NCBI GenBank assembly: GCA_030710605.1
Contig: CP092880.1
Coordinates: 9,848,072 to 9,912,071 of the forward strand
Direction of reading: 5' to 3'
DNA from: Cordylochernes scorpioides
Taxonomy: Eukaryota; Arthropoda; Arachnida; Pseudoscorpiones; Chernetidae
DNA: 64,000 nt
Positions within the stretch are counted from its first letter, which is position 1; every line of letters begins with the position of its first letter. Below, one piece after another: positions 1-64,000 of the stretch. The notes beneath the pieces were generated by a model that saw only the letters and a program-made list of their open reading frames with translations, was not told where the DNA came from and searched no databases. Both the position numbers and the translations under genes were made by a program.

Positions 1-38
1 ATTCAATATATAATTTTACAGTTCTTTTTTTTTTTTTT

Positions 39-301
39 GCTTATCCCTAGTACACGTGGTACAGGCCATGATAATCATGGTGGGTAGTTAGCGACTGCTT
101 TTTACTGTAAGCGCACCACATGTGAAGCAGTTCGACTTTGCACTTACAAATGTGCCAGAGCCCCGTTTGGTTACTTGCACTCGCTGGTGGGGTTGGACTT
201 TTGCAAGAATCGGGGGGCCATTGGAGCATTTTTATTTATTATTTTTTTTTTTTTAAACAGAAAAAAGTGTCCAATGCAGGTTCGAACCCGGGTCGTAGTG
301 G
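39..301 (-). mobile_element. tRNA-derived SINE, family 1, head truncated
   Basis: On the minus strand it runs from a tRNA-like B box (GGTTCGAACCC-like, about 278-292) through the family body to the tail 'gggataagc' plus an A-run, which appears as the T-run before 39 on the plus strand. The A-box end seen in full copies (for example 28866-29177) is missing. Copy 2 lacks the whole element: there the T-run is followed by a G-run and then 'ccgcacac' (56497-56515). Confidence 0.88.
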
Positions 302-928
302 CCGCACACATATTTATGTTGGTTTGGCATCGAACAAACTCGGTAAACTGTAGAAATGTGGTCGGCCCCCACTTAACGTTATCGAGAATTTAAAGAATAT
401 TTAAAGATGGGGGGAAGAGGCAATAACTTAGAAGAGCAGTTAAACCCGGAAGAAATCTATGAGGTTTGCTAAGTGGTTTTTTAGAAAAGTTTGGCCGTTA
501 GCGGGCGGTCGGTGAGCATTAGCAGTTATTATGGCTGGTCGGTCGAACCAGCATATTGTCATTGATCGACCAGCTCTAGTGCGAGACCTGACTGAAGAGA
601 AACCAATTTTGTATAATGATTTGACGTGATCTAATCGAACCTCTAATGAATGACCACCTCCAGAAGCAACCAGAAGTAGTCATAGTTTTCAGAGGTCTCT
701 CATGTGAGATGCATTTGACCAAAAAGATTGCAGATTAGGCTGGTGCGAAGTGGTAAAAACTCGGCAGAAAAATTGAGAATACCCTTACATAATGAGAGAG
801 AGATGCTGACCAGAAGACACTCAGTTATGTTTACCGTTAAACTGTAGAGCTGATTACCTATTTTATTTATTGAAACTTGGCTGTCTTTTTATTCTTTAGC
901 TTCAGGGCGTATCCATATAAGACGAATT

Positions 929-1108
929 CTGGTTCAAATCACATTAATAGGTACCGCTCAGCAAGAGCAACCTAGTTCATGATAATTGAACAATGAATAA
1001 TATGTGAAGGTTATTCACATATTAAACAATTTTTTAACGCGGGATTCAATCCCGGTTCATGACTGTCGGGAATCGAGTGTGTTACCCTCTCATCCACCGA
1101 CTTTTTGT
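929..1108 (-). mobile_element. tRNA-derived SINE, family 2
   Basis: The minus strand begins with a tRNA-like head (gtcggtgg..., B box about 1045-1056) and ends in a body shared with 22206-22380 and 50381-50540 (around 'acctagttcatg' and 'gaggtacc'-like segments). An 11-bp target-site duplication, TAAGACGAATT, flanks it at 918-928 and 1109-1119. The corresponding site in the second copy holds an unrelated hairpin element. Confidence 0.82.
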
Positions 1109-1490
1109 TAAGACGAATTGTATTAATAAAAGGCTGTTGTTGTTTTGAGAGAAGAGAAAAACAAGAATCGGCGAAAAATAGCTAAAAATGTTTATAGAAT
1201 TGTTCTAATCGTGAACCTTAAGTTAAAATAAAAAATTATAAGCTTCAGAATTTCTAAATTAATATAAACAAGGTCCAATACTTTGAATAAGAAACAAACA
1301 AAAAATTGAATGGAAAAAAATCGAATTTATTCCATTCGATGGACTCAAGATGCTTCTACAAGAATCCATCAGCATGGAAGGCCTCGTTTAGGATTAGATA
1401 ATTGAGAGAAGGTACGTTATGTGAAATCCCAAACGTAATACCCAATCTAATGTGGAGTATTAAGACAAAAGAGGTTAAACTACGTTTACC

Positions 1491-1918
1491 ACATCAAGAC
1501 TTCAACAACAAAATTATTTATTTTTATGAGAAATGATACGTAGCGCCTACCCATCATCGGTATCAGACTGACAATGGAGGAGAGATAGGTGATAAGACGG
1601 CGGTTGGGGCAACCTACGTTGTTGGGCAACAAGACATTGGCACAAGCCCCACCACAGTCAGAGCCCATCATTTATTCCGCTATGTCACGATGGTAGCGCG
1701 CGCTCCCCAGAGAAACAAGGCCGAAAACATCCTCGGTCGGCCTTGCACCTGCAGCCACCTGTTCTATGTTTGGGACATGACGGGATTTGTATCGTAACAC
1801 ATCTTTTATATCCCTCTTTGTGCTCAATGAAAGAATAGAATGAGGAGCCATCGCTCTGTATTTGAAGAAATCAAACTTTGTGTATCTATGCAATTTTAGA
1901 ACACCGATTGATACTCCT
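1491..1918 (-). other. Island of near-identity between the two block copies; possible exon or conserved element
   Basis: Compared with 57771-58198 I count one substitution in 428 bp (agactg against ggactg near 1565). The 50 bp just before it differ at four positions and the sequence after 1918 has several indels. On the minus strand one frame is open for about 105 codons, has one TAA (1672-1674), then is open for 61 more. The minus-strand edges carry AG before the island and GTAAAC at its end, as an exon would. I recognise no protein family. The single stop is present in both copies, so a simple exon in this frame is unlikely. An RNA, a regulatory element or gene conversion are alternatives. 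Confidence 0.35.
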
Positions 1919-2404
1919 GTATATTCGGATTTATATTTTATATGTTTATAATATATTTTCAATAAGATTTGAACCTGTATAAACTTCATTGTAATGCTCT
2001 TCTAAGGCCTTGGCCGCACTATAAATGGGATAAGGAAAAATCGCACGAGATATAATCGAACGTTATAACGAAATTTTGCTATTTACGTTTCCATTCGAGG
2101 AAGAACTTTTTTTTCTGGCAACGTTCTCATCGGTTTTACGCAGAGCTATCGACATAATTTCCAGTGAAGTGGATCGAACCACGAAATAATATCTCATGTC
2201 AAAAGAGCGACTAATCTGGAAAACTGAATGCACATTATAAGTTTGTCGCATTGTCTCAGTGTCACTGTATTAAAATGAAAATACACATTTGGGAACCTAG
2301 ATATATATACGACGTTTGGGCAAGAAGCTAGCCCAAACTGTTCTCAAACATTGGAACAACTGCTTTGAACACGTTCAAAGCTATTGGGCAGCACTTGCGT
2401 TAAA

Positions 2405-2640
2405 GGCGATTGTGCTGTTATGCATACCTCATAGAAAATGCACACTTCATTGAGATTGTGCTGTGTCTAAATTCAAAAAGCTTGTGTTGCGCCTATATCA
2501 AAGAGACTGTACTGTGCCCATGTTAAGAGAAACCACATTTAAAGTGACTGTACTGTGTCCATATTGAAAAAAAAAACAGTGGTGTGCCCTTGTTCAAAGA
2601 GACTGCATTGTAACCATGTTCAAAGAGGCTGTCCATGACC
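2405..2640 (+). repeat. Degenerate ~35-bp tandem repeat
   Basis: Repeated phrases of the form 'ttcaaagagactgtactgtg' followed by 'tccatg' recur about every 30-40 bases with heavy drift. The second copy (58684-58925) has the same array with an extra partial unit near 58908. No coding role is visible. Confidence 0.7.
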
Positions 2641-3967
2641 AAAGCAGTTACATGTTGCCAGGCAGTAGTAAACCCACGTCTAAAGGTGACAAGCGGTACG
2701 AGAAAGAAGGCCGCCGTCCTACCTATAAATAAAGAGCCAGCAACAATGAAAGGAGGGAAAGTCTCAAACGCCTGGAAAAGTGGGAAGGAAGAAGCGCCAA
2801 GTTTTAATTTTATCCCACCGTCTCCTTTTAATGGAATCACTTGACGGAGCGTAGTCAATGGCTCTGGAATTTTACCTCCTTTGTAAAATTGAGCGCGAGG
2901 AGAAATAGAAACACCGTTTGACAAATCCATTCATTCAAGTTGGAATCAAAGACGGCATTTTTCTTGATATAACTTTCTGACGATAGTCCTCCTTAGAAAA
3001 CAAGACCGCTCAGAAATCTTTGTTAGAGGTAAAGAAATCCCCCCCAACTATTCCATTCGCGTTGTTATGCCATTCACTCTATACCCGACGAAAGTTTAGC
3101 TTAATCCTCAAAATAAATCGAAACTAGCAATTCCTCAACTTGACAGGTTGAAATGATTTATGAAAGATGGATTTTACTTTTATTATTTTTACTTCAAAGT
3201 TTGTGGAAGCAATGTGTAGTGTTTTCTCTTTGATGAGTAATAGTTGTACCAGAGAGAGAGAAAAGAATTCATTAAAAAAAAAAGAGAGAGAGAATTCAAC
3301 ATAACTATACAGTGCGTGCGTTTTTTTAAATAACTCCAAATGCAAGGCCGTTTATAGAAGGTGGGATGATATAAAATGGCTTCTTTCAATGCCAAGTTCC
3401 GTGGATGTTTCCCCAAGATATGGGTGTTACGAGAGTTGAGTTTGTTTGATTCCAAATATCGGCAACCCATTTTCTTTTTAATCAACAAAAGCCAACCGCG
3501 TAGGCGTTTCGGGCTGTGTGGTCCAGTGTGGTAAAGGCTATACTACTTCAACAACCAAAAAGGCTATACATAGGAGTCTACCTGAAATATATTTTTTTTT
3601 CAAATGGGTATTTAAGAGCAAATTTTCGCGAGTAAGCTAAAACACGCTAAAAGAAAGAAGGCCAGGCAGTAAAATAAATAAATAGGGTGAGTGAGTTTGT
3701 TATTTCTGCTCTAAAAGCCCTTTAAGGTTGCCAAATATCTCTATTTAGCTTGAAATGTGTCGTTGGCACGTGTGAGAAAGAGTTGGGAACAAATAGGCAA
3801 TACTATTGATGAGAATACTACATCAGGATTGCTTTAGACTTTCAGGATAAATTCATCTAGCTTCTTAGACATCGCCGACGTATGGAGTGGATTTGATATT
3901 CTATCAGACCACAATGATTTGGGAACAAGTATACCAGCAATGAATGAGTTATTTCAATGGGAGGATC
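2641..3967. other. Rest of duplicated block, no recognised gene
   Basis: A minus-strand reading frame with an ATG at 2928-2930 is open in both copies. The four differences noted between copies in about 100 codons are three replacement and one silent, so there is no sign of protein constraint. Short GA/A-rich runs lie at 3250-3300. Nothing else is recognised. Confidence 0.5.
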
Positions 3968-4067
3968 NNNNNNNNNNNNNNNNNNNNNNNNNNNNNNNNN
4001 NNNNNNNNNNNNNNNNNNNNNNNNNNNNNNNNNNNNNNNNNNNNNNNNNNNNNNNNNNNNNNNNNNN
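3968..4067. other. Assembly gap (100 N)
   Basis: Exactly 100 N, the conventional scaffold spacer. The base to its left (3967) corresponds to 60246 in the intact second copy. The next base there (60247) corresponds to 43213, not to 4068. Confidence 0.98.
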
Positions 4068-4280
4068 TGTACCTTCTGTAATTCAAAACTAAAAAATGAA
4101 ATCACTCACTATATTTTTGATTGCCCTGCTCTGAAAGAAGAAAGAAGAACCCTTATGCTCAAAACTGGGCAACTCTGTGCTTCACTTCCATCAATAATTG
4201 ACAATATGACTCAGAATAAGTATATTGCTACGGCGTTTTATGGTTTCCACAAGTCCATATCTCAGAAGAAGGCCAAGTGA
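4068..4280 (+). pseudogene. 3' end of non-LTR retrotransposon ORF2 (zinc-finger tail), truncated by gap
   Basis: Seventy codons are open from the gap edge to TGA at 4278. They begin CTFCNSKLKNEITHYIFDCP and continue ALKEER, the Cys-X2-Cys...His...Cys-Pro module that closes many LINE ORF2 proteins after the RNase H domain. The 5' part is cut off by the N gap. It is followed by a 3' UTR-like segment and a repeat tail. Confidence 0.75.
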
Positions 4281-4502
4281 TACTCACTCCTCACTTTCTT
4301 ACTGCTACTCTTTTTGTGTTGATTTCTTGCTTCCCTCTTTCTTATTTTTTTTCTTTTCTTGTTTTTTTTTTTCTTCTTCTTCTTACTCTGTATATACCGT
4401 TATTTCCTTTGTCTCACTGCTTTGTTCTTATGCATACCTCTGGTGAATCCTGTATAGGGTCAGTGACCCTAAATAAAGGCTTTTTTGTTGTTGTTGTTGA
4501 AT
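4281..4502 (+). mobile_element. LINE 3' UTR and (TTG)n tail
   Basis: A pyrimidine-rich stretch leads to AATAAAGG, then a T-run and TTG repeats (about 4476-4500). The same ending, AATAAAGGCTTTTG plus TTG repeats, closes a second fragment at 20461-20488, and a similar one lies at 1130-1146 and 57381-57402. The shared tail marks one retrotransposon 3' end family. Confidence 0.7.
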
Positions 4503-5775
4503 GGCATTCTTGAGCCCAAAGACCTCTCTTTACATCAACTGAGCCTGACGCTTCTGTATTTGGCAGAGAGGGGAATTCTTAATAAAGGTGATGGACTACA
4601 GAGAATTCCGCTCTGATAAAACGGTTATTAATTGTGTTCAGATGGTTCAGATTCATTTTGAACATGTAGAGATGCTTGAATCATCTGTGCAGTTTTGTCC
4701 TATCTGCTACAACCATCTTTCTAATATTCCTATCCCTTCTCTCTCTGTTATTACTATAGAGCGACCTGAGCTAGGTTTTTTTAAAACTTTTCTCTTCCTC
4801 TGACCACTGAGACTAAATCCTCAGAACAGTACTTTGATTTCAGTCTACTTTACAATTTCTCTAGTTGAAATTCTCCCTTCTCTGAAGTCTATGATTATGC
4901 CTTTTGTAAAATCACAAGCACACTTTGTATTCTACAGATTAAAGATGAGCTTAAGAATCCAAAATATATATATAACCTTACAACATAAAGTTCCAGAGAA
5001 TGATATAGGTGCCTCTTTTGGCACATATATAAATTAATTACAGTTTCAGAAATTTAATCATCTATATACCTTAATGTTGTTATTAAGTATGCACATTTAT
5101 GTAGCTAGTGTACATAGAAATTAATGTGATGCAATTCCCTGCCTTCTTAAAAGCTGGAGACTGGCCACATTGTAGTCATTAAATATATAAGAAATTACGA
5201 AAATAAATATAATCCTATAATATGCTTGATTTGTTTTTGAGGGCGTAGAAAGGGGTTGGTAAAGCCCTCTGAAGGTTAATATTAAGTAATTAGTAATATC
5301 ATTTTATTCGCGATAGAACTTGTAGCCCATTGTATGCATTACATCCCAAACACAATGCGACGCCAGACATCTCTGTCTTGAGCTCGATGTACAATCTCGG
5401 CGACCGTTATATTAAGAGGTAATGGAAAATAGGACCTTGCTCACAAAGTGGCTTTGCATTTTCAAGTTGATAAATATGCGCCATAGAAATGACGATTACA
5501 AATTTATGAAAAAGGCATCACAAAAATCATTATGATTCTCTAAAATTATAAACAGTAGAATTTCTAATAAGTCTTCTAAAATAATAGCTGAACCTGGTTT
5601 TGCTAGGATGTGATTCCTTATCAGAAATGGTTTTGTTTGAAATATTTCATATGACTTGACTAGACCAGCTGATAGAGACCACCTTCAGGAGAAACTGGGA
5701 TTACACATATTTTTAGGCAATTTCTCATATAGAAAACTACTGCATTTATTAGTATTTATAGATTTTTCTCCATAC
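4503..5775. other. AT-rich sequence without recognised features
   Basis: Apart from short open frames in AT-rich DNA I see no homology, repeat unit or splice-site pair. Bases 5771-5775 (catac) are the target duplicated by the Gypsy insertion. Confidence 0.5.
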
Positions 5776-5925
5776 TGTTATGATTGATCCGGCAACACTG
5801 CCGACTCGACTTGTAAACACTCTTCGATATATAACCATGTTATATAAAATAGATGTTACTAAATAAATACTTAGTTCAGTTGCATTCTGCGTGATCAAAT
5901 AGACACAAGAACAACATAAACAACA
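5776..5925 (+). repeat. 5' LTR of the Gypsy element
   Basis: 150 bp, starting TG and ending CA. It contains an AT-rich TATA-like stretch (about 5827-5850) and an AATAAA polyadenylation-type signal near 5861. Compared with 9919-10068 it differs at two positions (ggcaaca against ggaaaca; cttcgat against cttagat). Confidence 0.96.
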
Positions 5926-5937
5926 TGGTGGCAGCGG
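5926..5937 (+). promoter_or_regulatory. Primer-binding site matching tRNA-Leu 3' end
   Basis: TGGTGGCAGCGG begins at the first base after the LTR. It is complementary to a 3' end CCGCTGCCACCA, which is the acceptor end of animal tRNA-Leu (AAG/TAG type). The assignment rests on general knowledge of that tRNA. Confidence 0.75.
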
Positions 5938-5997
5938 AAAAGTGAGTACTTTTTCAAATAAATATATTATTGAAAAATATTAGTGAAAAAAGAAAAC

Positions 5998-7014
5998 ATG
6001 GACTTTGTTAGGCCTAGCGAACTCGCCCTGCACGGAAATGTAGCGGAAAATTGGCGAAGGTTCAAACAGCGATTAATGCTTTATCTTGAAGCAACAGAAA
6101 AAGCCACAAAGCCTGATAAACTGAAAGTTGCCATTTTATTAAATTTTATTGGCGAAGAAGCCTTGGAAGTTTTCAACACATTTCATTTAAAAGAAGATGA
6201 AGCAGACAATTTCGATCTTGTAATAAACAAATTTGATGATTTTTGCGAGCCTAAAAAGAACGTTATTTTTGAAAGATTCAAATTTTTTTCAGCGACCCAG
6301 AAGGATGGTGAATCCATTGATAGTTTTATAACAGAACTAAAAGGATTATCCACATCATGTGAATTTGAATCACAAAAGGATAGTTTAATAAGGGATCGCA
6401 TTGTGTATGGAATACAAGACAAGGCTTTGCAGGAACGCCTCTTAAGAGAGCCCAATTTAACTCTTCTAAAAGCCATTGAAATGTGCAAAACAGATGAAAT
6501 AAGCAAGCAACAGATCAAGATCATGCAGAACAACCAGAACATTTGTCAAATAAGAAAATATGAAAAGAAACACAGTCCAAAACAAAATCAAGAATCTGAA
6601 AAAGAATTCAAATGCCAAAGGTGTGGAAAGTCCCACAGAGCAAAAAATTGTCCTGCATGGGGTAAAAGATGCTCCAAATGCAAAAAGATGAATCATCTTG
6701 CAGCTTTCTGTAAAAGTTCAGCTATCAGAAGTCTGAATGATGAAACAGAAGAAACTGTATGGTCAATACATGAAGCAAAAGTAGTCCATACTTTGGAATG
6801 GAAAAAATCCATCATAGTGAATGGAAAGGAAATATGTTTCAAGTTGGACTCTGGAGCAGAAGTAAATGTTTTTCCATACACATTCACCAGACAAATGAAA
6901 GGTTTGGAAATATTTCAGACTAACCGAAAGCTAACATCATATACAGTACATGAAATCAAGATAAAAGGAATTGCCACACTAAATTGCAAACTAAAAATAA
7001 GACGGAAAGTCTAG
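5998..7014 (+). CDS. gag: Gypsy Gag with CCHC knuckles and the N-terminal half of the protease
   Basis: The first ATG is at 5998 (MDFVRPSELALHGNV...). The frame can be read back to 5983 but without an ATG. Residues about 1-190 are a Gypsy capsid-like region: a WRRFKQRLMLYLEA segment early, then a helical region with FNTFHL and RFKFFSATQ. Two zinc knuckles follow, CX2CX3HX4C and CX2CX4HX4C, near residues 204-238; these bind retrotransposon RNA. The aspartic protease active site LDSGAEVN is near residue 282. The frame then stops at 7012-7014, before the protease C-terminal motif, which lies in the overlapping pol frame. The break is at an A-run, 6993-6997. No standard slippery heptamer is in register, so a one-base loss or an assembly error is likelier than programmed frameshifting. 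Confidence 0.92.
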   Translation: MDFVRPSELALHGNVAENWRRFKQRLMLYLEATEKATKPDKLKVAILLNFIGEEALEVFNTFHLKEDEADNFDLVINKFDDFCEPKKNVIFERFKFFSATQKDGESIDSFITELKGLSTSCEFESQKDSLIRDRIVYGIQDKALQERLLREPNLTLLKAIEMCKTDEISKQQIKIMQNNQNICQIRKYEKKHSPKQNQESEKEFKCQRCGKSHRAKNCPAWGKRCSKCKKMNHLAAFCKSSAIRSLNDETEETVWSIHEAKVVHTLEWKKSIIVNGKEICFKLDSGAEVNVFPYTFTRQMKGLEIFQTNRKLTSYTVHEIKIKGIATLNCKLKIRRKV

Positions 7015-9878
7015 AATTTTTCATTGCTGATGGATACTATCAACCAATTTTAGGAATAGAAGCTATTGAAAAGCTTTCACTAATTAAGAAATGTGATGCT
7101 GTCCAAACAGAGCAAAACAATTCAGCAAAAGAAATTTTGAACAGGCACAAAAATATATTTGAAGGCATAGGAAGACTGCCAATTGAACACAAGATTAGAC
7201 TAAAAGAAAATGCAACTCCAGTTATTGCTCCAAGCAGAAAAATTCCTTTTTCCATTAGAGAAAAAGTTAAAGCAGAATTGGAACAGATGGAAAAACTTGA
7301 CATTATTGAAAAAGTTGAAGAACCAAGCGAATGGACACACCCTATTGTAGTGGTACAAAAACCTTCTGGAGATGTCAGAATTTGCATGGACCCCAGGGAA
7401 CTGAACAAATATGTTCAGAGAGAGCGCTATATTCTGCCAACAGCTGAAACAATATTTTCTGAATTGAAAGGTGCTACAGTTTTCTCTGTATTTGATGCAT
7501 CATCAGCTTTCTGGCAAGTCCCATTAGACAAAGAAAGCACCAACCTGTGCACCATTGCGACTCCCTTTGGAAGATTCCGGTTCAAGCGACTTCCCTATGG
7601 ATTGAACAGTGCATCGGAGGTATTCCAGCGATGCATAAACAATATTCTTTCAGGTCTCCAGGGAACTGCTTGCTATATGGATGACATCTTGATCTATGGA
7701 AACACAATGGAAGAGCACAACCGAAACCTTGAAACAGTTCTTCGAAGGTTGGAAGAAAATAATGTCAAGCTCAATGCTAAGAAGCAGCAGATAGCTGTCA
7801 ACAAAGTAAATTTCTTAGGCCATATAATCAGTCGAGATGGAATAGCCATTCAAGCTTCAAGAGCAGAGGCAATACAAAAGTTGAAAAGACCTGAGAACAA
7901 GACTGAAGTCCAAAGATTCTTAGGTATGGTAACGTACCTTGGCAAATTCATTCCTAATCTGTCTGACAAGACTGCACCTCTAAGGAAATTGATAAGCAAC
8001 AAGAGTGAATGGAAATTTGGAGGCGAAGAAAATGATTGTTTTGAAAAACTCAAGAATATGGTTTCGAATGCTCCAATATTGACATTTTTTGACCCAACCA
8101 AGCCAATCACCATTTCATCTGATGCAAGCCAATATGGTATTGGTACAGTGCTCATGCAAGGGGGACAAGCAATTGAGTATGCGTCCTTCAGCCTGAATGC
8201 AACTCAAAGAAAATACGCACAGATAGAGAAAGAACTTTTGGCTATAGTCTTTGGATGTGAACGCTTCCAGTACTATATTTGGGGAAATGATGTTATTGTG
8301 GAAACTGACCACAAACCTCTCCTGAGTATTGTTAAGAAACCTTTAGAAAAGCTTTCCCCAAGACTGCAAAGAATGGTCTTACGTCTCATGAGATTTCAAA
8401 TATCTTTGAAGTTTACACCAGGGAAAAACATGTTTGTAGCTGACCATCTGTCTAGAGATCCATTAAAAGATGAGGTGGACACAAGCTATTTAGAAGGTCA
8501 AACTGAATCGGTGGACATGTTGCTGGTTACCACAGATGAAAAAATAAAGAGACTACAAAAGGAAACTCATGGGGACCACACCTTGATACAACTAATAGAG
8601 TATGCGAAGAATGGATGGCCGAAATATAAAACTAAGGTCTGTGATGAAGCAAAACCCTACTGGCAATTTCAAGATGAAATTCATGTGAGTGACGGAATTG
8701 TTTACAAAGGAAATTGCATCATGGTGCCATCGACTCTTCGAAAAGAAATCCTGCAGGTTGTTCATTCATCACACCAGGGCATAGCAGCTTCCAAAGAAAA
8801 AGCAAGATCAGCATTTTACTGGCCAGGCATGATAACACAAGTAGAAAATGAAGTGGAAAAGTGCAGAACATGTCAGGAATATTCAAGAAAGAATCCTGAG
8901 GAGTCAAGAATAGCTCATGAAATCCCTGAATTTCCATGGGAAAAAATTGCTGTAGATTTCATGGAGGTGAGTGGAACCAGTTCCATCTTGGTTGTCGATT
9001 ACCACTCAAAGTTTGTTGAAATCCGGAAATTATCAAGCAAAAGAGAAACCGAAACCATCATGCAGTTGAAAACCATTTTCAGGACTCATGGAATTCCAAG
9101 AACTCTAGTTTCGGATAATGGACCCCCTTTTAACTCTACTGGATTCAAAAATTTTGCTCAGAAATATGAATTCAAACACCAAACCTCCAGTCCCAAATAT
9201 CCAAGATCTAATGGACAAGTTGAGAGGACAATTCAAACCATCAAAGGATTGATAATTAAAGCTGTGAAGTCAGGAAGAGATTCCAATCTGGCTTTGATGG
9301 AGTTCAACAACACACCTAAGTATGACTTGCCATCTCCGACCCAAATGCTTATGGGAAGATCTGTGAGAACTCTTTCGACATACACCCGACAACAGTTGAA
9401 ACCACTGTTTGACACAACAAAGAATTATCAAAAATTGAGAGACCATCAACAAAAGTATGCAGGAAGTCCAAAGAGAATTTTGAGACCTTTGGAAGTAGGA
9501 GACAACATCATGTTGCAGGAAAGGCATAGAAAATGGGTTCCGGCAACAGTGACCGCAAAGCATGAAACTCCACGCTCATATATGGTGAAAACACCAAGTG
9601 GTTCTGAATACCGCAGGAACAGGTCTCACCTTAGACCGAGAAAGTTCAGTGTAGAAGATTCTGCCCCAACAAGTCAAAGTCCAAGCATTCCTGGATCTCA
9701 AGCAGGGACAGCCATGGATGACAACATACAAGATCACGGAAGACCCACTTCCGAAAACAGAAGAGCATATGATCCAAGGGAGGACATTGCCAAGAAAGGT
9801 GAAGAATCATCTACTTCTCCTAGTGTGCGAACCCGCAGTGGTAGAACAGTGAGAAAACCTTTGCGTTATAGAGACTAG
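6984..9878 (+). CDS. pol: Gypsy Pol: protease C-terminus, RT, RNase H, integrase
   Basis: The frame is shifted -1 relative to gag and has no ATG at its opening (TTG at 6984), so it is a continuation, not an independent start. In order: protease end with PILG near residue 21; reverse transcriptase with VFDASSAFWQ near 166 and catalytic YMDD near 231; RNase H with SDAS near 378 and DHKP near 441; integrase HHCC finger (HSSHQG...CRTC) from about 592; DDE core with VDF near 655, SDNGPPF near 710 and the glutamate of GQVER near 744. A C-terminal module with LEVGD and HLRPRK (about 830-880) is followed by a polar tail. All catalytic residues listed are present and there is no internal stop over 964 codons. 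The product would copy and insert the element. Confidence 0.95.
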   Translation: MQTKNKTESLEFFIADGYYQPILGIEAIEKLSLIKKCDAVQTEQNNSAKEILNRHKNIFEGIGRLPIEHKIRLKENATPVIAPSRKIPFSIREKVKAELEQMEKLDIIEKVEEPSEWTHPIVVVQKPSGDVRICMDPRELNKYVQRERYILPTAETIFSELKGATVFSVFDASSAFWQVPLDKESTNLCTIATPFGRFRFKRLPYGLNSASEVFQRCINNILSGLQGTACYMDDILIYGNTMEEHNRNLETVLRRLEENNVKLNAKKQQIAVNKVNFLGHIISRDGIAIQASRAEAIQKLKRPENKTEVQRFLGMVTYLGKFIPNLSDKTAPLRKLISNKSEWKFGGEENDCFEKLKNMVSNAPILTFFDPTKPITISSDASQYGIGTVLMQGGQAIEYASFSLNATQRKYAQIEKELLAIVFGCERFQYYIWGNDVIVETDHKPLLSIVKKPLEKLSPRLQRMVLRLMRFQISLKFTPGKNMFVADHLSRDPLKDEVDTSYLEGQTESVDMLLVTTDEKIKRLQKETHGDHTLIQLIEYAKNGWPKYKTKVCDEAKPYWQFQDEIHVSDGIVYKGNCIMVPSTLRKEILQVVHSSHQGIAASKEKARSAFYWPGMITQVENEVEKCRTCQEYSRKNPEESRIAHEIPEFPWEKIAVDFMEVSGTSSILVVDYHSKFVEIRKLSSKRETETIMQLKTIFRTHGIPRTLVSDNGPPFNSTGFKNFAQKYEFKHQTSSPKYPRSNGQVERTIQTIKGLIIKAVKSGRDSNLALMEFNNTPKYDLPSPTQMLMGRSVRTLSTYTRQQLKPLFDTTKNYQKLRDHQQKYAGSPKRILRPLEVGDNIMLQERHRKWVPATVTAKHETPRSYMVKTPSGSEYRRNRSHLRPRKFSVEDSAPTSQSPSIPGSQAGTAMDDNIQDHGRPTSENRRAYDPREDIAKKGEESSTSPSVRTRSGRTVRKPLRYRD

Positions 9879-9918
9879 GAGAACTGCAATCCTTTTTTAT
9901 TTTTGTTTAAAGGAAACA

Positions 9919-10068
9919 TGTTATGATTGATCCGGAAACACTGCCGACTCGACTTGTAAACACTCTTAGATATATAACCATGTTATATAAAATAGATGTT
10001 ACTAAATAAATACTTAGTTCAGTTGCATTCTGCGTGATCAAATAGACACAAGAACAACATAAACAACA
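9919..10068 (+). repeat. 3' LTR of the Gypsy element
   Basis: 150 bp, near-identical to 5776-5925. The bases just upstream, 9909-9918 (aaaggaaaca), are a weak polypurine tract. The target duplication catac follows at 10069-10073. Confidence 0.95.
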
Positions 10069-10073
10069 CATAC

Positions 10074-11110
10074 AAGCATCGATAAAGTATAGGGAGCTAG
10101 AAAAACGCAGAATAGTAATGTCGAGCATGAGGGACAACTCTTTTGACACTAGGTATATCAGATCAGCAGACATGGTCATGTTTTGCTAGGTCATTCCTAA
10201 ACAACACTTGAAATTTTCTGGAGTGGGAGACTGCATACCCTTCCTTTGTGACTTTCTTTCTCTCTCTCTCAAAAAAAATCTTTGCGTGCTGATTTTTTGA
10301 CATTTTACTGAGACAAATAATCTTTTTCCTTCACAAACTCTCATTCAACCTTAAATTTAATATATATTTGTCCTTCAAATCTAAATATTCAGATGAGTCT
10401 AGACAGCCCTTATTCAGTTTTCTACAAATTCATCAATGGTAAAAGGAGTTTATAAATTCATCACTAAATATTTAATGCATTTTTAATTTTGCAGCAATTT
10501 GGTGAAGATAACAGAAATGGTAGGAAAAAAAAAAAAAAAAAACCCGCAAGGATATATCTTTTAAAAACATAAAAAATAACGATAAGCTTTTAAATTTTCT
10601 AAACATATTCAAGTTTTTATCATATTAACAGTATATTTTGTCACAAAATCATTATATGACTTATTTTCTCAGTTATTGTTTTGTCAAAAGGTTATAGAGA
10701 TTCATGGTTTATCATAAAAATATCTAGAATAATTTATATAGTTAATATCAGCCTACATATTTTGAAAGAATCAAAAGAGATTTTTACTATATTATTTAAA
10801 TTAGAAGTTCTTTTTCTATCTAAAAAAATAATGAGTTCTTAATTAAAATTCTTTAAACAAATTTCAAGCAACCATTTTAAGATTCTTCCCTAAGGATATT
10901 AAAAAAATATTTTTAAAAAATATTATTTAATTATCTCCAAAATAATAAATTAACCTTTAGAGTTCAACTGCTTTTTAAGAAATTTTATCATTACCTAATT
11001 TTAAATCTCATAGCAATGGTGCCAAAGAAATAATAACAACAAAAACTGAATATCCAAGCTCTACTTATACGCTAGTGTTAGAGGCATCATCATACGGACG
11101 ACTTGCCGTT
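10074..11110. other. AT-rich 5' flank of the ceramide synthase exon
   Basis: Very AT-rich with homopolymer runs (for example a long A-run near 10525-10542). Any promoter or 5' UTR of the downstream exon should lie here, but I see no clear TATA box or initiator and no coding sequence. Confidence 0.4.
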
Positions 11111-11295
11111 ATGGAGGACGGTTATCTAAATCGTTTGTGTTCTTGGTTTTGGAGTGAAGATATTTGGCTGCCACCAAATACCACATGGGCGGACTATGCA
11201 AAGACAGATGTTATAAAATATGCACAGTTTAATGACCTCTATTACGCATTGCTCGTTGCATTAGTTTTGTTGGTGGTTCGTTTCGTCTTAGAACG
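11111..11295 (+). CDS. Ceramide synthase, first coding exon
   Basis: ATG at 11111 opens 61 codons plus two bases, ending at a consensus donor (gtaagt from 11296) within an arginine codon. The peptide has the N-terminal ceramide synthase pattern: aromatic cluster CSWFWSED, then IWLPPNTTWADY, an acidic or polar linker, then a hydrophobic first membrane segment (YYALLVALVLLVVRFVLE) closed by arginine. Ceramide synthases are ER membrane proteins that N-acylate sphingoid bases; the catalytic Lag1/TLC region is encoded by later exons. I find none of those exons elsewhere in the window, so the gene is partial here. The long intron may be real, or downstream exons may be misplaced by the scaffold orientation discussed in the findings. 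The CERS paralogue is not resolved. Confidence 0.85.
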
Positions 11296-11497
11296 GTAAG
11301 TTATTTTAAAATATTTAACACTTATCTTTTTCTGACGTTTATTACATTATAAATATACTTGAGTTACACCCAGTTAAACCCATTTGTATCAGTTGCTAAA
11401 TATAAAGAAATACAAAATCAACCAGTTGTGTTTTTAAAGCTATACACCGCATTTTTATCAAAGCGGCATGTGAAAACAAAATTTAACCTTTTTAACC

Positions 11498-11533
<36 letters not shown>

Positions 11534-11984
11534 CCTCGGAATATATACAATTTAATAAAATGTCAAGACTAATTGAACACTTGAGATGTTAAAAATATTA
11601 AAATCAAACGAAATATTTAAAAATTAACAGGTTTCAAGTGTTGGTGAATTATTGTGTAAAAATTAAAACATTTGTTAAACATAAAAAATTGAATAGTTTA
11701 CTTCTTTTTACCAATTTTATTGACTCAAATGTTTGTATATCTTTTGCACATTACAAAAATATTGTTAAAATATGTTTTTATATTATTATAATTTATATAG
11801 AGAATAATAATGAGAAAAAATATGAATTTACTATATTTAAAAGAATATAATAAATGATAGAATTGAACTAAAGTATGTATTTTTGAAGAGTATAGCTGTA
11901 TAGATAAGGGGAAAGGTTTACATCAATAACGAATTATCATTTCTTTTAAAGCTCTGAGACATCAATAAAATAAATTAAGCAATA
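11296..11984 (+). other. Start of ceramide synthase intron 1, with (TA)n microsatellite
   Basis: The donor gtaagt is followed by AT-rich sequence. A (TA)n run of about 30 bases lies at 11502-11532. No further exon is recognised. Confidence 0.6.
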
Positions 11985-12165
11985 TAAGCATCACGCTGAT
12001 GAGGGCCAATAGCCTTAAATGTGTACATTTCTTGATTAATTAAGAAAAAGTTAGCCAATTCTGGAATAATTAATAATCAACAATTGATATTATTCTGACA
12101 GATGACGTAAGCCATCAGCAACATTTAGGTACATGATCTGGAGATGTTTTCTTGTAATTTATCAA
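11985..12165 (+). repeat. Dispersed repeat with GTAA-loop hairpin, copy 1
   Basis: Shares the phrases 'gctgatgagggccaa', 'ctggaataa', 'ttctgacagatg', 'gtaagccatcagcaac' and 'ggagatg' with 29735-29925, 35570-35705 and 48870-49045. The hairpin at 12101-12116 has stem GATGAC/GCCATC (one mismatch) around GTAA. Class unknown; no tRNA-like promoter seen. Confidence 0.7.
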
Positions 12166-12252
12166 TCTCATCCCAGTACAATTTCACTTTCTTTTTTCAT
12201 AAACATTATTGTAAAGTTGCATCTATAAATTATTTATTTATTAATTTTTTTT

Positions 12253-12548
12253 GCTTATTCCTAGTATACTTGATACAGGCCATGATAATCATGATGGGTA
12301 GAAGTAGGCGACTGCTTTTACTGTAAGTGCACCAAATGTCTACCCACGTGAAAAGCAGTCTGACTTTGCACTTACAAATGTGTCAGAGCTCCGTTTAGTT
12401 ACTTGTACTCGCTGGTGGGGTTGGACTTTTGCAAAATCGGGGGCATTGGAGCATTTTTTATTTTTAAATCAAAGTGCCCAATGTGGGAATCGAACCCGGG
12501 TCGTAGCAATCGAAAACCAACGGTTTAGACCATCCTTCCACCGACCCC
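12253..12548 (-). mobile_element. tRNA-derived SINE, family 1, full length
   Basis: On the minus strand: head ggtcggtggaaggatgg with an A-box-like region, B box at about 12491-12501, body with 'gcaagt'/'aagtgcaaagtc', and tail before the T-run at 12245-12252. It abuts the LINE 3' end at 12556. Confidence 0.88.
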
Positions 12549-12555
12549 CTATGTC

Positions 12556-13135
12556 TTCTTTCTAATCTCCACTCAATCATATCAAGGTACCAAGCTTGTC
12601 GAGCTTAAGATGGTGTCTGCTGGGGATGAGTAGAGCTCATCAAAGGATAAGGCAATACAGTCAACAATGTGGTTTGGGGTTTCAGGTTGAGAATTGCACT
12701 TAGTACATAGTGGGAAAACCTTGCAACCATTCTGGAAAGTCATCGTTTGCAGATAACCAGACTTAAGTCTGGAAATCAAAGAATGTTGTTCTCTTGGGAG
12801 ACAGCTTGACAGCTGGCTGGGTTCAGCTGGCCCGGCTGATAGTACCCTGTAAGGGCTCCTAATCCAGGAATACAGGATCAGCAGCGTTTGTACTCCATGT
12901 TAGGAGCGGCTGTACATGGTGTCTATTCCTCATGTCATAGGCGGCATTTCATATTGGAGCTAAGTCGGCCTGCCACCGAGTAGTACTCCCAGTCTCAATG
13001 ACAAAAGCAGACACATTCTACTTCACCCAATCATGATGGTTGTCAAGCTCTACTCACCCCTAACAGACTCAATAAAAAATCTCAAGCTCTACAGGTTTGA
13101 TACCCTAATATGATTGAGTGGAGATAAGAAAGAAG
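12556..13135 (-). mobile_element. LINE 3' end in inverted-repeat arrangement
   Basis: Both ends carry the same retrotransposon tail in opposite orientation ('tctccactcaatcat' at 12564-12580 and its complement at 13105-13120), so two 3' ends face outward. Between them are an ORF2 remnant and 3' UTR-like sequence shared with 21059-21318, 27706-28058 and 34686-35013. Confidence 0.7.
12582..12779 (-). pseudogene. LINE ORF2 C-terminal zinc-finger remnant
   Basis: About 65 open codons begin ISRLKSGYLQTMTFQNGCKV and then FPLCTKCNSQPETPNHIVDC. The pattern, a basic RLRSGH-type helix followed by CX2C...HI..C, is the end of LINE ORF2 downstream of RNase H. The fragment at 24200-24402 is a diverged relative (ARLRSGHIKTLKFQNGQK, then CLKCN). 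Confidence 0.75.
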
Positions 13136-13477
13136 AAGACCCATCCTGACATTTGTTAGATTAACAGATTTGGTAGGTATGAAGTTGTCTTGTAGTGACA
13201 TCATTCTGACAAATCAGAGTTTTATATCACCGGGGGGTGAGGACAAATATGACATAGCAGCTTCTCTTCTCCCACATAATATTGCCACATAGAAAATTAG
13301 GAAAGACAAACTTCAGGATGACATGGCAATTTATGTAAGGCATCAGCACAAATTAAAATTTATAAAATGTAAGAGAAGCAATAAGGGAAATAGCAGAATA
13401 GAAGCATTACAGAATTCTGTTTATAGAATAATAAATATTTTGCTACAATATCTCACCCTTAACGTTTATTCTATCTA

Positions 13478-13740
13478 TTTTGAAAATAGAGCAATCCATA
13501 AATAAATCTTTAAATAAAAAGGCATATTATATTGGATCAAAATATCATTTATTTTACCAATATTTCAGTTGACTGAATACTAACCTTTATCAAGGTATTA
13601 TAACATTTTTAAAGTGTGTCAACCTTTAAACACACTTTAAAATGTTATAATACCTTGATAAAGGTTGGTGTTCAGCCAACTGAAATATTGGTAAAATAAA
13701 TGATATTTTGATCCAATATATGCCTTTTTATTTAAATATA
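13478..13740. mobile_element. Hairpin (fold-back) element, family B
   Basis: Two arms of roughly 100 bp (about 13519-13612 and 13640-13735) are inverted copies. Each arm reads, outward to inward, ggcatat..ttggatc, accaatatttcag, then cctttatcaagg. The right arm holds 'ccttgataaaggttgg...ccaactgaaatattgg' (13653-13690). Related copies are at 57143-57364 (complete) and 14665-14770 (half). No transposase frame is present, so it is non-autonomous. Confidence 0.85.
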
Positions 13741-14016
13741 TACCTATAGGTTTCCAAAATAGATCCATAGATCCCAAAGCAAGAATCACACTAGTTGTGT
13801 TCTTTGTACACTTTTAGATTTGTGCACTATGATGTTGGTTCGTTTAGATTAAAATGGTCTCAAGCAAAGGGGACAATATATATATTTAAAGAGGATCAAC
13901 TTTGTATACAAAAGCAAAACAAATCAAATCAAAGAACAAACTGTTTTTCTTTTTCTCGCGCGGGCGTGCCTTGCCTCTCCCAGACATAGTAAGCTCTTTT
14001 AAATATATGCCCAACT

Positions 14017-14640
14017 ACAACACAATCATAACAACCAGAAATTACCCCTACAACACAACTATAACAACCAGAAATTACCCCTACAACACAACTATAACAA
14101 CCAGAAATTACCCCTACAACACAATCATAACAACCAGAAATTACCCCTACAACACAACTATAACAACCAGAAATTACCCCTACAACACAATCATAACAAC
14201 CAGAAATTACCCCTACAACACAACTATAACAACCAGAAATTACCCCTACAACACAATCATAACAACCAGAAATTACCCCTACAACACAACTATAACAACC
14301 AGAAATTACCCCTACAACACAATCATAACAACCAGAAATTACCCCTACAACACAACTATAACAACCAGAAATTACCCCTACAACACAATCATAACAACCA
14401 GAAATTACCCCTACAACACAACTATAACAACCAGAAATTACCCCTACAACACAATCATAACAACCAGAAATTACCCCTACAACACAACTATAACAACCAG
14501 AAATTACCCCTACAACACAATCATAACAACCAGAAATTACCCCTACAACACAACTATAACAACCAGAAATTACCCCTACAACACAATCATAACAACCAGA
14601 AATTACCCCTACAACACAACTATAACAACCAGAAATTACT
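14017..14640 (+). repeat. 33-bp minisatellite, 19 units, with a 66-bp higher-order period
   Basis: The unit is 33 bp: acaacacaatcataacaacc followed by agaaattacccct. Two variants (…caatcata… and …caactata…) alternate nearly perfectly after the first three units, so the effective repeat is a 66-bp dimer. Since 33 is divisible by three and the unit has no stop in some frames, both strands appear open (an 11-residue repeat on each); this is a repeat artefact. Half of hairpin family B lies immediately downstream. Confidence 0.97.
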
Positions 14641-14664
14641 TCTATGTGGAGCTGAGTTTGTGTA

Positions 14665-14770
14665 TACAAAGATGTAATACCTCGATAAAGGTTGGCGTTC
14701 AGCCAGCCAAAATATTGGCAAAATAAATCTTTTATTAAATCCAATATATGCTTTTTATTATCTAATATAT
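14665..14770 (+). mobile_element. Hairpin family B, single arm
   Basis: Reads taatacctcgataaaggttgg, cgttcagccagcc, aaaatattgg, then ccaatatatgc, matching the right arm of 13478-13740 and of 57143-57364. The left arm is missing; the minisatellite occupies that side. Confidence 0.8.
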
Positions 14771-14959
14771 ATAAATATATACAAGTTGTCATTGGTGGCG
14801 CCCACCGTGGGAAAGACTCCGCCACCGATGGACTACAAGAGTTCTTTCCCACAGAGTGGGCAGGTCTAGGTGTTGGCTGGCGTTGTCCAACTCAGACCAA
14901 GATGGTACTTGAAGATGGTAGCCTTCGCCACACTTGTGGTATTCTATATACAGTTACGA

Positions 14960-15161
14960 GCGTCATTCCTCATCTCTGTCACGGTTTGCTTTTTTTTGGA
15001 ATGGCGCCCTCCTATTGGTTGGCTACGATCACGCCACCTTTGCCCCCCCCCCCCCCCCCCTCTCCCATCATGCCCCCCCCACTCGCTTTTTTTTGGAATG
15101 GCGCTCTCCTATTGGTTCGCTACGATGGCACCGCCAATGTGCGAGACACTTCTGTCACCGT
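14960..15161 (+). repeat. Short duplicated segments and C-runs upstream of tRNA-like sequence
   Basis: The phrase 'ttttttttggaatggcgc', then 'tcctattggtt', occurs at about 14992 and 15088; 'ctgtcac' plus 'gtttgctttt' occurs at about 14974 and 15152. A run of about 18 C lies at 15043-15060 and a shorter one at 15072-15080; run lengths are likely to be unreliable. Confidence 0.7.
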
Positions 15162-15232
15162 TTGCTTTTGGTTCAGTGGTAGAATGCTCGCCTGCCACGC
15201 GGGCGCCCCGGGTTCGATTCCCGGCCGATGCA
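15162..15232 (+). pseudogene. tRNA-Gly(GCC) pseudogene with replaced 5' acceptor strand
   Basis: From the D arm onward the sequence is a near-canonical tRNA-Gly: D arm ggttcagtggtagaat, anticodon arm ctcgcctgccacgcggg with GCC, T arm ccgggttcgattcccgg, 3' acceptor strand ccgatgca, then a T8 Pol III terminator (15233-15240). The first seven positions should pair with cgatgc but read ttgcttt, which does not. Those bases belong to an upstream repeat ('gtttgctttt', also at 14979). It is probably non-functional as a tRNA, though the A and B boxes are intact. Confidence 0.8.
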
Positions 15233-15343
15233 TTTTTTTTACAATTTTTAAAACTCATTTATATATTATACAAGAATGACATCCACGGCGCCAATTAATA
15301 ATTGTAACAAATAGTATTTTAATAAAAGCATTTAATCGGGTAA

Positions 15344-15363
15344 ACCCCGGGCGTTGCCCGGGT
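15344..15363 (+). repeat. GC-rich hairpin
   Basis: accccgggcgttgcccgggt forms a stem of about eight pairs in an otherwise AT-rich context, followed by 'cattcggctagt'. It lies between the tRNA-Gly pseudogene and the pogo-like element and could be the terminal hairpin of an unclassified element. Confidence 0.5.
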
Positions 15364-15375
15364 CATTCGGCTAGT

Positions 15376-16674
15376 TACAGTAAAACCCCTCTATAGTGAA
15401 CCCCAATGGGACAGAGCTTTTGGTTCACTATAGCCACGGTTCACTATAGCCACGGTTTGGCCATTTTTTTTACTTTTCAAAATTTTTAGACCGTATAATT
15501 AAAGGACAGACATACACACTGGAAGAGGCTTCCTCTTAATAGTGGTCACTTTGTTTTAATTCCCTTAATTGACCAATTTCCTTACATTAATACTGAATAA
15601 TAATAGAAATCATTAGATGATAGGTTCTTCTTATCATTAACATACATGTACCTCTATGTCTAATTTAAAAATCAAGACAATTCCTAGGCAAAGTTTTATT
15701 AAATATATATTCAAAGATATAAAATGATTTTAAAACATCATTATCACATTATATAATACATTGTTTACTTGTAAAAATGGCTCTAACACCTTGTTGCTTC
15801 AAAGCATTCTTCAAGCATTGCACCATTCAAATAAAGTTGGAGTTTTTCTTCCATTTCATTTTCTCACATATTCATCTAAGTCTAGATTTAGTTTTTTTTT
15901 AAACCTGTCATGCAAAACATTGCTGACTTTAAAATCACCATAGTTAATGGCATAAAAATAGTTTTTGTTTGATCATGGGACCATTTATTTAATTTTTTTT
16001 AGCCCTAAAACGTACGATCGCGATCGCGGCAAAAGTTGAGGTTGATTCCTCTTTGTAACAATTTTTAATAGCTTTATATATTATATTTTATAATAGAAAA
16101 GTTATATTCTCTTATTTTAATATGTTCTTAACATTTTGCCTGTGTTGTTTCACTTTGAAAAGTTCTGAAAATGGCCTTTTTTTTTTTTTTTTTAAGAAAT
16201 AACGCTTTTGTTTTTTAAATTCCTTTATTTTCTTCATTTTGGAAGCCATTTGTATTTTTATATTTCAGATTTAATGGATGAAAATATATTATATTTAATA
16301 AAAAGTATAATGTGTTAAAATTTATACAACATACAGCAAAAATAAAGTGCAAAATTCAAAACAAACAATGCCGCTAAATTTATTGTTTTGAAATCGCGAT
16401 CCGCGAGCATGTTTCACATGCTCAAAATTTGGTTGTTTTAATTTTTTTTTTTTAATTACAATTCTAAGTTCGTTATAAGCATAGTATTTTAAATAGATTT
16501 TATTATTTTGGGACCGAAAATAGGTTCGTTATAGGGGTAGTTCGTTATTCTAAAAATCGCAAAGTTCGTTATAACGATGGTATTTACAATGGAATGGAAT
16601 TGGGAATCGGCGTGGGTTCGTTATAAGGGAAGGTTCGTTATATCCAGGGTTCGTATTAGCGGGGTTTTACTGTA
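15376..16674 (+). mobile_element. Long non-autonomous pogo-like DNA transposon, about 1.3 kb
   Basis: Ends are TA-CAGTAAAACCCC and GGGGTTTTACTG-TA, i.e. terminal inverted repeats starting CAGT inside a TA duplication, typical of pogo-type Tc1/mariner elements. Sub-terminal 'gttcactatagcc' and 'gttcgttata' motifs are repeated several times at each end. The interior is AT-rich and has no transposase frame. Confidence 0.8.
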
Positions 16675-16999
16675 TATATATAGAGAAATGACCTACATAA
16701 CTATATTAATACTATAATCTCGCACACACCCGCCCACACACACAAACAAACACTCCCTGGCTGATAATTTAAATTTCTAAATATTAATTCTTCTTTAAAT
16801 TATTCTATAATAAGGCAAAATATCCTAGCTGCCACAGCTTTAGACTTTAGAACCTGATATCCCTAGTTCCAATACGCTTTTCGCTATCTTTTTATTTTAT
16901 CTAATTATTTTTGTAATCTCTTCCTCATTTTGCAAATATTGACTGGGTTGTCAATAAATTTGTTTTAATTTTTACACCCACAGGGGTTACTTACCAGAA

Positions 17000-17112
17000 A
17001 TGAACTACAGCATAAACCACAAGGTAATAAGACCAAATAAATAATTATGGATTTGTGATAATGGATTTGGTCTTATTACCTTATGTTTATAATCTATAAT
17101 CCAAATTGTGAC
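17000..17112. mobile_element. Hairpin family A, internally deleted
   Basis: 'caaggtaataagaccaaat' (about 17019-17037) is followed about 35 bases later by its inverse 'atttggtcttattacctta' and then the family end 'ataatccaaattgtg'. The central core found in other copies is missing. Confidence 0.7.
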
Positions 17113-17695
17113 TTATCATTACAACATAACCATATAATCTAAAAATTGTATATAAATCAAAAGTGTTTTTTTGTGATAAATTTGCTGCCACTTTTTTGAT
17201 ATAAATTGGAACCTTGAGACATTTTGGGTTGTTGGGTGGGCCATGTATGTAGTAGAGATGGGGAGGTTTGAGAGCACCATGACTTCACATGCCTTTGGAT
17301 AGAAGGGAATAAGGTGGTAATAACCCATGATAATCACTCCCAGTACATGCGTGCAGGCCACACAAGCTTGTTAGATAAGGTCATCATGGTGATAAGAGAT
17401 TTGGTGATAAGCCAGCAATCTACTGGCCTGCACTTGTGGCAAATGGCAGCATGTTTCTTCCCAAGTTACTTTTTGTTCCTTGAAACCTGTGGAGGCACCC
17501 TTCAAATACCATTAGACTGACAATTTAAAACTCAACCAGCCACATTTCTGAAAATGCATCTGATATAAATAGGTAAAACAGAAAAAAAAAAAAAAGAAAT
17601 CAAATAAAAATTTTGATTAAGATATGTTAAGGGTAGTGTAGAGACACAATATTCATTGGAAATATCATTTATCTACCATTTTTCCAAGTCAGATT

Positions 17696-17864
17696 AGTTG
17701 TACAACCTCCCTGTAAAGGACACGTAATTGCAGAGCCAAAGGGAGAGGTGTCCTCTTACCAGAGAGTTGCTAAATAGTAAAAATGGTAATTTTGAAAATG
17801 AAAACTGTCCTTTATAGAGAGGTGTCCTCTAGCACGAGTGTCCTTTCATGGAGGTTCTACTGTA
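17696..17864 (-). mobile_element. pogo-like MITE (family 'ggacacctctc')
   Basis: Ends in 'ggaggttctactgta', with a decayed left end 'gtacaacctccctg'. Interior phrases 'gagaggtgtcctctta', 'gagttgctaaatagtaaaaa' and 'gaaaactgtccttt' are shared with 23851-23985, 30248-30572, 36495-36661 and 38285-38451. Confidence 0.8.
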
Positions 17865-18359
17865 TATACTTGAAAAAAAAAAAAGTGGGTCAAATAAGCC
17901 TAGGGTCTGCCAACAATGGGCAAAGTCCCTCAAACAAACAGAGACAGCTAATCAAGGTTAGTATACTGGTATTTTAGCATATATGACATGGGATTCTAGC
18001 AGTTGTTGATAGATGGGGCTTTTTTTCAGTGAAATAGTTTACCTCTCTTTCTCTTGAGGTAACCAGCCGGATTCCTGGAGCCACCACGTACTAAAGTCAC
18101 AGCTAACTATCCGGGTTGTCTAATGGTGGAGTTTATCAGATGTACTGTACTTGGTTCTGTACAGGGGTGAATATACCTAGGAGGATGGATGTTTGGAACC
18201 TATGAAGGTGGTAGGTGTCTGTGGTCAACAGTTTGGTCTTCCTCGTGGCAGTGTGGGTAGGTAGGGTCAATAGTCTTTAGATATTTTTGCAGAATTGGCT
18301 TTGACAAAGCCGTGACCTGTGAGGATTGTACCCTCTGTGTGCCACAAAATTTTATTTAC

Positions 18360-18615
18360 CTATCCCAAGTGTTTCCATGGTACGTACCAGTCATCATGGT
18401 GGGTAGGTAGTAACTGCCTTTTACTTACTATACATGTACCACTTGCCTACATAGGTAAAAATCAGTTTGACATTTGCACTTACAATGTGCTGGAACAGTT
18501 ACATTTACTTACTTGCACTCACTGGTGGGGTTGGACCTGTGCAAGAATCAAGAGCCATTTTAAAGCAGAAAAATGTGCTCAAATGTCGGGTTGGATTCTT
18601 AGTTGTGGTTGTTGA
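18360..18615 (-). mobile_element. tRNA-derived SINE, family 1, old diverged copy
   Basis: Recognisable from 'tatcccaagtg', 'catcatggtgggtag', 'cactcactggtggggttgga' and 'cgggttggattc' (decayed B box), all in family order. Substitutions are frequent, so the insertion is old. Confidence 0.75.
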
Positions 18616-18739
18616 CGCTGATACATTATCTAGCACATACATCTAGCTGATAATCAATATCTAGCACACACACATCCTGGTTTTTATTACCTAATAATTA
18701 TTATAATTTATATTACTAAGGGATATTGAGCAATCTCAC

Positions 18740-18871
18740 TCTGATGGTTTCCCATACTGATGCCCATAATTTCCCCCCACGTCTTCCTTGTGAAATCCCC
18801 TCCAATAGTTTCCTCTCCCATCACTATGCACATAAACATCCTCATTTGGTGTAACAATATGGGCACTGACT
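18740..18871 (-). CDS. Candidate internal exon, 132 nt, symmetric phase, unknown protein
   Basis: On the minus strand a strong pyrimidine tract (tacttttggtcttgcttacc, ctttctgtcttttgtcag) ends at 18872, followed by 43 open codons plus split codons at both ends, then a donor-like gtgaga at 18739-18734. Exon length is a multiple of three and both boundaries fall after the second codon base. The peptide starts VSAHIVTPNEDVYVHSDGRG and ends in a Gly/Tyr-rich part (GGNYGHQYGKPS). I do not recognise it. The same frame read through the pyrimidine tract mimics a signal peptide but has no ATG and starts right after a stop, so that reading is rejected. Support is limited to splice-like signals and composition. 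Confidence 0.3.
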
Positions 18872-18973
18872 CTGACAAAAGACAGAAAGGTAAGCAAGAC
18901 CAAAAGTAAAAAAGTCAATCACCACATAGGAGAAGGCTACATACAGGATTTCTCTAACCTAGTAACCAAACCA

Positions 18974-19095
18974 AAGTGTCCTTTCGAGAGTGGTATCCTC
19001 TTACCATAGAACAGCTAAATGATAAAAATGATAATTTTGGCGATGGAAATTCTGTAGAGAGATGTCTGCTAGCAGAAGCAATCGTATATAAAGGT
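18974..19095 (-). mobile_element. Decayed pogo-like MITE fragment
   Basis: Contains 'aaagtgtcctttcgagag', 'gtatcctcttacca', 'agctaaatgataaaaatg' and a right end 'aaaggttctacta', matching the 'ggacacctctc' family at lower identity. Confidence 0.6.
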
Positions 19096-20400
19096 TCTAC
19101 TACATTCCAGTAGCAGTCTCCTGCACCTCCAATGTGCCACCTCTAATTAATCCTCTTGCTACTGGGCATGTGTTGTTAGCCAGTGCTGCTACCAAAGGAG
19201 TAGACTCGTCTCAAATGCTGAGATTTTTTAAAATAAAAGTTTACACAACAGCCATTTTCAACTAGGTAACAGCATTTACTATCCTAAAAAAATGTTGCCT
19301 AAAAACAGCAAAAATGCATTGAAATGTTGAGAGAAGCCAGGTGGTTTCTCATGGGAATGAGAGATTTACCTAATTCCAGACTTTTCTATTAGAGAATCAA
19401 ACACCAATCTTTCCTTGGTCTCCCTTCATTCTTCAAGGTGTTATATATATTCCTTCACACACACGAGAGAACAAGCCTATGATAGCTTAGACTCTTGCAC
19501 TGGCATGTGAGTAGTACCTGAGTGAAAGGCAGGCACAGAGTCACACAAGCAAGGGCCTCCCTCTCCCAATATCTGTGGCCAAACACACTGGATTGGATAC
19601 TTCCTGCAAAGCATATGTCAGACAGAGCTCTTAGATATTGCCATTGAGAAATGAGGACCACAAAATGGATTAATATATTGGCTCAGAATGCTTCACCTAT
19701 CTCTAGACTTACAGGTTGCATCATCTCTCTAGATTTAACTTACAGTCAAACCTTGTTATAACAAGACCACTATTTTTCTATCATTGTTGTCATTACTATT
19801 ATGACCAACCCTCAGGACAACAACCAACCTTCCAATATGGTTTATAATATATCAATCTCTCTATAACTCTATGACTTATGTGATCTGCAAACTTACACAT
19901 TTCCTTTTGATTTCTTCATTTACAAGCTAATATTATCCATTCAATCTTTTCCAAACTTCTTCCTTGATTGTCCACAATTTGATCTTCATCAAGCACACCG
20001 GATATAAGAATCAATTTTCCACTTCAGTCCAAGCTTTCCATCCTACTAACTGCTAATTCCATGGGGTTAACAAGGTGACCCTCTCTGAGAATTGATATTA
20101 GAGCCTTTACCAGCCAGTTTTGACACTCCAATTGTTTCCACTGTTAAGTAACTTTGTTTTAAAGGCCTACCTGCGTTGTTCAAATTTTGGAAGACGGCTG
20201 AAGAGAAAAGGAAGCTATATACATAATCTAATTGATGTAAATAATTATATGTAAATAATCTTTGTCAGGACTAGAATGACGAATCATGTATGGGACTTTG
20301 ATTCCAGTAAAAAGCTTGTTGCTGCTGTTGTATATAGTCACAGTGTAGAAAATACTACACTATACCTACTACATATAGGTTTCTCTCTGTATTCTTAGTT
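19096..20400. other. Sequence without recognised genes
   Basis: 'ttacagtcaaaccttgttat' at 19740 resembles the left end of a pogo-type element, but no convincing matching right end was found ('tttactgca' near 20569 is weak). 'gcttgttgctgctgttg' near 20315 resembles a LINE tail. No coding sequence is recognised. Confidence 0.45.
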
Positions 20401-20488
20401 CTCTTCTCTTCAATTACTCTGTAAATGGGCGAATCCTTTATAGGACGAGAGGTCCACAATAAAGGCTTTTGTTGTTGTTGTTGTTCTA
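20401..20488 (+). mobile_element. LINE 3' end fragment with (TTG)n tail
   Basis: 'gggcgaatcctttatagg' then AATAAAGGCTTTTG and TTG repeats (20461-20486), the same terminal structure as 4440-4502. Confidence 0.65.
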
Positions 20489-20924
20489 AAGGCCTACCAA
20501 GTTTTATGCCTCATTTCAGGGGTATACCAACATAAAAGCCTGGTCCAAACTGATGATGTTATAGCGAAGATTTACTGCATTTGTGAAGTTTTGACCAATT
20601 TAGGAGAAAAGTCAACATAATTTGAGGAGAAACTTCTACCATCAGTTCCACCAGAAGAGAGTAGTAAAGTGGTATGGAGCAATGCTATTCATTCAAACTT
20701 CACATGAGAGGTGTTTCGCAGTTTCACCACCCTTACTTTCTTACTTAGGTCAACTCGCTCTGTTCAATTGAAACTGGTTGTTGTTGGGAAACCAGAAATT
20801 GGGAACAATACACAATAGTCCTATGTAATAGTTTCAATGTAAATTGATATATTAAAATATATTGAAGTTTTTGTTGAAGTACATGCTTTGGATTATCAAC
20901 AATCCTATGACCTGGGATTGAATT

Positions 20925-21015
20925 TCACAAGGTAATTAGAGACCAAATATGATATAATAATTGATTTGGTCTTATTACCTTGTTATTCTAAGCTATAATT
21001 TAAACTGTGCATTTA
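20925..21015. mobile_element. Hairpin family A, decayed and core-less
   Basis: 'cacaaggtaattagagacca' near 20928 and its inverse 'tggtcttattaccttg' near 20968-20983, followed by the decayed family end 'taatttaaactgtgc'. Confidence 0.6.
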
Positions 21016-21058
21016 AAATTTTCAATGGTTCTTGATTCTTGTACAGCTCCACCAGTCT

Positions 21059-21318
21059 TCTTCTTTCTTATCTCCACTCAATCACACTAAGGTATCAAGC
21101 TTGTAAAGCTTGAGATTTTTGATGGTGTCTGCCGGGGAAGAGTAGAGCTCATCAATGGATGAGTCAATATATAGTCAATAATATGTCTTGGGCTTGCAGG
21201 CTGAGAATATTGCACTTAGTACATAGTGGGAAAACCCTGCAACCATTCTGGAAAGTCATTGTCCATATGGGACCAGACTTAAGTCTGGAAATCAAAGACT
21301 GTTGTTCTCTAGCCCCAC
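21059..21318 (-). mobile_element. LINE 3' end, same family as 12556-13135
   Basis: 'tctccactcaatcacac', 'ggtgtctgccgggg', 'gcacttagtacatagtggga' and 'cttaagtctggaaatcaaag' match the minus-strand remnant at 12556-12790 in order. Indels break the reading frame. Confidence 0.75.
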
Positions 21319-21589
21319 CAGTGAATGCAAGTAACTAAACAGTTCTGATTAAAAAATAGGTTTAAAGAGAAAAGTTGCTTTTAAAGAGTTTCTCTCATTA
21401 ATGGCCTACTCTCTTCCTGAATCTACTTTTTTAGTCATAAACACATCAATCTTTGTATGCAAAAAGCATTCTAGCTCCTTGTAAGTTCAAAAGTAAACTG
21501 CTTTGTAATACATACCAATAACACCGAACCATCTATATAATATAAATGAAAACACCAAAACGCGAATGTTTCTTTTCACAAATAAATCA

Positions 21590-21800
21590 AACTTCTACTG
21601 CCCTTACTCCGATGAAAAAAAATATATATATTGGGAAGGCTTGGCTCATCAGTGGTGAACCTTCCCAGCAGTTTCGCCAATTTAATCTACCAGACCGCTT
21701 CTTTAGAGCTCAACATGTATCCCTTCTCCACAAAAAAAAAAAGGCAGTTGCTAACTACCCACCCTAATTATCATGGTCTATACCATGTGTACTTAGAATA
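21590..21800 (+). mobile_element. Fragment of hairpin family C followed by SINE family 1 tail
   Basis: 'ttctactgcccttactccg' through 'cagtttcgccaatttaatct' (about 21593-21692) matches 22468-22560. From 21742 the plus strand reads the last ~60 bases of SINE family 1 ('gctaactacccaccc', 'accatgtgtactta'). Confidence 0.7.
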
Positions 21801-22205
21801 AAAGTAAAAAAAGTAAATTACTTAAAATCATGTGTGAATATCTTTTAAAAACACATTGGGGTTAATCAATATCTTAATCCTTTAATCCATTAATCCTTGT
21901 ATATACATGTCATAATATATACTCTTCCAGGAATAATAAAGCAAGCCTACAGTCAACCCAGAGAGAGACGGGAGGGTAAGGACCGGTCACTTTAGACATC
22001 AGCGACATTCCAAGGGGCTCCTGGGGTTCGTCACTTAACACCTCAGGACTTTGAAGACAGTTGGGGATTGTGGGCAACAACGAACGACCACCCGGCTCTC
22101 TCTCTGGTTGTCTGGGATTCCTCTTCCAAACTTGTGGTGTCCTTATTTCTCTTTCCCCACCCTATTATATTGCCACATAGACTTACAGACTGAAAATAAA
22201 AAAAA

Positions 22206-22380
22206 GTCGGTGGCCGGCAGTATAATCCGTCGGTTTCCGACAGCCATGAACTGGGATCAAATCCCACATTGTGTACTTTTTTTATTATATGAAGAACCTG
22301 TTCATATTATTCATTATAAACAACATAAGCTAGGTTGTTTTCTTTTTGAGTGGTACCTAATAAAGTCATTTTGGAACAGG
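22206..22380 (+). mobile_element. tRNA-derived SINE, family 2
   Basis: Head gtcggtggccggcag with a B-box-like 'gggatcaaatccc', then 'acctgttcatatt', 'aacataagctaggttg' and 'gtggtacctaata' as in 50381-50540 and, inverted, 929-1108. Confidence 0.78.
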
Positions 22381-22384
22381 ATAC

Positions 22385-22680
22385 ACTTGCAGACTGCACT
22401 AGCGCGCCATCTGTTATCAAAATTCGAAACTATTTTAAAGGCGTAAGATTCTTTTTGAAAATAAACAATTTCTACTGCCCTTACTGCAATGGAAAAATTA
22501 ATGGGAGGGCCTGGCTCATTAGTGGTGAACCCTCCCAGCGGTTTCGCCAGTTTAATCTACCATACCTCTATAGCCAGGCCCTCCCATTAATTTTTCCATT
22601 GCAGTAAGGGCAGTAGAAATTATTTATTTTCAAAAAGAATCTTACGCCTTTAAAATTGTTTCGAATTTTGAGACTAAGTA
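22385..22680. mobile_element. Long hairpin, family C
   Basis: Arms of about 100 bp (22413-22517 and 22573-22672) are inverted copies around a loop of about 55 bases: 'ggcgtaagattctttttg', 'ttctactgcccttactgca', 'ggagggcctggct' inward on the left and their complements on the right. The outer segment 'tgcactagcgcgccatctg' is repeated, inverted, at 25210-25235. No coding sequence; probably a non-autonomous fold-back element. Confidence 0.85.
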
Positions 22681-22957
22681 TTAATTACTGAAACATCTTT
22701 ATGCCATTTTAAAAAAAATCTGTTAAAAAATTTATAAAATGTGTGTGGCACAGACTAGGTTGACAAGGCTTGTGTGAGGTTACCAAGTCATGTGCCACAT
22801 TGGTGTTGTTATTTCCCCATGTTTATTTATTTAGAGGGAACACACCTATAAGGACGCTTTAAATAATCTCTCCTCTATCTTGGCCTTTTGCTTAAAAATA
22901 TCTTTATTTACCTCAAGCTCTTGTTCTCCCCCCAAATCTTCTATGTAGTATGATAAA

Positions 22958-23165
22958 GCACAATTTAGATTATAGATACAATAAAATAAGACCTAATCCA
23001 AATAATTTAGTGTGTGACATTTTGGTAACAGCATTGTTACCATCACAGACAAAAGAATAAAAGAGTAAAAGAACATTTATTCTTTTGTCTCTGATGATGG
23101 TGACAATGCTGTTGCTGAAATGTCACACACTATTAAATTATTTGGATTAGGTCCTTTTTTCCTTG
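22958..23165. mobile_element. Hairpin family A, complete copy with core
   Basis: Left arm 'acctaatccaaataattta', 'gtgtgtgacattttgg'; right arm 'ctgatgatggtgacaatgc', 'gctgaaatgtcacacac', then 'aattatttggattaggt'. Arms enclose an A/T-rich spacer (about 23055-23085). Confidence 0.85.
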
Positions 23166-23240
23166 TATCCTATGCAGTAGTTAAGTGGAATCATCCTAGA
23201 ATGATGAGGTGTGACAACCAATTATAAAGGACAGTCTACA

Positions 23241-23409
23241 AGACCTAATCCAAATAAATTAACAGTGTGTGTGATGTTTCGGTTACAGCGTTGTTACCAT
23301 CATCAGACATTTTAATTCTTTTTGTCTGATGATGGTAACAATGCTGAAACATCACACACTATTTATTTATCTGGATTTTCTTGTAGTTCTAATCTATAAT
23401 CCAAATTAT
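23241..23409. mobile_element. Hairpin family A, second copy in tandem with the previous one
   Basis: 'gacctaatccaaataaatta', 'cggttacagcgttgttacc', spacer, 'ctgatgatggtaacaatgc', 'tgaaacatcacacac', then the family end 'taatccaaattata'. It is separated from the preceding copy by about 75 bases. Confidence 0.83.
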
Positions 23410-23996
23410 AAAGGGGGGTGTTATAAAGAGATTCCACTGTGTTCCATCAGCTAGATGGAGGAAGGGCACAGGTAAACTCATAGGCAAGAGAGATAGAACC
23501 CACCGAATGGGAAGAGGCCATCCATTGTTTAGCAATCTATTGTTGTACCGATATATATCTACTACTGTTTCTTTACCCCCCCCCCCCCCCCCATCAAAGT
23601 TGAGAAAGGGATTGTTGTAGAGGAGAGAGGTGTCTTGAGGAAGACTCGACAGGTGTTCTTGGTGACCTTATTGCATGGTAATGGAGATTTTAATATTTGT
23701 GATTTCTACTCAGCTTGTAAGAGATAGAGAGAGATGCTTTGAGATTCCCTAGGTGAACACAGCCCTCTACATGGAAAGAATTGATAATTTGATATAGGCA
23801 TACCGGAAACATGTAGGAAATCTTTCTTGGCGTGTAGCAATTTTGTTAGATACAGTAGAACATCTCTCTCACTGTAAAGGTTATTTAGTTGCAGAAATAA
23901 AGTTTTCTTTAGGGAGAGGTGTCTTCTTACTAGAGAGTTGCTAAATAGTAAGAATGATAACTTTGGCAATGAAAACTGTCATTTGTATTTTTTTTT

Positions 23997-24137
23997 TCTT
24001 TATCCCTAGTACACGTGGTACAGGCCATGGTTATCATGGTGGGTAGTTAGCGACTGCTTTTTACTGTAAGCGCACCACATGTCTACACATGTGAAAAGCA
24101 GTTCGACTTTGCACTTACAAAATGTGCCAGAGCCCCG
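23997..24137 (-). mobile_element. SINE family 1, 5'-truncated, with target duplication
   Basis: Only the 3' part of the family is present on the minus strand, from 'gggctctggcacatt' to 'gggataaag' and an A-run. 'atttgtatttt' flanks it at 23981-23991 and 24139-24149, the footprint of target-primed reverse transcription with incomplete copying. Confidence 0.85.
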
Positions 24138-24199
24138 TATTTGTATTTTATTATATTCAAATACATATACGTATAAAAAAGAAAAGAAAATAAATCAAA

Positions 24200-24402
24200 A
24201 CTGACAGCTTATCCAAATCATCACCGGTATAAACCATTGAAACAATTAGAAGAACTTCAAAAACTCAATAGAAATCAACAAACAGCTTTAGCAAGACTAA
24301 GAAGTGGCCATATAAAAACCTTAAAATTTCAAAATGGACAAAAAACCTTCAATAAATGCTTGAAATGCAATAATGCAGAAGCTTCTCCGGAATATATCAT
24401 GC
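24200..24402 (+). pseudogene. LINE ORF2 C-terminal remnant
   Basis: An open stretch reads LKQLEELQKLNRNQQTALAR followed by LRSGHIKTLKFQNGQK and a CLKCN motif. It is the RLRTGH-type end of the RNase H region plus the first half of the terminal zinc finger; the expected His and last Cys are lost downstream. Related to 12582-12779. Confidence 0.65.
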
Positions 24403-24576
24403 TCAGAACTGACAATAGAGGACCTATTTTCCAGGCCTATAACTACCATTGCAAAATTGGAGAGGAGTGGACTTCAGGAATTGGTTTAACCATGGAGATA
24501 AGCAACACCACCATCACTGTCCTTTGTAGAGAGGTTTCCTATAGCATGAGTGTCCTCTCATGGAGGTTCTTCAGTA

Positions 24577-25560
24577 GTTTATCTTTATCTGTTTGTACTC
24601 TTTGGCATGCTTGTGGATCTCCTTCCTTTTAGATTGTCACAGAACCAGTTTTAATGGTGGGGAATCCATTACAGATATTTTAAAACCAAGTGCACTTTGC
24701 TAGAGTTGACAGCAAAATCCCCTTTGATACATCCATGTTTATTACAGTTAAAATTGCTGGTTTCACCTTTTCTTAACATTGAAAAATGACCTCTTTATTA
24801 AGGTTATCTTTTTATCAATGACCCACAAAATGCTTTCCCATTGAACCTTAGATAGAAGGATTTTATCAAGACATGTATATACTGTATAAATGAAATGCCT
24901 AAATGGGTGTTTGTGCTACTGAATCAATCATTAATAAATTTCATATTGCCACATGGAAAATTAGGAAAAGCAAACTTCAGGATGACACATCAATTTTATT
25001 TAAGGAAAGAACAAACTATAATTGATAAAAAAAAATGATAAGCAATGAGGGAAATTTACAGAGTAGCAAAGTACAAACATCAAAAATGATACTCTGTTAA
25101 TAAAATAATAAATAATTACAAAACTATTATAGACGCGCAATATTCCCCTTAAAATAAAACAATTTCTACTGCCCTTACTGCAATGGAAAAATTAAAATAG
25201 TTTTGTAATTTGATAACAGATGGCGCGCTAGTGCATCGAAAAATAATAAATACTTTGCTACAATATTAATAAGTAGCTTAAAAAGTATTGTTTAAAATAC
25301 AGGTGATTCAAAGCCTGTAAAAATTAGCCCAATAATTAACTAATATGTATATTTTGGGGTTGGAAAATGAGGAGGATATTGATGAATTCTTCACATTTTT
25401 ACTTAGAAGAGGAATAATAATATATTTGTGAAAATAAAGTTTTTTTTTTTTTGGGCAAACATTGACTCAAACAGAAGCTCAGGCATTTGGCTAGTATTAG
25501 AGAATACAGTAGAATTTAGCTATCATGGTAGACAATTTCAACATATTCCTGGACTCTTTG
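24577..25560. other. Mostly unrecognised sequence with one hairpin-family C piece
   Basis: At 25150-25235 'ttctactgcccttactgca' is followed directly by 'gataacagatggcgcgctag', the outer segment of family C in inverted orientation, so this copy lost most of its arms. The rest shows no recognised feature. Confidence 0.5.
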
Positions 25561-25565
25561 AAGTA

Positions 25566-26455
25566 GTCTTTCCTAGAGCTGGTCTCTCCTTGAGGTTGTC
25601 TCTCTTAGAGTTGTCTCTCTTAGAGTTGTCTTTCTTGGAGCTGGTCTCTCCTTGAGGTTGTCTCTCTTAGAGTTGTCTTTCCTAGAGCTGGTCTCTCCTT
25701 GAGGTTGTCTCTCTTAGAGTTGTCTTTCCTAGAGCTGGTCTCTCCTTGAGGTTGTCTCTCTTAGAGTTGTCTCTCTTAGAGTTGTCTTTCTTGGAGCTGG
25801 TCTCTCCTTGAGGTTGTCTCTCTTAGAGTTGTCTTTCCTAGAGCTGGTCTCTCCTTGAGGTTGTCTCTCTTAGAGTTGTCTCTCTTAGAGTTGTCTTTCT
25901 TGGAGCTGGTCTCTCCTTGAGGTTGTCTCTCTTAGAGTTGTCTTTCCTAGAGCTGGTCTCTCCTTGAGGTTGTCTCTCTTAGAGTTGTCTCTCTTAGAGT
26001 TGTCTTTCTTGGAGCTGGTCTCTCCTTGAGGTTGTCTCTCTTAGAGTTGTCTTTCCTAGAGCTGGTCTCTCCTTGAGGTTGTCTCTCTTAGAGTTGTCTC
26101 TCTTAGAGTTGTCTTTCTTGGAGCTGGTCTCTCCTTGAGGTTGTCTCTCTTAGAGTTGTCTTTCCTAGAGCTGGTCTCTCCTTGAGGTTGTCTCTCTTAG
26201 AGTTGTCTTTCTTGGAGCTGGTCTCTCCTTGAGGTTGTCTCTCTTAGAGTTGTCTTTCTTGGAGCTGGTCTCTCCTTGAGGTTGTCTCTCTTAGAGTTGT
26301 CTTTCCTAGAGCTGGTCTCTCCTTGAGGTTGTCTCTCTTAGAGTTGTCTCTCTTAGAGTTGTCTTTCTTGGAGCTGGTCTCTCCTTGAGGTTGTCTCTCT
26401 TAGAGTTGTCTTTCTTGGAGCTGGTCTCTCCTTGAGGTTGACTCTCCTAGAGGTG
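25566..26455 (+). repeat. Minisatellite of 47-bp and 62-bp units (about 16 units)
   Basis: Two unit types are built from the same pieces. The 47-bp type runs ggtctctccttgaggttgtc, tctcttagagttgtctttcc, tagagct; the 62-bp type has one extra 15-bp module ttgtctctcttagag and ends in cttggagct. Counting from 25581, six 62-bp and ten 47-bp units occur. From 25690 to 26172 they alternate strictly, a 109-bp higher-order period. One strand is strongly pyrimidine-biased. Confidence 0.96.
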
Positions 26456-26852
26456 TCTGTCTTATGTCTCTTTGGAAGTTGTGTCAGGTCTTCATTAATT
26501 GTACAAAGGTGGTTGGTCAGTGAGACAGGTATCAGAAAGGCTGAAGTAACACCCCGGTGAGGTCTATTGCTCCTCAATAAATGAGAGAGATGTACATTCC
26601 AGAGTGGATAATGTTGAGAAAGACAATGGTGACCTGGAGATAGGTTACACAGTTCCATTCCAGCCTTTGGCTTAATGAGGCCACCATGTTCCGTGGATGA
26701 CCGGCTGGCCGGGTGTCGCTACATAATAGCTGGCTTGCTCCACCATGTCTTGCAACATAACCTGACCGCCTCGTGAACTCCAGCCATTTCTAAATACAGT
26801 CTAACCTCCTTATTTGACCTCTTACAATCTTCACATTCAAAAAGATATTTTG
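26456..26852. other. Unrecognised sequence between minisatellite and SINE
   Basis: Moderate GC, no repeat or exon recognised. 'aaagatatttt' at 26841-26851 is the target site of the following SINE. Confidence 0.4.
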
Positions 26853-27047
26853 GGTCGGTGGAAGGCTGGTTAAACCGTTTGGTTTTCGACCGCTACGACA
26901 CGGGTTCGATTCCCGCATTGGACACTTTTTTCTGTTTAAAAAAAAATGCTCCAATGGCCCCCGATTCTTGCAGTAAAAGCAGTCGCTAACTATCCACCAT
27001 GATTATCATGGCCTGTACCACGTGTACTAGGGATAAGAAAAAAAAAA
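26853..27047 (+). mobile_element. SINE family 1 with internal deletion
   Basis: Head ggtcggtggaaggctggtta and B box gggttcgattcccgc are intact, as are the end 'gcctgtaccacgtg' and A-tail. About 115 bases of body between 'cgattcttgca' and 'gtaaaagcagtcg' are missing compared with 28866-29177. Target duplication aaagatatttt at 26841-26851 and about 27045-27055. Confidence 0.88.
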
Positions 27048-27705
27048 GATATTTTAATATCTGTGATTTCTTCTCAGCTTTTAAGAGAGAGAGAGCTACT
27101 TTAAGATTCCCTAGGTGAACACAGCCCTCTACACGGAAAGATTTAATAATTTGGTATAGGAACACATGCATACCTGAAACCTGTAGGAAATCCTTACAGT
27201 AGAACTTGGCTATCACTCTAGACTCAGATTTTGTTGTTTGAAGCACTATTTAAATATCTTTGGAATTATGACGTTATAACCTAGCAGCGCTAGTGTATAA
27301 CAAGGTTCCACCATATGTGGTTTATGGCTTTAATTATTCAGACTCTCTTAGTGAAAACTCTTTGTGAGAGTAAGCATACTGCCATCTGGTGTGACTGGAG
27401 AAACTCTGATGATCCTCTTTCTTTCAATTCATGCCACCATTCAACACCATGTTATCTTCAAACGTTTTCTTTATTAAGTAAGGGGAGAGCGATAATTGGC
27501 AGTTTACATGACTATCACCCTAACAAGATTCAATATCTAATGAGAGCTACCAGTTCTACAGTGTAGCAGGAAAGAACATAGAAAAAATAATAAGATGACA
27601 AGAAGACATACTCCACCATGACTGTGTATAAGTGATTGGTTACTCTCGTTGATATTTTCTACCTTTGTTGGCTTTTTTTTTCACCTTAGACTCTGGGACA
27701 TTTGT
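27048..27705. other. Unrecognised sequence with a possible decayed pogo-like element
   Basis: 'ttacagtagaacttggctat' (27193) and 'ataacaaggttccaccata' (about 27297-27315) may be the ends of a decayed CAGT-type element. 27048-27190 shares with 23690-23830 a stretch around 'gattccctaggtgaacacag', a further dispersed repeat pair. Confidence 0.45.
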
Positions 27706-28058
27706 CTTCTTCTTCTTTCTTATCTCCACTCATGGTATTTGCCGGGGATGAGTAGACAACCATCATGACTGGGTGAAATAGAATGTGTCTGCCTTTGTCA
27801 TTAAGACTGGGAGCACTACTCAGTGGCAGGCCGACTTAGCTCCAAAAGAAATGGCCGCCTCTGACATGAGGAACAGACGCCATGTGCAGCTGCTCCTAAC
27901 ATGGAGTACAAATGCTGCTCATCCTGTATCCCTGGATTAGGAGCCCTTACAGGGTACTATCAGCCGGGCCAGCTGAGCCCAGGTTTTTTAGTGAGCTTGT
28001 TACTGCTCCCCTCCTCCCTTTTCATCCGGGCTTGGGACCGGCAAAGGTGGAGTTGAGA
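27706..28058 (-). mobile_element. LINE 3' region, same family as 34686-35013
   Basis: 'cttatctccactca', then 'gactgggtgaaatagaatgt', 'gggagcactactcagtggc', 'gccgggccagctgagcc' and 'catccgggcttgggaccgg' in the same order as 34686-35013, and in part as inverted 12790-13130. No open frame of useful length remains. Confidence 0.75.
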
Positions 28059-28865
28059 CATTTGTTATAATAAGTAATGGACTGCTGTGTAGACATGTGG
28101 TAGTGTAAGAACTTGTAAACCTCCTACCTACTATGGCTGTACAACCACAGTAATATGGATATATGGACATATGGACTCCTCTGTATCTACACTTATGGTA
28201 TGATACTGATTTTTAAGATTTTTAGAAAACAAGATAATCAATTTTAGTTAACTGTAGAATTAACCATCCCCAAAGAGATCATGCAAAATGTGTTCAACAT
28301 ACAGAAAGAGAACTACCAAAGTTAGTAGGTGTTTAATTTAGTTAGAATATTTGTTTATATAAAGGTTTAATATAATTTTTCTATGATTGTGTAAATATTC
28401 ATTGAATTTATCATCATCACCTTTTTTGTTTACAAAAATGTTATATGAAAAATAAAGTAATGTAATTGAGCGAAATGGTTGCCCTCATGTTTACTGATCC
28501 GATGTTTTAATAATCTAAGGTTTATGTTGTAAGAAAATTATACATTGAGAATAATTATACAGTAGGTGACATGAATATGGCTGAGTTATTATTTTGTGTA
28601 AGTTGGGTGAATAGCACAATGATTTTTTTTAGTGTTAGAAAAGTATTGCTACATCTAAATATGGGTTAGTGCTCAGTATGTGAGGTAAGGCTTGTTTGTC
28701 CGTTTGACGGGGAAATTGGCCTTGCATCAGTTAAGTTGCTATTAGACTGTGATGCCCAAACACATAATTTACCCAGTGTCATATAGTGGTGGTGTCTGCA
28801 TGTCTCTTATGTTTAAAATGGCATAGTAGCAACCAACTTGGAATATATTAAGGACATGTTTGGGG
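28059..28865. other. AT-rich sequence without recognised features
   Basis: No repeats, exon signals or homologies noticed in this interval. Confidence 0.4.
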
Positions 28866-29177
28866 GGTCGGTGGAAGACTGGTTAAACCGTTTGGTTTGC
28901 GACCACTACGACCCGGGTTCGATCCCCGCATTGGACACTTTTTTCTGTTTAAAAAAAAAAAAATGCTCCAATGGCCCCCCCCGATTCTTGCAAAAGTCCA
29001 ACCCAACCAGCGAGTGCAAGTAACCAAACGGGGCTCTGACACATTTGTAAGTGCAAAGTCGAACTGCTTTCACATGTGTAGACATGTGGTGCGCTTACAG
29101 TAAAAAGCAGTCGCTAACTACCCACCATGATTATCATGGCCTGTACCACGTGTACTAGGGATAAGCAAAAAAAAAAA
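28866..29177 (+). mobile_element. SINE family 1, full-length reference copy
   Basis: tRNA-like head (A-box region ggtggaagactggttaaacc; B box gggttcgatccccgc), a T-run then A-run linker, body with 'ccagcgagtgcaagtaacca', 'cacatgtgtagacatgtg' and 'accatgattatcatggcc', and the tail 'gggataagc' with an A-run. The Pol III boxes are intact. Flanks share 'aaggac..tgttt', a likely target duplication. Same-frame ORFs across it are artefacts. Confidence 0.92.
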
Positions 29178-29290
29178 GGACTGTTTTGTTTTCTCTAGCA
29201 AAGTCTTTAAAATCTTAAAACTCATCTAAAGTTGGATATATACACTTTGAATAACTTGTAATAGAATTTGTTTCTTGGGTTGAGACAGAT

Positions 29291-29406
29291 ATTTTTGTTT
29301 TAAAATCTTTGTGCCTGTGTGTGTCCTCCTATGTCCTCATTTACTAAAACAACTCTACAATGTCTCTGCTCCATGGCAGGAACTTTCCACAGAGAAGACT
29401 AACCTA
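29291..29406 (+). repeat. 116-bp segment perfectly repeated at 30614-30729
   Basis: From 'atttttgttttaaaatcttt' to 'gaagactaaccta' every base matches the copy at 30614-30729. This location has ordinary flanks and looks like the source. Confidence 0.92.
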
Positions 29407-29734
29407 AGCAAAGATAAGCCTTGACACACTTCTCAGATGTCCTTAGTGACCATTTGTCTCAAATTTCTCTACAGCATGTCTTGTGCTTTGGGCAAGCCTT
29501 GACACTCATTTTGGATGTCCTTGGTGACCAAAACTTATGCTTCATTTGTTAGAAAAAAGGCATCTTCTTTTTGTGTAACTGAAAGTTGATGTCAGAATAA
29601 ATATCATAAATTTCACTTTTGTACTATTTTAAAAATATTGTACTTTTGGCCCCTTAAATACCCTTTCCTTAATATTTCAGGAAGCTTCTAGGATCAAGTT
29701 TTTTTTTGGTTGTTAAGGTACAGCAAGTTGACAA

Positions 29735-29925
29735 AAGTCCAACAGCCTGAAATGAGTACATGGCTGGCTTCTATTTATTTATCAAGAAAGGCTATTTGGC
29801 CAATATTCTTTGGAATAAAAAAAATATCCAACAGTAAATTGATGTTTATCCTGACAGCTAGCACAAGTCATCATCAACTTTCAGTTGCACAATCAGGAGA
29901 TGCCATTTTATAAATGTTACTATCT
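29735..29925 (+). repeat. Dispersed repeat with GTAA-loop hairpin, copy 2 (decayed)
   Basis: 'gtccaacagcctgaaatgag', 'tatttatcaagaaaggc', 'ggccaatattctttggaata' and 'aatcaggagatgcc' match 48870-49045. The hairpin itself is degraded here. Confidence 0.7.
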
Positions 29926-30247
29926 GATCTAGTACAATTTCACTTTGGTACTGTTTTTTACTTTCTGATATGTCCCATTATTTGTCTTGGTGGCTATATT
30001 GGCACATAGTGTGCTGTCCACTGGGGACAAACTTACATTAAGCATTGACTCAAGGCTAGCAATTAAACTCCTAGAATGATTCATTAGATCTCCTTTAGCC
30101 ACTTGATCTCTCTTTGTCAGGATGGTGCTGGTGATGCATAAAAATTTTACTAACTGGAACTTGCCTGAAAACTAAACAAAATTTTCAGTCCCAATTATAC
30201 AAAAAAAATTTAAAATGTAAATTGATATGAAATTAAGAAAATCCTAC

Positions 30248-30572
30248 TACAGTAGAACCTCCCTATAGCAGACACCCCAATAGCGGACACCTCTCTTCAA
30301 AGGAGTTTTCAGTTGCAAAATTACCATTTTTACAATATACCAACTCTCCAGTAAGAGGACACCTCTCTACAAAGGACAGTTTTCATTTGCAAAATTAACA
30401 TTTTTACAATTTACCAAATCTCTGGTAAGAGGACACCTCTCTACAAAGGACAGTTTTCATTTGCAAAATTAATATTTTTACAATTTAGCAACTCTCCAGT
30501 AAGAGGACCCTTCTCCCTAAAGGACACTTTGGCTCTGCAATTAGGTGTCCTTTACAGGGAGGTTCTACTGTA
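30248..30572 (+). mobile_element. pogo-like MITE with internal duplication
   Basis: Ends TA-CAGTAGAACCTCCC and GGGAGGTTCTACTG-TA with the TA duplication. The inner block 'gaggacacctctctacaaag' through 'aatttaccaaatctc' is present three times in tandem (from about 30296, 30360 and 30431), which makes this copy about twice as long as its relatives. Confidence 0.9.
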
Positions 30573-30613
30573 GTGTGTGAAGTTAAAGAGTATCCTACTA
30601 TATATATATATAT

Positions 30614-30729
30614 ATTTTTGTTTTAAAATCTTTGTGCCTGTGTGTGTCCTCCTATGTCCTCATTTACTAAAACAACTCTACAATGTCTCTGCTCCATGGC
30701 AGGAACTTTCCACAGAGAAGACTAACCTA
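30614..30729 (+). repeat. Second copy of the 116-bp segment, inside a (TA)n tract
   Basis: Flanked on both sides by 'cctactatatata'-type sequence (30593-30613 and 30724-30741). The identical source is about 1.3 kb upstream. Confidence 0.92.
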
Positions 30730-30965
30730 CTATATATATATGGATAGATATTGTATTCTGCCAGTTCATATATGTGGGGCAAAAGCCTCAAGTGTGCAGA
30801 TAAAAATGATTTTTTTATCGATAACTTATCTTATGACTCAAGGTTTACTTAAGCCTATTCAGATGGGATCTTGCCTATCACATATTTTGGAAGGTTTAAT
30901 GCTTTTTGTGGTCAACACCTCATCTATTGAAGAACACCTATAGATAATGATAATAAAATATTATG

Positions 30966-31158
30966 ATAAAACACAAGGTAATAAGACCAAATCCAAATAA
31001 ATAGTGTGTGACATTTGGGTAACAGTGTTGTCATCATCAGACAAAAGTACTGAATGAAGATGGTAAAAACGCTGTTACCGAAACGTCAAACACTATTTAT
31101 TTGGATTTGATCTTATTACCTTGTTTTTTTAAAACTATAATCCAAATTGAGCCTTATT
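30966..31158. mobile_element. Hairpin family A, complete copy
   Basis: 'cacaaggtaataagaccaaa', 'gtgtgtgacatttgggtaac' inward on the left; 'gctgttaccgaaacgtc' and 'atttatttggatttgatctt' on the right, then 'ataatccaaattgagcc'. A half copy follows at about 31372-31425. Confidence 0.87.
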
Positions 31159-31425
31159 ATTATGATAAAACTTAAATAAGGTTTAGTGGCTTTCATTCCT
31201 GGTCAGTTTGTAGATTGAGCATTAAATCTCCACTTTATTCACTTGGAATGATTGGAATCAAGTGTCTCAGCACTGTGTGAGATAGTTTTAATGCTAAAAT
31301 ATATTTAAGAGGGGAAAGTGTTTCTGTTATTGTGTGATTCCCTACAAGATAACACACCCAAATAATATATTTTGGTCTTATTACCTTGTAGTTCTAATCT
31401 CTAATCTAAATTGTGCCTTATCTTT

Positions 31426-31900
31426 ATTGATTCCCAATTTTCACAAGTTTCGGAACAAAGCTACGAGAGGCATACTAAACTTTTTTTAAATAAAATTATA
31501 ATTTATAATATGAATTAATGATTGAAATAATATAAAATATGAAAATAAAAGACAATAAATATTTAATAATGTTCATATATGCCTCCTCTCTTGATTCTCT
31601 GTGCCTCTGCACAAACATGCCCGGAATCTTGTGGAACTGGGAGCCAATAAGAACAACTCTTTCACCTCATAATTATATTTTAGCATTAAATATCATTGGG
31701 GGATTGTCATTGGATTTATAGATAGTTTCTCTAAGGGGTTATAGATAGAATGGTCTTTTTTTTTCAGAGAGAGAGAGATAATGTGAAAATTAACAAAGTT
31801 TATTGACATTCATAAGTTCAATGGAATAAAATTTTAACTAATTCACACCAGATCCTTCAATGAAGGGATGTCTGGAATTTGTTAGCTGTAACAAGCCACC
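31426..31900. other. AT-rich sequence without recognised features
   Basis: No repeat, exon or homology recognised apart from a GA-rich run near 31768-31780. Confidence 0.4.
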
Positions 31901-31929
31901 ACCCTGAAGTTGGACAGCCTCCTGCCTCC

Positions 31930-33130
31930 CTAGGTTGGAGTCCTTGTCCCCGACATGTGCTATGGCAGAGGCCTCTTGATGCAAGTGGTTGAGGAAGGCG
32001 ATGGTAGTGAAGGCAATGGGCTGGTGCTCAGCTCTGGAGCAGAAGACTCACTGTTTGAAGTTTCTTGGAGGGATATGGGATGGCATGCTGCAGGTGAAGA
32101 CTCAGTAGGGCTTGATGTTGTCGCAGAGATTACCTGGTTGGTTTTAATATCTTCCGCAGCTGATGTAGGCACTGCAGATCTGTGTATAGGTGTAGACACT
32201 GGTACACTTGGATGGTGTGAAGATGGGAAGGATGACTTCCTTTGGGTTCTGAAGGGGCAGATGGCTCACTGATGTCCTTGGGGGTGACACCTGCTATACT
32301 TCATGCCGTAGGTGATGTAGGCAGGTGTGAACTCTCATTTGGAGATGATCCCCAACTTAGCAGGGAGCTGGTGGAGTTTCCGTGCTTCATTCAGAAGGAT
32401 GAAGGCCTCCCTGTTGCTGATGGTTTAGATGTAGCTGCCACAGGATACCACTTCATAGACTAGGGAGACACCCAGCAATATGGTCACAAGGTTAAGATAA
32501 TGTTCTCCTCCTTCACAGTGATAGGAAGGTCCTCAATTACAATTTTCTCCACCTTTTTTTTTGTACGGGAATGCCCTGAGGAATTTTTTGTTGATGGTGA
32601 GTCTTTGCTCCACCAATGGCTCCACCTTCTCAATGCTGGCCAGTCCAATATGGCAGAACATTTTAATTAGCTGGTAGACGAATCCCTTCCCCAGCATCTT
32701 CTTCAAAGTTTTCATATAGTGCACAGGATGGAAGTCTGCGCACCATTCGGCATATCACCACTGGTTGAACAATGCTGCTGCGATCTGGCCTTGTTCAAAG
32801 ACAAAGGCTATGGAATACCAACCTATCTGACCTTCTGGTCTATCATGTCTGTCCAATTGACTTTGGACTGCTGGCATCTGACTTTGTGATCTTGGCTTAC
32901 TGGCTTTTAGCATCAGATCTTTTCCTCTTTGCTGGATTACAGGGATGAAAGGTGTGGAGTTCTTCTCTTGTTTCATGGCTTTTACCTGATCCGCCTAAAT
33001 TTTCACTTTTTCTGCAGCCTAATTTGTATCGCTGCCGCTCAACATGGACAAATAGACATATCTATTCATTGTTTGTAGATTCAAACTAATACTTGTTGAC
33101 TTATTTTCCATCGATAAATCAACATTCCCT
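31930..33130 (-). pseudogene. Degenerate gag-like (ORF1-type) retroelement remnant
   Basis: On the minus strand three open stretches line up, interrupted by stops and shifts: about 33130-32755 (ends ...FVFEQGQIAAALFNQW), 32724-32533 (HYMKTLKKMLGKGFVYQLIK...) and 32470-31960. The last contains a broken zinc knuckle, SRCHPQGHQ-stop-AIC, followed by a Ser/Pro/Thr-rich tail. A mixed region, one CCHC knuckle and an S/P-rich tail is the plan of ORF1 proteins of some non-LTR retrotransposons. At least two in-frame stops show it is dead. Which element it came from is not resolved. Confidence 0.5.
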
Positions 33131-33189
33131 GCTGCATTCTCGATTGAAACATCACCATCATGTAGAGTGTGATTCTTGGCTTCTGCCAA

Positions 33190-33700
33190 TACCCCCATAG
33201 GGGTTATTTATTTCTATCCTCTCCCATCACCATAAACGCAGAGCTCTTTCGCCACATTGTCGCATGGCTAAGAGAGAGGGAAAGATTATCCAGGTAATTT
33301 TGAAGAGCAGGAAAAGTATATTTTCATTGGGGCCAACAATATCAAATATATATCAACCCACAGTATATAGTCAAATACCAGCCATATCAGCTGCTTTCAG
33401 ATTGGTGATTTTTTGGATGATTGTGGTTGTGGTGGTAGCAATGGACATATTACCTTTGGCACATTGTCACAAAACCCTTGTGGATCTCATGAGATCAAAG
33501 CCTGTCCTGGACTGATGAGCACAATATTCCAACTGTAGTCTCCAGGTAGGTGTTCTGAATTGTGGCTTTGTTACCAATCTGAGATTTCAGAGATTGTCGA
33601 TAAATGGAGCTTAGTCTGGTGTGTCTATTTTGATGGAAGAGGTGACTTTTCATCCTGGAAAAATGTCTACCTATATCCATCTAAAATTGTTATTATTACT
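33190..33700. other. Unrecognised sequence
   Basis: No clear repeat or exon. 'ccaactgtagtctccaggta' near 33530 recurs at about 34537 ('tctatagtctccaagtag'), a further short dispersed repeat pair. Confidence 0.4.
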
Positions 33701-33785
33701 TATCCCAAGTACACATGGCCAAGTTAATCATAGTGAGTAGGGCTGCCCTTTATTTTAAGTATACCACATGAAGAAGAAACAATTA
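33701..33785 (-). mobile_element. SINE family 1, 3' fragment
   Basis: 'acttatcccaagtacacatg', 'gttaatcatagtgagtag' and 'aagtataccacat' follow family order on the minus strand; only the tail half is present. Confidence 0.65.
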
Positions 33786-33847
33786 AATATAAGAACTACC
33801 CAGGGTTTATGTTTATAAGAATATAAAATTATTTACCACAATGATAG

Positions 33848-34030
33848 GTACAATTTGGATTATAGATTATAAACACAAGGTAATAAGACCAAATCCAAAT
33901 AAATAAATAGTGTGGGACTCTTTGGGAACAGTGTAATAGGTCTGATGATGGTAACAACACTGTTACCAAAACATCACACACTATTTATTTGGATTAGGTC
34001 TTATTTTCTTGTATTACCTTGTGTTTAATT
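33848..34030. mobile_element. Hairpin family A, complete copy
   Basis: Both arms with family ends: 'tttggattatagattataaa', 'cacaaggtaataagaccaaa' ... 'ctgatgatggtaacaacac', 'tgttaccaaaacatc', 'attatttatttggatt'-type right arm and 'ttaccttgtgttt'. Confidence 0.86.
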
Positions 34031-34079
34031 ACCACAATTTTTTTTTTACTAAAATAATTTTTTTATTGTTCCTGGGCTT

Positions 34080-34143
34080 TGAGATATATTGGGAGAGTCT
34101 TGGCTCATCAGTAGTTGAACTGCCCTGATGGTTTCACCCCATT
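34080..34143 (+). repeat. Hairpin family C fragment
   Basis: 'tattgggagagtcttggctc' and 'cagtagttgaactgccc' correspond to the 'gggagggcctggctcattag' part of family C. Another fragment is at 52893-52955. Confidence 0.55.
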
Positions 34144-34346
34144 TTTAAATATACTTCAGGCATCTTTTGTTCTCTTATTACCCATTGATTTCAATGTTGA
34201 ATCCAAATTCTAAGAAATCTCTGCATTGAGATAGTTGACCTGGTGGTTAGTTAGATTAGATCAATATAATAATCATGTTGGATGAGGCTCAAGATGTTAA
34301 CTCATCAGATGAATTGACATTAGAATGTTTTCTTCTATAGCAAATT

Positions 34347-34490
34347 TAAACACAAGGTAATAAGACCAAATAAATAAATAGTGTGTGACGTTTCAGTAAC
34401 AGCATTGTTACCATCTTCATAACCGTTACCGAAACATCACACACTATTAGCTTATTTGGCTATTGGTCTTATTTTCTTGTAGCTATTTCA
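34347..34490. mobile_element. Hairpin family A, copy with shortened spacer
   Basis: 'cacaaggtaataagaccaaa', 'gtgtgtgacgtttcagtaac' and, on the right, 'ccgttaccgaaacatcacac' with 'ttggtcttattttcttgta'. The central spacer is nearly absent. Confidence 0.83.
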
Positions 34491-34685
34491 AAATAAAACC
34501 AATCCCATCAAAATGGATACAAAAACTGTGCACCATCTATAGTCTCCAAGTAGGTGTTCTGTATTGGCCAAAGCTGTGGTTTGTCACTGACCTGATTAGG
34601 TAAATAAATGCTGCAGAGTTTTTGCTTCTAAACCCCTCACCTTATTCTTTCATAAGTCCAACTCTTCCTATCATTGGCAGCAAAG

Positions 34686-35013
34686 TCTTCTTCTTTCTTA
34701 TCTCCACTCAATCATTAGGGTACTGGGTGAAGTAGAATGCGTCTGTCTTTGTCATTAAGACTGGGAGCACTACTCAGTGGAAGGCCGACTTAGCTCCAAA
34801 AGAAATGGCTGCCTCTGACATGAGGAACAGACGCCATGTGCAGCCGCTCTTAACATGGAGTACAAACGCTGCTCATCCTGTATCCCAGGATTAGGAGCCC
34901 TTACAGGGTACTATCAGCCGGGCCAGCTGAGCCCAGGTTTTTTAGTGAGCTTGTTACTGCTCCCCCTCCTCCTTTTTCATCCGGGCTTGGGACCGGCAAA
35001 GGCGGAGTTGGCA
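34686..35013 (-). mobile_element. LINE 3' region, close relative of 27706-28058
   Basis: Highly similar to 27706-28058 from 'cttatctccactcaatcat' to 'gggaccggcaaaggcggagt'. Coding remnants are too short to translate usefully. Confidence 0.78.
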
Positions 35014-35204
35014 GCAAAGTGGTAACAGGGTACTTGTCACCTAGCAGTTAAACCTGTAAACATTGCAGTTGTCTTTTCCAATCACCATAGAGGGTTAATC
35101 CAAGTACTAAGTAGTAACCCAAGGGGTATACCCTGGATGTTCAATATTTCCCTTTGTTTTAGGTATCCAACATTTTCAAATAATTGCTGGGTTACCCAAT
35201 GTCT

Positions 35205-35445
35205 CAAAAAATTTCAACTCTCTCCATTGTTATGACATTTCTAATTTTCAAAATCTTCACCATTGTTGGGTTCCCAAATTATAAATATGTTCAAATTTCT
35301 CTATTGTTGAGGTATTCAACTTTTCTTATTTTCAAAATAGTCTTCATTGTTGGGGGTTCCCAAATTATAAATATGTTCAATTTTTTCCATTGTTGAGGTA
35401 TCCAACATTTTAAAATAACATTCAAAAATTTCAATTGTTGAGGTG
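35205..35445 (+). repeat. Imperfect ~115-bp tandem duplication
   Basis: 'cattgttgggttcccaaatt' / 'ataaatatgttcaa' / 'ttgaggtattcaac' recurs as 'cattgttgggggttcccaaa' / 'ataaatatgttcaa' / 'ttgaggtatccaac', with a third decayed partial unit to about 35445. Confidence 0.75.
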
Positions 35446-35569
35446 CCCCATTTTTTTCTGCTTGGCTTTCTGGTATCCAAAAATTACCTAGAAGCAACAT
35501 TTATATTCACTGTAGCAGTTATAGAGGACAGTGAAAACTTGGCATATCAACTTGACAGCCTGTACCATG

Positions 35570-35705
35570 CTGATGAGGGCCAACAGCCCCAAAAATAATA
35601 ACATGGTTGGCTTGGTCATGATTTATCAAGAAAATGGATTAACTATTATCCTGGAATAAACCTAAATCAACATTTAATTGACATTTATTCTGATTGATAG
35701 TGATT
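35570..35705 (+). repeat. Dispersed repeat, copy 3 (partial)
   Basis: 'tgctgatgagggccaacagc', 'atttatcaagaaaatgg', 'ctggaataaacc' and 'tttattctgattgatag' match the 5' two thirds of 11985-12165; the hairpin part is lost. Confidence 0.7.
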
Positions 35706-36192
35706 TTGCCATATAAATTGCCAAAATGAATGTACCATTTTTCATTTTACTGGCTAGCCTTTTCTCTTCCCTCACTTTTTATCTTTTCATATTGGAACTA
35801 TTAGGCATTGGAGGCTAAGAGAAAAATATAAAATAAACGTGGAAATACATAATCCATCTCACGTGCAACTTTCTGGTAGAGGTATCTTTCAGGCTTTCTC
35901 TCTGCCGGAGATACCTCCAGGATTTGTCTCCTTGACAAGAGAACAATGGCTGAAGGAATGAACTCAGCAGTATTCTACAAGCTGGTTGTTCCTTTCCTGT
36001 TTTCTCCATTGTGGCTGTCAATACATCACATAGATAAACCCCTGCCGTCTCTAATATAAAACATAAAGTCTTTCATTCTACACCCATAGAGCTTTCAGTT
36101 GAATTAAAGTTATTTAGATGATTTCATCATAACATTCATTTCTAGTGGACTTTTTCTCTCTAGGATACATTCATATATATAATTAAAGTACA

Positions 36193-36487
36193 TTGTTATA
36201 TATTCATATTTTCATAGAGATTATTTATACAGCAAATGATGATGATAAACAATCTCTATGAAAATATGAATATATAACAACTAGCAAATGATGATGATAA
36301 ATAATCTCTATGAAAATATGAATATATAACAACTAGCAAATGATGATGATAAATAATCTCTATGAAAATATGAATATATAACAACTAGAAAATGATGATG
36401 ATAAATAATCTCTATGAAAATATGAATATATAACAACTAGCAAATGATGATGATAAATAATCTCTATGAAAATATGAATATATAACA
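36193..36487 (+). repeat. 52-bp tandem repeat, five units, preceded by an inverted half unit
   Basis: Units start at 36233, 36285, 36337, 36389 and 36441 (caaatgatgatgataaataa, tctctatgaaaatatgaat, atataacaactag). The 35 bases 36193-36227 are the inverted complement of the unit core, so the array starts with a potential hairpin. Confidence 0.92.
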
Positions 36488-36494
36488 TACATAA

Positions 36495-36661
36495 TATAGT
36501 AGAACCTCCCTTTAGCAGACACCTCTCTACAAAGGACAGTTTTCATTTTCAAAATTGCCATTTTTACAATTTAGCAACTCTCCGGTAAGAGCACACCTTT
36601 CCCTAAAGGATACTTTGGCTCTACAATTAGGTGTTGTCCTTTACAGAGAAGTTCTACTGTA
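36495..36661 (+). mobile_element. pogo-like MITE
   Basis: Ends TA-TAGTAGAACCTCCC and GAAGTTCTACTG-TA with the interior of the 'ggacacctctc' family. It sits directly after the 52-bp array. Confidence 0.88.
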
Positions 36662-36735
36662 TATTTTAGAAAATACTGTTGTATTATGTTTTAATTAATA
36701 ATGTAAACTGATGTCATTGGGGGACTTTTTATTAT

Positions 36736-36912
36736 TACAGTAGAACTTGGATAATTCGAACTTCTTTAATTCGAAAACCTCTTTAATTCGAATATTTATC
36801 TTGGTCCCTAGAAGCCTTAAGCCTTTATTCAAAACATCTTTAATTCGAATTTTTGGATAATTCGAATTTTTTAATGGTCCCTTGGGGTTCGAATTATCCA
36901 AGTTCGACTGTA
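36736..36912 (+). mobile_element. pogo-like MITE, second family ('aattcgaa')
   Basis: Ends TA-CAGTAGAACTTGGATAAT and ATTATCCAAGTTCGACTG-TA; sub-terminal 'ttaattcgaa' is repeated. Only 75 bases separate it from the preceding MITE. A related right end may be present near 37948 ('ttacactgta'). Confidence 0.85.
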
Positions 36913-37457
36913 TTATTATTTTTAGAATGCTTCATTATTAACACTTTTAGTGATGGATAAAATTGCATTTATACATTTTTGAACAAAGGAAAAATTACAA
37001 GTACTATTTTAATCTATGTGAATAAATACATTAGGAAAAAAAAAAGCAAATACATTTTACAAAAGGATAAAAATTTTATTAAAAAAAAAATCCTTTAAAG
37101 AAATTTGTTATGGTTGTTTACTTTAGGCTAGAACCCTATTTAGCATTTTAGTATTCAAAAGGCATGCAAGTTTTACCTCTTCTGTATGCCATTTTATTAA
37201 TAGACATTTTTATTTTGAATAGCAGAATGTTACTTTCAAAGAAACCAATGTTTACGCCGGTGTTTATCCATCACTTATGTTAGGCCAAAATTGTCCCAAA
37301 GTAAACAAAATCAGGCACTACATCGTTGCTGATATTTACAACACATTGTAATACTGTAAAACAACATTTTGAATATTATACCGCATGTATTTCTTTTGAA
37401 CGAAAAATCAAAATTTACCTCAAGGATAAATAACGATCATTTCTAACCTTGAAATGA
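36913..37457. other. AT-rich sequence without recognised features
   Basis: Long A- and T-rich runs; no repeats or exon signals recognised. Confidence 0.4.
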
Positions 37458-37617
37458 AGTTTTTTTTTTTTTTTACTTATTCTTGAGATGAAGTATGAAA
37501 GAATGAATTGTGAAGAGTAATGATAAACAGAAAAATAAAAGTGTCCAGGGATGGGAATCGAACCCGCAGTGTTCTGCTTACCAGGCAGATGTCTTGTCCA
37601 CTAGGCTAACATGGACA
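37458..37617 (-). mobile_element. tRNA-derived SINE with a well-preserved tRNA-like head
   Basis: On the minus strand 37617-37542 folds like a tRNA: acceptor strands tgtcca / tggaca pair, A box tagcctagtgg, anticodon stem tctgc/gcaga around loop ctggtaa (anticodon position GGT), B box ggttcgattcc. The T stem has a mismatch. It is followed by 'cttttatttttctgttt', a short body and an A-tail (T-run at 37460-37474), with a junction and tail like SINE family 1. GGT is not the usual cytosolic threonine anticodon, which favours a SINE or pseudogene over a working tRNA. Confidence 0.7.
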
Positions 37618-38109
37618 TATTTTTCCGTTCGTAAATAATACATAAAGTTATTTATAATACAATTTAATACACTTAATACTCTTAAGCACGGTATGCATAC
37701 GCTAACTACAGCCGCTGTGTCCCACATGTATTGTATTGTTAGCAATAAATTTGTATAAAGACAAGAATTATCTAATGTTATCAAAATTTTATTTAAAAAA
37801 ATTGGTCCAATTATTGTTTGGTTAATCCGTAATTGGTTAACGTTTGTTATTTGATATTGTAGAGGTCAGAACATGAAAAAACATGGTCGAATTACCACAA
37901 GTGTTGAATTAGCAGGAGTCAAATTAACAACGACATTACACTGTATATATATCAAATTTTATTAACAAACCTAATTATAATAAAAAACTTCAAAGTGGGC
38001 AAAAAAAAGTAAAAAGTGATTTTTTTTTGCTATCATTAATTAGAATGGCCATCAATATTAATGTGGCAATAAACTAAACATAGAAAATGATTACATAATG
38101 ATTCTTTTT

Positions 38110-38540
38110 TTGTCCCCTTATATACACTAGTGAAAATAGAAAGCTTTATACCCAGAGGAATTTGAAGAAAAAAACATGAAATATGGCTCATTAACTTCTT
38201 GTGGTGTGTAATTAATGAGTAAATTTTGTTTGCCAAACAAAAAAAAAAAAGCTAAAATGCCGAAACATTTTCATTTTTTTTTAATACAGTAGAACCTCCT
38301 TTTAGCGGACATCTCTCTGCAAAGGACAGTTTTCAATTGCAAAATTACCATTTTTTCAATTTAGTAACTCTCCGATAAGAGGTCACCTTTCCCTAAAGGA
38401 CACTTTGCCTCTGCAATTAGGTATTGTACTTTACAGGGAGGTTCTACTGTATTTGGTGTCTATGTAATAATCCGCACATTCATGTTCTAAGTGTTATGGT
38501 GTTCCACTTGTTCCTTTCTATTTCCACTAGTTATTGATAA
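38110..38540 (+). repeat. Dispersed repeat, paralogue of 42285-42745, carrying its own MITE
   Basis: 'atacccagaggaatttgaag', 'catgaaatatgg', 'ggtgtgtaattaatgag', then 'tctatgtaataatccgcaca' and 'ctatttccactag' match the stretch 42304-42735 in order. Here the pogo-like MITE 38285-38451 interrupts it; there a hAT MITE does. Confidence 0.75.
38285..38451 (+). mobile_element. pogo-like MITE
   Basis: Ends TA-CAGTAGAACCTCCT and GGGAGGTTCTACTG-TA, interior of the 'ggacacctctc' family. The paralogous repeat at 42285-42745 lacks it, confirming the boundaries. Confidence 0.9.
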
Positions 38541-38696
38541 ACAAACCCTATATTAAGAACTCTTGTCATCCTACTATTTAAAGACCATTCAAGTGAATAC
38601 TGACAAAATTCTCCTTAAAAATCAGCTGAAATTGATAGATGTAAAAAAAAAAAAAACTTGGAATAGTGGAATGGTGTTATTTTTTTAATTGGGGGG

Positions 38697-39008
38697 GTCA
38701 GTGGAAAAATGGTCTAAATCGTTGGTTTTCGACTGCTGAGACCCGGGTTCGATTCCTGCATTGAGCACTTTTTTTTTTTTTTTAATTTGAAAAAATGCTC
38801 CATTGGCCCCAGATTCTTGCAAAATTTCAATCCCACTAGCGAGTGCAAGTAACCAAACGGGGCTCTGGCACATTTTAAAGTGCAAAGTCGAACTGCTTTT
38901 CATATGTGTAGACATATGATGCACTTACAGTAAAAAGAAGTCACCTACTTCTATCCACCATGATTAGCATGGCCTGTACCACATGTACTAGGGATAGGCA
39001 AAAAAAAT
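38697..39008 (+). mobile_element. SINE family 1, full length
   Basis: Head ggtcagtggaaaaatggtc, B box gggttcgattcctgc, body and tail 'gggataggc' with an A-run, in family order with moderate divergence from 28866-29177. A further tail fragment on the minus strand lies at 39370-39414. Confidence 0.88.
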
Positions 39009-39576
39009 AATTTTTAAATAGATTATTTTAAGGACAGTTGCCACAGGTTCCAACCCTACTGTTTTCTCAACACCAATAATATTAGAAGGATCTTCCTCCG
39101 ACCAATCAATACTTTCTTTCTTGTCACTGCTACTAGTTATCAACCTTCACTGACGTCCGCTGAGACAGAAGATTTGCAAGAACCAATCTCTTGCCGTTGT
39201 GTCAAAGGAAACCTCAAATTGATGGTGCCTCTTCCTTCTGGACCTATGTGAGGGGTATCACTGGCATCATACTGTAGACATTGTAAAACTTCTCACCATT
39301 TTTTCAAGAGCCATAAACTTGATTTTAACCCGTGTACCTATTTTTTTTTACTCTAACCTTTTTAAAAATTATTATCCTTAGTACATATAGTACTGGCCAT
39401 GATAATCATGGTGTAATAATGTCATAATGTAATACTTGTCCTTGTGTGTCTGGGCGTGATCTTGTATATTGAGGTATCTCCGTTTGGTTGCTGTTGGTCA
39501 AGGCAGTCTCAGCAAACCTACTTAGAGAATCCCGGTAATGTGGACGTCTTGTATCGCAATGAGACATTATGTTGCT

Positions 39577-39826
39577 GATACTTATTCCAAGTACATATGA
39601 TCCATGATAACATGACAAGTAAAGCTTATTTATACTGTAGGTGCCTAATTCCTGTAGAAGCCGTTGGTATTTAGTAATATTCCAGAGCCCTTGCTTGGTT
39701 ACTTATACTTACCTGCTGGGTTGGAATTGTTTAAAAAATCAGGGGTCATAGAATCATTTCCGTGTTAAAAAAAAAACAGCTGCTTGCTTCAATGCCAGTT
39801 TTGAACCCAGGTCATATGGTTGCTAC
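39577..39826 (-). mobile_element. SINE family 1, old copy (also at 63640-63890)
   Basis: 'gcttggttacttatacttac', 'ctgctgggttggaattg' and 'ttttgaacccaggtc' (decayed B box) follow family order on the minus strand. Present in both block copies, so it predates the duplication or haplotype split. Confidence 0.75.
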
Positions 39827-39884
39827 CCGGAGATGGTGGGGGTGGGGCCATCGCTCGATGGTCTGCAGCCGCCGCTGATGTAAA

Positions 39885-40199
39885 ATGGATGCGGCCGTCG
39901 CCGCCGACCTACTTTCGCTCCCATACACAGCCCATCAGTTCCTCATAACGCCGTCGCCGCGGCTTAATGGATATGGACTGAGGGCAACATTATGCCGTCC
40001 AATCACATTTCGTCTATGTCACATTAGTAGGATCCTTGTACATCACTGTGCAAAGCAATTTCTAAAAGAGCAATGGACTATCTATCTAGACAATCTCTCA
40101 CAGTATTTACAAAAACAGTCCGTTCTTAGGTCGTGGAACTCTTCCAGTTTGCAGAAAGAATTGCTCAAACCATCTAATATAAAGTTTATAGTTTTGTAA
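39885..40199 (+). CDS. Small ATG-initiated ORF in CpG-rich sequence, unknown
   Basis: ATG at 39885 opens 104 codons beginning MDAAVAADLLSLPYTAHQFL. The first 120 bases are CpG-rich (gccgtcgccgccgacc, cgccgtcgccgcggc), unlike the surroundings. In the second copy (63582 downward) one codon is lost in frame near the start, several residues differ and the frame ends after 62 codons because of a short duplication near 63400. No family is recognised. It may be a 5' exon, a promoter island or chance. Confidence 0.25.
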   Translation: MDAAVAADLLSLPYTAHQFLITPSPRLNGYGLRATLCRPITFRLCHISRILVHHCAKQFLKEQWTIYLDNLSQYLQKQSVLRSWNSSSLQKELLKPSNIKFIVL

Positions 40200-41145
40200 C
40201 GGCCTCTTTACAACTTATAAACTTGTAGAAATAATTTCTCTTCATACGTTTATATTTATCGTCACATAAAGCTTCAGTTTTCCGTAGATGTTTCTAGCAG
40301 TCGATCCCTCAATCTGTAGATTTAACATTGAAGTTTGGTTCCATGCCCCGTTCTTATCTTGGATATGACACAAATGGAAAACTTACTTCCAACTTTCCTA
40401 GATTCGTTTGTTGAAATTGAGTCAAATGCAGATAGATATCCATGATCAATAACAATTAAACTTGTGCATTTACGTTTCTTTCATTTACTTCTTGCACAAA
40501 TTAAATTTTTATTTTTAATAACTTTGGGAGCTCAAAATATTCCAACAATAATTACATCAATGACGTCACCTTCTTTCCCCCTTCCCAGCTTGGCTTTTTT
40601 AAAATCAAAATTTCGAGTGAAGAGGAGAATAGGTTTATAGAAGTTTTGAGAGAAAGAGAGAGAGATAGCCAAGTGCATAAAATCTACATCAATTACTCAC
40701 ATTAAACACACGTGTCCAACACCGTCACATGAGCCAGATAGATTTTGGTCATAGATCTTTTGCTATAGAACATAGACATTGGTTTAAAGAAACTGAACAC
40801 TGTATTTTTTCATCAGGCTAGTAGTGCTGAGAGCGCGCACGCTTTGTGCTTTTTTAAAATTTAGTTGGATAAATCAATTTTACCCATCTAGGCCACACAC
40901 TCGAGAAACCCTCGGTTCGAATCCATCCAGTATTTTTCATAACGCCAAGTCCCATATTTACTGTAAGTACTGGGCTAGAGATTTAATATCGCTGTTACAG
41001 CTGGGGCGAGCTGTAATTGGGAGTCGTTTAACTTGGATTACAGAGCATTTAGCCTCGTTATATTGGCGGCGGGTTGTCACTTTTGTTGGGCACATCTTTC
41101 TCCAGCACTTGACATCCTCTGATCTCCTGGTCTTTGTGTGGAGAC
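40200..41145. other. Unrecognised part of duplicated block B
   Basis: 'ctcggttcgaatccatcc' at about 40910-40928 resembles a B box but no A box or SINE body is evident. No gene recognised. Confidence 0.4.
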
Positions 41146-41254
41146 ACCCTCAAATAACATCACAAAACGCCCATTAAAAAAAGTAACAAGCATTTTCAGT
41201 TACTTTTTTAATGGGCGTTTTGTGATGTTGAGAGTGTCTCCACAATCACATTGA
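41142..41254. repeat. Long near-perfect palindrome (about 45-bp arms)
   Basis: 'gagacaccctcaaataacat', 'cacaaaacgcccatt', 'aaaaaaagtaac' is followed after about 11 bases by the inverse 'gttacttttttaatgggcg', 'ttttgtgatgttgag', 'agtgtctcc'. The second copy at 62226-62336 retains it with small changes. Probably a short fold-back element. Confidence 0.9.
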
Positions 41255-41860
41255 TTGCTAAGAGTTTAACTAAAAGGTGATGTTGCTATTGATTTAGTCA
41301 AGTAAATTCGGTTTATCTGTTCAACTTTTCATTTGTTGCCGTGATCCTTTCGGGCGGTTCCAGCTACCATTGACGTCTCGGTTATTTTATTGTTTTTTCT
41401 TTCTTGTTGGTACAGTAGAACATCCCAGAAAATATGGTAGAACAGCCCCAAAACATAGCTACTCCTGATCGCCAGTAGGTGGTGGTATTTGCTGGAGGTC
41501 GTATTAGATGAAGACATGTCATTTCACCAAGGTGGTGTTCAGTGGATTATATAAGGTTGGTTCTACCACCGTCAATAGGCCTAGAGAATGACCTTTACAC
41601 CCCTCCCTAATCCTTCGATCAATTCCAGAGAGATTAGCGATAAACAACAGATGGGATCGTAGAGGATATCTCTGAGTCTAAATAAGATATTTACTTGGAA
41701 ACTTTTCCTTGTTATTTTGAAAGTTCCTCAGAGCCCGTATCCCATAGACGAACAAATATAAACTCCATGGATCGCTTTCTTAAAGTTATTTTCCCATTAT
41801 TTTTTTCCCAAGTGTTCTGAGTGTGACGCTCATAGGCAATCAAGAAATAGGATTTTTTTA

Positions 41861-42136
41861 TTATCCCTAGTACACATGGTACAGGCCTTGATAATCATGG
41901 TGGGTAGTAGTTGACGACTGCTTTTACTGTAAGTACATCACATATCTACACATGTGGAAAGCAGTTCGACTTTTGACCATACAAATGTGTCAGAGCCCCC
42001 ATTTGGTTACTTGCACTGACTGGACTTTTGCACAGAATCGAGACCATTGAAACATTTTTTTTATTATTAAGAAAAAAGAGCCATATGCGGGATTCGATCC
42101 CGTGACTTTTAGAAATCGACGGTTACCACTGACCCC
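41861..42136 (-). mobile_element. SINE family 1 with target duplication (also at 61325-61600)
   Basis: Complete family order on the minus strand with B box 'gggattcgatcccg' reading inward. 'aagaaatag' flanks it at 41842-41850 and 42141-42149. Present in both block copies. Confidence 0.88.
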
Positions 42137-42456
42137 TATAAAGAAATAGTCTTCAATAACTAATTGTCTAGTAGCCCTCTTCTTATCCTAAGAGCTGTTG
42201 CTTCAAAGCTCGACAATAGGAGACGCATTGTCTCTTTCTTTCTTTACCGTTGACACACCTTTGGCACAAGGGTCCTTAGCTATGTAACCTAAATAGAAAA
42301 AGTTATACCCAGAAAGAGTTGAAGAAAAACATGGAATTTGGTTTAAGTTAAATTCTTATGGCGTGTAATGAACCATTGAATTTTGTATACAAAACTTATA
42401 AAATGCTTAAATGCGAATTTATTTTCATAAAAAAAAAAAAATCATTTGGCCTATGT

Positions 42457-42644
42457 CAAGGGTCGGCAAACTGCGGCTCTTTGGATGTGAAGTTGCGGCT
42501 CTTTATATAGTTCCATACGCAAATATTATTTATGTGAGTACTATTTAATTGTTGGCAAGAAAAAAATGTATGGCTCTTTAAACTTTTGAAATTTTGTAAA
42601 TAGTAATTTTTGACTCTTCCTACTCAAAAGTTTGCCGACCCCTA
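42457..42644 (+). mobile_element. hAT-type MITE (also at about 60823-61015)
   Basis: Terminal inverted repeats CAAGGGTCGGCAAACTGCGG and CAAAAGTTTGCCGACCCCTA, with an 8-bp target duplication gcctatgt / gtctatgt (one mismatch) at 42449-42456 and 42645-42652. 'gcggctcttt' is repeated inside. The paralogous repeat at 38110-38540 lacks it. Confidence 0.88.
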
Positions 42645-43213
42645 GTCTATGTAATAAGTCCGTACATTCATGCCAAGTGTTTCTTGATATTCTATCAGGT
42701 CCTTCTGGGTGCCACACTTTCTATTTCCACTAGAGAATTCATATTTAATAAAGTTTGATTTGTGACAAGGGACAAGACATTTGAAATCATTAAGGATTTT
42801 TACGTAAATTCTACTTGGCAAACGATTTTCAGGCAATGCCCGTTACAACAGGTCATGGCTCAAAATAAAATCGGAACTTACATTCAAGAGGGAAAAAATG
42901 TATAAACTTTGTGTTGAGAGAAAAACTGGTTCATAATTTGACAAACACCTAAATCTGCAATAATGCCAGAAAACTGTATTTGCCATCCTTAACTAAATAT
43001 GCTACGTTTAGCTTTGAGGTGTTGGCGATGCACATGAAAAGAGAGAGGGGTTAGGGATGTGTAAGCTAAAAAAAAAATATCTTCTTCGTCTTTAGATTTC
43101 TAATTGATTTTGTTTATTGAAAAATCGAAGAAAATGATTTTATACCTTCCATCGTCCTAATAAAAGTAATGCTCGAAAGGTGTTGAATGGTAAATGGCAC
43201 CCTTTATGAGAGA

Positions 43214-43313
43214 NNNNNNNNNNNNNNNNNNNNNNNNNNNNNNNNNNNNNNNNNNNNNNNNNNNNNNNNNNNNNNNNNNNNNNNNNNNNNNNNNNNNNNN
43301 NNNNNNNNNNNNN
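43214..43313. other. Assembly gap (100 N)
   Basis: Exactly 100 N. The base to its left (43213) corresponds to 60247 in the intact copy, whose neighbour 60246 corresponds to 3967. Confidence 0.98.
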
Positions 43314-43880
43314 GTAATGCCATGAAGGCTGTGTTACTTGTCTGACTACTGTATAATACACACTGGGTATTTCTAGGCGCGCATTTATTATTTGAAACGA
43401 TTCTTTTATTGCATCCGACAAGTGGAGACAGGGTAGTTGGTGACATTTGTACGCTCCAGAAATATTGGTTAACCAAATAACGTCCATTGCTCCATTGCAG
43501 AAATGTCGATAAAATGCAATCTGAAAATAGTTTTAAATCCAAATCGCATGGCGTGAAGCAGAAATAAATATTCTAGGGATTGCAATAGTTTCAGAAAAAT
43601 ACACAATATCCGGGAAATCAATGTGCAGTCAAGATGACTAAATCCGTTTATTTTTAAACTAACCTACAACATGCAGTGTATCGTGTAGGGAGCTATATCT
43701 TCAAGTCTCTGGAAGACACATTTCCAGCATTTATTGAAGGCAGGTAAGCTTGGTGTAATAAAATGAATGGATTCGCTAGTGATTTTTGAATGCACCTTGG
43801 GCTTTTAAGACCCCTTCTAGAATCAGTTGGATTTTGCCTTTACAAAGTTCCATGATTGCTTCACTTCGTTGGTCGGTTCT
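43314..43880. other. Unrecognised sequence after the gap
   Basis: No repeat family from the rest of the window appears here. Reading frames that run into the N gap are not meaningful. Confidence 0.4.
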
Positions 43881-45150
43881 ATACCAACAAACGGATGAAA
43901 ACGTGGCTTCCGCGTGAGTTCTACAAGAAGCAACTATAGCCTCCCTCTTCTCTGGTTACATAGGATGTTTAGTGTGGAGTGCGTTGTTTGGGGAGTCACC
44001 AGTTGGACAACAGCGTGCCATGTAGAGTTCCATTAGTCACCACAATAAACGGTCCTGAGCGAGGTAAAAAGAAAAAAATAGACCGGGGCTAGCTACCAAG
44101 TTTTTTTGTGTCCCCGTTCTCTCCAAACGTCATCTGTCAGGGCCGCGGCAGCTGGGAATCTGCTACTTGGCCGCCAATTAAAGAAGACGACAGCTGGTTC
44201 ATGTAACCTCGGAGTGTCAAATCTCTGCTGCGACGACGGAGAGAAGGATGTAGCGTTCAGTGTCCGCACGTCCAGCGGGGTGATGATTGATAGAGTCGCT
44301 ATTACTATGCATGCCGGGTGCGATTTACTTTTAATCAAACAAATGCAACGGCTCTCTCAAATTGGATCACTACTGTGTGGGCGTTGTCCCGCTAGCTCTT
44401 ATACAAACGCGATATTAATGTGAGGCGTTGGTAGACTTTTGTTTAACCTACGCCCAAGGTGGGATTGGACTTAATCCGTGATGCCAGAGAAACATTAGTA
44501 ATTCACGCTGTGGGCAGAATGCTGACCCCATGTTATAATCGGGGCGATCACAAGCAGAGGTAATACTGAGTGTGGGTGGGGAAGGTGTACATAAATGTGA
44601 GTTTGGCATTCTGGTGTCATCAGTGAAGTACGCCATAACAGCTCCCCGTCAACACAGCAGCCGTAGTTGTCGCTGTAAACATACAGTTCTCAACTTCCTA
44701 GATGTGGGCGTGAATTGTCGCTCAGAAAATCCCCAGCAGGCCCGTACCAACCGAAGAAAGGTCAGAGAAAGAAAGAGGGTAAACTCCTGGAGGCCAAGAC
44801 ATATCTCATCGATCCATACGGTCCGCCAAACAATCTGTCGAGGTCACCACCAGCGTGTGTGACAGCGATATTTCGATTTTAGCGCATAGCAATACAATGG
44901 TGGCCACGGCACCTACCCATTAAAGCCGCCAGATCTCTACACAAAACGACCATCGATTGTGGCGTGGCATCACGAAGGGTGTTTCCATCGCAACAACAGC
45001 AGGCATCGCCGCGGTGCACGTATCCATTCACTAGCTTTCCATTTACAATTACTGCACGTACCGTCACACTTTCGCATCTTTTAAATTGTTTTTGTAGCAA
45101 ACAGGTGAAGTGGGCATCCATACAAAGTCATCGCCTTGCTTGTCACGGGA
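43881..45150. other. GC- and CpG-richer island, no gene recognised
   Basis: Contrast with the AT-rich surroundings is clear: 'agggccgcggcagctggg', 'gctgcgacgacggagag', 'gtccgcacgtccagcgggg', 'catcgccgcggtgcacg'. It contains almost none of the mobile elements seen elsewhere. Open frames on both strands are about 60-105 codons and resemble no family I know. Its position before a TATA-like box suggests regulatory or 5' gene sequence. Confidence 0.4.
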
Positions 45151-45160
45151 GTATATATAG
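45151..45160 (+). promoter_or_regulatory. TATA box candidate
   Basis: gtatatatag sits at the downstream edge of the CpG-rich island, in sequence where such AT runs are otherwise rare. A start site would be expected near 45180. A donor-like gtgagt follows at 45468. Confidence 0.4.
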
Positions 45161-45179
45161 GTGAACAAGGTCACAAATA

Positions 45180-45467
45180 AGTGTCTTCTTCTATCAATAG
45201 CTTTCATCCAGGTTAGGTTGTCCACGTCGCCCACTCAAACAAGGCGGTGGGCGGAGGTAACAAACCAGGCTGCCGTGTGGGCAGACAGCTCACAACCAGG
45301 GAAGTACTCCAGAAGCTACGAAAGCAAAATTTGACCAACTACCCGTTCAGCATTCCTACCACGAAAACCCGAGATACAAATTCCAGGAAACAGTTGCGTC
45401 TTATACGTACCTTTGAGCATATTAATATCAACCCATCTTTCACTGCACGACTTTATGATACTGAATG
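45180..45467 (+). other. Candidate first exon (mostly 5' leader)
   Basis: Bounded upstream by the TATA candidate and downstream by the strong donor ctgaatg|gtgagt. One frame is open from 45217 to the donor but has no ATG; the only ATGs are in the last 18 bases (about 45453 and 45465). If transcribed, this would be a leader exon with translation starting at or after its end. No homology recognised. Confidence 0.25.
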
Positions 45468-45473
45468 GTGAGT

Positions 45474-47190
45474 CTAGTGTTATACCTCTAGCATTGTATA
45501 AGCCTTAGATTGTGTAATAAGGTTAAGAGTTCTCCCCTAAGCCAACAATACTTATACTAGATGGAAGTCTAGTATTTTATACTTTGATCCAGTATTGCCG
45601 CTAGGATTGTCTGAATTGCAATAGAACATATGGAATATTCCTTTTCCCATGAACGCCCATTGTAATGGTCACCGAGATGGTACATTGAACTCAAGACAGA
45701 GATGGCTGGCGTCGCATCGTGTCTGGGGATGTAATACCTACAGTGGGCCACAACGTTCGATCGCGAATTGAATGATTTAATTAATAATCTGGATAAAACC
45801 AAAAGTTCTCAAAAAAACGAGGAATGCATAGAAATTATTCAACTCTTCAAAGCCCACGAACGGAAGTAGATAAGTTACTGGAGCGTACGCAGGGGAAGAT
45901 GTTCCGTAGCTGCGGTCATGCAGGAAACCACTGAGTCATCTTCGGAAGAAGAAATGCCACGCCTTAATTACCGTGACCACGCGCGCACTGGTCTTTGTTC
46001 GCTAAGTCATTTTCTTCCGCTTAGATATCCGGAACATCCAGAGAGATACCAAGAGAGAGAGAGATATCAAGTAAAAAAATAACTTGAAAAACAGACATCC
46101 TAAAACATAAAGAGACGTAAACTAAATTGTCTTGACCTTCACGGCCACCGATTCTTCTCGGGAAAATGCCAGCAAACTTGCAATATGACGATTGCGTTCT
46201 TCGCTAGTATACATCTGATGGCCTCCTGATTATCTTTTCTTGTTTAAGGAAGAACATTCAAATGTGGTGCATCCAGTAGCAAAGTGGTTCTTGGGGCGTG
46301 GGCAATGACGTCCCAGTAGAATCTAATCTATCGAGGATTGATAACTATAAGATAAACTAATAGTCATTAGATTAAACAACTAGATAACCAATCTTGATAA
46401 TACCATGATAAAGATCTTTGTAAGCGTGCCGCTACTGAAGAGTAGGAAAATAATTAAAAATAAGCCTCCTCTGCCACAATCAAGAAAGCTGTAAGGTTGA
46501 AAGAAAAAAAAAGACATCAGCACTGATTCTTATTTTTGAGTTTTCAAACTTCTGGTCTGTTCTTTAAAAACAAAGAAGTTAATTGAAGTTAATTTACTAG
46601 TCTGTCTTCCAAGAGGTATTTTTAAGCACATAAAAACAAAAATTTAATTGACTTTTCTTACTTCAGCAGCCTGCCTGTCAATTAAAGAAACTTTTATTAA
46701 CTTTCTCTCTCAAGCCTATTTAGACGATCGATCAAGAAGGAGGCATTGATATCAGATAGCAGGGGACGGACGCACTATTGAAAGAAAAAAAAAGCTACTA
46801 CTATTTTTTTCGTCCAATCTCTATAAATGGCTAGCCTTATCTGGCTGGCGATAGCTTGAGATGAACAAACTTCCACAAGGGATGGATAAAGCAAAAAAAA
46901 AAAAAAGGGGGGGGGGGGGGGAGAGATGAAGAAATTTCGTTGTCAAGGAGTGTCGCCAACATTCAGAAATCTCGGAACATGGGGCCGAGCGATGGCTGGC
47001 AAAAAGGAACTCATGTTAGAGATAATTTTTATTTCTATTACACTACGTGACTCTGAATTTGTAACACCAAGAATTACTGGGTAGAAAAATATGCGAATTT
47101 CAGGGTAAAGTTAGCTCACCGAGTTATGTAAATGATACAAATTGCGCAGATATCCCGTTATTTTGATTGAGATTATAAGAGAAGCGAGAA
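45474..47190. other. Unrecognised sequence
   Basis: No element family from elsewhere in the window is visible. An A-run joined to a G-run lies at about 46894-46920. Confidence 0.4.
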
Positions 47191-48120
47191 CTTGTCATTT
47201 CGCAGTTATTCGTACCTCTCTGTCTGGCAGGCAATTCCAGAAGAACGAGAGGTGATTGGACCCAGTTGGTCCATACATCAAATCTCTACGGACAGACACC
47301 TCGACGTATCCACCGTGTACCAGCTATGGCGAAGATAGTTGGAAAAAGGAATGTGGCACGATCAGTTGCGGCCAGAGTGACGTCAGCACGCGTGAACCGA
47401 CACATCCGCCGGATGGCGGGCCCAGTCCACTTCTGTCGCCATTTTGTATGATGGACACGCTTGATTCTCCCGTATCAACAAGAACCATTATACGTAGATT
47501 GGTCGTCGGCGGCCCGTTAAGAAGACTGCCATTGGCCTAACGGCACAGACATCTCCGTTTGCATATTTATCGGGAGAGAACCAAATGGACATCGAAATGA
47601 CAGAGGGTAGTGTTCTCAGAATATCGCTTCTATCCATGAAAGTCGCCGAGTAAGAGTTTGGAGCCGTCTTGGCGATAGGTCCAATCCGGCCGCATCTGTG
47701 GAACATTGCATCTCACGATAACGCGGCATTAAGGTTTGCCGTCGTCTATGATAGCAGATCACCTCTGATTCGTATTGAGGGCACACTATGACGACCCAAC
47801 GATAGGTGGAAGACGTGCTGCGAGCGGTGACGCTACGCTTCTTTCAGGAGGTACCAAATGTCATTTTCCAGCAGGATAATGTCCGATCTCACACAGCACG
47901 CATCAGCCAACATTCCAGGATCTCTCCTGATCTCACGCCTATACAACACGTCTGGGACCTAATTGGACGTCGTTTGCGTACGCTGCCACAGCCGCGTTCA
48001 GAAGATAAACTGTGGCTGATGGTTGACAGGGAATGGGCAGCCATCACTCAGGACACCATCCGCACGCTCAGAGTCAGCATCAAGACGTGTTGACATAGCC
48101 GTCCGCGGTGGTTCCACAAC
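47191..48120 (+). pseudogene. Degenerate Tc1-like (DD34E) transposase
   Basis: Three frames must be followed. About 47240-47455 holds a helix-turn-helix-like basic region (NVARSVAARVTSARVNRHIR). A middle part (about 47450-47800) has several stops. The open end from 47806 contains NVIFQQDNVRSHTARISQHS and SPDLTPIQHVWD, then LIGRRLRTLPQPR and REWAAITQDTIR. These match the second aspartate (QDN) and third-acid region of Tc1 transposases, but the third acid position reads Q (PIQHVWD) where E is usual. Stops, frame changes and this substitution show it is inactive. Clear terminal repeats were not found. Confidence 0.85.
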
Positions 48121-48865
48121 ATATTGAGTGGACGGCGATGTCGCTAAGTGTATAGGTGTATTCTGTTCTAATAAATATCATTCATTGTTCGCTATGGCAC
48201 TATCTTTATGTGTTGTCACGTGTAATTTTCCCAGACAAATTGAATAGAAGATATATATACTATTGGAAGAGTCTGGTTCACCAGTTGTGTGTGAATCAGT
48301 GTGCCAATTCGAAGAGATTTCTGGAGATACAGTCGATTCCCCACACCTACCTGATTTAAGACCCAAGTGCATTCAAGACAGAGACGGTGCCAGCACTTTT
48401 AAACGGACTTCCAACTAGCGACTTAGTAGAGCAATCTACCAGACCACTCGCTCCACCAATCAAGAACGGCCATGCACTACCAGCTACTGGAACAATCCTA
48501 CCTGACAACTCGCTCCACCAAGAACGGTCATGCAATACAACCTACCGAATCAAGAAAGACAGCTTGTGTTTTTACAGGGTCCATTGCGAATTTTGAGCGG
48601 GGGGCAAATGTAAAAAGATTTTATTTTTAATAAACACCATGAAAGTATGAGGATAATATGTCGCAATGTTCATTATACCGCAAAAAACCTTTCCTAATAC
48701 TGTCGCAAGTAGCTAAGACCACTTGTTCTCGCTGTTTTATAGCTGATACATATACTTGAAGCTATTTTAAGCGACAACCCGTGATATCTGGTGTACTTTT
48801 GGTCTTAAATATCCTTGAATTTTTCAAGGCGCCTATAGAACTAGCTTTTTTTGTCGTTACAGCAA
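48121..48865. other. Unrecognised sequence with a small internal duplication
   Basis: 'ctcgctccaccaatcaagaa' / 'cggccatgca' near 48447 and 'ctcgctccaccaagaacggt' / 'catgca' near 48508 form a short imperfect tandem pair. No gene recognised. Confidence 0.45.
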
Positions 48866-48869
48866 CGTT

Positions 48870-49045
48870 TATAGAGGGTCAAGCAGCCTGAAATGCGTAT
48901 TTGGTTTGCTTTTCTTGATTTATCAAAAAAGGGAAAATGTGGCCAATATATTCTGGAATTGAATAAATATAAACGATAGGCTAATATTCGATAGATGGCG
49001 TAAGCCATCAGCAACTTTTAGATCAGGAGATGCTTTTTCGTAATA
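48870..49045 (+). repeat. Dispersed repeat with GTAA-loop hairpin, copy 4 (best hairpin)
   Basis: 'caagcagcctgaaatgcgta', 'cttgatttatcaaaaaa', 'ggccaatatattctggaatt' and 'atcaggagatgc' match 29735-29925. At 48994-49009 GATGGC-GTAA-GCCATC forms a perfect six-pair stem with a GNRA-type loop. Confidence 0.72.
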
Positions 49046-49435
49046 TTCCCTTTTGTTCTATTTTCCATAGAGAGAGAGTAGAAAGGCCGGAAACTGTGGC
49101 GAGAGTGTCAAAAGGAGGGCAAGAGTCTATTTTTACCATTAATTATCCCCCTCCACCTGGGTTAAAAAGGAAAGGAAGACACACTCCCACGCCATTACCA
49201 TTTAATAGGCACCAGGGTGGAGCAAGTTACACTACAACCGCCCAAAAACATTCTTTCTGGTCTATCTTGGAAGCGATCGTTCATCGAATGAATGCCTCAT
49301 GGAAGTTTTACTGTAAGCCGATCTGAAGCAACATCTTCAAGGAATACCAGACGTTTGGGCACATACAAGAAACTGAGTAAAAATATCAGGCCTCCAGGAA
49401 TAAGTATCTTTGCAAAAACCTTTTTTGATTTCTAG

Positions 49436-49463
49436 CTTTCGGGTACGAACGTCCTTCTACAGG
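49436..49463 (-). repeat. CTGNAGA-stem-GAAA core, single site
   Basis: Minus strand reads cctgtagaaggacgttcgta then cccgaaag. It has the same plan as the hairpin family A and B arms and as 54317-54344. Confidence 0.5.
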
Positions 49464-50380
49464 AGAAAACATGGTATAATGATTCGCTAATAGAACACGA
49501 GCCAAAATACAATCAATACAACACAACCCCATACAAATACAAGAAACTACAGTGCATGCTAGACCATGGATACTTTCTGGTGGCTTTCGGAGAGGTAGGT
49601 TGTCGTTCATCGTAAATGGGATTAGATTGAGTCAAATAATTCATTGTATCCCTTAAATCGAAATTAAGATTAGATCAGGGCCTTTTTGAAATCTTTTTTT
49701 TTTTACAAAAGTGATCGTTCTTGAAGGTACTTTTATGGTAACTTCGAATTGTACAAGAGCGTATCTTTGGCCTACGCATTTCTATCAGAATGATTTCTAT
49801 AAAGAGCATTGGTTAAAATTTGGTCAAGTAGTTCGGTCCCTTTTATCGGTAATTCATTTAGAAGAAAGTTATTAACAACTGGCATAATATATTTTTGTAG
49901 GCGTGTTGCGCTTTCATTTGCCAAGCTGAAGGCCAAACCGTGGACCAACTCCTCTCTGATAACCCAATTTCCTAATACCAAAGATTCCTAATGGCCAACC
50001 AGGGGCATTCATACAAAATCTTGCAAGAAACAAATCTGCTTGGCTCATGAATTTGACATTCGCTTGACTTGTAAATAAAAACAACGAAGACAGAGATTTG
50101 GATGACAACCCGGGTAGTTGGCAAAATTATGTACGCTTTAGGAACCAGAGTTTTAACTAAATAAATAATTGGATTTTTGTGTAATATCAACTTGAGGATT
50201 CTTTAATTTTTCATGGAAACAACATTTTCCTTTTTTAACCAGTTAAAGTTTGTCCCTTGACTGGTTTATACAGGTGATTCTCTCCTGTATCTATGCTCTA
50301 TTATCCGTTCAAGTTCTGCATTGTCTATCAAGACCTGTTCGTTGTTACCTTCCCACATCATGACGGTGCAAAAAAATAAA
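49464..50380. other. Unrecognised sequence
   Basis: Several overlapping 60-75-codon frames around 49772-50190 on the minus strand resemble no known protein. No repeats recognised. Confidence 0.4.
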
Positions 50381-50540
50381 GTCGGCGGTATTAACCGTCA
50401 ATTTCCGACAGCTATGAACCGGTATCGAATCCCGCATTGTACACTTTTTATATGTGAATAACCTGTTCATATTATTCATTGTAAATAACATAAGCTAGGT
50501 TGTTCTTTTTGAGCGGTACCTAATATAGTTATTATGGAAC
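50381..50540 (+). mobile_element. tRNA-derived SINE, family 2
   Basis: Head gtcggcggtattaaccg with B box 'ggtatcgaatccc', body 'acctgttcatattattcatt', 'aacataagctaggttg', 'gcggtacctaata' as in 22206-22380. Confidence 0.8.
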
Positions 50541-51920
50541 AGGATCATGGTGGTGAACACTGGTTCAGTCATTCTGTTCTGAGGAGCCATTTCTCGACGG
50601 GACTCAAAAAAAATCGAGAGCTTAAGCTTTCAGGATAAAAAAGCGATGTAATCAAAGGAAATGAAGAATTATATTCTGAAAGTGATCAAGTATTTTCGGT
50701 CGAAAGGCCCTCAAATAAACAACTAACGTATTTGGTGTCTAAGTAGAATTATTGCCCGGGTAACTTAGCCAAAATAAAACGTTTTAATCTCAATAGATAA
50801 CTACTCTTCCCTTTCATTATTCAAAAATAGACACATCCATGTATATGGCCTAACTTCTAAGATAGTAGAAGACGACAAGAGATTGAATGGTTGTTGACAA
50901 TGGGTGACATTGGTAGAAGAGACAAATGCGGAAAAAAAGATAATTTTATCTCAAAATTTGATTTTATTTTTTTTTTATTAAAAGAAAAGGTAAAGAAGAA
51001 TTTTAAATAGAGACGGCAGAGCTATAATTGAAATGGATTAATCGTCAGAGAGAGGAGCTACCAAGGTGTCTTGGTTATACCCCCGAGAAAGCTGCAGACT
51101 CGAGCTAAAAGAATAAATAAGTCAATCAATTCCAAGACATATCAGCATCCATAGACTTAAAGCAAGACGTATTGACTTCATTTACTGAAATGATACGAAC
51201 TAAATGCGAGGGAAATTGTGTTGCGCAGAGCCTTGCGTGAAGCTAAACAACAAAATGATTCCCTGCGTGCCACAAGATCTACCGAGATTAATCCAAAGAC
51301 ATCCTGGAGGTCGTGCATCAACGTCGAGCAGGGCGCTGATAATGGATTATTAAAACGGCCGACCCCTCCCTTCCCGTTGCCTTGGTGACCGCCCAAAAAA
51401 AAAAATCCTAGATTTTCTTATATATAAAGGTTCCTTCATGTCAGATCTCGGCGAAAGCAATTCTGCATGCCCTTTATCCCGGGTGGAACGAGTTGACCAG
51501 AACTTGGTCGATTCATCCATTTTCTTTCTAATTGGTTCGGTCAGCTAGGCGGGGCGATGCCCAAAACATGACAGCGAATGTTACTGGAATGTGCGTACAA
51601 TGGCAAACATCGAGGTCAGAGGTGAATTGCTTCGAAATAAATAGCAGCTCCTTCGAGTAAAATCAGTTTTTTTTTTTCTCTGTTCGTTTTCGACCAATTT
51701 TTTTGCCAACAATTTGACTGACCATCATGATTAAGTGAAATTTCGTTTTTTCTCTGACCTACAATGGGTTTCAGTCTGTTTTCTCCCTCATACCAAAGGT
51801 CTACATTCAAGCCGCGAGATATTATTTATTTACTGGAGCGTGTAACGATGTCACCAATTACCAGAGTTGTCCCCAAGTCCTGTCATTTACAAACAATATG
51901 TAGTTAATATATTGCTTATA
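50541..51920. other. Unrecognised sequence
   Basis: No repeat family or exon identified. GC rises modestly around 51190-51380. Confidence 0.4.
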
Positions 51921-52102
51921 TACAATTAAACCTGTCTATAGCGCCCCCTCTAAATAGCGCCTCCCTCTCTATAGAGCCCGATTTTAAATACGTAGTATGA
52001 AGCGATTTACATTAAAAGTGGCCTGTCTATAGCACCCCCTCTCTATAGCACCCTATTTTGGTGAGTCCCAAGAGGGGGCGCTATAGACAGGTTTAACTGT
52101 TA
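51921..52102 (+). mobile_element. pogo-like MITE, third family ('tatagcgcccc')
   Basis: Ends TA-CAATTAAACCTGTCTATA and TATAGACAGGTTTAACTGT-TA; 'ctatagcgccccctct' and 'ctatagcaccccctct' repeat inside. Left terminus has CAAT for the usual CAGT. Confidence 0.85.
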
Positions 52103-52254
52103 ATAATATTGCTATAAAATAAATAATTATACATCAGAGCAAGTTTATTTATTGGAAGATTTTATCCAGGGGGAGGCGCTGATGTGAGATAATAGAAAAG
52201 GTAAATGAAAGTGTTTGCCAAGGATCAGTCATACGGGTACCGACAAATTGAAAT

Positions 52255-52525
52255 AGGCAAATTTAGGAAGTTATGGAATAGGTGGAACCGACAAATTTGT
52301 ACAAGTCCAGGTACAACTTTGCATAAAAGCTTTATAGAATAAAACTTAGGAAACGTAAAACAAAACAAACTTTCTTCGTTGACAATCGTACAGACGAAAA
52401 AGACAAATTTTGGAAGTCATGGAATAGATGGAACCGACAAATTTGCACAAAAGTCCAGGTACAACTTTGCATAAAGGCTTTATAAAATAAAACAAAAACT
52501 TTCTTCGTTGACAATCGTACAGGCG
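52255..52525 (+). repeat. Tandem duplication of about 140 and 125 bp
   Basis: 'aaccgacaaatttgtacaag', 'tccaggtacaactttgcata' and 'ctttcttcgttgacaatcgt' recur about 140 bases later with small changes and a 12-15-bp deletion. Reading frames across it on the minus strand repeat accordingly and are not convincing genes. Confidence 0.88.
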
Positions 52526-53521
52526 TGTTCTTGTGCAAAGACGTCGTCCAGTGCAGCAAGAGAAATGATGAGGAGATAAACGAAGTAATTCTCTCAGAAT
52601 TTTGATAAGTTGAGGAGGAGTCAAGGTCGCGGTGGAGGCCCAGAAACCCAACAGCCCGCAACCTTTCCTCCACCGCGGCGTGGGAGGAGGAGGAACATTT
52701 CGATATGTTTAAAAAAGTAGGGCGGGGTGGCATGGAGGGAAAAAGGAAATAAAAAAATGGGTAAAGATGAGTCACCCATTTCCTGCATAACCCTAGGCTT
52801 TTGTTTGATCGGCAGGCAGGTTCCTGGTGTGACGTAACTGACGTAATTGGCCGCGGTGCGTCTCCATTTTTACTCGATTTGGTAAAACTTGCTTCCTACT
52901 GTCCTTACTGAAATATTGGGAGGGCATCAGTCGTGAATCCTCACAGACCCCCCTCTAAGAAGGTATTGGGAGCTGTTTCTGCTTAATATCCGCGCCGGAA
53001 CTTTAGAGGAATTCTTGATAAAGATTATGAGAAAACTATGGACCCAAGATTGAGGACAGAAGAGATATACCAGTGCGCATCCGCAAACAATTCCCAAGTT
53101 GTTGTATTTGGAAAAAAAGTCGCGACAAATAGTTTGGTTAACTAATGCCCAATATGTAGAGTTCTGAATGCCGATATAGAGGTCAATTAAATATCGAATT
53201 TGCGATTTCTTTTTTATTGCTCTTTCAACTTTTTTAAAATTCTCTCACTTTTATTTATATTTTATCTATACTACCATTGCCCCCCGCCCTTGTATAATGA
53301 TGTAAATAAAATATCTTAAATATCTCTCTCTAATAATAACTTTCTTAAAAATAATATTTGCGGAAGAACTGTGCATTTTCTTGTAATTATATTGTAGAGC
53401 TATGAGTTTATAAGTTCCCTAAATATCCCTAAGCTTAGTAAACACAAGTTTTATAAGAAAAACAGCCCAATATAATAATAGAGCGGCAGTTTGGAGATAA
53501 TTTGAACCTGAGTAGAATATC
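52526..53521. other. Mostly unrecognised; includes a family C fragment
   Basis: 'ctactgtccttactgaaat' to 'gaatcctcacag' (52896-52950) is a decayed piece of hairpin family C. No gene recognised. Confidence 0.4.
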
Positions 53522-53706
53522 CAGTAGAAGCTATCTCTCTAAAGGACATCTAGTTGCTGAGCCAAAGTGCCTTTTGGAAAGAGGTGTCCTCCAGTAAGAA
53601 GAGCAGTTAATGCTAAAAAAAAATGGTAATTTTGGACATGAAAACTGTCCTTTGTATAGAGGTTTCCGCTGGCGAGAATGTCAGCTCATGGAGGTGTTCT
53701 AATGTA
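53522..53706 (-). mobile_element. Decayed pogo-like MITE
   Basis: 'agtagaagctatctctctaa' to 'catggaggtgttctaatgta' with interior phrases 'gaggtgtcctccagtaag' and 'gaaaactgtcctttgtat' of the 'ggacacctctc' family. Both ends are mutated. Confidence 0.75.
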
Positions 53707-55990
53707 ATAATAATATTCTAAATCCAAGTAAGAAAAAAAATGTGTGAGCATCAGGGAAAATGTAATTAATAAAGGAAAAGACGTTATAATATTGCAACTC
53801 AAAGATTATATATACCGTCAAGGAAAGCTTAGCTTTCCTTATAGCTAACCAAATATATCTATAGGGAATATTTTTCCTTAAGATTGTCCTTGAGGAAGTG
53901 TATGTGATTCTAGCCTAAATACATCCAGAACTGGAGACACAAGGAGGATTCGAAGATAAACGCGAAACCAATAAAAACAACAACCTCCTATATAAACCCA
54001 AATTTAGTCATATCGCCTTCAAGAGAGTGAAAGGGAAGAGTAAGAATTTAAAAAAGGGGGAAATGACAAGAATTACAACACGACACGTTGTGGCAACCAG
54101 AGCCTAGTATGACACCAACATAAGTACGCGGAATGTGGGAGAAATCTGGGACACCTTCACTACCATTTATTTCAATCAGCTAGAAAGGGGCAGTTCAGGA
54201 GGGAAAAAAAGCAAACTTCTCAAAAGTATTACAGATATGACGTAGCCACGCAATAATATTTGAAATGAAGGCGAGATAAAAACGTGGTGATTTTCTTTTA
54301 ATGGTAAAAACACAAGCTTTCAGGCAAGAATGCCCTTCTTCAGGTTACAACTTGGCAATATTTTAAAACTATGGACATGAAAGATAGCCAAATACAGTAG
54401 GTAAATTGTTCAGCAGTATTACATATGTTAAAGCGTCATCTTTTAGCTCAGTACGCTAGAATAAATTTAAAACCAGGTTTATAACGATGGCGTTTGTCTA
54501 ACAGTAGTTTGAGTGTTCACCAAGAGGTCCCGTCAATTATTATATAAAAGTGGGAAACTGTGTTCAGTGAGGAGGAAAGGAATCGGTCAACCCGGGGACC
54601 CACAGACACACTGCCAGTGAAGCAGCACGACTTGAACACATCGTCTTCCTCCTGACATTGGCACGCATCTTCCACTCCAACGGTCTCCATCACATTAACC
54701 CTGAGAACCACCTACGACGTGGAGAGCTACCGAAATAAGCAACTTCTCGAACCGCGGAGAGTTAGGAAACTTGAGCGAACCCGAGAAAAATTAGACAAGT
54801 AGACCGATTCCGATCTACTAGGTCAGCGCTTCTCAACTTTTTTTTTTGTCCATCGGACCGGTAACATTTAGGGGGGGGGGGGGGGAATCACGGAACCGTG
54901 GTTGTTCTTAACACAAAAGAAGTACTAGGTATTAAAAGAACTAATCAATAAATTAAAAATACATTTTATCATTATCTAAAACCTAAAATTAAGGCATTAT
55001 ATAATGTAAGCAATATAGTACACACATAATTTTATTATTTGTATAAGATAATTTTTGACGCAGACAGGATAAAATCTTCCGTGCTCGGGACCAGCCATGT
55101 GCTAGGTGGTCACTTTGTTGGGAAGTTCATCTTCTCTAAGAATCCTAACGGCCATGTCTTTCAGTCCTCTCTGTATGATACAGTAAGACCTGTCGTGAGC
55201 AACGACCTCTTTGAGCGACAACCTTTGCATACAAAAAGACCCGATATTATATAATCCAAGTTTTGAAAGAGGACTGAAAGTGGCATCAGTATCTGCGCCG
55301 CTTGTACTGGTACACCCCATCATGTTCTTCCAACCTTGGTCACTAGGATGGCAGAGTGCTACTCTTTAATGACCTAATTAACGAATAATTAAAGAATTGG
55401 CTCGCTAATTAGACTTGTATCGCTCTTTTTTTCTTCCTCTAGAGTCTTCCCTTTAGATCGTAATTAACCTTCGGCAAGAGAATAAAGCGCCTAATTTCTC
55501 TTCCTTTACTCTAAGCAATGAATATTTCCCATCCCAGAGGATCTTCAACCAAGACCCCCATAGCTCATGCCAATTACAACTTTAAAGGACACTATGAATG
55601 TGTGAGGTAAAGACGATATAGCTAGCATACAAGGGGTTGGAATAGTCTTCAGAGCTAACACATATTAGTATTCCCCTTAAAAATAACAACAAAAAGCTTT
55701 ATTAAGCCCTTTTACTCTTATACAGATTCTCCAAGCAGAAATGTAGGATACATGCAGGAAAAAAGTAATAGTACCTTAATGATAATATGATATTTATATA
55801 CAGGAAAAATTATATAAAGACAATCAAGCTAATAGATTAGTCTGGGTAAATTGGAGGAAAAGAAATTTATTATACATGGATTTATCACGGATTCACCGCA
55901 AATGAAGATTAAAAAAAGCAAAAGCTAATCACAATCAACATTGAGATAATGAAATTTATACATTGTAATTAAGATAATTGAGCTCATAAA
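53707..55990. other. Mostly unrecognised; short repeats only
   Basis: Contains a 21-bp near-palindrome (aaggaaagcttagctttcct, about 53821), a CTGAAGA-stem-GAAA core on the minus strand at 54317-54344, a hAT-like end 'cagcgcttctcaac' near 54825 followed by a G-run, and a pogo-like left end 'tacagtaagacctgtcgtg' near 55179. No gene recognised. Confidence 0.45.
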
Positions 55991-56004
55991 CAGATTTGAA
56001 AGGG

Positions 56005-56192
56005 TAAATCCGCCCCTTGAAAATAATAGAATAGTCTTCATAACCAACATATATGTGGGTAGTATTCCCCTTGACAATAATCGAATAGTCTTCAGAACCA
56101 ACATATATGTGGTTAGAATTTTCCCTTTGACAAGAATAGAATGGGCATCAGAGTAAACACATGTGGTTAGCATTTAGCTCTTGACAAGGATA
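56005..56192 (+). repeat. Imperfect ~60-bp tandem repeat, three units
   Basis: 'gaatagtcttca', 'accaacatatatgtgg', 'ttccccttgacaataat' recurs at about 60-base spacing with drift. A lone related unit is at about 55650-55685. Confidence 0.75.
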
Positions 56193-57142
56193 GAAATATA
56201 AATTAAGCGAAATAAACCAACTTCACTCTACATTGCCACATACCTTTTATAAGGAAGGAAATTGAATTTGAATTTTTAAAAACACTGTTAAAAAAAAAAA
56301 GATTTTTTTTTTTAAAGAACGCCAACACATCCTTTGATTCTTAAAAAAAGAAACTCCACCAAATCTAAAAAGAAATATTTTGCAAGATAATGAACATTCA
56401 AGGTTTGACCAAGAGTAGAACAGATGGGAGTCAGCTTGAGGAAACGGCAATCGTTAATTCAATATATAATTTTACAGTTCTTTTTTTTTTTTTTTATGGG
56501 GGGGGGGCCGCACACATATTTATGTTGGTTTGGCATCGAACAAACTCGGTAAACTGGAGAAATGTGGTCGGCCCCACTTAACGTTATCGAGAATTTAAAG
56601 AATATTTAAGGATGGGGGGAGAGAAGGAAGAGGCAATAACTTAGAAGAGCAGTTAAACCCGGAAGAAATCTATGAGGTTTGCTAAGTGGTTTTTTAGAAA
56701 AGTTTGGCCGTTAACGGACGGTCGGTGAACATTAGCAGTTATTATGGCTGGTCGGTCGAACCAGCATATTGTCATTGATCGACCAACTCTCGTGAGAGAC
56801 CTCACTGAAGAGAAACCAATTCTGTATCATGATTTGACGATCTAATTCAACCTCCAATGAATGACCACCTCCAGAAGCAACCAGGAGTAGTCATAGTTTT
56901 CAGAGGTCTCTCAAGGGAGATGCATTTGACCAAAAAGATTGCAGATTAGGCTGGTGCGAAGTGGTAAAAACTCGGCAGAAAAATTGAGAATACCCTTACA
57001 TAATGAGAGAGATACTGACTAACTAGAAGACAACCAGTTATGTTTACCGTTAAACTGTATAGCTGATTACCTATTTTATTTATTGAAACTTGGCTGTCTT
57101 TTTATTCTTTAGCTTCAGGGCGTATCCATATAAGACGAATTG

Positions 57143-57364
57143 TTTTGAAAATAGAGCAATCCATACTTAATTCATTAGATAATAAAAGGCATATATTGGA
57201 TTGAATAAAATATTTATTTTGCCAATATTTCAGCTGGCTGAACGCCAACCTTTATCGAGGCATTAAGAAAAATGTAATGCCTCGATAGAGGTTGGCGTTC
57301 AGCCAGCCGAAATATTGGCAAAATAAATATTTTATTAAATCCAATATATGCCTTTTATTATCTA
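57143..57364. mobile_element. Hairpin family B, complete, at the target site used by a SINE in copy 1
   Basis: Arms 'ggcatatattggattgaata', 'gccaatatttcagctgg', 'cctttatcgaggcatta' and their inverse flank a 7-base centre. Flanked by ATAAGACGAATTG at 57130-57142 and 57365-57377, which contains the 11-bp duplication around the SINE at 929-1108. Confidence 0.88.
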
Positions 57365-58683
57365 ATAAGACGAATTGTATTAATAAAAGGCTGTTGTTGT
57401 TTTTGAGAGAAGTGAAAAACAAGAATCGGCGAGAAATAGCTAAAAATGTTTATAGAATTGTTCTAATCTCGTAAACCGAAAGTAAAAATAAAAAATTAAG
57501 CTTCAGAATTTTTAAATTAATATAAACAAGGTCCAATACTTTGAACAAGAAACAAACAAAAAATTTAATGGAAAAAAATCGAATATATTCCATTTGATGG
57601 ACTCAAGATGCTTCTACAAGGATCCATCAGCATGGAAGGCCTCACAGAAAGAGCACAACATCTTCGTTTAGGATTAGATAATTGAGAGAAGGTACGTTAT
57701 GTGAAATACCAAACGTGATACTCAATCTAATGTGAAATATTAAGACAAAAGAGGTTAAACCACGTTTACCACATCAAGACTTCAACAACAAAATTATTTA
57801 TTTTTATGAGAAATGATACGTAGCGCCTACCCATCATCGGTATCGGACTGACAATGGAGGAGAGATAGGTGATAAGACGGCGGTTGGGGCAACCTACGTT
57901 GTTGGGCAACAAGACATTGGCACAAGCCCCACCACAGTCAGAGCCCATCATTTATTCCGCTATGTCACGATGGTAGCGCGCGCTCCCCAGAGAAACAAGG
58001 CCGAAAACATCCTCGGTCGGCCTTGCACCTGCAGCCACCTGTTCTATGTTTGGGACATGACGGGATTTGTATCGTAACACATCTTTTATATCCCTCTTTG
58101 TGCTCAATGAAAGAATAGAATGAGGAGCCATCGCTCTGTATTTGAAGAAATCAAACTTTGTGTATCTATGCAATTTTAGAACACCGATTGATACTCCTCG
58201 TATATTCGGATTTATATATGTTTATACTAAATTTTCAATTAGATTTTAACCTGAATAAACTTCATTGTAATGCTCTTCTAAGGCCTTGGCCGCACTATAA
58301 ATGGGATAAGGAAAAATCGCACGAGATATAATCGAGAGTTATAACGAAATTTTGCTATTTACGTTTCCATTCGAGGAAGAACATTTTTTTTCTGGCAACG
58401 TTCTCATCGGTTTTACGCAGAGCTATCGACACAATTTCCAGTGAAGTAGATCGAACCACGAAAGAATATTTCATGTCAAAAGAGCGACTAATCTGGAAAA
58501 CTGAATGCACATTATAAGTTTGTCTCCTTGTCTTAGTGTCACTGTATTAAAATGAAAATACACATTTGGGAACCTAGATCTATACGACGTTTGGGCAAGC
58601 AGCTAGTCCAAACTGTTCTCAAACATTGGAACAACTGCTTTGAACACGTTCAAAGCTATTGGGCAGCACTTGCGTTAAAGGCG

Positions 58684-58925
58684 ATTGTGCTGTTATGCAT
58701 ACCTCATAGAAAATGCACACTTCATTGAGATTGTGCTGTGTCTAAATACAAAAAGCTTGTGTTGCGCCTATATCAAAGAGACTGTACTGTGCCCATGTTC
58801 AGAGAAACCACATTTAAAGTGACTGTACTGTGTCCATATAAAAAAAAAAAAAACAGTGGTGTGCCCTTGTTCAAAGAGACTGTGTTGTAACCACATGTTC
58901 AAAGAGGCTGTACTGTGTCCATGAC
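58684..58925 (+). repeat. Degenerate ~35-bp tandem repeat, copy 2
   Basis: Counterpart of 2405-2640, with an extra 'gctgtactgtgtccatg' near 58909. Confidence 0.7.
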
Positions 58926-60246
58926 CAAAGCAGTTACATGTTGCCAGGCAGTAGTGAACCTACGTCTAAAGGTGACAAGCGGTACGAGAAAGAAGGCCGC
59001 CGTCCTACCTATAAATAAAGAGCCAGCAACAATGAAAGGAGGGAAAGTCTCAAACGCCTGGAAAAGTGGGAAGGAAGAAGCGCCAAGTTTTAATTTTATC
59101 CCAGCGTCTTCTTTTAATGGAATCACTTGACGGAGCGTAGTCAATGGCTCTGGAATTTTACCTCCTTTGTAAAATTGAGCGCGAGGAGAAATAGAAACAC
59201 CGTTTGACAAATCCATTCATTCAAGTTGGAATCAAAGACGGCGTTTTTCTTGATATAACTTTCTGACGATAGTCCTCCTTAGAAAACAAGATCGGCCAGA
59301 AATCTTTGTTAGAAGTAAAGAAATCCCCCCAACTATTCCATTCGCGTTGTTATGCCATTCACTCTATACCCGACGAAAATTTAGCTTAATCCTCAAAATA
59401 AATCGAAACTAGCAATTCCTCAACTTGACAGGTTGAAATGATTTATGAAAGATGTGGATTTTACTTTTATTATTTTTACTTCAAAGTTTGTGGAAGCAAG
59501 GTGTAGTCTATTCTCTTTGATAAGTAATAGTTGTACCAGAAAGAAAATAATTCATTAAAAAAAAAAAGAGAGAGAATTCAACATAACTATACAGTGCGTG
59601 CGTTTTTTAAATAACTCCAAATGCAAGGCCGTTTATAGAAGGTGGGATGATATAAAATGGCTTCTTTCAATGCCAAGTTCCGTGGATGTTTCCCCAAGAT
59701 ATGGGTGCTACGAGAGTTGAGTTTGGTGGATTCCAAATATTGGCAACCCATTTTCTTTTGAATCAACAAAAGCCAACCGCGTAGGCGTTTCGGGCTGTGT
59801 GGTCCAGTGTGGTAAAGGCTATACTACTTCAACAACCAAAAAGGCTATACATAGGAGTCTACCTGAAATATATATTTTTAAATGGGTATTTAAGAGCAAA
59901 TTTTCGCGAGTAAGCTAAAACATGCTAAAAGAAAGAAGGCCAGGCAGTAAAATAAATAAATAGGGTGAGTGAGTTTGTTATTTCTGTTCTAAAAGCCCCT
60001 TTAAGGTTGCCAAATATCTCTATTTAGCTTGAAATGTGTCGTTGGCACGTGTGAGAAAGAGTTGGGAACAAATAGGCAATACTATTGATGAGAATACTAT
60101 ATCAGGATTGCTTTAGACTTTCAGGATAAATTCATCTAGCTTCTTAGACATCGCCGACGTATGGAGTGGATTTGATATTCTATCAAACAACGATGATTTA
60201 GGAACAAGTATACCAGCGATGAATGAGTTATTTCAATGGGAGGATC

Positions 60247-63200
60247 TCTCTCATAAAGGGTGCCATTTACCATTCTTTAACACCTTTCGAGCATTACTTT
60301 TATTATGACGATGGAAGGTATAAAATCATTTTCTTAGATTTTTTTCAATAAACAAAATCAATTAGAAATCTAAAGACGAAGAAGATATATTTTTAGCTTA
60401 CACATCCCTAACCCCTCTCTCTTTTCATGTGCATCGCCAACACCTCAAAGCTAAACGTAGCATATTTAGTTAAGGATGGCAAATACAGTTTTCTGGCATT
60501 ATTGCAGATTTAGGTGTTTGTCAAATCATAAACCAGTTTTTCTCTCAACACAAAGTTCATACATTTTTTTCCCTCTTGAGTGTAAGTTCCGATTTTATTT
60601 TGAACCACGACCTGTTGTAACGGGCATTGCCTGAAAATCGTGTGCCAATTAGAATTTAAAAGTAAAAATCCTTAATGATTTCAAATGTCTTGTCCCTTGT
60701 CACATATCAAATTTTATTAAATATGAACTCTCTAGTGGGGAAATAGAAAGTGTGGCACCCAGAAGGAACCAATAGAATATCACGAAACACTTGGCATGAA
60801 TGTACGGACTTATTACATAGAACAGGGGTCGGCAAATTTTGAGTCGGAAGAGTCAAAAATCACAATTTACAAAATTTCAAAAGTTTTTAAAGAGCCACAA
60901 CATATTTTCTTGCCGACAATAAATAGTACTCACATAAATAATATTTACGTATGGAACTATATAAAGAGCCGCAGTTTCACTTCCAAAGAGCCGCAGTTTG
61001 CCGACTTTTGACATAGGCCAAATGATTTTTAAAAATGAAAATAAATCCGCATTTAAGCATTTTGTAAGTTTTACATACAAAATTCAATGGTTGATTACAC
61101 GCCATAAGAATTTAACTTAAACCAAATTCCATGTTTTTCTTCAACTCTTTCTGGGTGTAACTCTTTCTATTTAGGTTACATAGCTAAGGACCCTTGTGCC
61201 AAAGGTGTGTCAATGGCAAAGAAAGAAAGAGACAATGCGTCTCCTATTGTCGAACTTTGAAGCAACAGCTCTTAGGATAAGAAGAGGGCTACTAGACAAT
61301 TAGTTATTGAAGACTATTTCTTTATGGGGGTCAGTGGTAACCGTCGATTTCTAAAAGTCACGGGATCGAATCCCGCATATGGCTCTTTTTTCTTAATAAA
61401 AAAAATGTTTCAATGGTCTCGATTCTTCAAAAGTCCAGTCAGTGCAAGTAACTAAACGGGGGCTCTGACGTATTTGTAAGTGCCAAAGCGAACGGCTTTC
61501 CACATGTGTAGACATGTGATGCACTTACAGTAAAAGCAGTCGTCAACTACCACCCACCATGATTATCAAGGCCTGTACCATGTGTACTAGGGATAATAAA
61601 AAAAATCCTATTTCTTGATTGCCTATGAGCGTCACACTCAGAACACTTGTGAAAAAAATAATGGGAAAATAACTTTAAGAAAGCGATCCATGGAGTTTAT
61701 ATTTGTTCGTCTATGGGACACGGGCTCTGAGGAACTTTCAAAATAACAAGGAAAAGTTTCCAAGTAAATATCTTATTTAGACTCAGAGATATCCTCTACG
61801 ATCCCATCTGTTGTTTATCGCTAATCTCTCTGGAATTGATCGAAGGATTAGGGAGGGGTGTAAAGGTCATTCTCTAGGCGTATTGACGGTGGTAGAACCA
61901 ACCTTATATAATCCACTGAACTCCACCACCTTGGTGAAATGGCATGTCTTCATCTAATACGACCTCCAGCAAATACCACCACCTCTACTGAAGACCAGGA
62001 GTAGTTATGTTTTGGGGCTGTTTGACCAAGTTTTTTGGGATGTTCTACTGTACCAACAAGAAAGAAAAAAAAAACAATAAAATAACCGAGACGTCAATGG
62101 TAGCTGGAACCGTCCTAAAGGACCACGGCAACAAATTAAAATTTGAACAGATAAACCGAATTTACTTGACTAAATCAATAGCAACATCACCTTTTAGTTA
62201 AACTCTTACCAATCAATGCGATTGGGGAGACACTCTCAACATCACAAAACCCCCATTAAAAAACTAACTGAAAATGCTTCAGTTACTTTTTTAATGGGCG
62301 TTTTGTGATGTTATTTGAGGGTGTCTCCACACAAAGACCAGGAGATCAGAGGATGTCAACTGGTGGAGAAAGATATGCCCAACAAAAGTGACAACCCGCC
62401 GCCAATACAACGAGGCTAAATGCTCTGTAATCAAAGTTAAACGACTCCCAATTACAGCTCGCCCCAGCTGTAACAGCGATATTAAATCTCTAGCCCAGTA
62501 CTTACAGTAAATATGGGACTTGGCGTTATGAAAATACTGGGTGGATTCGAACCAAGGGTTTCTCGAGTGTGTGGCCCAGATGGGTAAAATTGATTTATCC
62601 AACTAAATTTTAAAAAAGCACAAAGCGTGCGCGCTCTCAGCACTACTAGCCTGATGAAAAAATACAGTGTTCAGTTTCTTTAAACCAATGCCTATGTTCT
62701 ATAGCAAAAGATCTATGACCAAAATCTATCTGGCTCATGTGACGGTGTTGGACACGTGTGTTTAATGTGAGTAATTGATGTAGATTTTATGCACTTGGCT
62801 ATCTCTCTCTCTTTCTCTCAAAACTTCTATAAACCTATTCTCCTCTTCACTCGAAATTTTGATTTTAAAAAAGCCAAGCTGGGAAGGGGGAAAGAAGGTG
62901 ACGTCATTGATGTAATTAATGTTGGAATATTTTGAGCTCCCAAAGTTATTAAAAATAAAAATTGAATTTGAGCAATAAGCAAATGAAAGAAACGTAAATG
63001 AGTATATTTGATTATTATTGGTCATGAATATATTTGCATTTGACTCAATTTCAACAAACGAATCTAGGAAAGTTGGAAGTAAGTTTTCCATTTGTCTTAT
63101 CCAAGATAAGAACGGGGCGTGTGGAACCAAACTTCAATGTTAAATCTACAGATTGAAGGATCGACTGCGAGAAACATCTACGGAAAACTGAAGCTTTATG

Positions 63201-64000
63201 TGACGATAAATATAAACGTATGGAGAGAAATTATTTCTACAAGTTTATAAGTCGTAAAGAAGCTGTTACAAGACTATAAACTTTATATTAGATGGTTTGA
63301 GAAATTCTTTCTGCAAACTGGAAGAGTTCCACGACCTAAGAACGGACTGTAAATACTGTGAAAGATTGTCTAGATAGATAGTCCATTGCTCTTTTAGAAT
63401 CCTTTTAGAAATTGCTTTGCACAGTGATGTGCAAGGATCCTACTAATGTGACATAGACGAAATGTGATTGGACGGCATAATGTTGCCCTCACTCCAAATC
63501 CATTAAGCCGCGGCGACGGCGTTATGAGGAACTGATGGGCTGTGTATGGGAGAGAAAGTAGGTCGGCGGCGGCCGCATCCATTTTACATCAGCGGCGGCT
63601 GCAGACCATCGAGCGATGGCCCCACCCCCACCATCTCCGGGTAGCAACCATATGACCTGAGTTCAAAACTGGCATTGAAGCAAGCAGCTGCTTTTTTTTT
63701 TAACACGGAAATGATTCTATGAACCCTGATTTTTTTAAACAATTCCAACCCAGCAGGTAAGTATAAGTAACCAAGCAAGGGCTCTGGAATATTACTAAAT
63801 ACCAATGGCTTCTACAGGAATTAGGCACCTACAGTATAAATAAGCCTTACTCGTCATGTTATCATGGATCATATGTACTTGGAATAAGTATCAGCAACAT
63901 AATGTCTCATTGCGATACAAGACACCCACATTACCGGGATTCTCTAAGTAGGTTTGCTGAGACTGCCTTGACCAACAGCAACCAAACAGAGATACCTCAA
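60247..64000 (+). repeat. Duplicated block B, copy 2 (inverted relative to 39469-43213)
   Basis: Reverse complement of 43213 down to 39469. It includes the hAT MITE (about 60823-61015), SINE family 1 (61325-61600), the palindrome (62226-62336), the CpG-rich ORF (63582-63394, truncated) and the old SINE (63640-63890). It runs off the window. Confidence 0.95.
61325..61600 (+). mobile_element. SINE family 1 (counterpart of 41861-42136)
   Basis: 'ggggtcagtggtaaccgtcg', 'gggatcgaatcccgc', 'cacatgtgtagacatgtg' and 'gtgtactagggataat' in order on the plus strand. Confidence 0.87.

Follow-up and report, generated by a model that had tools for sequence, protein, structure and literature searches.

A probable uncollapsed haplotig, split, half-reversed and inserted into its own allele in the Cordylochernes scorpioides assembly

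Is the block between two gaps of the printed C18 sequence of Cordylochernes scorpioides simply placed backwards within the first of two copies of a locus, as an earlier note on this DNA had proposed, or are the two copies one locus that was assembled twice? We compared the window, i.e., the whole stretch of 64,000 nucleotides (C18:9848072-9912071), and 100 kb of flank on either side (264 kb) and searched copy-number probes across the 2.62-Gb genome (24 sequences). Coordinates are on the scale of the window, on which a position w of 1 or greater equals C18 position 9848071 + w; negative values and values above 64000 denote the flanks, and both -1 and 0 are counted ahead of the window. Four gaps of 100 N interrupt the 264 kb, starting at -75524, -28735, 3968, and 43214.

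The first junction and the orientation of the block

The gaps that bound the block (3968-4067 and 43214-43313) are both exactly 100 N, as the earlier note had stated, and its reading of the sequence around them was reproduced. The intact second copy reads ...CAATGGGAGGATC up to 60246 and TCTCTCATAAAGGG from 60247; the first half corresponds to the letters running up to 3967, and the second, in reverse complement, to those running up to 43213. BLAST returned the former as a match of 57366-60246 to 1109-3967 on the plus strand (95.4% identity, 2,900 columns) and the latter as a match of 60247-64000 to 43213-39469 on the minus strand (94.6% identity, 3,784 columns). Since both matches combine such identity and length with limits that fall exactly at gap edges, a chance match is out of the question. 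When 240 bases around the cut, with 3967 joined to the complement of 43213, were aligned with the intact copy (245 columns, 7 mismatches, 2 gaps), no mismatch or gap lay within 24 columns on either side of the junction. The broken ends abut with zero base lost at 60246/60247, as had been claimed.

The collinearity is by no means confined to the junction: when reverse-complemented, 43213 to 4499 aligned with 60247 to 94396 in 19 collinear pieces, comprising 30,167 columns with 864 mismatches (2.9%). Reversal of the block at 4068-43213 brings it into line with the intact copy and makes the join at 3967 exact, and its backward placement is well supported. This part of the earlier claim stands, but the implied remedy does not, because reversal alone gives no full repair of the locus.

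The second junction and the order of the pieces

The second copy starts exactly at 43314, the first base past the second of these gaps, and 43314 matches -13319, far inside the sequence that precedes the block. Immediately to the left, -15272 to -13320 matches -30656 to -28736, and -28736 is the last base ahead of the gap at -28735. Leftward, the match continues as far as -28635, with which the sequence resumes past that gap and which pairs with -43983. The contig that ends at -28736 and the one that starts at 43314 are matched by neighbouring bases, -13320 and -13319, and the alignment across this junction (242 columns) holds 3 mismatches and 1 gap, which lies away from the junction; again, zero base is lost. 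The flanks thus speak against the assumption that the two copies are two loci, to be repaired by a flip: the supposed first copy sits in the midst of the sequence that carries the second. Unrelated contigs would not be expected to have ends that fit together so exactly at two places, and the two zero-base abutments thus favour the reading of one of the copies as a haplotig.

Four pieces describe the layout. Piece P runs up to -28736, the contig end before the gap at -28735. Beyond that gap, the first piece of the presumed haplotig, A1, extends from -28635 (C18:9819436) to 3967 on the plus strand (32,603 bp). The gap at 3968 to 4067 (100 N) would be a false join, as 3967 belongs beside the complement of 43213, and the second piece, A2 (4068 to 43213; 39,146 bp), lies on the minus strand, very probably in the wrong orientation. 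The following gap (43214 to 43313, 100 N) would likewise be a false join, as 43314 belongs directly after -28736. Piece B, the intact copy, begins at 43314 on the plus strand; it is free of gaps past the window within the 100-kb right flank and homologous to A up to +94396. The printed order is P, A1, A2 (reversed), B.

A1 and reversed A2 together form one stretch of 71.7 kb, termed A here. The left part of A1 (-28635 to -13320) matches -43983 to -28736 in seven chained pieces, and its right end (-13319 to 3967) matches 43314 to 60246 in four. Homology of A runs from its first base, -28635 (matching -43983), to +94396; the remaining 431 bp (4498 down to 4068) are the tail of a LINE. The homologue of A within P/B measures ~66 kb and is contained end to end, and A itself lies inside the cut in the P/B contig at -28736/43314. 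The limits of homology coincide with contig ends: it opens with the first bases of A and B and closes with the last base of P.

We consider it very likely that this arrangement is an assembly artefact, namely an uncollapsed haplotig (a heterotype false duplication) that was cut in two, reversed in one half, and placed within its own allele. The sequenced individual would have carried two diverged alleles of the stretch, both of which were assembled, one as contig P/B and the other as the shorter contig A, with its homologue inside P/B. Contig A would then have been left unpurged, each contig would have been cut once with no base lost (A at 3967/43213, P/B at -28736/43314), and the pieces would have been arranged in the order P, A1, A2, B, separated by 100-N spacers and with A2 reversed. 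The cuts presumably stem from a scaffolding program rather than from the contig assembler, and that program was probably drawn by near-identical allelic contacts.

Two alternatives retain the printed order to a larger extent. A tandem pair of real copies, of which only the block at 4068-43213 is misoriented, would account for the collinearity of the flipped block with the second copy and for the start of that copy directly past the gap at 43214. However, a tandem pair does not predict that -28635 to -13320 matches -43983 to -28736 and that the end of that match abuts 43314, whereas insertion into its own allele does. In a tandem segmental duplication the sequence outside the pair would be non-homologous, but here the left part of the first copy matches the preceding contig end, and we give this alternative very little credence. 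If the A haplotype carried a genuine polymorphic inversion of 39 kb whose breakpoints were the two gaps, only the printed order would speak for it. One of its breakpoints would have to fall at 3967 and at 43213 alike, each of them a contig end, with zero base changed, and the flank expected after 43213 is +94397 onwards, whereas the assembly continues with 43314, a step of ~51 kb backwards along the homologous locus. Such an inversion appears to us hardly credible at all.

The insertion of a haplotig into its own allele would also alter the repair. Flipping 4068-43213 would mend one of the three false joins; those at -28735 and 43214 would remain, as backward jumps of ~15 kb and ~51 kb along the homologous locus, and the doubling of ~66 kb of the locus would persist. 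A simpler repair would move -28635 to 43213 to the alternate haplotype set and connect -28736 directly with 43314. In its printed form, this part of C18 would hold a false duplication of ~66 kb, a false inversion of 39 kb, and three false joins, and errors of this sort would pass into recombination maps, structural-variant calls, and counts of genes based on the assembly. Testing contig ends for exact abutment against the other allele offers a cheap, read-free way of finding cut contigs.

Allele or paralogue

Contig A could also stem from a second, real locus, a recent segmental duplication of at least 72 kb with mobile-element insertions of its own; owing to its similarity to P/B, the scaffolder would have misplaced this paralogue in the sister locus, cut and half-flipped. 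Over their entire alignment, A and P/B differ at 1,524 of 61,563 aligned columns (30 pieces), i.e., by 2.48%. Mismatches of 2.5% imply high heterozygosity and count against the reading of A as an allele, and two copies at ~2.5% mismatches with independent mobile-element insertions would look alike under either origin. The mismatches are over-dispersed across 284 windows of 200 columns (variance/mean 3.05), a pattern that alleles with a history of recombination would be expected to show, although gene conversion or uneven mutation could give the same value. The comparison of A with P/B listed 24 size differences of more than 150 bases, and in 13 of them 2-14 bases overlap on the other side, the pattern expected of target-site duplications; target-site duplications were read base by base for one LTR element and one LINE only. 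Judged from such features, the SNPs, the length of a tandem array, and the mobile-element differences are of the allelic kind, although paralogues could look alike.

The extent of homology and the copy number of the surrounding sequence also bear on this choice. Three probes inside the overlap each gave two full-length matches among those scored, both at the C18 locus (100%/97%, 100%/94%, and 100%/91% identity), in addition to partial repeat matches; the 94% and 91% probes overlap repeats, and for these 40 of 2,516 and 40 of 1,276 candidates, respectively, were scored. A probe at +95100 to 95599, ~0.7 kb to the right of where homology ends, gave one full-length match and nine short ones, and the sequence just beyond A is single copy on the right side. 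A paralogous contig would be expected to extend into its own flank, but the whole of A lies within the homologous stretch, and homology stops about where A stops, as indicated on the right side by the single-copy probe. A doubled locus of the same kind on C9, described below, suggests that such doubling is general to the assembly and likewise speaks against a misplaced paralogue, which we therefore regard as unlikely. We infer that A is an allele of P/B.

In its account of false duplications, PMC8081667 describes heterotype duplications as separate haplotype contigs placed in the primary assembly, and PMC6421076, where it deals with Hi-C scaffolds, describes undercollapsed heterozygosity among them. 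The C18 locus resembles the heterotype case in that contigs of both haplotypes would stand in one primary assembly, where they can be misread as a segmental duplication (PMC8081667), but differs from that account in that the haplotig would, in addition, have been cut in two, reversed in one half, and set into a cut in its own allele. The chromosome-length scaffolds treated in PMC6421076 similarly contained overlapping, unmerged contigs of alternative haplotypes that called for a merge step; there, according to that description, the contigs were merged, whereas the present assembly retains both, with an orientation error.

Mobile elements at the locus and a second doubled locus

An LTR retrotransposon at 5776 to 10068 on the plus strand (4,293 bp) is present in A and absent from B. 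It is bounded by terminal repeats of 150 bp (TG...CA) with two differences and by a 5-bp target-site duplication, and an empty site lies in B near +90670. Its pol frame (6984-9878) matches Pfam RVT_1, RNase H, Integrase_H2C2, and rve; the first frame (5983-7014) gave no Pfam match and was taken as gag from its position. The element is young and occurs on one copy of the locus only.

Conversely, B carries a LINE at +91502 to +93945, a 2,444-bp insertion with a 14-base target duplication and a Pfam RVT_1 match, which is absent from A. The 3' end of a LINE of the same family occupies 4068 to 4499 on the plus strand, where A2 terminates within the element; this tail is 94.8% identical to the LINE of B over 446 columns. 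Another copy at +154224 to +156203 is 99.5% identical to the LINE at +91502 to +93945 over 1,982 columns. The family has probably been active recently. Tandem duplication by recombination between LINEs was considered as an origin of the two copies and set aside, as it is needless given the abutment of -28736 and 43314 and lacks an upstream LINE match: for the LINE of B (91502-93945), the one family searched, no match in the 100-kb left flank exceeded 42 columns.

A tandem array of a 33-bp unit at 14015 to 14639 (plus strand) comprises 18.9 copies in A and is shorter by ~500 bases in B; it is open in several frames on both strands. Between -20000 and 98000 there are 191 stop-to-stop frames of at least 75 amino acids, the longest of which belong to the LTR element (two frames), the LINE, and the tandem array. 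Of four frames compared with Pfam, two matched families (reverse transcriptase, RNase H, integrase) and the other two gave none; no host gene was identified by these comparisons. Rfam returned two tRNA matches, at 15164-15232 (plus strand, 39.4 bits) and 37543-37615 (minus strand, 37 bits; cut-off 29), which are perhaps the heads of tRNA-derived SINEs.

The doubled locus on C9 consists of 47915033-47930868, 100 N, and 47930969-47936716, which match 47948264-47963880 and 47963881-47969801, respectively, in five pieces at 95.2-99.0% identity, with 165 bases of the partner outside the comparison. At the cut between 47930868 and 47930969 zero base is lost and the orientation is correct. This second doubling suggests that the error is general to the assembly and not a single case. 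Further pairs of repeat matches, each pair on one chromosome and 21-120 kb apart, were found among the probe matches listed, and in the two pairs for which 3-kb loci were compared, the loci were near-identical over nearly their whole length (98.5% for a pair on C12, 99.6% for the pair that led to the doubled C9 locus).

Cuts at restriction sites were considered as a cause and rejected, as GATC occurs at only one of the three zero-base cuts and the motif was counted only in retrospect. GATC, a DpnII/MboI site, is present at two of the 14 contig ends of seven gaps, namely at the end at 3967 and at the C9 contig start 47948192.

Some of the matched pairs also differ in strand. With the 100%/91% probe, pairs were observed at C7:35.09/35.14, C15:35.45/35.51, C3:33.38/33.50, and C10:63.66/63.69 Mb, on opposite strands, with equal or near-equal scores and 21-119 kb apart; these four are candidate doubled, reversed haplotigs. 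The +95100 probe gave two pairs of very short matches (C17 and C10) in opposite orientation, and pairs on the same strand were seen on C12, C9, C2, C1, and C10 with the 100%/97% and 100%/94% probes.
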